From positions 26,682 through 90,681 of the forward strand of contig JADIIU010000052.1 in the NCBI GenBank assembly GCA_027603945.1: DNA of 64,000 nucleotides, read 5' to 3'. The stretch comes from Terramyces sp. JEL0728. Its lineage: Eukaryota; Chytridiomycota; Chytridiomycetes; Rhizophydiales; Terramycetaceae. Position 1 is the first letter of the stretch; every line of letters begins with the position of its first letter. This document shows positions 1 to 64,000 of this stretch, piece after piece. The notes under the pieces are model-generated. The model was given only the letters and a program-made list of their open reading frames with translations. It was not told the origin of the DNA and searched no databases. A program made the translations under genes and the position numbers.

Positions 1-2463
1 TCGACTGGAGTTCGGATAATGCCTTTTGGGTAGCATTTTCAAAGTCTCTCATTTGTTTTTGCCATTTTTCTTGCAGAACAGCAGCTTTTCCTTGTTGGAG
101 ATGATATTTTTCATACTCGGACATCAATTCGCCGTTGTATTTAATATCCAGTTCCTATGGTTACTTTTAAACTACGTGAAGTTCGCCAACATGTCTCGAT
201 CGGAGGTTTTGTGTTTGCTCTTGGTGCTTGACATCTTCTTTTTCCTTCTCTGTTCTAAGAACAGTTGTGGATACTTTAAGGACTTCAATTTCTTGGGAGA
301 ATGTTTCCGTGATTTCCTTTAGTTTTTCATTAAAGTTCATGTCTTTTAGTCGAAGCTGGTATTCATGTTCAAGCTTGAGCTCATCCAGCTGTCTTTGGAT
401 TTCTGCAGTCAGCACAGTCTTCTCTTCTAAATCGGATTTGGTTATGAGAATCTACAGGTAAATTTGCATTTACCTCGTCTGCGAATACTGTTCCTTTATC
501 TTTCTTTAGCGTTCTATCATCCTTATCGGTTAATCGAAACATGTAAATACATCCATCTTCGCCAACCGAAAAGAGATATTGGTCATCGCATGACACTTTG
601 ATCTTGGTTACTGGTGCTGAATGAGCCTGGTGCTCTTGGAAATCATGTTGGTCGCCAAATGGAAAACGCAATGCGCGGATAGTCCCTGCCTGGGTACCAA
701 CAAAGATCATTTTCCCTGAATTTGACAGAGCAATTTGGGTCATGACTTGATTTGATTCAAACTCCTTTGTTACAGTTGATTCCGTGATTTCCTTGACCAT
801 TCTATCAGTGCCTACAGCATACATAGTTCTACCGCTTGGAGAACAAACCGCATCAAAGTAGCCGCACGTTTTAAGGATATGTTCGTGCTCTCTTTTCATA
901 GTTCTCATGTTCCAAGTATACACCGCTCCATCAGAACCGGAAGATACCAAGCAACCGTCATCCGGAGTCCAATATAACGACTTTACTTTTCCATTATGGC
1001 CCTTCAAATTTTCAATATTTTCAAATGTCCATGTAGAAAATATTTGGACGATATTTCCATGAGCCGCGGCAAATATATGTCCACCATTAGAAAAACGGCA
1101 CTAGTATTAAAAATCAATCACCTCTTTGCAACTTCTAATGTTAAATTCGCGGACAGGACGCAAATCGTCCATCAAAATATTCATTAGTTTTAGTTTATCA
1201 TGGAATCCAATCAAAATATACAGTCCAGACGGATGTAACGAGATCGACTGAGGCTCGTCTACAAAGAATTTGACTATTTCACAATTACCAGTCAAATAAT
1301 TCCAAAATCGAATTGATTTATCCGATGATATAGTTACGATTATAGGTTTACGCACACACAGATCCAAACTTGTAATTGCGCCGTAGTGGAATGCCTCCAA
1401 AAACACCTCAAATTTAGCCTCTTCCACTGTTTGCGCTTTGGTTGGATTGTGAGCACTTATAATGACTTTGTACACCATGTTTGTGTTTACTTCCACCAAT
1501 AGCGTGTCCTCCCCAGTTGTAGATGCAAGCCCAGTAACGACCAATTGGTTATCTGGCAGCGTCATTGTTTGATGTAGGGTAAACCCGCCCTGTTCCAAGA
1601 CCAAGAAATTATAAATTGAAACTTGTCCTCCAGTACCTCCAATCGCAAACCCCCTCTTTGTCGGTTGGATGCTAGCAATTGTATTGTTTGAACCAGCCCC
1701 GCCAAACTGCTCTTTTTGTATAACTTGGCCATTGTCAATCAAAAACATCTCTCCGGTTCTAGCTCCGATAATCAAGCGATCAATTGTAACCCAGCAATGC
1801 CTGATGTAGTCGAGTGGAGGAAGTTCGATAGTAATTGGCTTCAATACACCTTCAATGAATCGGAAAATTGTTGCAAATCCTTTTCCAGTAACACACAGTT
1901 CCATATTGTCAAATGGATTAATCGATATTTGATATACTGGTTGATCGGGCGACGGGGTAGACACGACTGTTGCTAATGGTTTACCCTTTTCCCAAGGATA
2001 ATAATGCAGGATCCAGTCCGGCTTCCCCATCTGAGCTGCAAGGTATTTAGAGTCTACAGAGAAAGCCATTGAGATAAATTCCTAGTCTTAAATAATCTCG
2101 TACCCCTTGCTGCTGAGGAACTGAGGCGGTGAGTTTCCTTCTTTTTCGATATGTGTGCAGATCATATACATGAATGGATGGCTCTCCAGGCGACTTTTGG
2201 GCTACTGCAAACACATGTTTATCTGGCGCAACTGTCAAACAAGTAATGAAATTCAATATGTCTGAAACCGGGACAAACCTTTGTGATTTTTGTTCTACAT
2301 TTGATACTAGCGTAAATATATTTTACTGATAACATTGCTACCTGCAGGGTAGAGGACGGTATTTTCTTCAATGTAAAACAAATTGTCATTCACAGTCGAA
2401 GATAATCCAAATACAAAGCTCTATTAGTGAATATTACCCATGCGATACCGATGCAATCGACAT
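1..2463 (-). CDS. CFAP57: CFAP57 (WDR65) cilia- and flagella-associated WD40/coiled-coil protein, 3' end cut by window edge
   Basis: Axonemal protein of motile flagella, involved in assembly of inner dynein arm subsets. The N-terminal part starts MSIASSFVFG and leads into an ENTVLYPAG motif typical of the family. About 630 residues of WD40 repeats follow (for example ISSDKSIRFWN and SGSDGAVYTWN). After the intron at 452-473 a charged coiled coil begins (DEILITKSDLEEK). The gene runs off the left edge while still in the coiled coil. Six tiny introns restore one frame: 2421-2448 (28 nt), 2307-2326, 2082-2103, 1101-1121, 452-473 and 155-175. The start at 2463 is inferred: the first exon is only five codons, so the true start is less certain than the family assignment. 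Confidence 0.9.
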
Positions 2464-2744
2464 TTAATTGAGAGTTAAACTACGCGTATCTGGTGATGTC
2501 ATCCCAATGTGGTGCTACTACTATTTGAAACCCTCTACTTTCATTTTCATTCTGTTAGTACCAAGGTCGATTACTAGTATGCTCCAACTGCAAATATCCT
2601 TCATTGGACACCGGCTTGTTTTGCCATCAGCGGTTGCATTCAGACAATTAACGCAATGTAGCCCTTGTGCAACAACTAATTAAAAACTGAAACAACATGA
2701 TCATCCGTTAAATTGCGGCAAGCTTACTTTTTTTACTCTGAAAA
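2464..2744. other. divergent intergenic region between CFAP57 and HMG1
   Basis: 281 bp upstream of both a minus-strand flagellar gene and a plus-strand HMG-box gene. It contains TGATGTCA at about 2493-2500, a CRE/ATF-like octamer about 30 nt upstream of the CFAP57 start. A short open frame on the plus strand (2468-2683) has no ATG-based support and no recognisable family, so I treat it as noncoding. Confidence 0.5.
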
Positions 2745-3171
2745 ATGCATATTAAAAAAAAGGAACCAAAGCCAAAGCCAATAAAGAAGCCAATGAACTG
2801 GTAAATCCAACTTGATCCCAGCTTCTTTAGGTACAAGCAGGATATGCGCAAAAAAGTAATTGAAGAATACGGAGTTACGCAAAACAATGAAATTTCTCGT
2901 ATAATTGCTGAACTATGGAGCAAGGAATCACCGGAAATCAAACTTCGCTATTCAAAGGAGAGCGAGAAAGCATACCTTGAACATAGGGAGAAATACCCGT
3001 AACTATTGTTAATTTAGTGACTTTGTTTGGCCATCAAAGCTATCCACCAAATTGAAAAGAGAAAAGAAGGAAAAAGGCAGGATGGAAGTACGGTTCAACG
3101 ACTTTCGAACTGGATTTACACCTGAACTAGAGGACTGCGAACCCATTCAAAGATACTTGGCAAGTCTGTAA
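2745..3171 (+). CDS. MATA-type HMG-box protein 1 (128 aa)
   Basis: Small DNA-binding protein of the MATA_HMG-box class (fungal mating-type and related transcription factors). The start MHIKKKEPKPKPIKKPMN leads into the HMG box (FFRYKQDMRK, EISRIIAELW, YPDFVWPSK). Two introns must be removed: 2802-2822 (21 nt, just after KPMN) and 2999-3017 (19 nt, inside YPD). A short tail ends with FNDFRTGFTPELEDC and a final RYLASL. This tail motif is shared with HMG2 and HMG4 in this window. One of four paralogues within 8 kb. DNA targets and any mating role are not evident from sequence. Confidence 0.85.
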
Positions 3172-3333
3172 TTAAAAACCCATTTTTCATTTATTTATAA
3201 TGTCTGGATTTGCAATGCGAAAGTGCCGAGAAGGTGTTAAAGTGTCGAAAGGACTGGTGAGGAATTTTACAGTGAAAATAAGCAATTCCGAGCTTATTTT
3301 GTCCAGTAGCAACATTTTAAAGACAATCTCACG

Positions 3334-4380
3334 TCACTTCCAGACTCCACAGGTCTTTCCATTGACCAGTAAAAGATTTTCATTCCACTGTAAAAGACTG
3401 CTGGAGCCAGGTTCATCAAATTTCTTTTTAAATACCAGTCGGTAATTGAGTGTATTCCAGCAGTATAGAAACCCGTCATCCGAACCAGCGAATAAGTATC
3501 CGGCGTGCAATTGGATAGGCATGGTTTTGACTTGGTTATTAGCTTTGAATGTATTGATTATCTTGAAATTTCTCTGATCCCATTCTTGAATTTCTCCATT
3601 AATCAGCGACGTGAAAACAGACTTGTTGTGGACCATTAGATCAGAGATTGGCGATCCGCAATTCACAGTGTACTTTGGTTTATATCCAGAATCTAAAATA
3701 TATAGGTTTCCGTTCCTGCATCCGGTGTATACCAATCCATTCTTGTTTTTAATCGACAGCACGTCAGTCTTTTTGGGTATTTTAAAATCAATAATTACCC
3801 CACGGTTCCAGTCAATTATGCTGTACTTTCCTGTTGATCCCAATACGCTCTCCATCTTTTTATTCAAATGGCTACACCAAATTGGGCTGGAATTTCTACA
3901 CTCGATTTCATTTAGAAACTCCAATTCGTTATTCTTGATGTACAACCTCGTCTTGCCTGATTCTACGCCTGTTCCCAACGAAGATATAGATATATACGGC
4001 GAGTGCGATTTTAAGGACTGAATTGAAGTTATTTGAGAATCAAAATTGTAAATTCTAGAATCTTGTTTTGCTGTATCGTAAAGCAAACACGACTTGTAGG
4101 TTCCAACTATAAAATGTGAGTCTATGGAATGGAATGCAGTGACATTGCTTACAATTGGGAATTCAATTGTATTCTTTATCGATAGTTTTGAATAAATGGA
4201 ATCCATAATCTTGCAGTGGGAGACGCCAAGTGTTTCTCTGTTAAAAATCTGAATTGGAACTGCATCTTTTTTCTTTTTCTTCTCTTCTACTTTGCTCTCC
4301 TCTCTCTTCCTTTTCAATTCTGGTGTATCTTTAAAATATTTCTTTTTAATTGAGCAATAATAAAATCCAGGAATCTCCAT
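3334..4380 (-). CDS. DCAF4-like WD40 protein (348 aa)
   Basis: Intronless. It begins MEIPGFYYCSIKKKYFK, resembling the PGFYY motif at the start of DCAF4/WDR21 substrate receptors of the CUL4-DDB1 ubiquitin ligase. A lysine-rich stretch (EEKKKKKDA) follows, which could be a nuclear signal. Then come degenerate WD-type blades (for example FTSLINGEIQEWDQRN and FAGSDDGFLYCWN), ending GVWK. The DDB1-binding function is inferred from family resemblance; individual WD repeats are weak. The upstream in-frame codons before 4380 are not ATG-supported by homology, so I start at MEIPG. Intergenic distance to HMG1 is about 160 bp. Confidence 0.7.
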   Translation of the reverse strand: MEIPGFYYCSIKKKYFKDTPELKRKREESKVEEKKKKKDAVPIQIFNRETLGVSHCKIMDSIYSKLSIKNTIEFPIVSNVTAFHSIDSHFIVGTYKSCLLYDTAKQDSRIYNFDSQITSIQSLKSHSPYISISSLGTGVESGKTRLYIKNNELEFLNEIECRNSSPIWCSHLNKKMESVLGSTGKYSIIDWNRGVIIDFKIPKKTDVLSIKNKNGLVYTGCRNGNLYILDSGYKPKYTVNCGSPISDLMVHNKSVFTSLINGEIQEWDQRNFKIINTFKANNQVKTMPIQLHAGYLFAGSDDGFLYCWNTLNYRLVFKKKFDEPGSSSLLQWNENLLLVNGKTCGVWK

Positions 4381-4534
4381 TCTATCTGTTAAAAAGAAAA
4401 AAAATATAGACCTCAAATCTATGCTGATATTTGCCCTCTATATTCCTATTGTTATTACTTGCAAAAGCTGGATAAATCCTTTCTTCTCGGCCGATAGTTT
4501 AAATTGCATACTGGAAAATTCAATTTTTTCAAAA

Positions 4535-5556
4535 ATGAAGGCAGTAATTGTTGAACAGCCAGGTATGAAATCCTAATATAGGAAGCGCATCGTACCTGAA
4601 ACTTGGACAAGTACCGGATGCAGTTCCTAAAAGCGACGAACTGCTCGTCAAAGTAAAGTACTTTGGACTGAACCGGATGGATATTTTGCAGCGGGATGGA
4701 AGATATCCAGTGCCCCCAAACGCTTCACCGATTCTAGGAGTTGAATTCGCTGGAGATGTAGTAACAGTCCCTGCAAATTCTAAATTCAAAGTTGGTGATC
4801 GTGTATTTGGATTAGTTTATGGTGGTGCTTATGCCGAGTATGTTGCAATCAACGAACGTATGGCAATGCAAATCCCTGCAAGTTTATCCTACAAAGAAGC
4901 TGCTGCACTTCCAGAAGTATGGTTCACTGCTACTCAAGCTTTAATTCATATCGGCAAAGTTAAAGCAGGCGAAAATGTGTTGCTTCATGCCGGCGCTTCT
5001 GGAGTTGGAACCGCAGCAATTCAAATTGCAAAGCATCTCAAAGCGTAATTATCTTTAATTTAGCGCAAATATTATTGTTACCGCTGGATCTGATGAAAAG
5101 ATTGCTTACTGTAAATCGCTAGGTGCAACCAGTGGTATCAATTACAAGACAGCTCCAGAGTTTGGCCAACAGGTATTAAAAGAAACTGGAAGAGGAGCGG
5201 ATTTTATTTTGGATTTCATTGGGGCTTCGTACTGGAACAACAACATGGAAGCGCTTGCTATGGATGGAAGAATGGTTATTCTCGGATTGATGGGAGGATT
5301 CAAACTGCCAGAAGCAGACATTTCTCCGTTTTTGAGAAAGAGAATCCAAGTAACTGGATCAACTCTAAGATCACGCACAATCGACTTTCAAGTGCAATTA
5401 AAAGATATTTTTACAAATGAATTGCTGCCAAGAATAGTATCTGGAGAATTGAAGCCGGTTATTGATCGCGAATATAGCTGGGAAAACATTGTGGAAGCTC
5501 ATTTGCACATGGAAGCCAATGCGAACGTTGGTAAAATTCTTGTTTCAACTGATTAA
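4535..5556 (+). CDS. PIG3-like NAD(P)H:quinone oxidoreductase (MDR family, 327 aa)
   Basis: Zinc-independent medium-chain dehydrogenase related to TP53I3/PIG3 and bacterial quinone oxidoreductases, which reduce quinones with NADPH. N-terminal MKAVIVEQPG, catalytic-fold segment YGGAYAEYV, then the Rossmann motif AGASGVGTAAIQIA and VTAGSDEKI. The frame is continuous only after removing two 19-nt introns, 4563-4581 (GTATGAAATCCTAATATAG) and 5045-5063 (GTAATTATCTTTAATTTAG). Both junctions then read through conserved family sequence (EQPGSASYLKL; KHLKAANIIVTAG). An AATAAA-like signal overlaps the stop codon. These two introns are the clearest demonstration of the intron type used across the window. 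Confidence 0.93.
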
Positions 5557-5928
5557 TAAACAATCGTCCATATTACAGTGAAACCAGTCCGCAATATTTG
5601 AAACATTCAAAAGAAGGCTAGTCTCCAAGATCTGTCACGAAGCAACGAGCTGCCTTCATCGCTATTTCCTTGCTGATTGGTTGTCACAGGTCTTGGTCAG
5701 CAATCAAATCATTGAATTGGTTTGGTAGTGCTGCTAGCCACTTTGAAACATTTCGCGTTGTGTCATTGGCAAGGGATCCAAGGGGGTGAATGCAATTTTG
5801 GGCTCTTTCGAATCCGACAATATCATTGGATAAGCACACTTGGATGTTCAAGCTTATTCAGCCTTTTCATTCATTGGCTCAGTTTTATTATTTGTTATAA
5901 ATCAAATCAAAAAGTTTGCACTGTGGAA
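5557..5928. other. 372-bp intergenic region upstream of HMG2
   Basis: No coding potential, RNA gene or repeat that I can support. An open frame continues upstream of HMG2 but has no family support, and the conserved HMG2 protein begins at the ATG at 5929. Confidence 0.4.
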
Positions 5929-6456
5929 ATGTCAAAAACTAGTACAGAAGTAAAAAAGCCAATGAATTCATTCTTCAGGTATTCCGCAGCTAACGGTAGA
6001 TATAAAGCTCATGTGCGGGAAAGAATCGTTCAACAAACAGGAACAAACAAGAACAGCGTAATCAGTCGAATTGCTGCGCAAATGTGGGCAGAAGAATCAC
6101 CAGAAGTCAGAGCGCACTTTAACAAACTAACCGAGGAAGCATTTTTGGAACACCGCAAACTCTACCCAGATTTTCTTTGGCCATCAAAATCAGAAAAGTT
6201 TAAAATTGCAAAGCAAAAAGCAAAAGCAAAGCAAGCACTTTCCCTCAATACCAAAAGCAACGTTACCCGTCAATTTGTTCAACCACTGACTCCTAAAGAC
6301 GAAAACAAACTTGATTTTGAATTCACAGCCCCAATGTCTGCTAGATTAAATAAGCAATTTGATTTTGATTCGTTCAAGACTGGATGGACTCCAGCCAGAA
6401 ATGATATCAGTTTCCAAGCGTATATTAACCAGAGCCTCCTGGCTGCCAATCAATAA
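5929..6456 (+). CDS. MATA-type HMG-box protein 2 (168 aa)
   Basis: Starts MSKTSTEVKKPMNSFF, followed by the MATA_HMG box (ERIVQQTGTNKNSVISRI, AAQMWAEE, YPDFLWPSK), a basic linker (KIAKQKAKAKQA) and the tail motif FDSFKTGWTPARNDI ... AYINQSL. The frame looks uninterrupted, but 5979-5999 is a 21-nt GT...AG intron without stops. It would add seven residues (YSAANGR) inside the otherwise invariant FFRYK block, and its position matches the intron of HMG3 exactly. Splicing gives FFRYKAHVRE, as in the paralogues. The second HMG intron seen in HMG1 and HMG3 is absent here. The stop is followed immediately by an AATAAA-like signal. Confidence 0.87.
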   Translation: MSKTSTEVKKPMNSFFRYSAANGRYKAHVRERIVQQTGTNKNSVISRIAAQMWAEESPEVRAHFNKLTEEAFLEHRKLYPDFLWPSKSEKFKIAKQKAKAKQALSLNTKSNVTRQFVQPLTPKDENKLDFEFTAPMSARLNKQFDFDSFKTGWTPARNDISFQAYINQSLLAANQ

Positions 6457-7307
6457 ACTTAATTTATTTCTTTAATTTTCTGGTATTTACGCTATAGAAT
6501 TACATTGCTAATAATGTGATATTACAGTATTGGAATTTGATCCACATTAGTATTACATTCACAAAAGACGGACGGTATTGATCTCTGCTAGTTTTGGCAT
6601 CCGCATAATCGTTTGATGGTGATTGTTTAGCATAATTGGCCGCAAATATTGGCTTGGCCGTTTAATCAAGCAGACCTTGGATTTCAGCAAATTTCTTATT
6701 TGTCACCTCTTGATATTTGTGTACACGCTATCTCAAAGACCTGGAACACACTCAACATTAGCAGCAATCCCCCCAATTGAAAACTAAAAGAAAGGCTCTG
6801 CTAAAAAAGCGCTTTTTGAAGCGGGCACCGCAGCCAATCAGATACTCGTATTTTACGGCCTAGAGGACAAATTGGGTTGGTGAAATCAAAAGTGAAACGC
6901 TTCTTACACTGCCTGGGAAGAAAAACGGTCAGAGGGTTTCAGATTTCATACAAGCCAAAATGAAAAATTGGAGGTTCCTTGTATCTCTAACTCCTACATC
7001 CCAGAAACTAATCATAAAAAGTCTACTTGTCTGTGTGAGATCATAAAACATTCCTAATAGGGAAACACAACGAATTCGGATTTCTTTCATCAAGGCGATA
7101 TAAGCCACACCAGATAAAATTATGTTCATCAGGTTACACAAATCAAGTGATTGAGCAATGATGTGCAGTAAATCGAATCTTTTCCCCTCTGTCCAAGGGC
7201 TAGATCTCGGAGAGCAGCCAGATATGTTTTCTAGTTTTTTTTCTTGATTTCCCAGCGGCCTTGCGGTCACATTATATTAAACATACCATTTTGAGTGAGT
7301 TTGAAAC
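6457..7307. other. 851-bp intergenic region upstream of HMG3
   Basis: Unusually long gap for this window. A minus-strand open frame (6929-7270) lacks an ATG start and resembles no family I know. A short perfect inverted repeat AAAAAGCGCTTTTT lies near 6803-6818. No degenerate HMG box or transposon end was recognised. Confidence 0.4.
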
Positions 7308-8138
7308 ATGGATGAATTCAGGCTAAACCACATCCCCTTGAACAATATAAAAGCACAAACAAAGCGTGACCAACTAATGGAAAATTACTCTCCGCCGCCA
7401 AGGTATAATAGCAAAGCACACCAAGTAAAGAAACCTATGAATGCCTTCTTTAGGTACTAGCCGTCTAATATAAGGTATAAAGCAGCAATGAAGGATGAGA
7501 TTATTCGCCAAGCGGGAACAACAAAAGGAACAATAGTTAGCAAAGTTGCTGGAGAGATGTGGAAGAACGAACCGAAAGAAATCAGAGACTACTTTAACAA
7601 ACAAAGCGCAGACGCAGTGAATGAACATAGACGCAAATACCCAGACGTAGCTGTTTGCTAACAATAGTTTATTTGGCCAAGCAAGAATTCAAGAGCAAGA
7701 AAAGAAAAGCTCAAACGACACGACGGCCAGGTCATGGAACCATTTGGAATCATTTCTGCAGAAGAGCTAGCAGCAGTAGAACGGATGAATAATACTAACG
7801 ATTCTGATGAAGCTAGTACTGCCGATACCAATGTGCTGCCACCACTGTATCAAAATGATCGTCGTTCTTCTTCACACTCTGGAGGCTCACCAATACAAGG
7901 AAATCTACACAGCTTGCCACCAATGAATAGACCAAATATACAGCGGTTGCCGTCAATGACTCAGCATACATCGCCAATGATTTCAAATGCCCATCCCAGA
8001 GAAAACAGTTTGCCACCAATGCAAAGGGGGTATTCTGTGGATTCTATACCTCTAATGCATCCGCCTGTTCTACCAAGAGTGAATGCCAACCCTCCTCCTG
8101 GCTACGGCTATCCCAGTCAGGAGCCTTGGCATATGTGA
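7308..8138 (+). CDS. MATA-type HMG-box protein 3 with proline-rich tail (262 aa)
   Basis: HMG box flanked by an N-terminal extension (starting MDEFRLNHIPLNN) and a long Pro/Ser/Met-rich tail with repeated LPPMxR segments (SLPPMNRP, SLPPMQRG). Two 21-nt introns are removed: 7454-7474, which ends in AAG and lies in the FFR codon, and 7647-7667 after YPD. The spliced core reads FFRYKAAMKDEIIRQAG and YPDFIWPSK. Unlike HMG1, HMG2 and HMG4 it lacks the TG(F/W)TP tail motif. A TATAAAAG sequence near 7346 sits inside the N-terminal extension, so translation may instead begin at the ATG at 7377 (MENYSPPPR). Confidence 0.83.
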
Positions 8139-8236
8139 ATAATACGTTAATATCACTAATTTATTTAAGACTAATAAATGATTTTTAATTTCAAGACATT
8201 GTTCAAAGCATTTCTAAAGTAACAGTTTATTTATTC

Positions 8237-10063
8237 TCATCTTCTCCAATTCGAATCATTTGCATCTGGGATTGAGGTATTATCTGAAAAGTAGGAGTCT
8301 GTGCTTGGTTTAGGAGTTACATGTCTTCCACTCCTTGGCCCGTCAAATGATTCTGAAATCTGTCTTGTCTGTGGAGGTCTTGGTCTATCATAAGGATCAG
8401 AAGGTTGGCGACCAGCTGGTGGTCTTTTTGATTTTTCATCTGGTTTTTGGCGAGAAGCGACAGAACGATTTCCATCCCGGTCAACGGGCGGACGGCTGTT
8501 GTTTCTGGCTTGGTCATTGCGATTAGAGTCATATGGCTCTGATGGTCGACGTGCAGCATTGCGCGCCAGATCACTCTTTGGAGGGGCACTAGGGCTGTAT
8601 GGGTCTGAATTTTCCCTGGAATATTTATCTTTTTGATTAGGATTGGCATAGTTTATATTTGGATTGGTTTTTCCGGATATTGGTGTTTTTGGAGATCCGG
8701 AATATTGAGATTTGCCATGTTCACTTCCATTATCATATCTGGACCGCTGATTGTATCTTTTACTATCTTGTGATGATTGGTAACTTGAAGCATCATCGTC
8801 AGCGTAAGCACGGCGAGGCTCACTGTATCCTGCTTGTGGGCCGCGCTGATTTGCGTATTGATATTGTTGGTCATGTTGAGAATAGCCATATTGTGATCCT
8901 GGCACAGAATATTGATCAGCAGGCGGCGGATATTGGGGATTTGCATATCCATACTGTGATTGTCCATATTGTGAAGGAGGGCCATAACGTGAGGCAGAAT
9001 ATGCTTCACTGTGGACGGAAGGAGCATAATGTTCATCTTCAAAATCGATTGCTGGCAGTGTTGGTTGATTCTCAGAAGAATATTCAGAACCATTTTGAAT
9101 TCTTTCTCGCTCCTGTCTTCTAATATCCTGAAGTCTCCTTTTTGACTTTTTCTTTAAAATTTCCCCAATTCTTAGTTAGTTGTACGCACCTTTTATCAAT
9201 TTTATGGACACAGTATTCTTTCAGATTTCCTTGGATAAAGCACAACAGGATCAAGTACATACATCCAGCCATTACCAAAGTGATAAAACTGATGGACCAA
9301 ATAATAACAGTTGTAAGCTGTAGAGAAACATAAAACACAAGTGAAACAGTCTGGCCTGTACCGTAAGGATTAAACATTTCCTGAATGGCATTTACGAAAT
9401 TTCCTTTTTGATTGTGAAAATGAAACAGCCATACTGAATACAAAATTCCAGCAGATAAAAACTGACGGGGAAATTCCGCAAAGAGCAATCGCATCCATCC
9501 TCGTAGTTTGAAGAAAACCCAAAACGCCATAATATCAACAGTTTTTCTAGAATTTTGAATTTGGTTAAAAAAGCAGTAGTGAGGGTATGATCTAATACAG
9601 TAATAACGGTATGCAATGGTTGAGGTGAACGCATAAGAGATATCCCTCGATTTGATAACTTTCCAAGATTTGTTCCATTCCAATGCTACTAGTACAAACG
9701 ATACCAAAAACGAAAGGAGGATAATAAAGAAAGTCGGTGCGGTGCCAAGAGTACTAATCACTGGGTTTGTTGAACTTTCATTCAGAGTGGAATTGCTTCC
9801 TCCAAAGTTAGTTACCACAAAGTCCTGCTTCTGTCCTTGGAAGAAAGCTTTTATTGCTGAAGAGTTGATGGAAAATAAAAGCATAATGGAGACAAATTCA
9901 AAGCCGTACACCATGAAATCTTTGTTAGCCCAAGGATACCTTTTAGTGTTCCAAAGAATACTGTTACATAGGATAGTTTGCGGCCAAATGCATTGTCAAT
10001 GAAATCATCTACGTCTATATAATCAAAGTTGTGGTCTGGAATCTCTTTCCGCTTCCAGGACAT
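8237..10063 (-). CDS. KCH-family potassium transporter-like membrane protein (595 aa)
   Basis: Resembles the fungal KCH1/KCH2 (PRM6) family of plasma-membrane proteins for low-affinity K+ uptake. It starts MSWKRKEIPDHNFDYIDVDD and carries the family segments IAYRYYCIRSYPHYCFF, AFWVFFKLRGWMRLLFAE and LKEYCVHKIDKR. Several hydrophobic helices lie in residues roughly 60-330. Two introns are required: 9920-9939 (20 nt) and 9171-9189 (19 nt, ending CTAAG). Without the latter the frame hits a stop right after the last helix. The C-terminal ~270 residues are a Gln/Tyr/Ser/Pro-rich low-complexity tail. Convergent with HMG3, 98 bp apart. Confidence 0.82.
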
Positions 10064-10388
10064 TTTGAAAGTTTTGCAAGTGCTTTTCAAACCGCTTTGG
10101 CTTAAATCGGGACCTCTAAAAGAACACTTGAATGACTGCAACCTTTGTAAGCACCGGCAGTCATCATAGAACAAGTTCGGCCCTGTAGCAGGAGCTGCCT
10201 TGTAACCCAGAAGCAGCCATTTCTCTTCCAAGTGTCTTGTTTCACCAGACTGACTAATTGTTAGACCTCATCCTTAGCCAGTCTAGCTAAAGCTGCCAGC
10301 TAGATTTAGTGTGACTGAGAGCGACTATTGAGGAGTAAAATAATTGAATCGCAGTTGGTGCAATAAAGATTAAAATTTACATGATATA
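10064..10388. other. 325-bp region between HMG4 3' end and KCH 5' end
   Basis: A reading frame extends upstream of KCH but without a supported start. I see no RNA gene or repeat. It presumably holds the KCH promoter, because both flanking genes are on the minus strand. Confidence 0.35.
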
Positions 10389-10826
10389 TTACGATATCAA
10401 CGAGTAATCAATGTACTCTAATATAGGCGGACATTCTTCTATTTCTGGAGTAAACCCAGTTTTAAATTCATAAAAATCAAACGGAACAGCGTTCTTATCT
10501 TCTGATGAAGGGGTTTGAGATTCAAATTTAAGCTTGAGGATGGCTTTCTTGAACTTTGAGGACCGGCTTGGCCAAACGTATCCTGGAAATTTCTGTCTAT
10601 GTTCATTGAATGCTTGCTGGGTTAGCCTGTTAAAGTGGTCCTTTACATGCTGTGGTTCTTCTTTCCACATCTGAGCCGCTATTCTGGACAAGTCGCTGTT
10701 CTTGTGTGTACCTGCTCTTTGAATGATTTTTTCACGCATAGCAGCCTTGTATCGAAAGAAAGCGTTCAAAGGCTTCTTTATGTTGAGAGCAGCGTGTCGC
10801 AGATTGATAGTGTCGAAATTGGACAT
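10389..10826 (-). CDS. MATA-type HMG-box protein 4, intronless (145 aa)
   Basis: Starts MSNFDTINLRHAALNIKKP, then the HMG box FFRYKAAMREKIIQRAG, DLSRIAAQMWKEE and FPGYVWPSR. The tail motif is FYEFKTGFTPEIEECPP ... EYIDYSL. It has neither intron seen in the paralogues, and the FFRYK block is continuous, which confirms that the seven extra residues in the unspliced HMG2 frame are intronic. In-frame upstream codons include no ATG before 10826. Intron loss could reflect copying through a spliced transcript, which is inference. Confidence 0.87.
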   Translation of the reverse strand: MSNFDTINLRHAALNIKKPLNAFFRYKAAMREKIIQRAGTHKNSDLSRIAAQMWKEEPQHVKDHFNRLTQQAFNEHRQKFPGYVWPSRSSKFKKAILKLKFESQTPSSEDKNAVPFDFYEFKTGFTPEIEECPPILEYIDYSLIS

Positions 10827-11703
10827 GGACTGGGGAAAGGTCTCGAGTTGATCTTTTTTATAGCCCAACAGCTGTGTTATGAGGGGATCGAGTTGAGATC
10901 AGAGCCCAGACTATTTTGCAAATATAATGAAACAAAGAGTATTCCGGTAGCGCAGTGTCTTGGTCTGTTGCGCTCTGGAGATGCAGTATTATAGTCTAGT
11001 TTTACCCGTGGATAGTTTTTGCGACTTGTTTGCCAGTAGAGGATAGAAAACCCAGATTTTAGTGCTTCTGTTTCTCATTTACAAATTTGGGTATGGTGTT
11101 TCGGATTGGGAAAACTCGACAATTGCGCTTTGACAGGTGGCGAACCAAACAATAAAAGCTTGGATTTATTTCGTAATTGCTAAGAGTCGCTGTTTCCCGG
11201 CAGAACTTGCTCTTAGCCTAATAACTTGGAAGGTGTAGATAGTGGGATCTCACCCGCTGCTATGCCAGTTGGGCTTCCAAAGCTTGGGGGCGTAATGTTG
11301 GGAGGGTTGGTTGGGAAAAAGGCAACAACCACTATGCAATCCGCATATATTAAAAATTCAATAAGGATTACATGTGATCCTACGGCCATCTAGTCTACTT
11401 GTAAACTTTTTTTCTTGAAATTCCCTTAGATCCCACCTGCATAAACGTTAGCACTTTTCTGATTTCAAACGTGAGCCTTGCAGGTACCGTAACTATCTCC
11501 ACCACATACAGCTATTACAGCCAAATTGAAGCAACTTGGGCTGCATCCCTCATAGGAGGGACTAAACGGCAATTTAGGTACAGCAGTTTCAGCGACAACC
11601 TAATACGTAATTCATACTTCATTTCATGCTGGTTATCTGATTGTTTCCGAGCTGCCAGTCAATACCAAACCCACGTAATTAAAACGATTGAATTGAAATA
11701 TAT
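10827..11703. other. 877-bp intergenic region upstream of HMG4
   Basis: The longest gene-free stretch in the window. It lies between the HMG4 start and the GET1 stop codon. Open frames present (10635-10994 and 11471-11707, plus strand) lack ATG support or overlap real genes in other frames. I found no convincing tRNA, repeat or transposon signature. Confidence 0.4.
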
Positions 11704-12296
11704 TTAATCTTGCTTGACTTTTCTTTTAGCCTCGACATAGGTTAAAGCAGCAGTGGATCTGTCCAGCACGCTCTTTAACGCAGACCACCAGTAAAATACA
11801 CCGACAGAACCTGCATCAATAACAATTACCTTCAGGTGCAAATGGGAATTTCAACCAGTTGGTAATTGGACCAAACCATTGTTCAGGAATATAAAATACA
11901 GCCTCTGCTCTCCAGATAACCAACAGCAGTATCTGAAATGCCCACAAAATGCCAGGCAATCCCCAAGAAACAAACGTCTCGGTAACTGCTCTTTTACTGG
12001 CAATCAGTTTCGCACATTCATCATACTCGATAGTCAATTTATCAAACTTTCTCTTTAACTTTGCCCATTTCGCAAAGTTATCTTGAGCGCTGGTTAGCAA
12101 TAACTCCTGTCTTGTTGCTAACAGCTCTGACTTTAATTTTTGGATTTGGATTGTGGAAGCGCTGTTGAAAAGATGTTGCTGTAATTTAAACACCTGGATT
12201 AAGGATCCTTACTTTTTGCCCAATCTTGTTGAATCCGTATATCGCACATATATGATGTATTATTACTATGAACAGGGTCGTTAGCAGTGGAACCAT
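11704..12296 (-). CDS. GET1: GET1/WRB-like tail-anchored protein insertion receptor (184 aa)
   Basis: ER membrane receptor subunit that docks the GET3/TRC40 ATPase to insert tail-anchored proteins. An N-terminal hydrophobic segment (LLTTLFIVIIHHICAIYG) is followed by the family's coiled coil with the hallmark QDNFAKWAKLKRKFDKL. Two C-terminal membrane helices follow (GLPGILWAFQILLLVIW and the VGVFYWWSALKSVL segment). Two 19-nt introns, 12194-12212 and 11811-11829, are needed to join the first helix and the last helix to the coiled-coil exon. Length matches the family. Confidence 0.92.
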
Positions 12297-12576
12297 TATG
12301 AGATTCTTTTGGAGGAAAATTTCAAGCAGGAAACCTCGGCATATGAAATAGACTCAGTCGGTTTACAAAGTAAAGACACATCCCTATCATCGCATTGAGG
12401 TATATTCCGGAAAATAATTTATAATTTGCTCAAATTACTATTCCGATGATGGTATCAATCTCGTTATCCATAAAATTTACCGCTTGAATTTCCTCTCCAT
12501 TATCCGCTTATCATCATCTGACTTGCATTTTTTGAAACCTTGTTTTCGCCTGGTGACCAGCAAACGTTTATCTTTT

Positions 12577-13685
12577 ATGACTCTATACTCTGCCTGCAGC
12601 TATTATGCTCTGTCGATAACCGGAATGGGATTGAAAACTGCATTGGAAATATCAGACAAAGTTATTACGTATTTCGAAGGACCAGCAGTCCAGCTGTTTA
12701 ATTCACTGCCAATTGACGCAATGAAATTATACTTGCAGCCAGTAAATGACCCTCGTTTACGGATTTTACCTCAAGCTCAGGTACATCGCCGTCCAAAGAA
12801 TATATACCAAGTGCGAAACGAAATATTGGGATTGCTGCAAATGTCACTCAATTCCATCCCGATAGCTTCAAACATGCTCAACAGCTATATTCACCATACG
12901 CATGATAAAGTAGGTGTGGATATGGACTTGTTGAAGCAGTATCATATCTACCCTTCTGGATTTCAAACAGACACCATTTCATTCTCGTTTTGTGACACTA
13001 ATTGGCTGTTCTTTTATCAATTAGGAGTTGCGGAGTGTCTCATGGACTGTATGAATCCCAATATTTTACATTCAAGCGTGTTTGTTGGTACAGGGACTGG
13101 AGCAGTTGTCGCAACTGTCCTCGCACTTGGACTAAATATTCAAGAAATACAGCTAATACTAATGGATTTTGTATCTGAATTATCAAAAAAACCATTTGGA
13201 TATCTGTAATTTCAGAACAATGGAAAAATAAATTGGAGGAAATTATACCGGATAATATACAGACTGATAGGATATACGTCTCACTGACTGGTTTTGACGC
13301 CTTGGAAAATCATATCATCAAGCAATTCAAATCAAGAGAGGATTTAATCGATGCAATTCTGGCCTCTTGTTACACGCCAATCTTATTTGAATCACCAATC
13401 AAAATCAACAATGCATTTTACATAAACGGATCGTATTCCAAGTATATGCCCACGGTTGACGGGCTCACGATTACAGTTTCCCCACATAAAGATGAAGCAG
13501 ATATCTGCCCACAAATTACCAGATATACACCGTTTCAAACCCACTTTCCTTCTCACGATTTGAAAGCCCTGGAAATACAAATAGTCGATGGTTACAAAGA
13601 TACAAAACGCTGGCTCAAGAAAATGTCAAAAACAAAGACTATATGCGACAGGTTTTTCAAAGAAGGATTTCCAAATAAATTATAA
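12577..13685 (+). CDS. patatin-like (PNPLA) protein with lost catalytic residues and a homopolymer frameshift
   Basis: Related to the PNPLA1-5 lipase group and to the gene at 34327. The core reads FSFCDTNWLFFYQLGVAECL, with TITVSPHKDEADICPQ downstream as in PNPLA2-type proteins. The nucleophile motif G-x-S-x-G is GTGTG (Ser replaced by Thr), and the catalytic Asp of the Y-x-DGG motif is Asn (YINGS), so hydrolase activity is doubtful. The reading frame shifts at a run of seven A at 13185-13191. Eight A would make one 369-aa frame that aligns with the paralogue. No GT-AG intron fits. It is therefore either a decaying gene, a slippage site or a sequence error. ATG 12577 is the first in frame. 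Confidence 0.7.
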
Positions 13686-13689
13686 TTTA

Positions 13690-15142
13690 TCAAACTTGAT
13701 TTAGTTTCTTCCAGTTAACAATACTCTTGAACACATGATCCAAAACATGACGCGCATCTTGTTTTTCTGGCTCCAACTTCTCCATTAGTCCTAGAATCTG
13801 TCCACATTCTCTCATATAATATTCTAAATCGTCGTCTGTGCATTTGTTTGTCAGCTGAGCTAGCTTTGCCTTTTCACTGGCAAAGTGTTCGTCCAAGTCA
13901 AACAAGTCCAGTGCTGGAGGCGGTATTTCTTGTAGAATCGGTGGGAATACAGCTGGTTCTAGCGGTGGCAGCGGAGTCTCAAATTGCGGCTGGATCAGAG
14001 TCAAAGGCTCGTGCTTCAGTCCGAGATGCTATATAAGTAAAGTAATACTCCATATAAATGCACAGCTTGAGGAATGAGGGAAGTATCAAACTTGAACAGC
14101 TTTGTATCAAATAGTGTCGTAAAGTCTTTTGGCAAATCTTCGCTCTCTTGCAAGCAAGATCTCAGAGTCTCCGACAAGCTGGCTGTTTCCGGCAAATAGT
14201 GGTAGTCTGAAATCTATAATTAAATATAAATACATCTGGCTCATTTGCATCAATTGAATTCAATACAAGTGTATCAAAAGTTAGCAAAATATACCTTTTG
14301 TAAGGAACTGTATAATAACATCAAACAGTTTCCCGTTTTCTTCCTTGTCAATATATGCATCTGAAAACATCTGAGCAGAGCCAAGCGCAAATAGCTTTCC
14401 GCCTTTGTTTGAAATCTCATACACACCAGCCAACGGTCTATTGAGCGGATAAGAAACTGTTCCAGAAGACAGAATCGGAACTGCTGGTTTTTGGACATTT
14501 AATGAAGCCCCAAATGGATACAAGAACGTCAAAGCACTACATCAGCATTATATACGTTGGGTCAAAATGATGGTGTTCTGATAGTATTGGATCTCCTGGT
14601 GCTGACCCGACTTTCTTTCCTGCAGCTCTATTAAATTCTCTATTCAACACTCCATGCGTGACATAAACTTCTTTTGGGTGAAAGTATTTATAATATACAG
14701 TTCTAGCAAGTGCGTCTTTGATTAGCTAAAAGTACCTGGATTGACAGTCATCCCGTATTCCTCGAGTAAATAATTGAAATTTGTGTTGAATGCCGATTCA
14801 CCACCTTCTCCCGCCATGTACAATATCGATCCACCGCGCTCCAAGAAGCCTTTAAGGGCAGTAAACTGCTGTTAGTAACAAGTACTTCTGCAGTTGAAAA
14901 CTTTTCTCTTGGTGCTCCAAATACAATCAAATTCACGTCTACTAGTTTGGGAAGACTCATATCCTCCTTAAATCTATCGTTAGGACGGTTTACAATGTGA
15001 CTTTGCAATGACCCCTTAAACGGCGTTGAAGAGTTTTAAATCCATTGGTTGGCGTATATTGCTCTTTTTTAGAGATATTGAAGGCGATTGTTGGAAGATT
15101 TGACTGGTCTTTGTCTGCTGCCTGGTCTCTCACTGAAAGCAT
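13690..15142 (-). CDS. IFT52: IFT52 intraflagellar transport protein 52 (437 aa)
   Basis: Core subunit of the IFT-B complex that builds flagella. The N-terminal GIFT domain contains VNLIVFGAPREKFS and GGSILYMAGEGGES. A middle block reads LYPFGASLNVQKPAVPILSS, and the conserved C-terminal part reads LTLIQPQFETPLPPLEPAVF and TNKCTDDDLEYYMREC. Seven introns of 19-20 nt interrupt it; after their removal the length equals human IFT52. The intron at 14275-14294 begins GT but ends TG. The flanking conserved sequence (LTKD ... SIDANEPDISDYHYLP) leaves little freedom for another junction. The stop is only 4 nt from that of the convergent patatin-like gene. Confidence 0.95.
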
Positions 15143-15251
15143 TTTATTTACAAAAGTTGAAGCGCGTTATTCAGAAATTTGGCCTTCACGAACAAATAGC
15201 AGATTATAATAGATGGATAATCTTGTGTAACCGCAACCTAATTTGTATTTC

Positions 15252-16319
15252 ATGCTGAAAAAAGTTATGACCCACGACCAACAGCCTCACACAATCATCA
15301 CTTGCAAGGACAAACTTACTTTTGATGAATTGTTCCAATGGATTACCGAACATCCTCAACTCTCCTTCAGAGTCAGTGTAATCTTTCCTGCGGATTCTCC
15401 AACGACAGCCGTAGTGGTGGGACATGGATTAGCTTTGAAGCTTGCAATTGGAAAGAAAAACACCAGCATTACAGTGGAATTGTTTGGAGTAGAAGATGAT
15501 GTCTTGATCAGCCCTTCAGAAATCCTTACATTTAACCAGAGTTCAAAACCATACCACCCCATATTCACTCCACCTCCAACGAATTCAGAGTATGTTTACA
15601 CTAAATTCTCAAACGAAACAAATGCTGGAAGAGCCGGAATGATCTACCGAGATTTAATCCCGTCCAGATTGGGAGGTTCCGTAATTGCCTCTCATATCAC
15701 TATTCCAAACAGAGGGCCTGTTCCAGATTATACACACTTTCATGATATTCGGTTCCAACTGATATATTGCTACAAAGGAAGCGTAGAATTGGTTTACGAA
15801 GATCAAGGGGAACCATTTATCATGAAAGAAGGCGACTGTGTATTACAACCGCCATTGATTAGACATCAAGTGCTGCATGTTGGCGATGAAGGCTTGCAGG
15901 TTATTGAAGTTGGCGGACCTGCTTGCCATGCTACGTTTGGCGATTTAGCCATGACACTGCCAAACGGACTAAATCGAAATAGAGTGTTTGGAAAGCAGAA
16001 GTTTATCCATCACAAAGACGCTGAAGTTGAGTGGAAGGAGGTTGGTGGTGTTTTGGTTAAAGAATCTGGCTTATTTGATGCTTCAAAAGAAGTTGGATTA
16101 CGCAAATTGAAAATCAACTCAAAAATCAATTGCTACCACGGTGGAGAAATGCTTTTCTTGTATGTGATGGAAGGCCAGATGGAAGTTCAATCCAAAGAAT
16201 TTAATCAAACTCTCCAGGTCAACGACAGCTGCGTCCTACCCCGCAATGTCGAGTTCACCTTGCAAGGCAATGTCTATTTACTAGAAGTAACACTTCCAGG
16301 AAATATGAATTGGTTCTAA
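15252..16319 (+). CDS. cupin-domain protein (355 aa)
   Basis: Two-barrel cupin-type protein. The first barrel carries GGSVIASHITIPNRGPVPDY, YTHFHDIRFQLIYCYKGSV and GDCVLQPPLIRHQVL, with His residues suited to metal binding (HFH ... RH). The second barrel is near the C-terminus (YHGGEMLFLYVMEGQME). Such proteins are found in bacteria and scattered eukaryotes; the substrate is unknown to me. ATG 15252 opens the frame (MLKKVMTHDQQ). An upstream ATG at 15213 could add MDNLYF if a 21-nt GT...TG intron is spliced. No intron interrupts the rest. The stop overlaps AATAAA. Confidence 0.75.
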   Translation: MLKKVMTHDQQPHTIITCKDKLTFDELFQWITEHPQLSFRVSVIFPADSPTTAVVVGHGLALKLAIGKKNTSITVELFGVEDDVLISPSEILTFNQSSKPYHPIFTPPPTNSEYVYTKFSNETNAGRAGMIYRDLIPSRLGGSVIASHITIPNRGPVPDYTHFHDIRFQLIYCYKGSVELVYEDQGEPFIMKEGDCVLQPPLIRHQVLHVGDEGLQVIEVGGPACHATFGDLAMTLPNGLNRNRVFGKQKFIHHKDAEVEWKEVGGVLVKESGLFDASKEVGLRKLKINSKINCYHGGEMLFLYVMEGQMEVQSKEFNQTLQVNDSCVLPRNVEFTLQGNVYLLEVTLPGNMNWF

Positions 16320-16421
16320 TAAAGACTGAATTTCCAAGTATGCCAACCCAATTCTTTGATGGCAAATTGTTACTTGTAATGCTATTTATTTTATTTACCT
16401 AGAATATACAGTACAGCACCA

Positions 16422-17410
16422 TTAACGAGGTGCTGGTACTGGAGGAGGTTTCCTTACGCTGTTTCTACTTGGCGGTGGAGGAGGAGGTCTTGCTTTTCCT
16501 TGTGTGCCAATATTAACTGGGGGATCTCCAGAAGGAAACTGTCTTGGCAGTGGAATATCTAGCTGGAAAGTCCATCTTCCGTCTGTTATTGTTTTCGATG
16601 AATTGCTTGTTACAGAAATGCTTGGTTTCGAAATTTCCTGAATGGATGATCGTGGTGAGTGATTTGGAGAGATTGGCATTGGAGGTTTTACTGGCGGTTG
16701 CAACGTGCTTCGCGCAGCTACAGAAGGCGGGTCTCGTGCAGCTATTGGAGGAGGGTCTCTCGATGGCACAGGAGGAAAGTTTCTAGATGCCACAAGAGGA
16801 GGGTCTCTCGCAGCTACCGGAGGAAAGTCCCTAGTCGCTACTGGAGGGGGCGGCCCTTTAGCTTGAGGAGGCGATAGTGTTGTTTTAAAAGCTGGAGTAG
16901 GGGCTGGCGGATTTGGACGGCCAACAGGTACAGGAGGGTTAGGTCTCGCATTAAATGCAGGCACTGGATTTGCAGGCTGATTAAACGAAGGCGCTCTATT
17001 CCTTGTTGCTGGTGCAGGAGCATCTCTGTTTGAATTATCTGCTGTTACAACAATAGTACCATTTGAATTTGCTGTAGATTTCAATTTTGGCATCCCGCCT
17101 GCAAATAAACCACCTAATTGTGGTGCTGAAGGTGCATCGTTCCTACTAGTTTGTGAAGTCCTGTTTGGCAGCCCCATTGGCGCAGGTGTTGGTCGGGAAT
17201 TGTTTCCTTTTCCAGCTAATTGTCAGATATCACATACCTAATGTTAGAATAAATCTTACCGTCCATAACTGGAGAACTTCTGTCATTCGTTTCCACTTTC
17301 TTTAACCTTGCACCTTTCTGTATAGATTTTAATAATGCGTTTGGTTGCGCAGCTGGAGGACCTGACGATACCATCGGAGCTGGAGGAGGCGCTGGAGGTG
17401 GAGGAGGCAT
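16422..17410 (-). CDS. verprolin/WIP-like WH2 protein (314 aa)
   Basis: Proline-rich actin regulator. It begins MPPPPPAPPPAPM, followed by a WH2 actin-binding motif NALLKSIQKGARLKKVETND and SSPVMDG, as in WASP-interacting proteins. The middle is low-complexity proline-rich with a degenerate eight-residue repeat (RDPPxVAA, RNFPPVPS). The C-terminus has DGRWTFQLDIPLPRQF, resembling the WASP-binding end of WIP/verprolin, then polyproline to the end. The only intron, 17216-17259, is 44 nt and consists of two complete 22-nt GT-AG units in direct contact. Inferred role: linking Arp2/3 activation to actin at endocytic or motility sites. Confidence 0.85.
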
Positions 17411-17754
17411 ATTTGCTTTCTATTCTGTTATCTTGTGGATTACTTTGTCGGATTGCTTCCTTTATGACAACTTTTTTCGAGGTTTGTTTTTGTGGCTTGA
17501 CAACCAAAGATACCAAGAAAATAACTGCAATGGCGTTACAGATTGCTCTTGGCAGGATAAGGACCTGCCGCAGGCTACCAATGTGCCAGACAGTGAGGTT
17601 CACGCGAAAAAGAATTTCATCCTCAATATCAATTTGGGAATCTGCAACAGCTGGGCACATCTAATAATCTCAATTTCATAACTGCATTCGCTATACCATG
17701 CTAGCTGTAAAGATTTAGCTTGCTTTGACGTCACTGCGAAAATTTCACGTTCGA
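17411..17754. other. divergent promoter region between verprolin and CFAP47
   Basis: 344 bp. TGACGTCA, a perfect CRE/ATF octamer, lies at 17726-17733, 29 nt before the CFAP47 start. Open frames on both strands here (for example minus 17283-17660) lack family support and run into verprolin in the wrong frame. Confidence 0.45.
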
Positions 17755-20700
17755 ATGCTGAATTCATTGCAGATACAAAACACAAAGGCAAAAGTTGTAG
17801 GAACTAGCAATGAAACAATACACAATAGCAGAGTTCCCCGTGCATTGAAAAAGGACCCGACGACAGCTCTGGAAGGAACACGTCCCACTTTCTTTACAAG
17901 ATTATCTACGACCAGCTATCAATCGGTGAAAGCACTGGCTAGACGACCACTGTTAGAAAAATATATGAATATAAAATTGAGCCCTTCGAAAATTATAATC
18001 GAGAATTATATCCCTGGACAAACCCATGAAGCATCATTCATTATTCAAAACTTTTCCAAGCAAGCGAAATATATATCTCTATCATCCACTTCAACCAAGT
18101 TTTTTGAATTGGCAAAAGATACTGAATTGGATGAATTCATGATTTCACCAGGTTTGGAAAAGAGAATCAAAGTTCTATTTAGAGCACCAATGCCAAAAGC
18201 AAAAGGAGCAGCCGGACCTAAATTGTACAGTGACAAACTGGATTTAATAATTAAAGGGTCTCCAAACATGACCATCGGAATGGAAGCGTACCCAGTCAGC
18301 AGCAAACTCGAATATGAAGAAGCTTTAGATTTTGGGACTGTCATTTTCAACCCAATATCTTTCCAACAGTTAAATTCAGTTGAAGATACTCTGAAAGAAT
18401 CGATTTTTTATGGATCCAGTGACCTTTTAAAAAACCAAAATGTTTATCATGGAGTGAAAGATGGCTGGATCAGCAAAACTTTAAAAATAAGAAACACAGG
18501 GTTTAGGACTGCCCAGATAAGTTGTGAATCAGACCAGCATATTCCCATTAGAATTTTTACCCCTACATTTAAACTTGAAGCGGAAACCGTGGACCACAAG
18601 AAATCTTTTATTGATTTACAAGTAGAATTTCTTCCAGTAAAGTTGGGGAAAATTGACACAAATATTAAAATCCGAATTGAAAATCAACTATTACCTCCAA
18701 AGCACAATGGAAAGCCAAAATCGAAGCATGATTTACAATTCTTTACCTTGAAAGCAAATGTTATCGACAATAAAGTCAGACTGGCTGATTTGAATGGAGA
18801 AAATATCTTTGGGCAACCGCTAGACTTTGGCTCGGTATTCTTTGAACAAATAGCTTACTTGCCAGTCAAAATAGAAAACCAAAGTGATTGCAATCAAAGG
18901 TGGGCAATCACTCAGAGCGAGCAAAGTATTGCAAATGTTCCAAACTTTATCAAGTTCAGGAATAATGGCAACAATGAATCTGCACTTAATCAGGTTAGAA
19001 AATCACCTATTTCAGTAAGCCCAAATGAAGGCATCTTGGAACCAAACCAGTCGATAATTGTTAGATTTGCCTTTTACCCAAGGCTGGAACCCAAACTGAC
19101 TGGATTCAAAAGCGAGATGAAGATGCCTAATCCAAAAGCCTTTGATTTGCAAATGCAATTGCAAATAATAGAAGACAGAAAGATTGATACCTTGGAAAAC
19201 CAAGGAAAGCCGATTGAAATCAATCTAAAAGGTTTTGCTTTACCGTTCCAGGTTGCACTCTCCAAAAACATGATTGCATTTCGCAAATGCCATCACAAAG
19301 AAGTGCAAACAAAAACAGTTGTAATAAGTAATACAAATCCACTGATTGGTGTTTCTTATGCCTTTGATAATGTGGCACAGTTTGAAATGAACCCTGGATC
19401 TGGTGAATTAGGTCCTGGGGAGAGCCATGAAATAGAAGCTATCTTTAGCCCAAACCAGTTTGGCCACTTTCAGACTAAAATCAACTGCATTATCACACCA
19501 GATGAAGAAAAAGCCGGATTACTGCGCAAACTAGACAAAAGCGTGTTATCAAAGCTGCCAATCGTTTTGATTGGATCTTGTTTACCAGCTCCTGTCCCCC
19601 CCATGATGAACGCACATCTTGAAAACGAATCCCATAGAAGTAATATATAGTAACATTAGGCTCGTTCCATTGTATCAATAAACAAGAAAACCGAGAATGG
19701 AATGAAAAAAAGAAGCATTATCAAAAGTATATTGATTACATAAGAGGGGTAGGTACAGAAAAAGAACGCAACCAATCTCAAATACATTCGCTGAAAACAG
19801 TAATTAATCCTGGAGACCATTTGGATGACGAGTTATTAAGGGCAAACGTGGAAGACGATCAGAATGGATTAATTCCTCCTGAGCCGGTTGATCTTCTAAA
19901 CCAAACCCCGGAACAGGATGTACTTCCCACCAAACCAGGCAAGTCGAAAAGAACTCAAAGAGCATTATTACCATTATATGAAATTCTGGACAGCCCAAAT
20001 GCTGTGAAGCCCCAGGTGATTAATGAACTGCACCTGCCACCAAACTGGGTTGAAAATATTCTAACACCAAATGATCTGGAATACATTTATGCTTCAACAG
20101 ACGGAATAGATTTTGGAGAAGTAACTGTACATTCAATCAACAAGTTACCGTTGAATTTTCTAAATGGGACACCGTCTAGAGTTCCAATACACATTTCCCT
20201 TTTGATTATTTCTGATAATGTGAATGAGGAAACCCTGGTAAAATCCTCTTTGCGCTTCACACCGTCATACATAAATCTGGGGGCAATGACTGTTGGGGGA
20301 TTTGAATTGAAGCTCAGCTCTAATGTACCTTTAAATTTCAAAGGCACTCTCAACTACGTCATCAACAAAAGATACATACATCAAATCCCAGTTAAAGCTA
20401 GGATAACTCCAGTAAATTTAGCCAGTAGTGTGCAAAAGGTGAATGTTTCAATTACCAGCTCAAACTATCAAAAGAACTTTGATTCAAAAGATGGAACTGT
20501 CACCGACAACTATGTTGTTAGAGAGCTACAAGGCAAAACATACAAGGTTCCTACAAGTAGCACTACTTTTACAATCACTAATAATGGAAATTTTGACGGG
20601 TTCTTTTCATTAAGTCCTCGAGAAACCTCTGGTATGGATTTGAGTGACCGGACTGCTCAAAACGAAGGAGTGTTTGAAATATCACCACTATCAGCGGTAG

Positions 20701-23700
20701 TGCCGGCAAAGAGTTCGCAAACTGTTCATGTTAAATACATAACTGGAAATAGGTCTGTGACAGAAAAGCAATATGTTCTTCAAGTATACGACAACTTTGG
20801 AAACAAAATGGAATTGGTTTCTCAGGATGTGGTTGTATTCCATGGCGAATGTAGTCCGTCAGAATGCCAAATGATGATCAATACAAAACAGGGGCCATTA
20901 GAATTTGGTCTGTTGCCTGTGTCATCAAAGGATGACCTTGAAATCTTATACGATCCTGCCCTAACGTACTATTCGCGAAACTACTCGGGCAAGTACCCGA
21001 TTACCGGTTCTCGGTTTGTTAAATTCAAAAACAATGGATCGAATCCTTTCGTATTTTGCGCGTATCCGGTTGAAAGAGCTGCTGAAATCGAAATTAGACC
21101 ACATACTGGGCTAGTAAAAGAGGGGCAAGCATCCGAAATTCAAATAATTGTCACACCGCAAACCCAAGGTGTTTTTGAGGACGTTATCATATTCCAGGTG
21201 ATAGGAGGAGGCAGATCATTCAAAATACCAATTAAATTTGAAGGAAGAAAACCTTCAATTGAAATCACCCAAATGGGAAGTCAAATTGCTAAAGATGTAA
21301 TAATTGGATCCAGCAGCGTCTCTTCTTTACAGATTCATAACAGAGGGAGTGTCTTTGGCAGATTGATAGTTGACCTTTCAAATTTCAAGGAGTTTTCTGT
21401 TGTGTGTCGAGATGAAAGGCCGCGTACAGGATCTTCAAATTATAACGGACGTCTTGCTTCTGCAGGGTCGAGCGATTCTAGATTACGATTATCCGTTGCA
21501 GCGTTGAGTGAGAAGAGCCTAGGTAGGATAGCATTGGTCGATAATAGCAGATTTAAACTTTGCAAAAGAGAAATCTCTGATGACAGTAAATGATTTTTGA
21601 TGTAGCTCGAATTTATGTGCTAGATTCTAATCCTGGAGACAGGTATATTGTTGACATTGTGTACACCCCATCGTTCAACATCAGATACATTGATCCTATA
21701 TCCGGATACTTGCTTGGATCGAACACAAGCACAGAGGTAGCAAATATTTCGTCCGAGATGGCACTTATAACTGGCCAATTTAGTATTCCAATTGATAGCA
21801 AGGGGATACACTCTCCTATTGATATTTCAACTAAATCGATTGTGTTTAAAGATAAAATAATGCACGCCAGCCAACCCAAAATGCCGCACGACACCCCTTC
21901 AACTTCCCAGTTCACAATTCAAAATGTTTCAAATGAACCTGTTGATTATGTTTGCCAAATATCCATGAATGACGGCGGGATTTTTTCAGTAGAGCCAACA
22001 AAAGGAGTGTTACAGATTGGAAAAGCTCAAACATTAACTGTAAGCTTCAGCCCAATCAAAACGGGAAGCTTTGAGGCTAGGCTAAATGTTGGCATCAAAT
22101 ATATGAACGTGGACTCTTCAATACCAGTAAAATTAAACGGGACAGCAGCCAATCCAACAGTGAACTTTTCACCTCCTGAAATTTACTTGCCAATAGTTCC
22201 ACACGGAGTGGAAAGCTCAGTGATTTTCTCAATCATCAATATGGGTTGCGAGAGGGGAGAGATTTTACCTCAATTTCCACCAGAACTTACAAAGCAAGGA
22301 ATATCATTTGATATTTTCTTTCCTGAGGGTAAAATATTAAAATCAGACGGAGAAAAACTAACCTGCAAGGTAAAATTTACAAACATCACCTGCCCTGCCA
22401 AGCCAATCAGTTTTACTGTGCGGATCCCATTTTTGGACTCTGAAGGAAATAGATTCTCCTTGCCAATACATGGAACGTCGTGTACCTCCTTCTTGACCAA
22501 TTTACCTTATATGTGGATGCATCAGCCAGAAATTAAATTTTTGCAAGTGAACAATAACTGGTGTTACCGAATAGAGGCATTTGAATCAGACGCAGGATTG
22601 AACGAGCAGCAAAAGAGAGCAAAAATTCTAAATGCAGGATTGAATGTGAGAACTCCTACTGGAATTCCTATCTCTGGATCTGCAAAGGTTTTGGAAGCAG
22701 AGCAATTCTGGACAGTAACGGCGAGCACCATATTATTTTGGTTACAGGATCATATTTCCCTCCCACTGGTAAATTTGATTTAAATCCAGGAAGACAAGGC
22801 GTTCCCTGAAAACCTGATTGCCACAAGCTGCAAAGCAATAGATAACTTACTTCAATCTCTCACTGGAAAGAAGATGCATGGATTAGCTCCTGTGTTAAAG
22901 ATAAGTGCGTACCTACTTACCATAGGCAACACTCCAGACGAAATCATTAAAAGCACATATCGTCATTTCCAGGAAATAATCTTATTTTTAATATCCCATG
23001 GGGCAATGCTAAGCGGATTAAAGGCTGAGTATCTTTTGTCTCATTCCGATTACCAAAGATTCATTGTTCTCTCTAGTCAGAATACCGTAACTAACATTTA
23101 ATTTAGCGTTTATTCAAAAAGAGTGAAACAGTTATTTATTCTGCTCCAGAAAGTGCAACAAATTATCGTTTATTGTCAAAGGAAGCCTGGGGCACATTAC
23201 TGTTACAAATTGCAAAGGTGTTTTTAATCCAAACGGTAAGACCGGAACAAACAAAGGCTCTCCCGGCTGAATTCGAGTTAGCAGAGGAAGAACTTTATAA
23301 AAACAGTAATTTTTATGGGTATTCAGAAATAGGACTTTTGCAATGGGCGTCAAATCATTTGGAAAAGGTGTCTGTTTCTAACCAGCAGAGATTATCCATT
23401 AAAAGATATTTCACAAATTTCTCCAGTGATTTCCAAGATTCCGTCGCAATTGCAATTTTAATCCAAGCGCATGTCAGCACCGTTCAAGAAATTTTCGCCA
23501 ACTTTTCCATAAATCCAACCACAAAAGAACAGAAAATTGAAAACGCAAAGCAAGTTGTAGCCTCTTTAAAAGAAATCTATGGCTCAAGCCATGTGTCAAA
23601 TTTATTGCCATCACAAATCTATAATGGTACAGAGCTGGAGATTCTACTGTTGCTAACGTTCTTGCACCAAACACTACCGGGCTTTATTCCTAAAAATTCA

Positions 23701-26700
23701 ATTGAATTTGTTGGTACACTTCACGAAAATGTGAGCAGGACAATTGAAATTGCAAATACTAGTGCAAAGTCACTAACATACATTGCCCAAATTACCGGTG
23801 CTCAAGAATACACTGTAAGAGAGTCGACATTGACTCTCCCTTCAAAGTCCTCGGTGCAATTCACAGTTGACTTTGTCAGTAGATTTTCACACAAAGTCGA
23901 CGGGATTTTAACAATCAAGACTAAAAAGATGGGTTTAAATCATTCTTCCGTTATGGTGTTCAACTTGGCGTGTTCGGTTGAATCAATCAATCCAACAGAG
24001 GTTTTGAAAGTTGGCGCTGCATTATATGGATGTCCAGCAGCTCAGATTAAATTTGAGGTGAAGAATCGGTTCAACATTGATGGAAAATTTAATATCCAAA
24101 TCAGACAGAAAAAGGTAATAGGTTATAATTTAGAAATTAAACAAGGATTCAAATGAATATTCAATAAGACACGACTCGCATAATCCTCCGGCGTACTGCA
24201 CGAATATTGAAACGATTAGCATTAGAGCATTAGAAACAGCGACAATGGAAGTCAGCTACTTGCCTTTTGATGTGACCGTTTACTAAAAATAGGAAGGAGT
24301 ACACGAATGCACTATTCTTTTTAACGATCCGGAGGTTGGCGAGTTTCTGTACAAAATAGAAGGACAGTCATATACTCCGTGTCCTGTAGAAATTTGCAAT
24401 TGGAGTTGCAAATCAAACACATCGTTTGAAAAGCTGTTAAGAATAATCCCGACCAACTCAATTCGAGACAAGGCTTTGAATGCTTATATGGCAGCAAACT
24501 ATGCATTTAGAAACTTGCTGAACAAGAGCCGATCAGTAAAAGACAGAATCAAATCAAATGGAGGGGTTGACCGGGATGCTTACCAGCTTCCCAAGACACC
24601 GCTAAGATATAAAATTGAATATTCGTCACCCTATTTCAAGGGGCCATCGGAAATTGCCATCAAACCTTCCCCAGATGCAAAGGAGAAAACATCAATTGAG
24701 CAAGTCTTTACTGAATTGCCGATAACATTCCTTCCAAAGGTATAGTTAGATATAACGTAGGCGCCGGGGAAATACGTATGCAAAATTATATTGAGCTGCC
24801 TAGAGTTTTCTGATGTTCGCGTTTACGTGGTGAATGGAATGGCTAGATCTGAAGGCTCAACTGCAGAATTAGAATTCAATACAAAAGCCAAGCAACATTT
24901 AGTGCAAGATATCCCTATAGTCAACATGTCAAATGAAGATTGGTCTATTAAGGCATCGCTGCAGGGTACATTCTTCACGTGCCCATTTTCAATCAATGCA
25001 AAAGCTGGGGTTATTACAAATTTCCCAATCGCATTCCAGCCTTCTAAGCAATGCGAAGTTTTGGGACAGCTACTACTTACCAATATGCACACTACCCAGA
25101 AATATTCGTACGTGTTGAAAGGAATCGCATCCGACCCAGATCCAGAAGACACATTAGAGTTCAAATGTGAAGCAAGAGTTCCCGTAAACCTAATTAACTT
25201 TAGTTTGAACATCCATTGAATTTGAGTAATTCCACAGAAGAAGAGCTCCTGTATGAAGTAGTTACCGACCTACCTCTTTCAAATGCCAAGAAAACCGTGA
25301 AAATCCCTCCAGGAAAGTCTTTAAAGTATCAGCTCAAAGCACTGCCTCTAGTGTCTGGGAAATTTACCAAATTTATAAAATTCTTGAACAAAGCAGACGA
25401 ATCTTATTTATGGTATGCTGTTAATATATCTGTGGCCGCTCCACCACCAGAATGCAATATCAAACTGGGCACAGAAGTAAGAAAATCCGCAACTATCGAC
25501 ATTAAATTGGTCAATCCTCTCGCGAATCTCCCCATTGCTTACGATGTGTACTATTCTGGGTCTTCATTGCGCGGCCCTATTGTAGTCACTATCCCGCCAA
25601 AACAAGAGTATATTTACAAACTAGAATATTCACCAAGTAAATTCAATTAACAGCAGTGATCCCTGCCTCCGAAACCGGAAGCATTAAATTCTTTAATCCA
25701 GTATATGGCGAGTTCTGGTATTTGCTGGAATTGAGTGCTGGGGAGGCACCACCTATACAGCTATCCCCAGTAAGCTGTCCATTAGGGAAACATTGCGTAA
25801 TTTTGTACTAACTTCCAGAGCACTGTAGTCAATTTGGAGAACCCACTAAATGAAGAATTACAAATAACCATCTCCAATTCTCACCCCCAAAATTTCCAAT
25901 TATTTGTTCCGCCGCTAGATTCTTATGGCCCGATCACTAGAAAACCAGAAAACAATCTCAAGTTCTTGTTGGAAGCAAAAGAATCTTGTAAACTTCAAAT
26001 TATATTCTGGCCGAGCTCAATTGAACAGAATGTGGAAGGGAAGTTTGAAATTTTCAACTCCAAGCTTGGAAAAATTGTATATTTATTAACCGTAAGTTTG
26101 AATAACAAGTAGGGATCCGGGTTGCATCCTCCAGTGATGGATAATATTGAAATCGACTGTTCAATGGGCGAGGCAAGAAATGCCGTTGTAAATTTTGAAA
26201 ATCCACTCTTGAATCCTATTTCAATCTCCATCAAGATAGATGAAGAAAACAGCACCGATTTTACCCTGGTAACCAACTCAAAAACCAAATTTTTGCAGGG
26301 TTTGGAGGCTTTGCCAATTCAAGTTATATACAAGCCAACGCAAATGGTTCGACAGTCGGCTACCATTAGAGTTGAATCTGCAGATAACCTGGTTTGGACC
26401 TATCCAATTGTAGGCACGCCAATTGTGAATTTACTTTCGGTCCCCTTAATAATACGATGCAGAGCGAGAGAGGTGCAAGAAATAACCACTGAAGTTCAAT
26501 TATCCGGAATGGGCGAGGATTTTCCAAAAGAAGAGATCAACAAATCGCTACCAGTTCCATTTGAAAACGTGGTAACATATAAAGTGCTAGGCGATCCAGA
26601 AACCAAAAAAATATTCAAAGTCCGTATCTTGGAATCGTATGTTACTGAAAGAGGATCGCTGAACTTGAAGATTTCGGTAATTAGATCTAATCCCAGAATG

Positions 26701-27147
26701 AGTTTGTAGCTTACAAACCTGCAGATTTACAACTAGAAGTGGTTTTTACGCATTTGGAGCACGGCGGTAAATGGAAGTACCCTGTAAGGCTCTCTGCAAG
26801 TCCACAGGCTGTAGATGATACTATTATTATTCAAGGCGTGGCCGGAAAGACAAATACGATTGCATTTGCACTAAAGAATCCATACAAAATGCAACTAAAG
26901 TATACAGCTTCGTTTTATAGAAGCGCTAGCAGTGAAATATCCATTGGATCTAGTGAGGGTATACTAGTTCCAGAGAGTGAACAACAAGAAGGCGATAATC
27001 TGATTATGTTGTCGTACAAACCAACAATGCAAGGAAAATCTTGTGTAGCTCTTTTATTGATAGAAGTAATTGTTTTTAATGTAGACTGAAGAGTTTTCAT
27101 TGTTTTATGAAATTAGAGGAGTAACTCCACTTTCTAAAAAGAAATAA
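17755..27147 (+). CDS. CFAP47: CFAP47-like giant axonemal protein (about 3,044 aa)
   Basis: Flagellar central-apparatus-type protein built from many ASPM/SPD-2/Hydin (ASH) immunoglobulin-like domains, for example SPSKIIIENYIPGQTHEASF, FEISPLSAVVPAKSSQTVHV and FSVEPTKGVLQIGKAQTLTV. A calponin-homology-like segment lies around exons 4-5 (LLQWASNHLEKV). Fourteen exons are joined by 13 introns: 19640-19659, 21586-21605, 22769-22789, 23087-23106, 24115-24133, 24278-24292 (15 nt), 24740-24760, 25184-25203, 25637-25656, 25798-25819, 26092-26112, 26677-26696 and 27066-27084. The sum of exons is an exact multiple of three. Length is close to human CFAP47. The start at 17755 is the first ATG in frame. 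The stop overlaps AATAAA and lies 26 nt from the convergent DBP2 stop. Confidence 0.9.
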
Positions 27148-27173
27148 AATAGTTGCAACGATTGTAAAATTTA

Positions 27174-29098
<1,925 letters not shown>

Positions 29099-29566
29099 CT
29101 ATACCAAGTTTATTGTGTTCAAATCCCTCAGTAGAGTAGGAGTGTCCTTGTACACTAGCACATTCTCACCAACGGGCTCTTCAAAATCGCCAAGTTGTGA
29201 ATCCAGCAACTCTTTTTTAAAAAAGTGGTTTCTGGTTTCCAATCTATGGGTCAGCGTCTGCTTGTCTACTTTTAAATATACAAAAATTGCATCGGAAAAC
29301 ATTTCCCTGTATTTTTTCTTCAAGCAAGAGCAAGCCAAGATAACGGTTCCATCCAGGGTTTTCAGGTGTTTGATAATCGCCTGTAACCAAGGATATCTAT
29401 CTTTATCCTCTAATGGTATATTATTCGTCATCTTTTGTTTGTTTTCTATAGGGTGGAAATCATCGGCATCGATGAATACACTCGGGATTGTTTTGGATAG
29501 TTCTAATCCTAGGTATGTTTTTCCACAGCCAGATACTCCAAATAGTATGATTAATTTACTGTACAT
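29099..29566 (-). CDS. gluconokinase (155 aa)
   Basis: Phosphorylates gluconate to 6-phosphogluconate, feeding the pentose phosphate pathway. P-loop FGVSGCGKT at the N-terminus, DADDFHP and KMTNNIPLEDKDRYPWL substrate motifs, then ACSCLKKKYR; all are typical of GntK-type kinases. Intronless and full length for the family. It ends near TINLV and lies 51 bp upstream of DBP2 on the same strand. Confidence 0.93.
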   Translation of the reverse strand: MYSKLIILFGVSGCGKTYLGLELSKTIPSVFIDADDFHPIENKQKMTNNIPLEDKDRYPWLQAIIKHLKTLDGTVILACSCLKKKYREMFSDAIFVYLKVDKQTLTHRLETRNHFFKKELLDSQLGDFEEPVGENVLVYKDTPTLLRDLNTINLV

Positions 29567-29688
29567 TTTGCGTTGAATTTACGAGATTGGCAATTTTTGT
29601 TGAAAAATTGCAGAGTTCAAAGGAATAAATTCAGAGGCAATTGTAAATTACTTAGTAACTAGTATAATGGACGGTAGATTACTGAACA

Positions 29689-30390
29689 ATGGGCTCCATA
29701 ACAGCCACTTTTTATTATCGCTTTTTTGCTCGAAAAGAAAAACGAGAAAAAATGGTAACAGTTACTAGTCAAGCAGTAAGCGCTGAATCGCAATCGCTGA
29801 CCCCTCGATTAAGAGCTGAATGGGACTACAAGTGCTCCTACTTTGATGAACGGCCAGACACTGAAGTATGGAAAGAATTCAAGAGCACTTGGCTCAAATC
29901 ACCTATAATCCATGAAATACTTGAATGCTCTGACCAAGTGAACAATGAATGGAAGTACTGGCGGACCAATAATAGGGTCTACGACCATATTGAAAGCTTG
30001 GAAGGTATTTGGAATCAGTTTAAAGAATTCTGGGATTTAAGTAAAACGCAGCATGTTTTTGACGAGATGCGGTATTTATCTGATGGTATGCTATGGGAAT
30101 GGCGCTACATGTACAACGATCGGTACCCAAATGTATATGGGTTCGACATACAACCAAAAGCTATACTTTGGCAAAATTTTAAGACAATTTGGAAAATCGA
30201 TGTTTCCAATTACAATGAAGATGAATACAACAAGATGGTGAATGATATGGACCTTAAGGAACATTTTGTCGGCTGGGAACCATTCAAGAATGCCAATTAT
30301 GCTGCCTTTGATGCACTGTCAGTTAGGGAGCAGTATGAGATTTGGAAAGAGTTTGCTCGCCATCAATGCATCAAAGTCGAACCAAATTAA
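29689..30390 (+). CDS. unrecognised protein with tryptophan-rich internal repeats (233 aa)
   Basis: No known family recognised. About four copies of a repeat of roughly 50 residues can be aligned. Each has a WxY-type start, then a spacer, then a [VIL]W-x-x-F block: VWKEFKSTW, IWNQFKEFW, LWQNFKTIW and IWKEFARHQ. WKYW, WRYMY and WEPF precede the later copies. The first 22 residues are hydrophobic/basic (MGSITATFYYRFFARK) and could be a mitochondrial signal, or translation may start at the second ATG (29752). Single exon. Acidic and aromatic composition suggests a helical scaffold; function unknown. Confidence 0.65.
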   Translation: MGSITATFYYRFFARKEKREKMVTVTSQAVSAESQSLTPRLRAEWDYKCSYFDERPDTEVWKEFKSTWLKSPIIHEILECSDQVNNEWKYWRTNNRVYDHIESLEGIWNQFKEFWDLSKTQHVFDEMRYLSDGMLWEWRYMYNDRYPNVYGFDIQPKAILWQNFKTIWKIDVSNYNEDEYNKMVNDMDLKEHFVGWEPFKNANYAAFDALSVREQYEIWKEFARHQCIKVEPN

Positions 30391-30630
30391 AAAGCTGCTT
30401 GGTTTTGAATTTACTTTTGTATTTTCCTATTGAGCACACGAGTGATTTACCTATGCTAAGATGTTTTGCAATCAGTTTGCATATAAAAATGCACATACTG
30501 CAAAAGTATCCAACAAATTAAAGAATTACTAGACTATTATACGCTTCAGATCACTTATCTACTTGCATGATTTGACTGGGCTGGAGGTAACCAACTTTGC
30601 CAAATCAGATTAGTTTGAAAAATAAAAAAA

Positions 30631-31110
30631 ATGTTTAGGACAATAATAAAGAGAAGCATGTCGACTCTAGACACTGGTACCTGACTATCTAATCCAGAAT
30701 TGAAACAGAAACTAAAAGATGAATTAAAAACCCAAATGAAATTGAAAAACAAGCAGCAAGTAACAGTAATAAAATCGGTCCTCGCTGATATCTTGAACAA
30801 CGAGAAATCCGGACAGAAACCAATTCCAATTGCCCAATTAATCCAAAGGGGAATCAAAAAGAGACAGGATTCAATGTCGATTTATGAACAGAATGACCGA
30901 TTGGATTTAAAACAAGTTGAAGAGGAAGAAACAAAGATTCTACAAGGATTTTTACCGCAACAAATGTCTAGGGAAGAGATTAAAGTTTATTTGAAGGAAA
31001 AAGTAAAGGGAGAGAAAGATTTTGGTAAAGTTATGAAGAGTGTGGATTTGGATGTTTCTGTTGCTCCTAGAAAGTTGGTCTCTGAAATCCTTAAAGAATT
31101 ATTGAAATAA
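30631..31110 (+). CDS. AIM41/YqeY-like mitochondrial protein (152 aa)
   Basis: YqeY/GatB-associated domain, as in fungal Aim41. N-terminal MFRTIIKRSMSTL looks like a mitochondrial presequence. A 21-nt intron at 30680-30700 joins it to the helical domain (LKQKLKDELKTQM, SVLADILNNEK, EEEETKILQGFLPQQMS). The C-terminus FGKVMKSVDLDVSVAPRKLV fits the conserved end of the family. In bacteria the domain is associated with tRNA-dependent amidotransferases; the role in mitochondria is unsettled. AATAAA overlaps the stop. Confidence 0.88.
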
Positions 31111-31229
31111 AATTGCGTTATTAGGGTGAATTGTTTGGTCAGATTTGATCCCGGGGAGACTCATTCCATATTCTGATTGCATCTCATGTGCAAAGACAGT
31201 CTCAAAATGCAGTGACGTGTTCTTTACAA

Positions 31230-32076
31230 ATGCAAATCAAAGTGTTACAATTCAATAGCATAGCACAGCAACCACCAGTCCAAAAACAACAAAAATTGGA
31301 CTCATGGTTACTAATCGGCAATCTAAAATCACCTCAATTCCATCAGTGCCTCGATTTACTTTACTCTGGAAAAGAAAAGAATTTGCTGGATTTCAAAGTA
31401 GAAAAACTCAACCCGTTTGATTTTATTGTTTGGAAGCAAAAGAATGTTATTCAGGGTAGTTGTCAAGTAATACTGCAATTGAATGGAAAGAATCTTGATT
31501 TTGACAGGTTTTGTGGTTTCTGCAAGTCGAATTACGCGATTAATTTGAAAGAAGGAAACTATGAAAATAGAGGTAAGCATTACTAACGAGGTATTCAAGC
31601 AATGAATGAATCTATCAAAGACAAAAGGATTGTCGAATTGGAAATTAGTATCGATAAATTGCAAGCAGGCACGCTTCGTGTACAAGTACTATCGATTAAT
31701 ATAGCTGTATGATGATGTGGTGCCTGTCTCTGTCAACCATTTCTTGCAGCAAACCTATGCGAAAACCAAATGCACGCAAATTGTGAAAAACGGGTGGATT
31801 CAATTCGGGGGAAAACCAACCACAACTTTTCCCGATGAGAATTTCATCAAGAAACATACAAAGAGAGGAATAGTATCCCTCGTCAATAGCGGACCAAATA
31901 GCAACAGCTACAACTTTATGATCTTGCTGAAACCAATGCCTTATTTTGACAAGAAATTTGTTGTTATTGGGGAATTGGTAGATGGAGATAAAACTCTGGA
32001 TTTGATTGAGCAAGTCTCGACTAATTTTGAGAAGCCTGATTTTGATATAACTATTGAGCAGTTTAAATTAACCTGA
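31230..32076 (+). CDS. PPIL6-like cyclophilin (269 aa)
   Basis: Divergent cyclophilin with an N-terminal extension of about 120 residues (FNSIAQQPPVQKQQKLD, DFDRFCGFCKSNYAINL), as in PPIL6, a protein expressed mainly in ciliated cells. The isomerase-like part reads LYDDVVPVSVNHFLQQTY, IVKNGWIQFGGKP and FVVIGELVDGDKTLDLI. Canonical catalytic Arg/Phe residues are not evident, so isomerase activity is doubtful. Two introns: 31573-31590 (18 nt, GTAAGCATTACTAACGAG) and 31686-31704 (19 nt). Stop overlaps AATAAA. Confidence 0.75.
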
Positions 32077-32127
32077 ATAAAATATTTAAATTGCAATACG
32101 ATTTAATCAAAAGAATATTAACACAGT

Positions 32128-32798
32128 TTATTGTTTTTTCTTGGAGACTCTATTCTTATCTTTGATATAATTAAGGCTCGTTCTATGTTGCTCCTGCGGC
32201 TGGATATCTTGCATTGGATTCATAGCTTCAGGTTTTTCATTCTTTATCGCGCTTGCCAGCATATTGCTGGTCTGCAAAGGATTAAGCAAATGGTTGGTGC
32301 TAAAGAGAAAATTTCCCCACCCGTTATTCAGAGTAGATGGGTTCATTCTAGCCAGTGATGTGTACATTGTGGATATAGACTTTTTCTGCGTTTGTTTAGT
32401 TACTCTAACATTTGGTATTGCTGATCCTCGCTCTGCCTTTTCACTCTTTACTCTCCAACGTACATAGCATGCATTGCAATAAGACTAATATTAGCAGTGG
32501 TTACTCTGGTTCCGTCTGGTCCTTTACGCTTTAAAGGCGTATCCTTTTCCAGTGTCCCGCACTTTACACATTTCCAGGTATAATTCAAATCCAAATGGTC
32601 CATCAAATTGTCATTTGCGTTGATTGGTGTCTTGCTTGAGACTGGTGTTATATTAGAGCCACTGCTCGGAGTATTGATATGGAATTTCGCCATTTCTATT
32701 TGTTCGTTGCCACTATATGTCTGCGGTGTTAGAATCTGACTATTTTTTACTGCAATCTCTGTCTTTATTGGAGATATTTTCTGTTCCTTCTTGTACAT
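32128..32798 (-). CDS. GATA-type zinc finger protein (216 aa)
   Basis: Single GATA-like finger: CVKCGTLEKDTPLKRKGPDG, then across a 20-nt intron (32485-32504) RSYCNACYVRWRVK, giving C-x2-C-x20-C-x2-C. The N-terminal half is Ser/Thr/Asn-rich and disordered. The C-terminal tail contains NNGWGNFLFSTNHLLNP and ends KKKQ. Presumably a sequence-specific transcription factor; targets unknown, though paired GATA sites lie at 43282-43355. Divergent from the MGRN1-like gene with only 40 bp between starts. Confidence 0.85.
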
Positions 32799-32838
32799 GG
32801 GTAAAAAATTTATTCGCTGTTTCACGTCACCTTCAAAA

Positions 32839-34169
32839 ATGGGCTCTAATATCTCGTTATTTCAACGCACTCAGCAATTCAATGATAACAGCTTGACATC
32901 CAGATCTACTTATTACGGACCTCATTTCGTAATGGATGATGAAAATATTAGCACCACGTCCAGCAGAGCATTCGTGGAAGACATACTAAACGTTCTGTCG
33001 TTGGGAATACTGGGAAATTTGCATGAGGTTGCGGCACTAGGGAATCTGTATAATGAATTACCTCCTCCCCCATTAAGAAAAGCTAAAACTCTTCAGTCAA
33101 AAATCAATTTATCCAAAAGCTCCATCCAAGTTCTTCATAGAAACAAGAGTACGGAAATTCAATTCAAATACGATTCACTAGTGCCCTGCTATATATCCAT
33201 TTATTACAATGCCAGAGTCACGTACGAATCGAATACTGATGCGAGTTTGAAATTCAAGTAACGCTGCATTAATATAGTATGCTGACTGAAAACGAAAAGC
33301 CTGCTGCTTGTACCAGATATGGTCCATTTCCTGGAGGTTTAAACCAAATATTTACCACAACCGAAGATTTCCAACATGTATTTCATAGCCATGAAACAGT
33401 TGCTAATGTGCCAGTCAACATCCAACCTCAAACAGTTGCCCCTGTCACACCCGGTAGTGCGAACGAAACAAATCCGTTATTGAACCGCCCTGATAACAAC
33501 ATCCCACCGCCAATTTCGATAACTTTGCCTACCACTGCCCAGCCAGAGATTGTATCCCCATCAAGCATAAACCCAAGTGCATTGTACGATATAATAATCG
33601 TATTAGAGGAACAGGACCCGTCAGTATCCCATGGTAAGTCAAATTCACTCTAGATTTCCAAAACCCATACATGAATGCACAAGCGACAAGTCTGATGCTA
33701 AAACGCAGCGACATTTATGAAATAGTCTATTCCAAGCAGTCTCTGCTTGTTGATGGTATCCCATACACGCTTCAGGAAGTGTACGGGTTTAGCGAATCTG
33801 AAACTGATAATAGGAACGATCAGGGTAAGTCTGGTTAACGCAGTTAGCATGAAGGAATGTGTTGTCTGTATGTCTGATGCTAAGGATACGCTGGTTCTAC
33901 CCTGTCGGCATTTGTGCCTTTGTACTGCTTGTGCAGAGGTACTCCGGAATTCTCAGAATGCGTCAACTAGCCCTCAAACACCCACATCCAGAGGGCCACC
34001 AAAGTGTCCCATTTGCAGACAAGGTATTTACTTTTAACAAGTTTTCCACTCTCTTGTGCAAATCAAGTTGCCGCCTCCGTATGATATCAAAAGCACTCGG
34101 TCGTCAAGAGCCAATATTGCTGAAACTAGAGGATTTGGATCGGCCTTGTATAGATCTCAGGATGTATAG
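32839..34169 (+). CDS. MGRN1/RNF157-like RING E3 ubiquitin ligase (417 aa)
   Basis: The N-terminus MGSNIS is a myristoylation consensus, as in MGRN1. The first domain contains [15 protein letters not shown] and [18 protein letters not shown] second conserved block reads [14 protein letters not shown], then [18 protein letters not shown]. The RING finger is [20 protein letters not shown] ... CTACAE ... CPICR, followed by a short tail. Four introns: 33258-33277, 33634-33653, 33825-33843 and 34024-34041 (18 nt). An asparagine/proline-rich linker separates the two conserved blocks. A CACGTCACC element lies 16 nt upstream of the start. Confidence 0.88.
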
Positions 34170-34326
34170 TTGTTTTCTATAGTTGATAGTAAAAAAGTTC
34201 TTTAGAATTGCGTTTCAGCTATCCAATGCTGCTTCAGTGCGATTGTTTGCAGTTGCTATGACATTTAATTCTCCGATTCATCTCTAAACGTCACGCGATA
34301 CCCACGGCACTTTGCTATTTTTCGCA

Positions 34327-35636
34327 ATGCTTCTATCAACTACACTAGGTTCGGATATCCTCTCTGAAGACAAAACCAGCTTCACTATACCTACAACAGG
34401 CTCGTTCTATCGCCTTCCATCATACCTGTTTTCAAGCGCAAAGAAACTTGTGGGACTAAAAACAAACCCAAATCTAAACCAGCCCATCTTTCTCAACAGC
34501 TTGAATACACCGATAGCCAGACCTGAAGGTAGGCTTTGTTTAATTGTAGGATACAATAAGCTGTCGCACAAATTTGCTACATCTGCATTGAGAAATACAT
34601 GCAACGTTTCTGGGAGTTTGTTTACCAGCTCACTGACTGTTGCTAGTGGGTTTGCTAACTGCGCTGCAATTGCTGCTGTGCCAATCATCAACCATACTCC
34701 TTATTTGGCAACGATAACTCGGACCAATAGCGGAAAGATAAGGGACGTGTCGGACTTACGTGATACAATTATAAGCACAACCGGAAAGCTGCTCAATGCT
34801 TTGCCATTCTCTGGAAAATTCGTCAATGGCCAGACCAGTTATAATCCACACGAAAAGAAAGCCGCTGAAGACTCTTATTTGAATGGCTTCCATGTATACT
34901 CTAGCGGAGCATTGTCTGAAGATATTTCCTTTTCTTTCTCTGGATGTGGTTGGCTTATTTTTTACGAATTGGGTGTTGCTCAATGTCTTAAAGATACAAT
35001 CAAGCCAGAAGTTCTCCGAAAAGCCAAATTCTTGGGCTCTTCTACTGGATCAATAATCGCACTAAGCTTGGCTCTTGATTTGGATCTAGAACTAATTAGA
35101 GAAAGTTTGATGGAGCTCGTACAAGAATCATCGGGCAACTTGCTCTCTCCGTTTGTTGCTATTTCCAATATTATAAGACCGCTACTGGAAAAAGTAGTGC
35201 GCTCCAGCATTGACCTGTGCCAAGAAAGATTGTTTGTCTCGCTGACAGAGCTGCCATCTGGCAAGAATGTTCTTGTTTCTGAATTTTCATCAAGAACAGT
35301 AATACTAGTTAACAATAGGATTTGATCAACAATATCATAATATCGTGCTCGCTGCCAGTATTCAGCAACAACATTTCCCTTAAAGATCAACTTTACATTA
35401 GTGGTGATCTGTCTGGCAGAATACCAATATTGGATGAAATGACAATCACCGCAAGCCCATACCATGATTCGGCAAATATCTCTCCTTCAAATCAAAATTA
35501 TACCAAGACTGATGAATGCTGTCCGCGTTCAAACATGCAGATTTACAATTCCATGTTTGAGGGCGGCTGGAAAGATACCTACGGATGGCTAACAGAAAAG
35601 AAATCCTCTGGGGTTTTGACTGGATTAATCTTTTGA
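34327..35636 (+). CDS. patatin-like (PNPLA) protein 2 (about 422 aa)
   Basis: Paralogue of the gene at 12577. Oxyanion region FSFSGCGWLIFYELGVAQCL and nucleophile elbow GSSTG (G-x-S-x-G) are intact. The dyad Asp motif reads YISGD rather than Y-x-DGG, so the expected Asp is replaced by Ser. TITASPYHDSANISP follows as in PNPLA2-like proteins. The intron at 35309-35328 (20 nt) is supported by frame and by the paralogue. A second, 34529-34549 (21 nt, stop-free), is likely from its GTAGG...TTAATTGTAG form but not proven. Without it the protein is 429 aa. AATAAA lies shortly after the stop. Confidence 0.75.
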
Positions 35637-35646
35637 ATAGTTGTTT

Positions 35647-35748
35647 TTAATGTTTTTGAATAAAAGTTGTATTTTTGTGCCATTGATAATACAGCATGAA
35701 TAGTGTGCCTCCTACAAGCCATCGGCCTGTGACTATCATTATGGCCGA
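35647..35748 (-). CDS. possible small single-helix membrane protein (about 33 aa)
   Basis: A short frame starting MSAIMIVTGRWLVGG contains one hydrophobic helix and a basic tail ending FIQKH. A similarly short plus-strand frame (MADILMGLRFAITFVLAAAK) overlaps part of the same interval, so at most one is likely real. It resembles the size class of mitochondrial small subunits, but I cannot assign a family. It occupies the 210-bp gap between PNPLA2 and the DUF2855 gene. Confidence 0.2.
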   Translation of the reverse strand, partial: SAIMIVTGRWLVGGTLFMLYYQWHKNTTFIQKH

Positions 35749-35847
35749 CATTTTAATGGGTTTGCGCTTTGCAATCACTTTTGTATTGGCTGCTGCTAAA
35801 GTGGCCGAATCACGTATAATGGCCGAAGTCACAGGGAAAAGTTACCA

Positions 35848-36949
35848 ATGAATTCGGAACTGGTCTTGAAAAAGGATTTCGTTGATCAAGTAAGGATCGA
35901 AAACAAAGCGCTTGTACCACTACCTGCCGATCACGTACTGATCCGAATTGAAATTTTTGGACTAACAGCAAACAACATTACTTATATCGCACTAGGGAAA
36001 TCATTGCAGTACTTTGATTTCTTCCCCGCTGGTTCTGCAGATGAAGCTAAAGCGCCAGTATGGGGAATTGGTACACTTCATTAATCTAGGTGTCATTGAA
36101 CAGTCAAACAATCCTCTGTTGAAAAAAGGAGAGCGCATCTACGGCTACTATCCAATTGCAAAGTATATTAGCTTCAAACCAGTCTCAATCAAAAACAACT
36201 TTTTCTACGTAATTAGAGATCAGCTCCCAAGAGATCGAGCAGTTTATAACCAATATTTCAGGAGAAATGGCGACCCAGAGTACATTAAAAACAATGAAGA
36301 ATTGATGCTGTTGTTTAGACCTTTGTGGACTACATCGTTCTTTCTCCATGACTTCCTTGTTGCTAATGCATTCTTTGGTGCCAAGAAAGTACTAATTTCA
36401 AGCGCATCATCCAAGACTGGGTATTCATTTGCATTGCTGTTGAAGGAAAACAATTTCCAAGTTATTGGATTGACGTCGAAATCAAACGTTGATTTTGTAA
36501 CAAGCTTAAACTTTTATGACAGGGTAGTCCGCTATGACGATATTCCTGAAATCTCTACCGACGAGCCAGTAGTCTATTGCGATTTTGCAGGAAGCGATTC
36601 GTTGAACAACACAATTCACAACCATTTTGGATCCAAACTCCAAAAACAAGTCATTGCTGGCATGTCCCACGTCTCAGAGGCAAATTCAACATATGGCGAT
36701 GACAAATCAGTCACATTCTTTGCTCCCGAATGGATCAAAGTACGCAAACCTAAAGTTGGGGATAATATCGTTGAACGAAGGGAAAAAGCATGGAATTACT
36801 TTATTGAAACGATTGTGCCTCATGTAAATCTAAAACATGTTCATGGCTCAAAGGATGTTGTGAGAGTCTATCACAAAATGCTCAAGGGAAAGTCCACCCC
36901 AGACGAAGGGTACATATTGTCAATGTTTGACAGTTCCGCAAAGTTGTAA
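35848..36949 (+). CDS. DUF2855-family protein (360 aa)
   Basis: Resembles the DUF2855 family, MDR-like proteins of unknown function in fungi and bacteria. MNSELVLKKDFVDQVRIENK is followed by LIRIEIFGLTANNITYIALG. After a 19-nt intron at 36071-36089 come GERIYGYYPIAKY and RPLWTTSFFLHDFL. A Rossmann-like segment reads KKVLISSASSKTGYSFALLL, followed by VIGLTSKSNVDFV. The C-terminus reads VRVYHKMLKGKSTPDEGYIL. Reductase-like folding is likely; the substrate is unknown. Confidence 0.8.
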
Positions 36950-37030
36950 CGCAATAAATCGCAATTCAAACATCTCAAAACTGCATTATTAATAGAGACA
37001 TACAGTCAGGATACAGCTCAAATTCTGACA

Positions 37031-37050
37031 TGATGTCATAAGTTCAAGTT
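37031..37050 (+). promoter_or_regulatory. shared CTL promoter element, copy 1
   Basis: TGATGTCATAAGTTCAAGTT, 40 nt before the CTL1 start codon. It matches the element upstream of CTL2 at 19 of 20 positions. The TGATGTCA core is a CRE/ATF-like half palindrome. Confidence 0.55.
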
Positions 37051-37070
37051 ACACGCGAATCCGCATTCAA

Positions 37071-39189
37071 ATGGGGAGAAAAGTGTATCCAGATGAAGAC
37101 AATGAAGAAATCAAAGTGCCTTCATTCATGCAGCAGACGCGATACTGCCGCGATGTCCCGTTTCTGATTTTGTTTATGGTTTTTTGGTTTGGTATGATTC
37201 TAGTAGCTACAAGCGCTGTGAAAGAAGGAGATCCTAAAAGATTAATGTAATGTATAACTAACTCGGTGTCCCACAAGATTATTTAGGGAATTACTGTGGA
37301 TATGTCACTTACGATTCGAACGGGACAATCACTGCTTTTGGAAACCAAACTACGAACCCTTACTTGTACTACTTTAATCTCTTTAGTAAATTAAACCTGA
37401 TAACAGGCCCTGCAACGACTAGCGCCATTTGTGTCTCTGCATGTCCAAACAGCACCGAGATTTTGTCCTACTCAAACGCGCTATGTGTGTATAACACCAC
37501 AGCTACAGCCCAGAATTTCTACAGCGAGGTCAGTACTGGATTGTGTGTCAGTTACACTATAGAATCTTCACCTATATTGAATAGATGTATCCCAGCAATA
37601 GCTGCAGCTGCAGCATCTACAATTGTTAATTCAACTTCTGCAAACACCACTATAAGTGCCAATACCACCTCTACAACTAGTGTCAGCAATATTCTCAGTG
37701 AAGGTAGAGATGCTACGATGCAAATTATTGCAGATTTAACAATAACTTGGCCAGTTATCGCGATCGGTGCCGGTGTTTCATTGGTTATCTGCTTGATTTG
37801 GATGCTTCTACTTCAGAAAATTGCAGCGTTCTTTGTTTGGCTGACTATTATTGCTTGCAATTTAGTGTTTGACGTTGGAGCTATTTGGCTATATCTTTAT
37901 TGGCAAACAAGGCTGGCAGAGGATAGTGGGGGTTCCACCTCTGGAGTGGTTGCATATGCGAGTGCTTATGTCGGAATCAACAACTCTACTGCCGGAATTC
38001 AAATCGAGACGCAGACGGTTGCTAATGTATTTTATGTTATGTGTGCAATTGCAGGACTACTACTGTTGATCACGCTTGCATTGATTAAGCGTATTGTTAT
38101 CGCAATCAGAGTTATAAAGCAAGCATCAAAAGCAATGTCAAGCATGCCGACCATCAGTATATATGCAGTTAATCATAGTCATTTTCCCGCTATTTATTTG
38201 GATATTGATGATTGCCAACCTGGTTTATTTTATATACATTATGCTATATATCATAACACCATCGGGACAAGTGACACCATCAATTGAGTTGTTTTCTTTG
38301 GTTTGGACAGATTCGAATATCAGTCAATATGAATTAGGCTACCATATCTTTGGCTTCTTGTGGACATTATTCTTCTTTAGTGGAATCAACCAAGTCACAA
38401 TCGCCGGCGCAATAGCTACATGGTACTGGACTATGGACAAGAAGAAAAGCCTCAAATTGCCAGTACTAAGATCATTGGGAAGAACTTTGCTCTATCATCT
38501 AGGTTCCATTGCTGTTGGTTCGTTACTAATTGCCATCGTTGAATTTATTAGGATTCTACTATACGAAGTTCAAAGACGGATAAAAAAGACACAGAACCAA
38601 TTTTTGATTTACTTGGTTGCTTGTTTGCAGTGTTGCATGAAAGTAGTTAGTATGCTGGTCAAGTTTATCAACCGGAACGCATATATTTACCTGGCAATCA
38701 CGGGGAAGGCGTTCTTCAAGTCTGCCGGTGAGGCTACCGCCTTGATTGTCAAAAATGCATTAAGAACGGTTGCAGTCGATTTTGTGTCAGACTTTGTTTT
38801 GTTTATTTCAAAGTTATTTGTGACTGGAATAGCCGCATTCTTGGCATACCTATATTTGACATATTGGAGCTCGGCACTGCCAAATGCCTCGTCCATTAAT
38901 TATCCTTTTGTAACAGTTGTTTTTGTAGGAATCGCTGCATTCATTGTGGGCACTGCATTTTTCAGCATTTACGATATGGCCATCAACACCATTTTCCTGT
39001 CATTCTTAATGGATATCGATAAGAACGATGGTTCAAGGGAACGACCTTATTATATGGCCGATGACTTGAAGAAAGTCTTGGGGATTGAGAATGAAGAGCC
39101 AAAGAAAAAGGAAAAGGTAAGCTTGCGCTAATGTCTAGGGCACCGCTCCAAAGAAAGTAAAGCACACGCAGCATATTGATGAGCTCTAA
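37071..39189 (+). CDS. choline transporter-like protein CTL/PNS1, copy 1 (684 aa)
   Basis: SLC44/PNS1-type multi-pass membrane protein. It has an N-terminal cytoplasmic stretch, a first helix (VPFLILFMVFWFGMILVATS), a large extracellular loop with cysteines and N-glycosylation sites (NYCGYVTY, NSTSANTT), then about nine helices. Conserved core elements are YHIFGFLWTLFFFSGINQVT, LGSIAVGSLLIAIVEFIR, CLQCCMKVV and INRNAYI. Introns: 37247-37266 (20 nt, GT...GG), one of 22 nt near 38154-38175, and one of 22 nt near 39118-39139. The last gives a short Lys-rich tail ending HIDEL. Tandem with copy 2. Proposed substrate choline, from family knowledge only. Confidence 0.9.
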
Positions 39190-39200
39190 ATATATTTGTG

Positions 39201-39220
39201 TGATGTCATAAATTCAAGTT
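39201..39220 (+). promoter_or_regulatory. shared CTL promoter element, copy 2
   Basis: TGATGTCATAAATTCAAGTT, 35 nt before the CTL2 start codon, directly after the CTL1 stop codon. Sequence just outside the element has diverged between the copies, which argues for selection on the element, although recent duplication could also explain it. Confidence 0.55.
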
Positions 39221-39235
39221 TGCGTGATTTAAGTG

Positions 39236-41548
39236 ATGGGGAAGAAGGTCTACGCCGAAGCAGACGACGATGAGTCTGGAAACATTAAAGTGCAGTCATT
39301 CATCACAAAAAAGAGGTATTGCAGAGATGTGCCCTTTCTATTGATATTTATTATTTTCTGGTTTGGAATGGTGTTGGTGGCTCTGAGCGCACTGAAATAT
39401 GGAGACCCGCGAAGATTAATGTAAATTCTGATAATATTAGAGTTCCTCAAGACTACTTGGACAACTACTGCGGGTACGTAACATACGACGCAAATGGAAC
39501 GATGGCACCACTTGGGAACCAAACAGGAAAGCCCTATCTGTATTATTTTGATATGTTTAGTACACGGAATTTAACTTTAGACCCTACTGCGAGCACCGCT
39601 ATCTGCGTCGCTTCTTGTCCCAACAAGACTGAACTATTGACCTACAGCAACGCGCTCTGTGTCTATAACAAGACTAGTTCGGCCCAGACGTTTGTCTCTG
39701 ACTTGTCATCTGATTTGTGTGTAGCGTATACCATCCAGTCTGCTCCTATTTTGAACAGATGCGTTCCATCAATACCCACTCCTGCAATAACGGCTGTAGT
39801 GAATTCAACCTCGGCCAACACTACTATTTCTTCCAATTCCACCCAAACATCCGCATTTACCGGTATAATAAATGATGGAAGGGACACCACGATGCAGGTT
39901 ATTGCTGACTTGACAATAACTTGGCCAGTTATAGTAGTCGGAGCAGGGGTAGCTCTGTTGATCACGCTACTGTGGATGATTATGTTGCAATTGCTAGCCG
40001 GATTCTTTGTTTGGCTAACAGTTATAATTTGCAATTTGGTGTTTGTTCTTGCAGCTTTGTGGCTCTACTTGTACTGGCAAGCAAAGCTAGCAATCGACAA
40101 TGGAACTACTACTAGCGGTATTATTGCTGTGGCCAGTTCCTATGTGGGGATCAACGATTCAACGACCTCGATTCAAATAGATACGAAAACAGTTAGCTAT
40201 GTATTCTATGTAATGTGCGCAATAGCTGGCCTGTTATTGCTGATTACTATTGCATTAATCAAGCGCATTAGAATTGCTATAGCAATCATCAAACAAGCCT
40301 CCAAAGCCATGGCAAAGATGCCAACTATTAGTACAATGGACTAACCATAGTATTCTTTCCCCTATTGATTTGGGCGTTCTTGGCGCTAAACCTGGCCTAT
40401 TTTATTACTATTGGAATGTATATAATTACTCCAAGCGGTCAAGTTAGTCCTTCCATCCAGCTGTTTTCTCTCGTTTGGAACGATCCAAACATTAAACAGT
40501 ACGAGCTGGCATACCACATATTTGGATTTTTGTGGACAATGTTCTTCTTTAGCGGAATAAACCAAGTAACTATAGCTGGTGCAGTAGCGATCTGGTACTG
40601 GACAATGAACAAGAAGAAGATGCCTAGATTTCCAGTTATGCGTTCATTTGCAAGAACTTTGCTCTACCATCTAGGGTCCATTGCTCTTGGCTCACTATTA
40701 ATTGCAATTGTAGAATTTATTCGATTGGTGCTGTACGAAATTCAAAGACGGATAAAAAAGACCCAAAACCAATTCTTGATCTACCTAGTTGCTTGTTTGC
40801 AGTGCTGCATGAAGATTGTCAGCATACTTGTCAAGTTTATCAACAAGAATGCTTACATATATATTGCTATTACTGGACAAGCATTTTTCAAATCAGCTGG
40901 TGAAGCTACAGCGCTAATCATCAAAAACGCACTCAGTGCGCTTGCGCTAGATTTCGTCTCTGACTTTATTTTAATGATATCAAAATTATTCGTGGCTGGA
41001 ATTACTGGATTCTTGGCTTATTTATATCTCGCCTACTTTAGCTCGTCTCTCCCAAATTCGTCCTCGATTAACTATCCAATAGTTACTGTAATATTTGTAG
41101 CTCTCGCAGCACTCATGGTTGCACAAGCATTCTTTAGTGTGTATGATATGGCAATCAATACAATAACACTTTCATTCTTGATTGACATTGACAAGAACGA
41201 CGGCTCTAAAGACCGGCCTTACTATATGAGTGACGAACTAAAGAGAATAATGGGACTTGAAAATGCTCAACCAAAGAAGGGACGTAGAGTGGCAGATGAC
41301 GATGAACCGCCAAAGCGTAAAACCAAACCTCAGGATGACGATGATGACGACGAGCCACCAAAGCGTAAGCCTAAACCAAGAGATGACGACGACGATCAAC
41401 CACCGCCAAAAAGTAAATCAACTGCTCAAGCAAGAAAGTCTAAAACAACATTTGCTGATGATGAAGATGAGAGACCTAAACCAAAAAAAGTAAGTGGTGT
41501 TAACAATAGGGAAAGAAAGTCAAATCAGTCGAAATGGAAGAAATTTAA
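39236..41548 (+). CDS. choline transporter-like protein CTL/PNS1, copy 2 (750 aa)
   Basis: Tandem paralogue of the CTL gene at 37071 with the same exon layout. Introns at 39421-39440 (20 nt, normal GT-AG, at the same site where copy 1 has GT-GG), 40331-40350 and 41490-41509. Core motifs match copy 1 (YHIFGFLWTMFFFSGINQVT, CLQCCMKIVS). It differs in a long charged cytoplasmic tail with Asp runs alternating with basic PPKRK-type blocks; after the last intron it ends KSVEMEEI. Unspliced reading would instead run on to 41612. The stop is 6 nt from the convergent CDC6 stop. Confidence 0.9.
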
Positions 41549-41554
41549 TAGTAT

Positions 41555-43034
41555 TTATTGCTTTCTAAACTTTTTTGACTTTAAAAGCGTTTCTCCGTTT
41601 TCCAACAATTGAGATAACACTGGAGCTTTTGATGCCTGATTCACAATTTCTTCGGATTGAATATTCAGACCAACTATCGCCTCAGATAATTGAGTCTGAC
41701 CTCGTTTGTAGCCCAAGGTAATCAATCCCAGCGTATCTAGTTGAGAAATTATATCGTTAAACTCTGACTTTTCTACTCTGCCAATCTGCGATTGATTGCT
41801 ACAGATTGCTCTGTAACTTTCTTCTACCTAGATTAAATCCAAATACCTTTCTTATGGTTAAATCTTTTTGTTTAGTCTTGATCATTAAATATATTGTGGT
41901 TAGCACAAATTTTGCTTGAGTTTGTAACTTGTCCATTCTTGAGTTGGATTGTGCACCCAACATACTTGAAGCTGCCGATAAAACATGCTTGACAGTTACT
42001 TTTGGAATCGTCGTCAAAGTTTCCAAGGACTTTTCTTCATTTTCAACCATTTGGATAGCCATTCTACAAACATCCAGTGCTTTACGTAAATCACCGGTTC
42101 CAGCCAATTTTCTAGCAGCCAGCTCCACCGCCATTGGTTGCATAATAGGAAGTTCGGCTTTCATTGCAGGTTTGATTGGTGAAGCTGGTTCTTCTGGATC
42201 ATCCAAAGTCATTAACCGATCTTTGATGATTGCAGCAATTTCTTTAATTTGATATGGATTAAATGATAAATATTCGGGTTCATCTACATTAAAATAAACT
42301 ACATTTCTTTGATTTAAGTCTTGGTAAAAATCGAGAAGTCAAATCCAGCGCATTTGCAATTCCAATCAAGACTAATCTCGAGTTTGGCAAATTCACCCAT
42401 TCAAAAAGTGTGTAGAGTTCATCTTGATCCTTTGTAATCAAATTGTCAATTTCATCCAACACCAGCAAACTATCATTAAGTACGGTTACTATATCGGTCC
42501 AGATGATTTTGAGGGGATCAGACGGTCCTTTACCAAATCCTTCATTGTTGAGCCAGTGCCAGATAATTTCCAAGTATCCGCAAGATTAGCAAAGATGTTT
42601 TTTGCTTCAGTGATATTCATGCAGTTAATAAATGCATATTTCACTGTAAATGATAAATTTTGAAACGATTTTTGTCTGTCTAGTAATATTTCATTCAAGA
42701 GAGCAGTCTTTCCGGTACCGGGACAGCCAGAGATATAGAGCGAGCCTGATTGTTCCCCAACGACATGCCTGTCTATAAAATCATTAAGTTTCTGTCTTTC
42801 ATTTTCCCGTCCTATTAATTTCTTTGGAGTTGCGCATCGTCTAAATGCAGCTTTTGCTTCCTGTAGAATCTTTAGGGGAGTACGTTTAGGAGTGACATTT
42901 TGATCCTTGAGTTCTCTTTTTGTTGGAGTAAACTGATCCGTTGTTAGTTTTACTTTCTTTGGAGTGGATTGGTTTGCATCCAATTTTGAGAGGGGTAATT
43001 CTTCCAACACTCTTTTTCCAGATCGTGTTTTCAT
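41555..43034 (-). CDS. CDC6: CDC6-like replication licensing AAA+ ATPase (468 aa)
   Basis: Loads the MCM helicase at origins with ORC. The N-terminus MKTRSGKR has TP sites (STPKK, FTPTK, VTPKR) suited to CDK control. AAA+ core: Walker [13 protein letters not shown], Walker [31 protein letters not shown], sensor region SRFLPRL, then [16 protein letters not shown] [17 protein letters not shown] winged-helix end reads [16 protein letters not shown]. Two 19-nt introns (near 42276-42294 and 41831-41849) are firm. The join at 42489-42523 needs a 35-nt intron beginning GTCTGA, or else a frameshift; the total is then an exact number of codons. Confidence 0.88.
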
Positions 43035-43388
43035 TTGCAAAATGTCCAGAGTGCAAATTCAAAACTTGAATTCTGTCTGAATGGTCCAGACATTTGTCAT
43101 ATGATTTTGAATATTATCTTATGATATGTGCGAATTGGATCACATGAATTTGCAGTTCGCCATTCATTAATAGAAAATTCTCTGATAATGATGGCGATAC
43201 TGAATAAAAGGCAGCAATAGGTAAAGTGTATTTATTTGTTGCCAGCATCTTTACACACCAAACCCAGAAGTGGCCGCAAGTAAAAGTTTAAATACGATAA
43301 CGCTATCAACTGCACTATAAAAGTTTAACGATAACGCTATCAATCGCACTATAAATGCCACAAGAAAGTTAAAGTTTACACTGCAGCT
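43035..43388. other. 354-bp divergent region between CDC6 and the DCX-like gene
   Basis: Contains the duplicated GATA-palindrome repeat at 43282-43355, annotated separately. The remainder shows no gene or RNA that I can recognise. Confidence 0.45.
43282..43355 (+). repeat. tandem duplication (about 37 bp x 2) carrying inverted GATA sites
   Basis: Two imperfect copies of a unit AAAGTTTAA...CGATAACGCTATCAA...GCACTATA lie side by side, ending about 34 bp before the DCX-like start codon. Each copy contains GATAACGCTATC, two GATA sites facing each other. The location suggests a promoter element. Confidence 0.7.
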
Positions 43389-43727
43389 ATGACTGTAATT
43401 GCTATAAATGGCCCAAAGGACAATCTTCCAACACTTTCCAGCTCCATCGAAACTCTCTATAATGACCAACCCGCACATCTAAACCAAACTCTGAAGATTA
43501 TTTATATCGCTGCGTCAAATAAATACTTTGTTCCGATCGACACATCCAAGTGCAGCAGCTGGGAGGATTTTATCTCCTTGCTGTCGACAAATAGCAGATT
43601 AAATGTACCAGTTACCCAAGCGATATCTCATCTATTCACGGTAAACTCCAAAGATGCGGGGCAAACAAGTGTCAGTCGTCTGGATGACTTGAAGGAAAGA
43701 GCATTTTATTTTATCCCTAATATATAA
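43389..43727 (+). CDS. doublecortin-like domain protein (112 aa)
   Basis: Small single-exon protein. The region KCSSWEDFISLLSTN ... VTQAISHLFTVNSKDAGQ ... VSRLDDLKERAFYFIP follows the pattern of doublecortin (DCX) domains, microtubule-binding ubiquitin-like folds: a W/F-DF helix, a basic-hydrophobic strand and an L-DL-G-YF end. Identity is low and I place it by pattern only. A role in the flagellar or cytoskeletal microtubules would suit the neighbouring gene content. Confidence 0.5.
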   Translation: MTVIAINGPKDNLPTLSSSIETLYNDQPAHLNQTLKIIYIAASNKYFVPIDTSKCSSWEDFISLLSTNSRLNVPVTQAISHLFTVNSKDAGQTSVSRLDDLKERAFYFIPNI

Positions 43728-43806
43728 TTAATCATGGATAACAGTTTACTCCATTGGAACAGTGCTGCTTTAACCAGAATAATGCTGCGCATCAATAAGA
43801 AGCCGC

Positions 43807-44745
43807 ATGACACCTGAAAGGCGGGCCAGTGAACTTTCCCAATTTCTCATGGACCAATTTCCCTCAGAATTGTACAATCCAGACGGATCATTTACCCAGC
43901 CAATTAAAGAGCTATTGGATTTTGCACCGCAGATATTGCAAAGCGTTGTGCAAGCTAAAATATTAGAACCCAAAGAATCAAAACCAAATACCTCGGCAGT
44001 TGACGAAGCGCTGTTGAATGCTGCGCTCTTGAGTTCAATTACCAAAAAAGACAACATTCGAATCATTAACAATAATAATCCTACCATGCAAAACACTCAG
44101 AATATCTCATCGGAAAGTAAAACTAGAAAGAAGGAAAAGAATGGAGAGGAGGAAAGCGAGGAAGAAAAGAAAGAGTCTACCAATTACTGGCTGGGAGCTG
44201 GTGCCTTTGCCGCAATGCTGTTTGCTGTATATCATGTCTCACAAAAAACTGGAGAAATTGAATATTTGGAAAATATCGACTTGATTGTTGATCATGCTGA
44301 AGATATCTTAAAATCTACCAAATTGTGGATGTATAACTGCAAGAAATATGATATTAAATTCCCCTCAATTGTCGAACAGGACTATGAAGCGCTAAAATCC
44401 ATCTGCGACTGCATGGGACGGATAAATAGCAAACAGGAAAAGATTTGGAAGCGCCGGTGTTTTGGTTTATTAGCACTCTCCAGCACTTTTGTTCTTGGAT
44501 CGATATTCCCGAAATCTCCAAAACCAATGGGTTACGTCGGAGCGGCAGGAATATGCTCATCACTATTAGGATTAGCCTATATTATTGGTCTTCACTCCTC
44601 CAGGCCTCATCAATTATCTATTCAATTATTTGCGTCCAGGGCACAAGATCACTGTAAATTGCTGTTGTCCCCAAATCGCGTACAAAAAGTGCGAAAATCC
44701 TTTGGAATGGATCAATCGAATGAATCTGAATGGGTGATGACCTGA
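43807..44745 (+). CDS. unrecognised membrane protein with acidic linker (312 aa)
   Basis: Single exon, no family recognised. It starts MTPERRASELSQFL with a helical N-terminal region (FAPQILQSVVQAKILEP). A Lys/Glu-rich linker (KTRKKEKNGEEESEEEKKES) follows, then a hydrophobic helix WLGAGAFAAMLFAVYHV. A soluble helical region comes next, then one or two more helices (CFGLLALSSTFVLGSIF and YVGAAGICSSLLGLAYIIG). The C-terminus is basic. The layout recalls organelle membrane proteins, but I assign no function. The stop overlaps AATAAA. Confidence 0.7.
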   Translation: MTPERRASELSQFLMDQFPSELYNPDGSFTQPIKELLDFAPQILQSVVQAKILEPKESKPNTSAVDEALLNAALLSSITKKDNIRIINNNNPTMQNTQNISSESKTRKKEKNGEEESEEEKKESTNYWLGAGAFAAMLFAVYHVSQKTGEIEYLENIDLIVDHAEDILKSTKLWMYNCKKYDIKFPSIVEQDYEALKSICDCMGRINSKQEKIWKRRCFGLLALSSTFVLGSIFPKSPKPMGYVGAAGICSSLLGLAYIIGLHSSRPHQLSIQLFASRAQDHCKLLLSPNRVQKVRKSFGMDQSNESEWVMT

Positions 44746-44938
44746 AATAAAATACATTTTGATTTAGTTGCTATTTGTTTGCGTGGAGCAGGTGATGTGG
44801 TGACGGGGTTGTCTGTTAGTTGACATTGTAATTGCAACAATGAGAATATGTAAGAGATACCGCAACTAAAATCTTGATTTAATAATTGCAAACCACATTC
44901 TAATATTTAAAACCCCTTGCTAGCCATTGAAACAACTC

Positions 44939-46641
44939 ATGTCACAAAATATAGAAACAATACTGCCAGGACCAATTGGAAGGGAATCCGAGTGCTCAAC
45001 TCAACGGAATAGAGATTGTGAATTATTAAACTCTGGAAGATTCGATTCCATGGGAACCTTAACTCACCAAAGCTCTAGCGGATCAGGGCAATTTATCGAT
45101 GAAATGTCAGTTTCGACTGATCAACCTCCAAACAGCGATAACCGTCCTCAGGACCCCAGATTCACCATTAGACAGCAATCGGAAAGTAGTTTCTCTGACA
45201 GCCATTGCAGTTACCAGCAGGATATATCAACAGAAAGCAGCGAATTATCAGAGGACGAATTGGAATCATCGTCAGTTTCAGGACAAAGCAAGCGATCTGC
45301 TCAAGTGTCTACAAACCAAACGCTACTTCGAAAGCAAATACTGGAAATCCAAGGAAACCAATCTTTGTCTGGTTCTGAAAAAGCAAAAATGATCCAGGTG
45401 ATTAATACTGATGATAGGAATTAATGTCTAGACCTTGGCAGCAAAAACAGAAGCAAGAACAGAAAAGGGATTCTCGGATAACTAATTTCCTTGTACAAAA
45501 ATCAAAAGATTTTTCCATTGTCCCAGAATCAGATAAAAGTGAAACTTACTATGTAATTACATTTAATCGTAGTCAGAGAATACCTTGGGATGCAAGCATT
45601 ACCAAAGAGCGTGTAAATTACAGGCCCATTGTTGTGGTAAATGGGATACGTGTCGATTCTGCCACGACGAAGTGTCCGATCATACAATTACAAGGTTCCT
45701 ATAATTAATTATAGAAATCTTATAAAAACTATGATGTGCATGTATTGCTGGACTGTGCAACCGGCTGGCCAAATATGTATCAATAATGAATGTGGGAAAG
45801 CAGTATCGGCATATTTTTGTAAGGAGTGTAAATTATGGGATAATGATCCAAGAAAGAATATATACCACTGCTACGATTGTGGTATTTGCAGAATTGGAAA
45901 GGGACTAGGAATTGACTATTTCCATTGCCCAACCTGCAATGTTTGCATGGCAATTGGATTAAAAGGAAAGCATAAGTGTATTGAAAGAAACCTGGAAAGC
46001 GACTGCCCGATTTGTGGAGAGTATATGTTTACTTCCACATCCACTGTAATTTTTATGGTACTTGGGATTAACGATAGCCTTGCGGGCATTGTATGCATCA
46101 TAAATGCCACCAACAGCATATCCATACTTCATATCAGTGCCCCACATGTCTAAAATCGTTAGCAGATATGAGCGAGTAATATTGCTGTAACAATAGATAT
46201 TTTAGAAGGATCGATATAGCGCTAGCGCAGCATCAGATGCCTCCAGAATACCATGACACATTTAGCCACATATACTGTAACGACTGTGAAAAGAAATCGC
46301 ATGCAAAGTTCCACTTTATCTATCATAAATGTGGCCATTGCAGAGGTTACAACACAAAGCTTATTTCTACACAGATGGGATTACCGGCAGATGCTTGTAT
46401 AGCTGCAGATGTGGTTTTAGCTCAAACCCATGAAAGCAGATTAGACCGTTTAGAATCCTCAGCATCAATCGGTTCAGCATCATCTGGTGCTTCGAGTGGC
46501 GAAGATTTCGTTGGAATTTGGTGTCATCACTGCCAAGTATTATAAATATAACCATAGGGACCAACGGAATTGGTGGAAGACCAAGGACTAGAAAAATGTA
46601 ACAGATGCATGTCCGACTTTGTTGAAAAAATGGAAGATTAG
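44939..46641 (+). CDS. RCHY1/PIRH2-like CHY zinc-finger RING E3 ligase (526 aa)
   Basis: Assembled from seven exons that lie in three frames. The Ser/Thr/Gln-rich N-terminus leads to LSGSEKAKMIQELMSRPW, a motif seen in fungal members. Then come the CHY finger GCKHYQRACKLQAHCCGKWD, CRFCHDEVSDH and CMYCWTVQPAGQIC. The CTCHY finger is YHCYDCGICRIGKGLGIDYF. The RING is DCPICGEYMF ... MPCGHCMHHKCHQQHIHTSY ... CPTCLK, followed by zinc ribbons (CNDCEKKSHAKFHFIYHKCG). Introns: 45398-45417, 45553-45572, 45695-45714, 46058-46077, 46176-46196 and 46537-46557. Unspliced, the CHY finger is invisible. ATG 44939 is the first in frame. Confidence 0.92.
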
Positions 46642-46779
46642 TCGCATTCTATCGCAATTAAACCATTTATATTCCATTTGCCAATTTTGTTGTAATTTTT
46701 TCTTTGGAAATAACACCGCGTATTTGCTATGTCAAGCTCTACCATCAATGAAAAATAATTCTCCGGGGTGATTATTCTC

Positions 46780-49700
46780 ATGCAACGTTACAACTACATA
46801 CTATTATTTAATTGTCTCTCGGCGCAATTAGTTTCCGTTGTGAATCATCCAGCCGGTTTGCTCGGAGAATGTCAATTCACCCGGTTGGGTATGTTTGACA
46901 CAACTTTGACAGCATACAAACAACTTCAATCGACCACTCCGCTCGATCTTACTCTAGCGCCTTCGTATTGCCCTCCGATCCTGAATTTATATAGTTACAC
47001 TTCAAATGCAAACTTTGCCATTCAAAGCGCTGCAACATTTGACGGGTTGATTCGCTATGCCAGCCGCCAGTCGTACCAACAAGCGGTGATGTTTCTGATT
47101 ACCGGAAATAGTAGATATGCAGAGAATGCAATTGCGATCATCGGTAATTGGACAGCTGTCGCACAATTTCCGTCCTACTTTCCAAACTACGATTCAGACT
47201 GCCCAACCAACCTGAACTGGTGGATGTGCCAAAATTCGGCTCTAGTATTGGGATGGGTATCAGTAAGTTGGTTTAGGGTTGCTGAAATCCTCAAATATCA
47301 GTACAAAGGTTGGTACAAGAGCAATGTGGAAAAACAATTGATTTCATGGTTTCAAAACAACTCGATAGAACGTTTGTGGAAATCTACCACATTGATTGAT
47401 CCCACAGCGCTGAAGGCGCAATACGGGATGGGAAACTGGCACTCTACCATGTCTGAAGGATTGCTGAATTATTATTTTTTCACAAACAACACAAACGGTA
47501 TACAATATGTAGCGCAATACTATCAACGAATGATCAATGGGAGCAATATCTTTCCGCCCTATTTCGTTCCCACCGGGGAAGAAGTGGAAATTTGTCGAGA
47601 TGTGGAGCACGCTAATTACGGAATAGGAAGCTTGGTGCAGATTGCAGAGACATTTTGGCACCAAGGAGTAGATTTGTATAGCTATGGACCAGCAGGGTAC
47701 ACTGGGCTTCCAGGACTGGCCCAAGTATTGGAAACCACGGCCTATATTATGTTGAATGACATTTGGCCAAATAATATTGCTTCTATTGATTTGGGATGGG
47801 GAACATGCACCACATTCCTTAAAAATAGCTTTACTCCTGGCGGTTTTCATATTGGTTATAACCATTTTGCCAATAGGATTGGACTGGCATTGCCAAACAC
47901 TTTTGCAATCATTTCACAGTATAGTGATACGGCGTACTATTTTAATTGGGGGTTGGGGGTGCTAACTCATTTTGGCACTGGAACTTGCGATGCGAATGTT
48001 GGTTTACAGAATAGCAGTCCTGTTGAACTTCAGATTTCTTCGGCTCCAATATCCACAAGTATTCAAGGTGCTACTAGAGTCAATACCTCAATGGTGGCGA
48101 CTACTTCAACCAGAACCTTCAGTACAGTTTATTCAAGCTCTAGCTCAAGATCGGTAACAACATCGAGTCTGGTTTCTATCTCGACAACATATCAAACTTT
48201 AGGTCCGGCGAAAAGTAATACAGCCAGCTCAAGTACTACTGCAACAAGTTCTACATCTCTAGCTAACCCCAGTAACTCAATTAGTACGCTTCCAACTTCA
48301 AGTCCAACTTTGAGCAGCACTACGAAAAACTCTGGTTTAACAAGCACTCAAATTTCCCCGGCCAGTCTCTCTCGTTCAGTGACATACCCTACCAGCTCTT
48401 TTATCGCTGGGACTTTGAATGCTACTCAAAGCGCTACAAATCCAACAACTGTTTCCCTTAAGACCACTACTTCAACAGTACTAGCAACTATTTCAGCGAC
48501 CGCACTTGGGCAAGTATCACCTTCTAATATTCAGAGCCGATCTTCAAGTAGCTCAGCAACCAGTCAAACAGGCAGTACTGTAAATTTAGCATTTTCTAGC
48601 TCTTTGATAATAACTGGGCAGACACTGGTTTCACAGAATCTTTTTAGTTCTAGCAGCTTGTTCAGTAAACTTGGTAGCAGCACAACCACTGTATCTTCAC
48701 CAATGCCTGGTTCCAGCAGAACTTTTTTGGCGACAAATACAGTTTATTCAGTTTCAAGCGTCAATTCTCAAACCCTTTCTCAGACTTCTTCCCGTATAGA
48801 TACAACTATATTTGGTACTAATTATAGCCCTGCCAGTGTTCCCCAAACTTCAACTTTATCGAAATCGACTCTACCAAATGTTTCTGCTTCTTTGTCTACA
48901 TCCACAAAGGTGGCAGATTCATCTTCAATCGCTCAGAGTGGTTCATCGAGTGGTAGCTACTTGTTTATCCTAGGTGTATCCAGTATTGGCTCTAAATCAA
49001 TGACAACCGCCAGCAGCACAGCACCGTTGGCAGACACAATAACTCAAACTATCGGTACGTTGAAAGTTAGTACCAGCACTTCAATTTCCAGCGCGCCATT
49101 GCCATCAATAACCACCAGCTATAGCATTTTGTCCACTTTATGGATCAGCACACCTTCTGCTCCAATGAGCACGAAAACAACTGGTGCTGCAACCAGTAGC
49201 GGGGTATCGACATCTAGTTTGTTTCCTGCTACATCGACAAAGGGGACACCAACGATCGCTACAGGGCCAAGCTCAGCGTTGCTATCCCCGTTATTTTCAA
49301 CACTATCCAAAACTGTTGGTTCTAGCTCCTCATCACAAACTTTCTCCACCATGAATGCAATTCAATCCAGTAGCGGTTCGCCTTTAACTACCACGATTTC
49401 GACACTCGTCAGTAGCAGATCTACAATTTCCATTACTTTGCTGTCGGCTCCTGTTCCAACCAACACTCAAAATAACAATACTATCAATACTGGTATATCG
49501 ACTAGGCAAGCAACAAGCAGTGTTACACCCACCTCTGCTGCTCTAAATATGTCGAGCACAGCAATTAAAACTTCCTTTTCTAGTCTGGCAATCTCGAGTG
49601 CATTTGTTACAGCAGTTACTTTCATACCTGCCAGTTCGAGTAGCACCAGTTTAGCACCTACTGTCGTTACTAACACGCTATCAATAAGTACTGACACAAC

Positions 49701-50340
49701 TTTGGCTGCCTCTTCACCAACAAGCAAGTTTTCTACTATTTCACCAACACCCAGCACCGCTACCACAATAGTGACTATTGCAAGTAGCACTTTCCCTGCC
49801 TCCAGTGTTGCGAGTCCGACACTGCAAATCACTGGCTCAACTTTTCCAGTTACCAGCAAAAGTAGTACGCTGGTGCAAACAACCCCACCAAGTATCAGTT
49901 CTGCAAAAGCAACTTCTTCCAACTATACGACTATTGTGAATAGTGGATTATTTACTAGCAATAGCACTATTGGCACACCTTTTACTTCTCTAGTCGCTTC
50001 GACTGTGAACCCATTTACTTCTGTTGTTGAAACAGTATCAAACTACTCTGGCTACATTACTACTTACAGTATTAGTACATCGACTGTCTCTACAGTTATA
50101 AATGGTCCTGGAAATACCTCAGTTTCCGTAGCAGGCACTGGATCCGCGGCAAAGGCATCTGTAAGCACTATTGTTATAGGAAGTATAGTGGGGCCATTAC
50201 TTTTGGTTATAGCCATAGGAGTCGTGTTATTACTTCGACGTCATAAGAAAGCCATCCTGAGAACAAGTATTATGGACCTTCTGCAGGGAAAAGCTCCGCC
50301 AAAAGACGATCTGCCTCTGGATTTGGTAGTCGACGGGTAA
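46780..50340 (+). CDS. cell-surface alginate-lyase-like protein with mucin-like stalk (1186 aa)
   Basis: A signal peptide (YILLFNCLSAQLVSV) precedes a catalytic domain of about 390 residues resembling the Alginate_lyase family, which cleaves uronate polysaccharides. Landmarks are TFDGLIRYASRQSYQQAVMF, WWMCQNSALVLGWVSVSWFR, MGNWHSTMSEGLL (Asn-x-His candidate catalytic site) and CRDVEHANYGIGSLVQIAET. About 700 residues of Ser/Thr-rich stalk follow, then one membrane helix (VIGSIVGPLLLVIAIGVVLL) and a short cytoplasmic tail. Single exon. Long minus-strand open frames inside the stalk are composition artefacts. Tandem with the gene at 50445. A substrate such as algal wall polysaccharide is inference. 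Confidence 0.8.
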   Translation: MQRYNYILLFNCLSAQLVSVVNHPAGLLGECQFTRLGMFDTTLTAYKQLQSTTPLDLTLAPSYCPPILNLYSYTSNANFAIQSAATFDGLIRYASRQSYQQAVMFLITGNSRYAENAIAIIGNWTAVAQFPSYFPNYDSDCPTNLNWWMCQNSALVLGWVSVSWFRVAEILKYQYKGWYKSNVEKQLISWFQNNSIERLWKSTTLIDPTALKAQYGMGNWHSTMSEGLLNYYFFTNNTNGIQYVAQYYQRMINGSNIFPPYFVPTGEEVEICRDVEHANYGIGSLVQIAETFWHQGVDLYSYGPAGYTGLPGLAQVLETTAYIMLNDIWPNNIASIDLGWGTCTTFLKNSFTPGGFHIGYNHFANRIGLALPNTFAIISQYSDTAYYFNWGLGVLTHFGTGTCDANVGLQNSSPVELQISSAPISTSIQGATRVNTSMVATTSTRTFSTVYSSSSSRSVTTSSLVSISTTYQTLGPAKSNTASSSTTATSSTSLANPSNSISTLPTSSPTLSSTTKNSGLTSTQISPASLSRSVTYPTSSFIAGTLNATQSATNPTTVSLKTTTSTVLATISATALGQVSPSNIQSRSSSSSATSQTGSTVNLAFSSSLIITGQTLVSQNLFSSSSLFSKLGSSTTTVSSPMPGSSRTFLATNTVYSVSSVNSQTLSQTSSRIDTTIFGTNYSPASVPQTSTLSKSTLPNVSASLSTSTKVADSSSIAQSGSSSGSYLFILGVSSIGSKSMTTASSTAPLADTITQTIGTLKVSTSTSISSAPLPSITTSYSILSTLWISTPSAPMSTKTTGAATSSGVSTSSLFPATSTKGTPTIATGPSSALLSPLFSTLSKTVGSSSSSQTFSTMNAIQSSSGSPLTTTISTLVSSRSTISITLLSAPVPTNTQNNNTINTGISTRQATSSVTPTSAALNMSSTAIKTSFSSLAISSAFVTAVTFIPASSSSTSLAPTVVTNTLSISTDTTLAASSPTSKFSTISPTPSTATTIVTIASSTFPASSVASPTLQITGSTFPVTSKSSTLVQTTPPSISSAKATSSNYTTIVNSGLFTSNSTIGTPFTSLVASTVNPFTSVVETVSNYSGYITTYSISTSTVSTVINGPGNTSVSVAGTGSAAKASVSTIVIGSIVGPLLLVIAIGVVLLLRRHKKAILRTSIMDLLQGKAPPKDDLPLDLVVDG

Positions 50341-50444
50341 TGACTTTTTTTGAAATTATTCTTTTTTTATAATAAATCTAGTTATCTTATGATAAGTTAT
50401 TCACGTCATCTGTGCTAACATCATCACCTTCTTAATAAAATAAG

Positions 50445-51896
50445 ATGATGCTCATATCCAAATATATTTTGCTTGCATTCAATGTAGTAGCTCAAACGGC
50501 TTCAAATTTGTACCATCCCGCAGGCTTATTTGGACAATGCCAACTGACTCGTCTGACTGGGTTGTCGCCAACATCACCAAACGTCGTAAAACTAAGTCAA
50601 ACTACTCCTTTGGACTTGACTTTAGCGCCATCCTATAGCAATCCTATCCTCAATCTCTACAGCTACACTTCTAACACAAACTACGTTTCTCAATCAGCAG
50701 CAACTTTTGATGGGTTGGTTCGATACGCTAGCCGTCAATCTTATCAACAAGCGGTTATGTATTTAGTAACAGGAAATGCAAAATACGCAGACAATGCGAT
50801 CGCAATCATCCAAAACTGGACTGCTGCCGCCCAAACACCTTCATACTTTCCAAACTATTTCGCAGATTGTCCAAGTAATTTAAACTGGTGGATGTGCCAA
50901 AATTCGCCTTTGAATTTAGGGTGGGTTTCTGTCAGTTGGTTCAGAGTTGCAGAAATCCTCAAGTTTACATACAATGGCTGGAACGCGTCAAATGTAGAAC
51001 AGGTATTGGTTAACTGGTTTGAAAATAACCAAATCGAGAATTTATGGAAATCTACTACGCTGATTAGTCCTACTGCCAAACAAGCACAGTACGGCATGGG
51101 CAACTGGCATTCAACTATGACTGAAGGATTAATGAACTACTACTTTTTGAAAAACAATATTACTGGTATTCAGTATGTCATGCAGTATTATCAAAGAATG
51201 GTGCAGGGCAGTAGCATTTTCCCTCCTTTCTACGTTTCGAATGGCGAAGAGTGCGAGATTTGTAGGGATATAGAACACGCCAACTATGGGACGGGAAGTC
51301 TAGTGCAGATTGCAGAAACTTTTTGGCACCAAGGAGTAGATTTGTATAGCTATGGACCAGCAGGGTACGCTGGGCTTCCAGGACTGGCCCAAGTATTGGA
51401 AACTACGGCATACATAATTTTGTACAATGCTTGGCCACCGAATGTAGTCTCTGTGGACTTGGGCTGGGGAAACTGCTCCACCTTTACAAAGAACGGGTTT
51501 ACCCCAGGAGGGTTCCACATAGGATACAATCACTATGTCAATCGTTTGGGATTAAGTATGCCGTATACTCAATTACTAATAGCCCAAAATGCTGACACTG
51601 CTTACTATTTCAATTGGGGATTAGGCGTCTTGACCCACACAAGTACAGGAACTTGCGACAGTGTTCTTGGAGCACCGACTTTCCCAACACCCACACCAAT
51701 GATTGTAAGTAATGCAACGAAATCAAAGGCTGTAGAAACGACAGTGGCTGCCGGGCTTGTTGGTTCAGTAGTCCTTGTCATTATTGGTGGTGCAGTACTA
51801 TATATCAGAAAGCGACAGCAGCAAAAAGAAGCAATAGAAAATGCGAGATCCCAGTCTGTTCCTCCAGCTAAATTAATCAAGAGAGCTGGACAATGA
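50445..51896 (+). CDS. membrane-anchored alginate-lyase-like protein, short form (483 aa)
   Basis: Tandem paralogue of the preceding gene. It has a signal peptide (MMLISKYILLAFNVVAQTA), the same lyase domain (TFDGLVRYASRQSYQQAVMY, MGNWHSTMTEGLMNYY, CRDIEHANYGTGSLVQIAET), then only about 20 linker residues. One membrane helix (VGSVVLVIIGGAVLYI) and a basic tail follow. It lacks the Ser/Thr stalk, so the catalytic domain would sit close to the membrane. Positions 51321-51402 are nearly identical at DNA level to 47653-47734 although the surroundings have diverged. An ACGTCA core lies about 42 nt upstream. Confidence 0.82.
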   Translation: MMLISKYILLAFNVVAQTASNLYHPAGLFGQCQLTRLTGLSPTSPNVVKLSQTTPLDLTLAPSYSNPILNLYSYTSNTNYVSQSAATFDGLVRYASRQSYQQAVMYLVTGNAKYADNAIAIIQNWTAAAQTPSYFPNYFADCPSNLNWWMCQNSPLNLGWVSVSWFRVAEILKFTYNGWNASNVEQVLVNWFENNQIENLWKSTTLISPTAKQAQYGMGNWHSTMTEGLMNYYFLKNNITGIQYVMQYYQRMVQGSSIFPPFYVSNGEECEICRDIEHANYGTGSLVQIAETFWHQGVDLYSYGPAGYAGLPGLAQVLETTAYIILYNAWPPNVVSVDLGWGNCSTFTKNGFTPGGFHIGYNHYVNRLGLSMPYTQLLIAQNADTAYYFNWGLGVLTHTSTGTCDSVLGAPTFPTPTPMIVSNATKSKAVETTVAAGLVGSVVLVIIGGAVLYIRKRQQQKEAIENARSQSVPPAKLIKRAGQ

Positions 51897-51916
51897 TTCT
51901 TTTATTTTGAACAAAG

Positions 51917-52792
51917 TTAATATTTTGATTTTTGGACAGTTATTAAGGCTTTGATTTGTGCTTGCTGTGATTGATTTACGCCAATCGATTCCAAATACCC
52001 TGACGCAGACCCGTATTCTTTTTCGATATATCTAATCGTCTTTTCCATGACTTCAGCATCGCTTCCAGAGAACTCTGCTCCTAATCCAAGCTTCCCTAAT
52101 CTCTGAACAATATTTCCGTGTTCGCTTTCCAACAGCTTTGCAGACTTTGAATACTGACTGATAATTTCGTCCTTTGGAACATTACAGATTAATTGAATTA
52201 GAGCAATTGTCAATCCAGTACGATCCTTGCCGGCAGAGCAGTGAATAATCACTGGATAACTATTTGCATTGGCCAAAATGTCCATCATCCTCTTTATATC
52301 TTTACCTCCGCTCTTTAAAAATGCCATATTAAGTCCAAATAGCCCTTCTTTTCCCACATAGCTATTTGTCAACAATAAACGCTGGGCATAAAGTTTTTGT
52401 CCAAGCAATCTGTAATACAAAAAGCATCTTGATCAATAATAGAGTACAATTTTATCCACCATGATACAGATTCCCACAGAGTTGATCTTAGGGATTTTGC
52501 AATATCAATTCTAAAGATATTCCTGGCTGATTTAGTTTGTTCCACAGGTTCATCGTGTGGATGTACACTGAAGTGCTGATGAACTGTCTCGTTGCCTTCT
52601 TGTGCTAACGATTCTCCTCCTCCCCGCAAGTCAATAATTGAGTTGATTTTGTGATTGTAAAGTAATTTTGTTATATCTGAAGATGAAGCTCTGTCCAACG
52701 TTGCAGATCGATAAACCAAGTCTGGCTTCATTGATCTCGTTAATTAATCCTTACCCCAATGCAGCATCTCTAAAATTATTAACTGCTTCCAT
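51917..52792 (-). CDS. Tyr/Ser phosphatase of the Y_phosphatase3 type (278 aa)
   Basis: The start MEAVNNFRDAALG leads over a 19-nt intron (52736-52754) into SMKPDLVYRSATLD, the family's NFRD...LYRSA signature, then INSIIDLRGGGES. A 20-nt intron (52428-52447) joins to YYRLLGQKL. The P-loop is VIIHCSAGKDRTG (C-x5-R intact). Related to fungal OCA/Siw14-like and bacterial lipid/tyrosine phosphatases; the substrate is unknown. An upstream ATG at 52833 would add MSADGKES if a 17-nt GT-AG intron at 52800-52816 is used. That keeps the frame and is plausible. Confidence 0.88.
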
Positions 52793-53020
52793 AGATTCTC
52801 TGAAAAAGTTTCAAACTTTCCATCGGCCGACATGTTTATCATTAGATGGTTTGCAACTCTGACCAATCAATTGAAGAGATTAACACCAGCAAATTACGAG
52901 TTCATTCACGCAAATTGCGACAGAAACCGCATTCTCACGAGAATTGCTTTGGCTTCCTTTGTTTAGTATTCCTGCAAAGTTGCCACAATATCTATTATTT
53001 GTTTCATATTTTCCACACAA

Positions 53021-53419
53021 ATGAAATTCTTTCTGCTAGGATTAATGTCATCTGCTGCAGCGTATATTACAGGGGCGGTAATGTTTTATGAAGGAAACTG
53101 TCCAAGCGGGGGTCAACTGCCACCAATATTCAATATCAAACCGGATTCTAAAATTACTCCAAAAAACGCAGCTTCAGTAAAGTCCCTGCAATGGGCTTAC
53201 CCAAGCACAGCGTTCCAGATGTCGTTTTATTTAAACGATGCTGCTACTGAACCATACGCAGTCATTACCGGCAACAAAGACCCATCGTATGCTGGTAACT
53301 TGTGTGGATTTCACGACCCTCAAGGATTACAAGTTTTATTCTTAGACGATGCAGTTGTTGGAAACTCTGATCGGTTATTTATTAACGACGACTCTTACTG
53401 CAAATTTACTTTGGTTTAG
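53021..53419 (+). CDS. small secreted protein, family member 1 (132 aa)
   Basis: Signal peptide MKFFLLGLMSSAAA, then a compact domain with paired cysteines and the pattern VKSLQWAYPSTAFQMSFYL ... EPYAVITG ... GNLCGFHDPQGLQVL ... KFTLV. It is clearly homologous to the gene at 60558 (SLQWEYPSNSYQLSFYL, GNLCGFHQPHGL, VKFTLV). No known domain recognised; size and secretion resemble effector or cell-wall proteins. The stop is followed at once by AATAAA. Confidence 0.75.
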   Translation: MKFFLLGLMSSAAAYITGAVMFYEGNCPSGGQLPPIFNIKPDSKITPKNAASVKSLQWAYPSTAFQMSFYLNDAATEPYAVITGNKDPSYAGNLCGFHDPQGLQVLFLDDAVVGNSDRLFINDDSYCKFTLV

Positions 53420-53477
53420 AATAAAAATATTGCGGTTATTTTTTTGACTTTCCCAGCAAGTTTTTGCCGTTCCAATC

Positions 53478-55914
53478 ATGGAATCCTCAACCACAACAAA
53501 TCAAGAATCGAAATCAAAGGCTGATTCCTTACTGCAGCAATTTTATTCAAAGACAGCACAAATAATTGTCCGTTCCCGACTCTCTCTGGAATCGAATAAC
53601 TCGAAACGGAATAAATGGGTTGAATATTGCTAATATAGTTTAATATCGAGCTTGAAGATTATGAGCCACTGCGAGAAGAAATGAAATTTTGGAAAGGGCA
53701 ATTGGTAGCAACTGCAGAAGCGCCTCCGTTAGTTGTAGATATTTTATTGGATATTTCGAATCTCACGATAGCACAGCATTTAATATTAACCAACAATTCA
53801 ACTGGGAGAAAGCAGAGGATAAGACCAGAGGATTTAATGGGTGTTGATCTTACTGGAAGACCGATCAGAAAACAAAATATCTTGCTGGAAACGTGGCAAT
53901 TGACATTCAGGTAATACACCACTAACAAGACCGGACATTAGTGAGCAGATACCCGAGTTACCTCTAGTTTACAAGAAATGTATTATTTTCTTCCGATCCC
54001 TTTTCAGCTTTTTACGACTGATGCCCTCTTTTAAATTATGTAAGCGGATCGGAAAGATGGCATCATCTTGCAAAATCATCTACCGAGTAGGGTCGACGAG
54101 AACTAATTCACCTTATGATGCGGGCTTGGGTAATTAACTTTTTACGCAGATCAACTCCATTCCTCGAACGACATGCGATTGGGACTGGCAGAGTCCGATT
54201 TCGATAACTTGGAGACTCCACTAGGGTAATTAGTTTTAATCGCTAGGGTCTTTCATTTACACGCCACGTACAGATTGGACTGCGATTTTGATGTAGATGA
54301 CTCTGAAAATGCCCTTGATCGATTTACCGATTTAGAGCCTCACTTCTTTCATGTTGAGGAGATATCAAAAAGAAGATCCAGTTTAGCATCTCTTCAAGTA
54401 TCTGAAAGAGATTCAATAACGCGGCTAGGAAGGCACTCGCCAAGCACCGACTATGGAAAGAGCAGAACAGGATCTATACCCAAATCTCGAGAAGGTGTTT
54501 CAATCCCCAACAGGGGCAGATGGAAAGATACTTCGTTTGGGAAAAATTCGCTATCGTCTGTTTCCCCGGACACGCAATTCCGAATTGGAACAGCTCCAAG
54601 TAGGGGATATTTATACGAGCAAAGGTCAATAACGTCGCCAAACTTTGTCCCATTTACACCGCCTACTTCTGATCCCATTATACCTTTCAACAACGACTGG
54701 CTATTTAAATTTCCGACTGATCCTCCTCCGTTTTCCACTCCCGCACCAGAATCTGAATCGTCTAAATTCGTAATGAACAAGCCAGAATTTCTAAGTGAAT
54801 CGCCACCATTTGCAATCGCAAGGCAAGAGGTATTCTTTCATTAAAGTTTAGAGTGAAGATTTGAATCGCTCACTTTCAATTGTACGCCGGCCTTCATACA
54901 TATTTCCAACTAACTCGCCAACACAAATTAGCGCTACACCTCCGCATCCACCATTACTATTTACGCCATCTTCATCATTTAGACAAGCATCGCTAAGAAG
55001 CCGCACCTCACCCCCGCCATTATTATTACGACAGAATTATGAACATACCGGGTATAATTCACCAGACGTGGAACACTTTCTCTCTTCAATTGATCAGGCT
55101 AGAACCCTAAAAATTACATCGGCAGCAGATAAACTACAACAATCAATCTTGGCCGGCTCTAAAGGGGAATCGTCTGTACATGTTGATGTAATATATACTA
55201 ATCTAGAATGCTTTGAGTAAATTTAGATTGCTTCAAAAAGACAATAGCGCATTTACAAAAAAAGTTGATTTTATGATTTCCAAAGATGACCCTTCTGATC
55301 CGCCAAAATCTACTCCAAATGTATTTCTGTGTTAATGGTAGGAAGCAACTAGATCCGGGCTAATTTTGGAAAAGCCCTTCCATTCTGTTTGGGCTACAGG
55401 TAAGGGAGATACCACGCCGACAAATCCGAACCCAGTTTCCAATTCTTGGACCACTAGGGATCCCAAAGCTGAATCGAATAATTGGAAAGAAGGAAACACG
55501 GTGTCACCATTCGACTGGAAGGCAGAAGCACAAAAAGCACACGAAACTGAAAATATCTCTACCTTTGGTCCAGAACAGAAACCATTCGACTACACCGCTG
55601 AACAAAAGCCGTTCCAATATGAAGAACAAAAGCCGTATGATTGGAAAAAGGAAGAACAGTTCAAATGGGACCACAATGCCGAGCGACCCTTCGATTGGGA
55701 CCCTAAGGACAAACCATTTGACTGGGACAAGAATGATCCAAGCTTGGCAGCTACTCGTACAAAGTCAAGAAGAGGTCGGCAACGCTCGGTTACATCGGAC
55801 TGGCAACAAAGGGAAACCGTGCAATTAGAAAATCTCAGTCGCTCCGAAAGCTTTAGAGATAGCAAGTACGATGAAGATGAGCTCGTTTTCAACATGTCGG
55901 AAATAGATTTGTAA
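53478..55914 (+). CDS. ATG13: ATG13 autophagy initiation protein (764 aa)
   Basis: Regulatory subunit of the ATG1/ULK kinase complex. The HORMA domain starts KADSLLQQFYSKTAQIIV, NKWFNIELEDYEPLREEM, then APPLVVDILLDISNL, and ends with LGVFHLHATYRLDCDFDV. Long disordered Ser/Pro-rich regions follow. The C-terminus has repeated PFDW/PYDW-type motifs and ends DELVFNMSEIDL, matching the fungal ATG13 end motif. Seven introns: 53639-53658, then ones of 19, 20, 21, 22, 19 and 21 nt up to about 55360. Their removal makes an exact codon count. Unspliced, the HORMA domain is split over four frames. Confidence 0.9.
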
Positions 55915-55966
55915 TATATTGTACATTTGCAACATGCCCAAAAGTTTACTTTTTTTCGATTTTCCA

Positions 55967-58184
55967 ATGAGTTCTCCAAGAGAATTGCTTACAAAAATTG
56001 CAAAGAATTTGAACCCAGACTTGCTCTCATATGTAAATGATCGCTAATAAGGCTTTGGGCTACCTAGAAGACGATACCAGCGATCTTTCTTACACTTCAA
56101 TTTACGAATTCATCCAACCTATATTGGAGGAAGTGGATGTACCAGACAGTGACATTCAGATGCTGTGCAAAGAACTAGCTAGAGATGAACAGGAAGACGA
56201 GGGAGCAGTTGAATTGAGCGAAAAGATTCAAATGCACGCCAGTATGTCAGAAACAATCGTATTCCAAAAGAAAGTTGGGGATATCAGACATGGTTATTAA
56301 CATTAATGGTAGGGATGTCAAGCAGAGGTCCACAGCAATCTACTGTTGATTTGAAGAAATTGCGCAATGCTGAACGTAAAATCGAAGAAAAAAGAAAACA
56401 GCGTGAATTCAATGGAGAAATTATTCCTGAATGGAATCCGAATATGGCTCCGTCGATGGTTGTCAATCAAGCAAAACAAAATATATCTGCTGATTCAAGA
56501 TCAAAGGATATCAAATTGGAGTATTCTGACTTAATCCTAGCGATTTCGATATTCAGTTTGCAGGGAAAAAGATTATCCAAAATGCCAGTTTATTGCTTGC
56601 AAATGGAAGGAGATATGGTTTGGTTGGAAAGAACGGCGTTGGTAAATCAACATTGTTGAGAGCAATTGGAAACAAGGAATTGGCAATCCCACCTCATTTA
56701 AAGGTTTTGCACGTGGAGCAGGAAATTGTCGGAGATGATACATTGGCACTTCAATCAGTATTGAAAGCAGACACCGAAAGAGAATCCCTATTGGAAGAGG
56801 AAGTTAAACTAAACCAGAAATTAAACAAAAATTCAACATCCATCGAAGACAGTGCAACAATTACTGCAAGATTAAAGACTATTTACGGCAGATTAGAAGA
56901 ACTTGAGAGTGATACTGCCGAATCGAGAGCATCTGCAATTTTATCGGGATTAGGGTTTTCCGTTGACCAGCAGCGTGCTGCTACAAAAACCTTTTCTGGT
57001 GGTTGGAAAATGAGATTAGCCTTAGCAAGAGCAATCTTTTGCAAGCCAGATTTACTTTTGGCGGATGAAGTTACCAACTACCTCGATTTTCCTGCTGTTG
57101 TATGGCTTGAAAAATGCTTTGAAAATTGGGAAGGCACAATCTTGGTTGTGTCACACGATAGATCATTCTTAGATACCGTTGCAACAGATATTTTACATTT
57201 GCAAAACAACCAATTGGATGCATATCGTGGAAACTTTTCTTACTTTGTTGGAACAAGGGCAGAAAAGAGAAGAAATCTTATTAGGGAATACGAATCGCAA
57301 TTGCAATATAGACAGCATTTGCAGGACTTTATTGACAGATGGAGATACAATGCAAAAAGAGCAGGTAAATAACACTAATCCTAGCGTTGGCTCAGAGTAA
57401 AATCAAAATATTGGAAAAGCTACCTCCACTTGTTGAACCTCCAAAGGATGACATGGAAGGACTTGGTGAAGGGCAGGATGGCCTGTACTTTAGATTCCCA
57501 GATCCTGAAAAGTTGTCCCCTCCTATTTTACAAATGAACGAGGTTACATTTGGGTACACTAAAGAAAGGACTATTCTCAAAGGAGTATCGTTTGACGTTC
57601 AAATGGAAAGTAAGATTGCTATTGTTGGTCCAAATGGCGCTGGTAAATCAACATTGATACACTTGTTGACTGGAGAAAACGCTCCATCCAGCGGTATCTG
57701 CCATCGCCATGGCCGTCTTCGTCTCGCCCTCTTTTCTCAGCACCACGTTGATCAATTGGTCTTGGCAAACAGTTCGGTACAATTTTTACAGGGAAAATTC
57801 CCTGGAATGGTGGAAGAAGAATACAGAAAGATTCTTGGACGGTTCGGTTTAACCGGCATGACAGCTATGCAACCAATTGGTACATTATCTGGAGGGCAAA
57901 AGTCTAGGGTAGTATTTGCTTGGATGTCTATGATGAACCCACACGTTATTGTCCTTGACGAGCCTACATCTCACTTGGATATGGACTCTATCGATGCTCT
58001 CAGTAATGCCCTTAAGGAATTCAGAGGTGGAATCGCTATTGTTTCGCACGACCAGAGATTCTTGGACTCTGTCTGCAAAGAAGTTTGGATATGTAACGAA
58101 GGCACTTTAACTAAATTCGGCGGAAAAGACGGCGACACAAGAGGTGTGGTTGAACAGTACAAGGCTTCACTGGTGGGCAATTAA
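55967..58184 (+). CDS. ABCF3/GCN20-like ABC ATPase (712 aa)
   Basis: Soluble twin-ABC protein that acts with GCN1 on ribosomes to activate GCN2. Helical N-terminus (SSPRELLTKIAKNLNPDLLS) and a basic linker (LRNAERKIEEKRKQRE). NBD1 has Walker A GLVGKNGVGKSTLL and signature FSGGWKMRLALARA. NBD2 has VGPNGAGKSTLIHLL, LSGGQKSRVVFA and LDEPTSHLD. In NBD1 the Walker B/D-loop reads ADEVTNYLD instead of LDEPTNHLD, with Pro and His replaced; the catalytic Glu is kept. Four introns of 19-20 nt. Its stop lies 18 nt from the convergent TRMT2A stop. Confidence 0.93.
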
Positions 58185-58202
58185 GTTTAATAAATGAATT
58201 TA

Positions 58203-60126
58203 TTATATTGTAGGTTCATTTGGTTGCTCGTCAGCAACTTCATCAACTTGGCTGATTTCCGCATCTTTAATTTCAGCAGTTTTCGGTTCTTGTCTCACCA
58301 ACTCTACAATAATCTCGCAGTGGTTAGTGTGTGGAAATAGATCGATTGGAATTGCTTGAACAGGGATGAAAGGATGTCCTTTGAATTTGTTTGAAGTAGG
58401 TCTGGCTAAACTAATGTTAATTATAATTACTCTATCAAATTTTGAGATGACTGTTTTAAATCACACGCAACAAATACAACGTGTTTTAGAGTTGGAATAT
58501 CACGAATGGATTTGATGACCGAATAGTATACACCGGCTCTTGGGGGGTCAAGGACGGCTACTACTACATCGTCTTTAGAAACATGATCCTTGAATACTCC
58601 ATGCATAGCTTCTTCCACCTTGCCGCAGATATATGTAATGTTGGTAACCCCGTTAGCTGCTGCATTTCTTTTTGCATCTTCGATTGCTTCAGCTACCAAT
58701 TCAACGCCAATGACTTTTTTAAAGTGTTTGGCCATGGTAATGCCAATAGTACCAGTTCCACAACATAAATCAAGCAACACAGCGCCAGCATTTGGAGAAT
58801 TTTCTTTAGCTTTAGCTGCAGCTTGTAATCCCAGTTCGCGGATCTTGTTATAAAGCAACTCTGTGGCAGTTGGGTTTACTTGGAAAAACGAAGTTGGAGA
58901 TATTTGGAATTTGAAACCCAGCAACTGTTCAGTTACAAATTTCGTTCCGTGTAACACTTCCATTGGCACTTCTTCCTTGATCCCATTGAAATCATCATTA
59001 TATTCCTAGCATTAATGAAATGTACTTGAATCAATAATGAATCTAGCGAGATTGCTTTAGCCTTGAATTCTCCAAGTAGCGCTTCCTTGATTGCTTGTTT
59101 TTCTTTTGCGACAGTTTCCTGATCCAATGCATTCGTTTTCAACTGAACCATCACCAAACATTGGCCAGATGCCAAAGTTCTGACTAAAGCCAATCGATAA
59201 ACACCAGATTTCGCTACACGGTCATAAACATCATGATGTGATAGCTGGACATACTTTTCCAAGATATTTGCAATATCCTTTGCCTTTACGGATACATTCA
59301 AACAAGTATTAGGATTCAAGACAGTTGTAATCCCGTTCTTGTATAAGCCCAGTAGGAAACCACAAGTTTTATTCCCCTCCATATCTCTTCCAAATGTAAA
59401 TTCACACTTGGTTCTGTATCCTTCGGTTTCTGGTGAAGCAATTGTATCAAGAAGCTTACAGGGCATACCTTCATGTTCTTTACGAGCTTCATTCAACCAG
59501 TCCAATTGCTCCAATGCTCTCTGTTCAGTAGTCATGCTTTTAATCCGTTCCAAGGGAGATACTGATTCATCGACAGGTGGAGGTTGTGCTTTGTAGTTCT
59601 TTTTTGGAAAGAATTTCGCAAGGGCCTTTGCGTAGTTGGTTAAAGTCTTTTTGAATTCATCTTTTTTGCTTTGCAATTGTTCTTGGTAGGGTACTTTCCA
59701 CAAAGGCGTGACTTGGTCAGCAATTCTTTCTTCAGGCGAACGTCCATCGTCGACAAATTCTTTAGGAGCAGGCGCTTCTCTTTGCTGGACGACATTCTCC
59801 TTTGTAAACAACTTTTTTCCTTTGTAATCTATTCCGTCCAATTTTTCTTTGGCGACTGAATAATCGTTGTTATTTTCAAAAGAAATGACAGCATATGTCC
59901 ATTTAGGAGCAATTTTAATCTTGGTGTACTTTACTTGATTATTTTCCAATATTTTCAGTACGTCCTTCTTGTACGCATGTCTCCCTAATCCTCCCAATTT
60001 CAATTTCATTACGCCTTCCTTTTCTGGTTCTTGTTCTTCCTGCTGTTCGTCTTGGTCTTCTTTTTCAGTCTTTATTTTCTTTGCTTGTTCAAATTCAGTG
60101 TCCACTTCCTTTCTCTTTTCTTGCAT
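58203..60126 (-). CDS. TRMT2A-like tRNA (uracil-5)-methyltransferase (627 aa)
   Basis: Makes m5U54 in tRNA. The acidic/basic N-terminus is followed by an RRM-like domain (KLKLGGLGRHAYKKDVLKIL, YAVISFENNNDYSVA). The catalytic region reads CEFTFGRDMEGNKTCGF, ISPTSFFQVNPTATELLY, LLDLCCGTGTIGITMAKH, VLDPPRAGV and ACDLKQSSQN, with HTNHCEIIVEL at the end. The AdoMet loop and the DPPRAG motif are intact; the nucleophilic Cys candidate is in HTNHCE. Two 20-nt introns (near 59007-59026 and 58412-58431). The C-terminal tail is acidic. Confidence 0.92.
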
Positions 60127-60557
60127 TTGGATTCAACAATTTTTTTTAAAGTTAAATTTCAGAAGTCTTTAATGCTGAAAAATCCAATGTACTGACAAAT
60201 CTTGGATTCCATATCTCCAAAGTATCACTGGATTTCAATATTAGATCCATTTGCAAAGGTCAGACCTTTTGAGCTTACTATTCAACTTTCTAAGGTACAT
60301 TCACGCAGAGTAAACCCCAATGTCACTCGTCGGTTGCATTCAAATAGAATAAACTATCTTGGCAGCCAGAATTGGTTCAAACCGTTCATAATGAGAGATA
60401 GATATTCAGCAAGCAGAGTACCAATTCTAAAAGGCTCCCTTTTATCCTTTAAGTTTCTCGTTTGGATTCCGACCATGCGTTTTCTTGCTTTGCCAATTTT
60501 GGGATGCGACCCGCTTTGAGGGTATAAATAGCAATTCAAACCATGCGGCCTGAAAAA
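60127..60557. other. 431-bp divergent intergenic region with TATA box
   Basis: Upstream of both TRMT2A and the secreted-protein gene 2. Holds the TATA element annotated at 60523-60530. A plus-strand open frame at 60202-60519 has no family support. A GGTTCAAACC sequence near 60374 resembles a tRNA B box, but no cloverleaf could be drawn around it. Confidence 0.4.
60523..60530 (+). promoter_or_regulatory. TATA box of secreted-protein gene 2
   Basis: TATAAATA, 35 nt upstream of the start codon at 60558, implying a very short 5' leader. Confidence 0.55.
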
Positions 60558-60959
60558 ATGAAATTCTCTCTCCCTGTACTAGTATCTTTGACCAATGCAG
60601 CAGCTATCCTTGGGTCAGTGTCGTTTTATACTGCCGACTGTCCTGGCTTTCCTCCAGTAGATAATTTCTACACTACAACCCCAGATACTACCCTCACTCC
60701 AAAGGACTCTACAACTATAAAATCTTTGCAATGGGAATATCCTAGTAACTCTTACCAGTTGTCATTCTACTTGGATAAATCTAGCACAGATCCCTATGCC
60801 GTGGTTACTGGTTTGCCTCACCAGACTTTCCAAGGCAACCTTTGCGGTTTCCATCAACCTCACGGATTGACTGTATTGCATGTGGATGAAGAACTAGTTG
60901 GCAAGTCTAACAAACTATTCCTTCAACCAGAATCATACGTTAAATTCACCTTAGTTTAA
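60558..60959 (+). CDS. small secreted protein, family member 2 (133 aa)
   Basis: Paralogue of 53021-53419, about 7 kb away, in the same orientation. Signal peptide MKFSLPVLVSLTNAAA; an alternative ATG 15 nt upstream would prepend MRPEK, but both paralogues fit an MKF start. The mature part shares IKSLQWEYPSNSYQLSFYL, DPYAVVTG, GNLCGFHQPHGL and the final VKFTLV, with conserved cysteines. Function unknown. Confidence 0.75.
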   Translation: MKFSLPVLVSLTNAAAILGSVSFYTADCPGFPPVDNFYTTTPDTTLTPKDSTTIKSLQWEYPSNSYQLSFYLDKSSTDPYAVVTGLPHQTFQGNLCGFHQPHGLTVLHVDEELVGKSNKLFLQPESYVKFTLV

Positions 60960-60981
60960 GACGTAGTATAGAAATAAACCT

Positions 60982-61062
60982 CTTGATTTCACTTTGCATT
61001 GAACTTTATTCTTGATTTCTCACTGCATTGAACTTTATTCTTGATTTCTCACTGCATTGAAA
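60982..61062 (+). repeat. 29-bp tandem repeat, about 2.8 copies
   Basis: Unit CTTGATTTCTCACTGCATTG plus AACTTTATT. The second and third copies are identical over their shared length and the first has small differences. It fills the gap between secreted-protein gene 2 and CDKAL1, so it may affect the 3' end of one or the promoter of the other. Confidence 0.85.
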
Positions 61063-61093
61063 CTATCCCGATATTTTTTTTGTTTTTTTACAC

Positions 61094-62903
61094 ATGGATG
61101 ACATTGAAGACATTGTAGCTCCAACCGACGGACAACAAGCCAGGAAATCAGCTGGATTGGTAGGAATAAAGAAATTCAAAAATCCCGTCACAGAAAAGCA
61201 AGTTGAAAAGGATTCATTTCTTCCTGGACAGGCGTCAGTGTATGTAAAGACTTGGGGATGGTAATTATCGATAATATAGTGGACATAACAATTCAGATGG
61301 AGAGTATATGGCGGGCCTTTTAGCAGCCGAAGGATATAATGTCTTGTTGGAAACTGACAAAGCAAACGATGCTGATGTTTGGGTTTTGAATTCATGTACA
61401 GTAAAAGGACCTTCGCAACAAACTTTTGCAAATGACATTCAAAAAGGTATTGACGGCGGAAAGAAGGTCGTTGTTGCTGGTTGTGTGCCTCAAGGAAATC
61501 CAAACGGCGACGAATGGAAGAGTTTATCCATCATTGGTGTTCAGCAAATTGATCAAGTTGTACATGTAGTCGAAGAAACTTTGAAAGGAAACACTGTAAA
61601 GTTTTTGAGAGATGCCAAGGAATTGGACAAAGAAGGAAAGAAGAGAAAAGCTGGTGGTGCACCATTGAATTTACCTAAAATTCGTAGAAACCCGTTCATT
61701 GAAATCATTCCTGTTAATACTGGCTGCTTGAACCAATGTACCTATTGCAAAACAAAACATGCTAGAGGAGACTTGGGTTCATATTCGATTGACGAAATTG
61801 TTGCCAGAGTGAATGCCGTATTGGACGAGGGTGTGTTGGAAATCTGGCTTACTTCAGAAGATATTGGTGCGTATGGTATCGATATTGGCGTTACAATCGT
61901 TCAGCTGCTTTGGAAAATTATTGAAGCGATGGAACATCATCCATCAAAAATTGCAAAATTGCGAGTGGGAATGACCAATCCTCCTTATATTTTGGAGCAT
62001 TTGGATGAAATGGCAAAGATATTAGCACATGACAGAGTATACAGTTTCCTGCACGTTCCAGTTCAAGCTGGCTCAACTAAAGTACTAGATGATATGCGAA
62101 GATTGTACAAAATTGAAGACTTTGAAAGAGTATGCGACGTCTTACTTACCAAAGTGCCTGGTATTACCTTAGCAACCGACGTTATTTGCGGCAAGTTATT
62201 TTTTATCTTAGGATTCCCAACAGAGACTGAAGCCGACTTTGACGAAACTATGAGAATCCTTGAAAAGTATAGATTCAGCGTTCTTCACATTTCTCAATTT
62301 TATCCTCGTCCTGGTACCCCAGCAGCAAGAATGAAAAGAGTGCCTACTCAAGAAGTAAAGAAGAGATCTAGAAGAGCTACCGCATTCTTTGAATCGTACA
62401 CATCCTACGATAGTTATCTTGGAAAAGAAGTAGAAATCTTAATTACAGAAGCTTCGTCAGATGGCAACAACTACATTGGGCATGACAAATTCTATCACCA
62501 AGTACTAGTGGAAAAAGACCCAAAACTAATGGGGCAGCAAGTGAGAGTGAAAGTTACAAAAACAAGCAAATGGAACTTGATGGGAAGTGTTATCCCTGAA
62601 TCACTTCAGGAACTAACCAATGGGTCTGTTTTGCCAAAAAGAATTCCAAAATTGGTAAGAGTAAACAAGCAAGTTGTAGTGTTGGACGAAAACACTGAGT
62701 CTGACCAAAGAGCTGATGGAGCTTTGTTATCCCTTGGCACCAAAGAAGTAGAGCTTATTCAAGACGGCGAAAAGACATTAAACCTGGCCAAATATGCTGG
62801 TTTGGGAGTGTTTTCTGCCATAGTGTTGGTAGCTCCAATCAGATCCACATTGAAGGCAAGTCTGATTGCTTTTGGTGCTATTGCTACTCATTACTTTAAA
62901 TAA
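61094..62903 (+). CDS. CDKAL1: CDKAL1-like tRNA methylthiotransferase (589 aa)
   Basis: Radical-SAM enzyme converting t6A37 to ms2t6A37 in tRNA. N-terminal UPF0004 domain ([40 protein letters not shown]). The radical SAM cluster is TGCLNQCTYCKTKHARG (C-x3-C-x2-C). A TRAM-type domain follows (GKEVEILITEASSDGNNYIG), and a C-terminal hydrophobic tail anchor suits ER location. Two introns: 61261-61279 (19 nt) supplies the Cys of TWGC. 62191-62211 (21 nt, stop-free) begins GCAAGT; its removal restores the family's DVICGFPTET. Confidence 0.95.
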
Positions 62904-62938
62904 ATTAATAGTACAAATAGCTACAATTTAAATATTGT

Positions 62939-63811
62939 TTATTTCTTTGCAAAGATTTCAGCAAATGTGGTTGGAGTGATGTTGAATTCCTTTGCGTGGT
63001 TTTCTTTTGACAGCCCATAACCTTGTCCGATCCAAGTTCTGAGGAAAGTTCCAAAGTTGGCATATGGATCTGCTCCTTCTAAACTCTTCTTTGCTTGCTC
63101 GACCGTGATGTATGTCTTTTTCCATTTCGATCCAGTTTGTTTTTCATACTCTGCAACAAGTTCGTTGTAGGTAAACACTAGTCCTTGGGCCCGGAGGTAA
63201 ATGATTTTGTCTGCTTTGTTGGTGGTTGGGTGGTTGATAGACTCGGCGACTACCTGGCCAATTTGTGGGATGGACCATCCTCCGACCTTGGCATTGCCGT
63301 CGCCAACAATCTCTATTGTGCTGTTCGCGAAATCTGCAGAGTAGAATGGAGAAAGAGCCCATTCCGCAAAGAATCCTGTGAACGCGACAACTGTTTGTAG
63401 TCCAGCTGCTTCTGCTGCCTTTCTGACGCTGGCCTTGACTTCAACTAGTGGATGTGCTGCAGGGTACTCGACATCGTCAATGCCGTACTCGGATGGATAG
63501 AAGCGAGAAACCCCAGCTTTCTTTGCCGCATCGATAAGTTGGATTTGTTCAGCAAGTGCTGCTCCACCTGTAGCTGAGATCACTACTTGCACGCCTTTCA
63601 ATGCTGTAGCAATCGAATCCGCGTTCTTGAAATCTGCAGTTACAATTTCTGCACCGCTGGATCTGAATTCATCCAAGAGCTCTTTCTTTGATGTGAGAGT
63701 GTCTTCTCTGGTAACGATCTTTACTTTAAACTTCTTTGCGATGACTGCCTTTGCAATGGACACACCAAGGTTCCCGGTAGCTCCGACGACTGCGACTGTT
63801 TCAAATGCCAT
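62939..63811 (-). CDS. NmrA/isoflavone-reductase-like NAD(P)-binding protein (290 aa)
   Basis: Atypical short-chain dehydrogenase. Rossmann motif VAVVGATGNLGVSIAKAVI, TADFKNADSIATALKGVQVV, VSRFYPSEYGID, and TGFFAEWALSPF as in fungal NmrA-like reductases. Intronless and full length. MAFETVAVV is the natural start; in-frame codons upstream to 63889 carry a TATA element and are probably promoter. Substrate or regulatory role unknown. AATAAA overlaps the stop. Confidence 0.88.
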   Translation of the reverse strand: MAFETVAVVGATGNLGVSIAKAVIAKKFKVKIVTREDTLTSKKELLDEFRSSGAEIVTADFKNADSIATALKGVQVVISATGGAALAEQIQLIDAAKKAGVSRFYPSEYGIDDVEYPAAHPLVEVKASVRKAAEAAGLQTVVAFTGFFAEWALSPFYSADFANSTIEIVGDGNAKVGGWSIPQIGQVVAESINHPTTNKADKIIYLRAQGLVFTYNELVAEYEKQTGSKWKKTYITVEQAKKSLEGADPYANFGTFLRTWIGQGYGLSKENHAKEFNITPTTFAEIFAKK

Positions 63812-64000
63812 TCTGTTGATTTGATGGCATTCTGGCAAACTGGTAGCTTTTATAGTTTTCCTTTTTTCCACTTTCATTTGCTTCGCCACCCCATTTTTCC
63901 ACTATGGAATTATTCCACTTTGCGAAAGGCTGTCATCTTGAATAGCAATCTTAATGTAAATAGCTACCAATCGTTTCTAGCCCGTCCTTGCATTTCGTTC
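63812..64000. other. upstream region of the NmrA-like gene, to window end
   Basis: Contains the TATA element and no recognisable gene up to the right edge. Confidence 0.35.
63848..63854 (-). promoter_or_regulatory. TATA box of the NmrA-like gene
   Basis: TATAAAA on the minus strand, about 37 nt upstream of the start codon at 63811, similar in spacing to the TATA box at 60523. It supports the shorter protein start. Confidence 0.5.

Follow-up and report, generated by a model that had tools for sequence, protein, structure and literature searches.

The nuclear genome of Terramyces sp. JEL0728, a chytrid fungus (Rhizophydiales) which we take to be free-living, very probably contains genuine U2-type spliceosomal introns of about 20 nt, as judged from the sequence. 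Genes were modelled in the 64,000-nt stretch of DNA analyzed here (the window) and in positions 1-200000 of C1, together 264 kb, or 1.8% of the 15 Mb genome. The introns have GT-AG borders, the joining of exons across them restores the encoded proteins (ABCF, IFT52, and U2AF1), and both U2AF and SF1, the latter read in part, are encoded in the genome.

The short introns were evident before any motif was introduced. In a first gene-finder run over the 264 kb, which required GT-AG ends and weighted all lengths from 10 to 150 nt equally (a flat prior), 113 of 309 introns were 19-22 nt long, while eight decoy dinucleotide pairs in the same gene finder gave 18, 12, 11, 7, 9, 6, 4, and 12 introns of this size, each among 304 to 326. 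The subsequent gene models lean to short introns because their motifs were learned from introns of 18-23 nt; two of them retained flat length priors, and the 19-22 nt spike recurred with flat priors and motifs. In the final model, 421 of 443 introns were 17-24 nt long and 22 fell beyond this range, with a short-intron density of approximately 1.95 per kb of coding sequence. The great majority were below 25 nt with a narrow spread, as in the tiny-intron genomes of Stentor, the nucleomorphs, and the mikrocytids. Within the window, the short introns of this model measured 20 nt (34 introns), 21 nt (25), 19 nt (20), 22 nt (eight), and 17 and 18 nt (one each), and five longer introns measured 65, 88, 140, 163, and 180 nt, of which the 180-nt intron was the one checked by homology and was upheld. 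Strings of the form GTA...[CT]TAA...AG with a length of 19-21 nt occurred 56 times on both strands of the window, compared with about 15 expected from third-order Markov simulations, and, across the 12-79 nt range, were near expectation at the majority of other lengths. These strings were also numerous at 72 and 73 nt (10 and 12 occurrences, with 4.3 and 4.4 expected).

The modelled short introns shared a fixed internal arrangement. A loose GTAATT/GTATTT donor was followed by a YTRAY branch motif, whose A occupied +14 to +16, and by the acceptor 5-6 nt downstream, and the GTA, branch, and YAG motifs kept a constant spacing. Among the 356 short introns whose branch score exceeded 2 (65 of the 421 scored 2 or less and are left out of these counts), the branch A was at +14 or +15 in 290 and the tail after it was 5 or 6 nt in 276. 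The final model includes a fixed branch A with a tail of approximately 5 nt, as is found in Stentor. Neither GC-AG (three introns at 19-22 nt) nor AT-AC (four of 30) was enriched at this length, as other non-GT donors gave from zero to six, with GA the highest at six.

Alignments of homologues continued for the most part without gaps across the ABCF and IFT52 junctions (Table 1). The spliced ABCF3/GCN20-like protein was identical to the GenBank protein HDV01_005885 of Terramyces sp. JEL0728, with all four introns reproduced exactly, and the GenBank model of IFT52 removes five of seven introns. For both genes, 119 homologues were examined, those with aligned flanks were counted, and a junction was scored as gapless over 6 aa on either side. 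The junctions in variable regions of the two proteins were gapless in just 57-68% of the homologues. In the DBP2-like gene, the 180-nt intron has a 3' end of the same kind as the short introns.

Table 1. Genes and introns located in the window, with the observations bearing on each.
Feature	Position	Strand	Sequence	Observation
Whole window	1..64000			94 introns modelled; 17-22 nt in 89, including one later rejected
19-nt intron	4563..4581	+	GTATGAAATCCTAATATAG	Later gene model; not listed by the motif-free run
19-nt intron	5045..5063	+	GTAATTATCTTTAATTTAG	Already placed by the flat-prior, motif-free run
IFT52 gene	13690..15142	-		Seven introns of 19-20 nt, one apparently GT-TG
IFT52 20-nt intron	14974..14993	-	GTAAACCGTCCTAACGATAG	Gapless in 114/115 with aligned flanks
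IFT52 20-nt intron	14866..14885	-	GTACTTGTTACTAACAGCAG	Gapless in 117/118
IFT52 20-nt intron	14716..14735	-	GTACTTTTAGCTAATCAAAG	Gapless in 117/118
IFT52 19-nt intron	14537..14555	-	GTATATAATGCTGATGTAG	Gapless in 67/99; variable region
IFT52 20-nt intron, apparent GT-TG	14275..14294	-	GTATATTTTGCTAACTTTTG	Gapless in 101/116; branch A at +14, tail 6 nt
IFT52 20-nt intron	14214..14233	-	GTATTTATATTTAATTATAG	Gapless in 114/115
IFT52 20-nt intron	14029..14048	-	GTATTACTTTACTTATATAG	Gapless in 116/117
Two abutting 22-nt introns	17216..17259	-		Two whole introns with zero exon between (or a single 44-nt intron); gene model only
DBP2-like gene	27174..29047	-		Aligned to yeast DBP2 (8ark_A)
DBP2-like 21-nt intron	27915..27935	-	GTTGCCCTGTATTAATATTAG	Junction within the yeast DBP2 (8ark_A) alignment
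DBP2-like 180-nt intron (3' end given)	27508..27687	-	TTAACACCAG	Junction ARGL|DVKD gapless against yeast DBP2
DBP2-like 20-nt intron	27397..27416	-	GTACTTTTTGGTTAACGTAG	Junction gapless against yeast DBP2
ABCF3/GCN20-like gene	55967..58184	+		Four introns of 19-20 nt; predicted 712-aa protein
ABCF 19-nt intron	56033..56051	+	GTAAATGATCGCTAATAAG	Gapless in 75/87 homologues with aligned flanks
ABCF 20-nt intron	56293..56312	+	GTTATTAACATTAATGGTAG	Gapless in 45/79; variable region; junction agrees with the GenBank protein
ABCF 20-nt intron	56521..56540	+	GTATTCTGACTTAATCCTAG	Gapless in 116/116 with aligned flanks
ABCF 20-nt intron	57365..57384	+	GTAAATAACACTAATCCTAG	Gapless in 116/119

The length spike, the geometry, and the homology agree with the first-pass annotation of the window, which had proposed, for a fungal-type lineage, spliceosomal introns of some 20 nt in which the branch point all but touches the acceptor. 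It had placed about 84 introns, about 80 of them of 15-28 nt, where the final model has 94, with 89 of 17-22 nt, and its branch A at 4-7 nt before the 3' end corresponds to the short tails described above. The survey of intron lengths and branch distances that it had suggested, run here on 264 kb, returned a spike at about 20 nt and a fixed branch geometry. Both of its examples, 4563-4581 and 5045-5063, were recovered; the gene carrying the former (4535-5556) is presumably quinone oxidoreductase-like. Its description of the introns as mostly 19-22 nt was correct, and the rare longer introns that were checked (46 and 180 nt) also look real alongside the ~20-nt class, so that the spliceosome would not be confined to 20 nt.

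In a small number of introns, TG seems to stand in for AG at the usual acceptor position, a feature absent from the first-pass annotation. In the flat-length-prior run with motifs, TG was the sole enriched non-AG acceptor, with 13 candidates, of which three were backed by homology at junctions of Pol lambda, dynamin, and IFT52. The GenBank IFT52 protein is without a conserved segment adjoining the GT-TG intron. Six further candidates were neither dropped nor backed by homology (C1:127880, 127906, 13902, 91128, and 141909, and window position 37247); among these, window 37247 and C1:127906 speak little for TG because they were also taken with CG/GG and GG, and the C1 protein with the candidate at 13902 matched no Pfam family. 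A model with a wider length range also gave 13 TG introns, which overlap in part with these candidates; 12 of them are within the 421 short introns, including the four candidates that were dropped. At C1:57908, a 23-nt AG intron, read by hand, gives instead GVGSTGRVKL, which we take to be kinase-like, and at C1:109538 a 46-nt AG intron gives DKVGLIIGKGG, presumably KH-like. The 15-nt TG intron at C1:100301-100315 was replaced by a 20-nt intron at C1:100296-100315, which restores a cysteine spacing assumed to be that of Zn2Cys6. The fourth, at 29084-29104 of the window and counted among its 89 short introns, would fuse two genes.

The splicing components identified in the genome had an ordinary appearance. 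The U2 snRNA (140 bits) is conventional and includes the GUAGUA element, with which the YTRAY branch motif is able to pair. The gene for U2AF1 has four introns of 22, 19, 19, and 19 nt, and over residues 1-190 the alignment of its product to S. pombe U2AF23 contained two single-residue gaps, both away from the junctions. The first of these introns is best read as a 22-nt GC-AG intron. In U1C, introns of 21 and 22 nt flank a 10-nt exon, and splicing restores the full zf-U1 domain (69 bits over 1-38, vs. 52.4 bits over 7-38 from one exon). Similarly, the SF1-HH domain scored 114.6 bits when spliced, vs. 66.2 and 42.9 for the separate exons. The first-pass annotation had hinted at altered U2 or U2AF parts; among the parts that could be read this was not borne out, as the U2 snRNA, U2AF1, U2AF2, SF1 (partial read), SF3A3, and U1C all look conventional, and these recognition factors do not seem to require any gross change. 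Neither an Rfam search nor a pattern search found a U1 snRNA, and its loss is not claimed because U1C is present. The U6 snRNA search returned two weak matches below the cut-off, with the canonical core missing even when up to three mismatches were allowed; in one of them, L052, the core departs from consensus and the match was taken as chance. Searches for the U1-70K N-terminal domain and RED_N gave zero candidates, their controls were equally silent, and absence is not claimed. tRNA and Rfam scans of the 64-kb window returned nothing.

These are very probably ordinary major U2-type introns, which would have been reduced in length to about 20 nt, near a geometric limit. The nucleotides pairing with U6 (roughly +2 to +6) would nearly abut those pairing with U2 (roughly +9 to +16), the lariat ring would be about 14-15 nt, and the RNA would be cut exactly at the modelled borders. 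A fixed spacing from the branch point would largely decide the 3' splice site, in which case TG could be tolerated at that place; on the sequence evidence, we regard the chances of such a distance rule as evenly balanced. The fuller proposal, in which the canonical U2, the U2AF heterodimer, and SF1 act on introns whose donor and branch helices are separated by hardly any nucleotides, a 5-6 nt ruler rather than AG as such sets the acceptor, and TG is genuinely used, is put forward tentatively, as plausible but somewhat short of an even chance. Less probable, though deserving of real consideration, is an adapted machinery, in which short-intron factors (SPF45/RBM17 for U2AF, and SMU1/RED) or altered Yju2, Cwc25, and Isy1 allow 20-nt introns, with U2AF serving mainly the rare long ones. 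The 5-6 nt tail offers no space for a normal pyrimidine tract, SPF45 replaces U2AF on human introns with truncated tracts according to the sections consulted of PMC8363638, and the branching factors of Stentor have non-conserved parts according to those of PMC9505925; however, the U2AF1 and U2AF2 of Terramyces are conventional, as is its SF1 as far as it was read.

Two other explanations are very improbable. Assembly or sequencing indels, or in-frame coding insertions misread as introns, could be suspected from the 109 of 421 short introns with a length divisible by three, 28 of which are free of in-frame stops if kept, but such segments would not account for the lack of a spike among decoy dinucleotides, the motifs at fixed spacing, the absence of the segments from homologues, or their removal in GenBank models (four of four in ABCF and five of seven in IFT52). 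A minor (U12-type) or other non-U2 pathway, to which the failure to find a U1 snRNA could point, is scarcely credible given AT-AC counts like those of unrelated donors and the presence of the YTRAY motif, U2 snRNA, U2AF, SF1, and U1C.

Ordinary U2-type introns of this size would have several known counterparts, described here from the parts of the cited papers that were consulted. The first-pass annotation had named Stentor-type ciliates and chlorarachniophyte nucleomorphs, with which the literature on heterotrich ciliates and these nucleomorphs agrees while adding the mikrocytids (PMC9505925, PMC10245619, PMC2483917). In Stentor coeruleus, nearly all introns are tiny (15-16 nt), with GU-AG borders, a fixed branch A, and a 5-nt tail, and altered branching factors have been proposed (PMC9505925). 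Terramyces resembles it in these near-universal tiny introns, the fixed branch A and ~5-nt tail, the free-living cell, and the listing of both U2AF1 and U2AF2, but its ring would be about 14-15 nt rather than 10-11 nt, and it has a strong branch consensus where none is described for Stentor (PMC9505925), as well as occasional longer introns and acceptors that are apparently TG. The nucleomorph introns (18-21 nt; PMC10245619, PMC2483917) match those of Terramyces in length range and narrow spread, whereas the nucleomorph is a reduced endosymbiont nucleus and the present case is the 15 Mb nuclear genome of a free-living fungus. Mikrocytid introns (16-17 nt) are likewise tiny, very uniform, and conserved in sequence, but these organisms are parasites with a reduced spliceosome, with 224 introns in M. 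mackini (PMC10245619), in contrast to the intron density and the conventional U2AF and SF1 of Terramyces. In Yarrowia, Giardia, and Trichomonas, the branch point is anchored near the 3' splice site with no pyrimidine tract after it, so the fixed short branch-acceptor distance is shared, while these genomes are intron-poor and their introns not especially short, with a mean of apparently 269 nt in Yarrowia (PMC2483917). TG also serves as a U2-type acceptor in humans, where it is an experimentally verified alternative site in 36 genes (PMC2374985), whereas in Terramyces it would be the sole acceptor, at the standard distance. The statement that no fungal lineage had been described with such introns is in keeping with the literature searched, in which no report of ~20-nt introns in a fungus was found, although its partial coverage makes this weak evidence for absence; the sections consulted of a fungal intron survey do not mention them (PMC8476143).

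As the GenBank IFT52 protein illustrates by its missing segment, annotation that admits only AG acceptors will break some Terramyces genes. With introns near the smallest size known to be spliced and ordinary-looking splicing parts, Terramyces could open the lower size limit of splicing to study in a fungus, and, belonging to the same kingdom as the yeasts with known spliceosome structures, it offers a system for minimal intron length and 3' splice site choice. If canonical factors do act on these introns as tentatively proposed, the much longer human minimum intron would reflect regulators and not the core spliceosome.

The assembly of Terramyces sp. JEL0728 (Chytridiomycota, Rhizophydiales, Terramycetaceae) comprises 15,016,339 bp in 231 contigs, of which 264 kb, or 1.8% of the genome, were modelled, namely the window (C52:26682-90681) and part of a second contig (C1:1-200000). 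All introns were predicted from the DNA sequence and from protein comparison. As circularity was to be avoided, a two-strand gene finder with a coding model trained on long ORFs was first run without any motif, on GT-AG introns under a flat length prior of 10-150 nt. Of the 309 introns placed in the 264 kb, 113 were 19-22 nt long, and eight decoy dinucleotide pairs yielded 304-326 "introns" each, with 18, 12, 11, 7, 9, 6, 4, and 12 at these lengths. When motifs were added under a prior flat over 11-300 nt, 237 of 378 introns fell at 19-22 nt (54, 104, 58, and 21 at 19, 20, 21, and 22 nt, respectively), and the remainder were scattered in length. The final model, which allowed GT-AG and GT-TG introns, placed 421 of 443 introns at 17-24 nt (89 of 94 in the window alone), with about 1.95 short introns per kb of coding sequence; these counts still include a few gene models that were rejected afterwards. 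Many of the remaining long introns may be artefacts of erroneous bridging by the gene finder, and the two long ones checked, of 46 nt and 180 nt, look real as judged by protein continuity.

The donors of the 421 short introns carried G at -1 in 48%, GT, A at +3 and +4 in 88% and 53%, and T at +5 and +6 in 47% and 56%, respectively; the commonest hexamer was GTAATT (55 of 421), and GTAAGT accounted for 15 of 421. The branch motif was YTRAY. Among the 356 of 421 introns with a branch score above 2, the branch A was located at +14 in 157, +15 in 133, and +16 in 32, and 134 had a 5-nt tail after it, 142 a 6-nt tail. Both gaps shared the variation in length: introns of 19 nt were mostly 14+5 (donor to branch, then tail), those of 20 nt 14+6 or 15+5, those of 21 nt 15+6, and those of 22 nt 16+6 or 15+7. 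A T-rich stretch preceded the branch (T in 38-56% at +5 to +8), and the -3 position of the acceptor was T or C in 86% of short introns in the final model. Complete short introns also abutted with zero exon between them at 17216-17259 (-) (22+22 nt), C1:92337-92376 (-) (20+20 nt), and C1:126215-126256 (+) (21+21 nt). From their sequence, such pairs would be either a single intron of 40-44 nt or products of sequential, recursive-like splicing.

Protein homology supported individual junctions. Junctions of an ABCF protein and of IFT52 were compared with 119 homologues each, requiring a gapless alignment over six amino acids on either side and counting homologues with aligned flanks. The four ABCF junctions were gapless in 75/87, 45/79, 116/116, and 116/119 homologues, and the seven of IFT52 in 114/115, 117/118, 117/118, 67/99, 101/116, 114/115, and 116/117. 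The ABCF model (55967-58184) encodes a protein identical letter for letter to HDV01_005885 in GenBank, from the same strain, while the GenBank IFT52 protein matches the model at five junctions out of seven; around the other two it is missing a conserved segment. U2AF1 requires four introns of 22, 19, 19, and 19 nt; once these are removed, the predicted protein aligns with S. pombe U2AF23 across residues 1-190, interrupted by two gaps of one residue each, neither of them at a junction. The first of these introns (L042) is best read with a GC donor (GCAAGT). In U1C, introns of 21 and 22 nt flank a 10-nt exon (L039:1618-1627, -) that is needed for the zf-U1 domain, and the zf-U1 model was filled once both introns were removed. 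For a DBP2-like gene, the alignment to yeast DBP2 continues across the junctions of all three introns, of which two are short and one measures 180 nt. Yeast DBP2 also contains a long intron, so a regulatory intron may have escaped shrinkage here. Other gene names in the window are our reading of the translations, including the HMG identity of several clustered MATA-HMG-like genes (2745-3171, 5929-6456, and 7308-8138, +; 8237-10826, -, probably a fusion of two genes). Every one of these models includes one or more introns of 19-21 nt.

The 180-nt intron of the DBP2-like gene and apparent GT-TG introns with homology support
Feature	Gene	Position	Strand	Support
180-nt intron	DBP2-like	27508-27687	-	Alignment to yeast DBP2
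Apparent GT-TG intron	IFT52	14275-14294	-	101/116 homologues gapless; standard geometry
Apparent GT-TG intron	Dynamin	C1:33871-33891	-	Ungapped junction, moderate conservation; standard geometry
Apparent GT-TG intron	DNA polymerase lambda-like	C1:129775-129794	-	Homology; standard geometry

The splicing machinery showed no striking insertion or loss in the components read: the U2 snRNA (140 bits, full length, containing GUAGUA), U2AF2 (RRM1-RRM2 aligned, the C-terminal part matching human UHM chains), part of SF1 (HH domain and KH), U2AF1 (both zinc fingers and the UHM), and the conserved SF3A3, whose reading frame is 100% identical to HDV01_000550 of the same strain over 97% of the query. Weak searches found neither RED nor the U1-70K N-terminal domain in the genome, nor a U1 snRNA in the whole assembly, though U2 and U1C are present. 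No convincing U6 snRNA was found, a canonical core with up to three mismatches being absent from a similarly weak whole-assembly search. Since U6 is essential, an interrupted, divergent, or unassembled gene is more likely than a true absence.

If U6 pairs at about +2 to +6 and the U2 helix covers some seven nucleotides, the last of them just after the branch A, the two helices are only one to three nucleotides apart when this A is at +14 or +15. A tail of 5-6 nt is too short for a pyrimidine tract after the branch, and U2AF would need to function ahead of full contact or in its absence, or else rely on the upstream T-rich stretch. SPF45 is described as replacing U2AF in human short introns with truncated tracts (PMC8363638), and it may do so for these tiny introns too. 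With so little slack, distance can determine the acceptor, and this would account for TG possibly working at the usual place.

TG was the sole non-AG acceptor enriched at 19-22 nt. With one non-AG acceptor allowed per run and a flat prior of 15-39 nt, 13 TG introns had these lengths, as against one to four for each of the other 14 dinucleotides (33 in total, mean 2.4; Poisson tail about 1e-6). Outside this range TG resembled the rest (18 vs 9-28). The three homology-supported cases have the branch A at +14 or +15 and a tail of 5-6 nt by motif score, which is low (1.1) for Pol lambda; at the latter junction the ungapped alignment starts four residues before it, right after a three-residue gap. 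Four of the 13 candidates were better explained otherwise, six remain candidates (two of them also taken with CG or GG acceptors), and pruning was applied to the TG set only, so the use of TG acceptors is likely but not proven. A base-call error could lie behind any single case, but such errors would show no preference for TG over CG or GG. If the IFT52, dynamin, and Pol lambda cases hold, the rate would be at least three in about 420 introns.

Among known systems, Stentor is described with introns of 15-16 nt in which the branch A is at 10 or 11 and is followed by 5 nt (PMC9505925), nucleomorphs with 18-21 nt and mikrocytids with 16-17 nt (PMC10245619), and Paramecium is named in PMC2483917. 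Terramyces unites both features in an intron-rich fungus. In our judgement it belongs with the known tiny-intron genomes, and its own features are possibly the TG acceptors, a strong branch motif, and a few long introns alongside.
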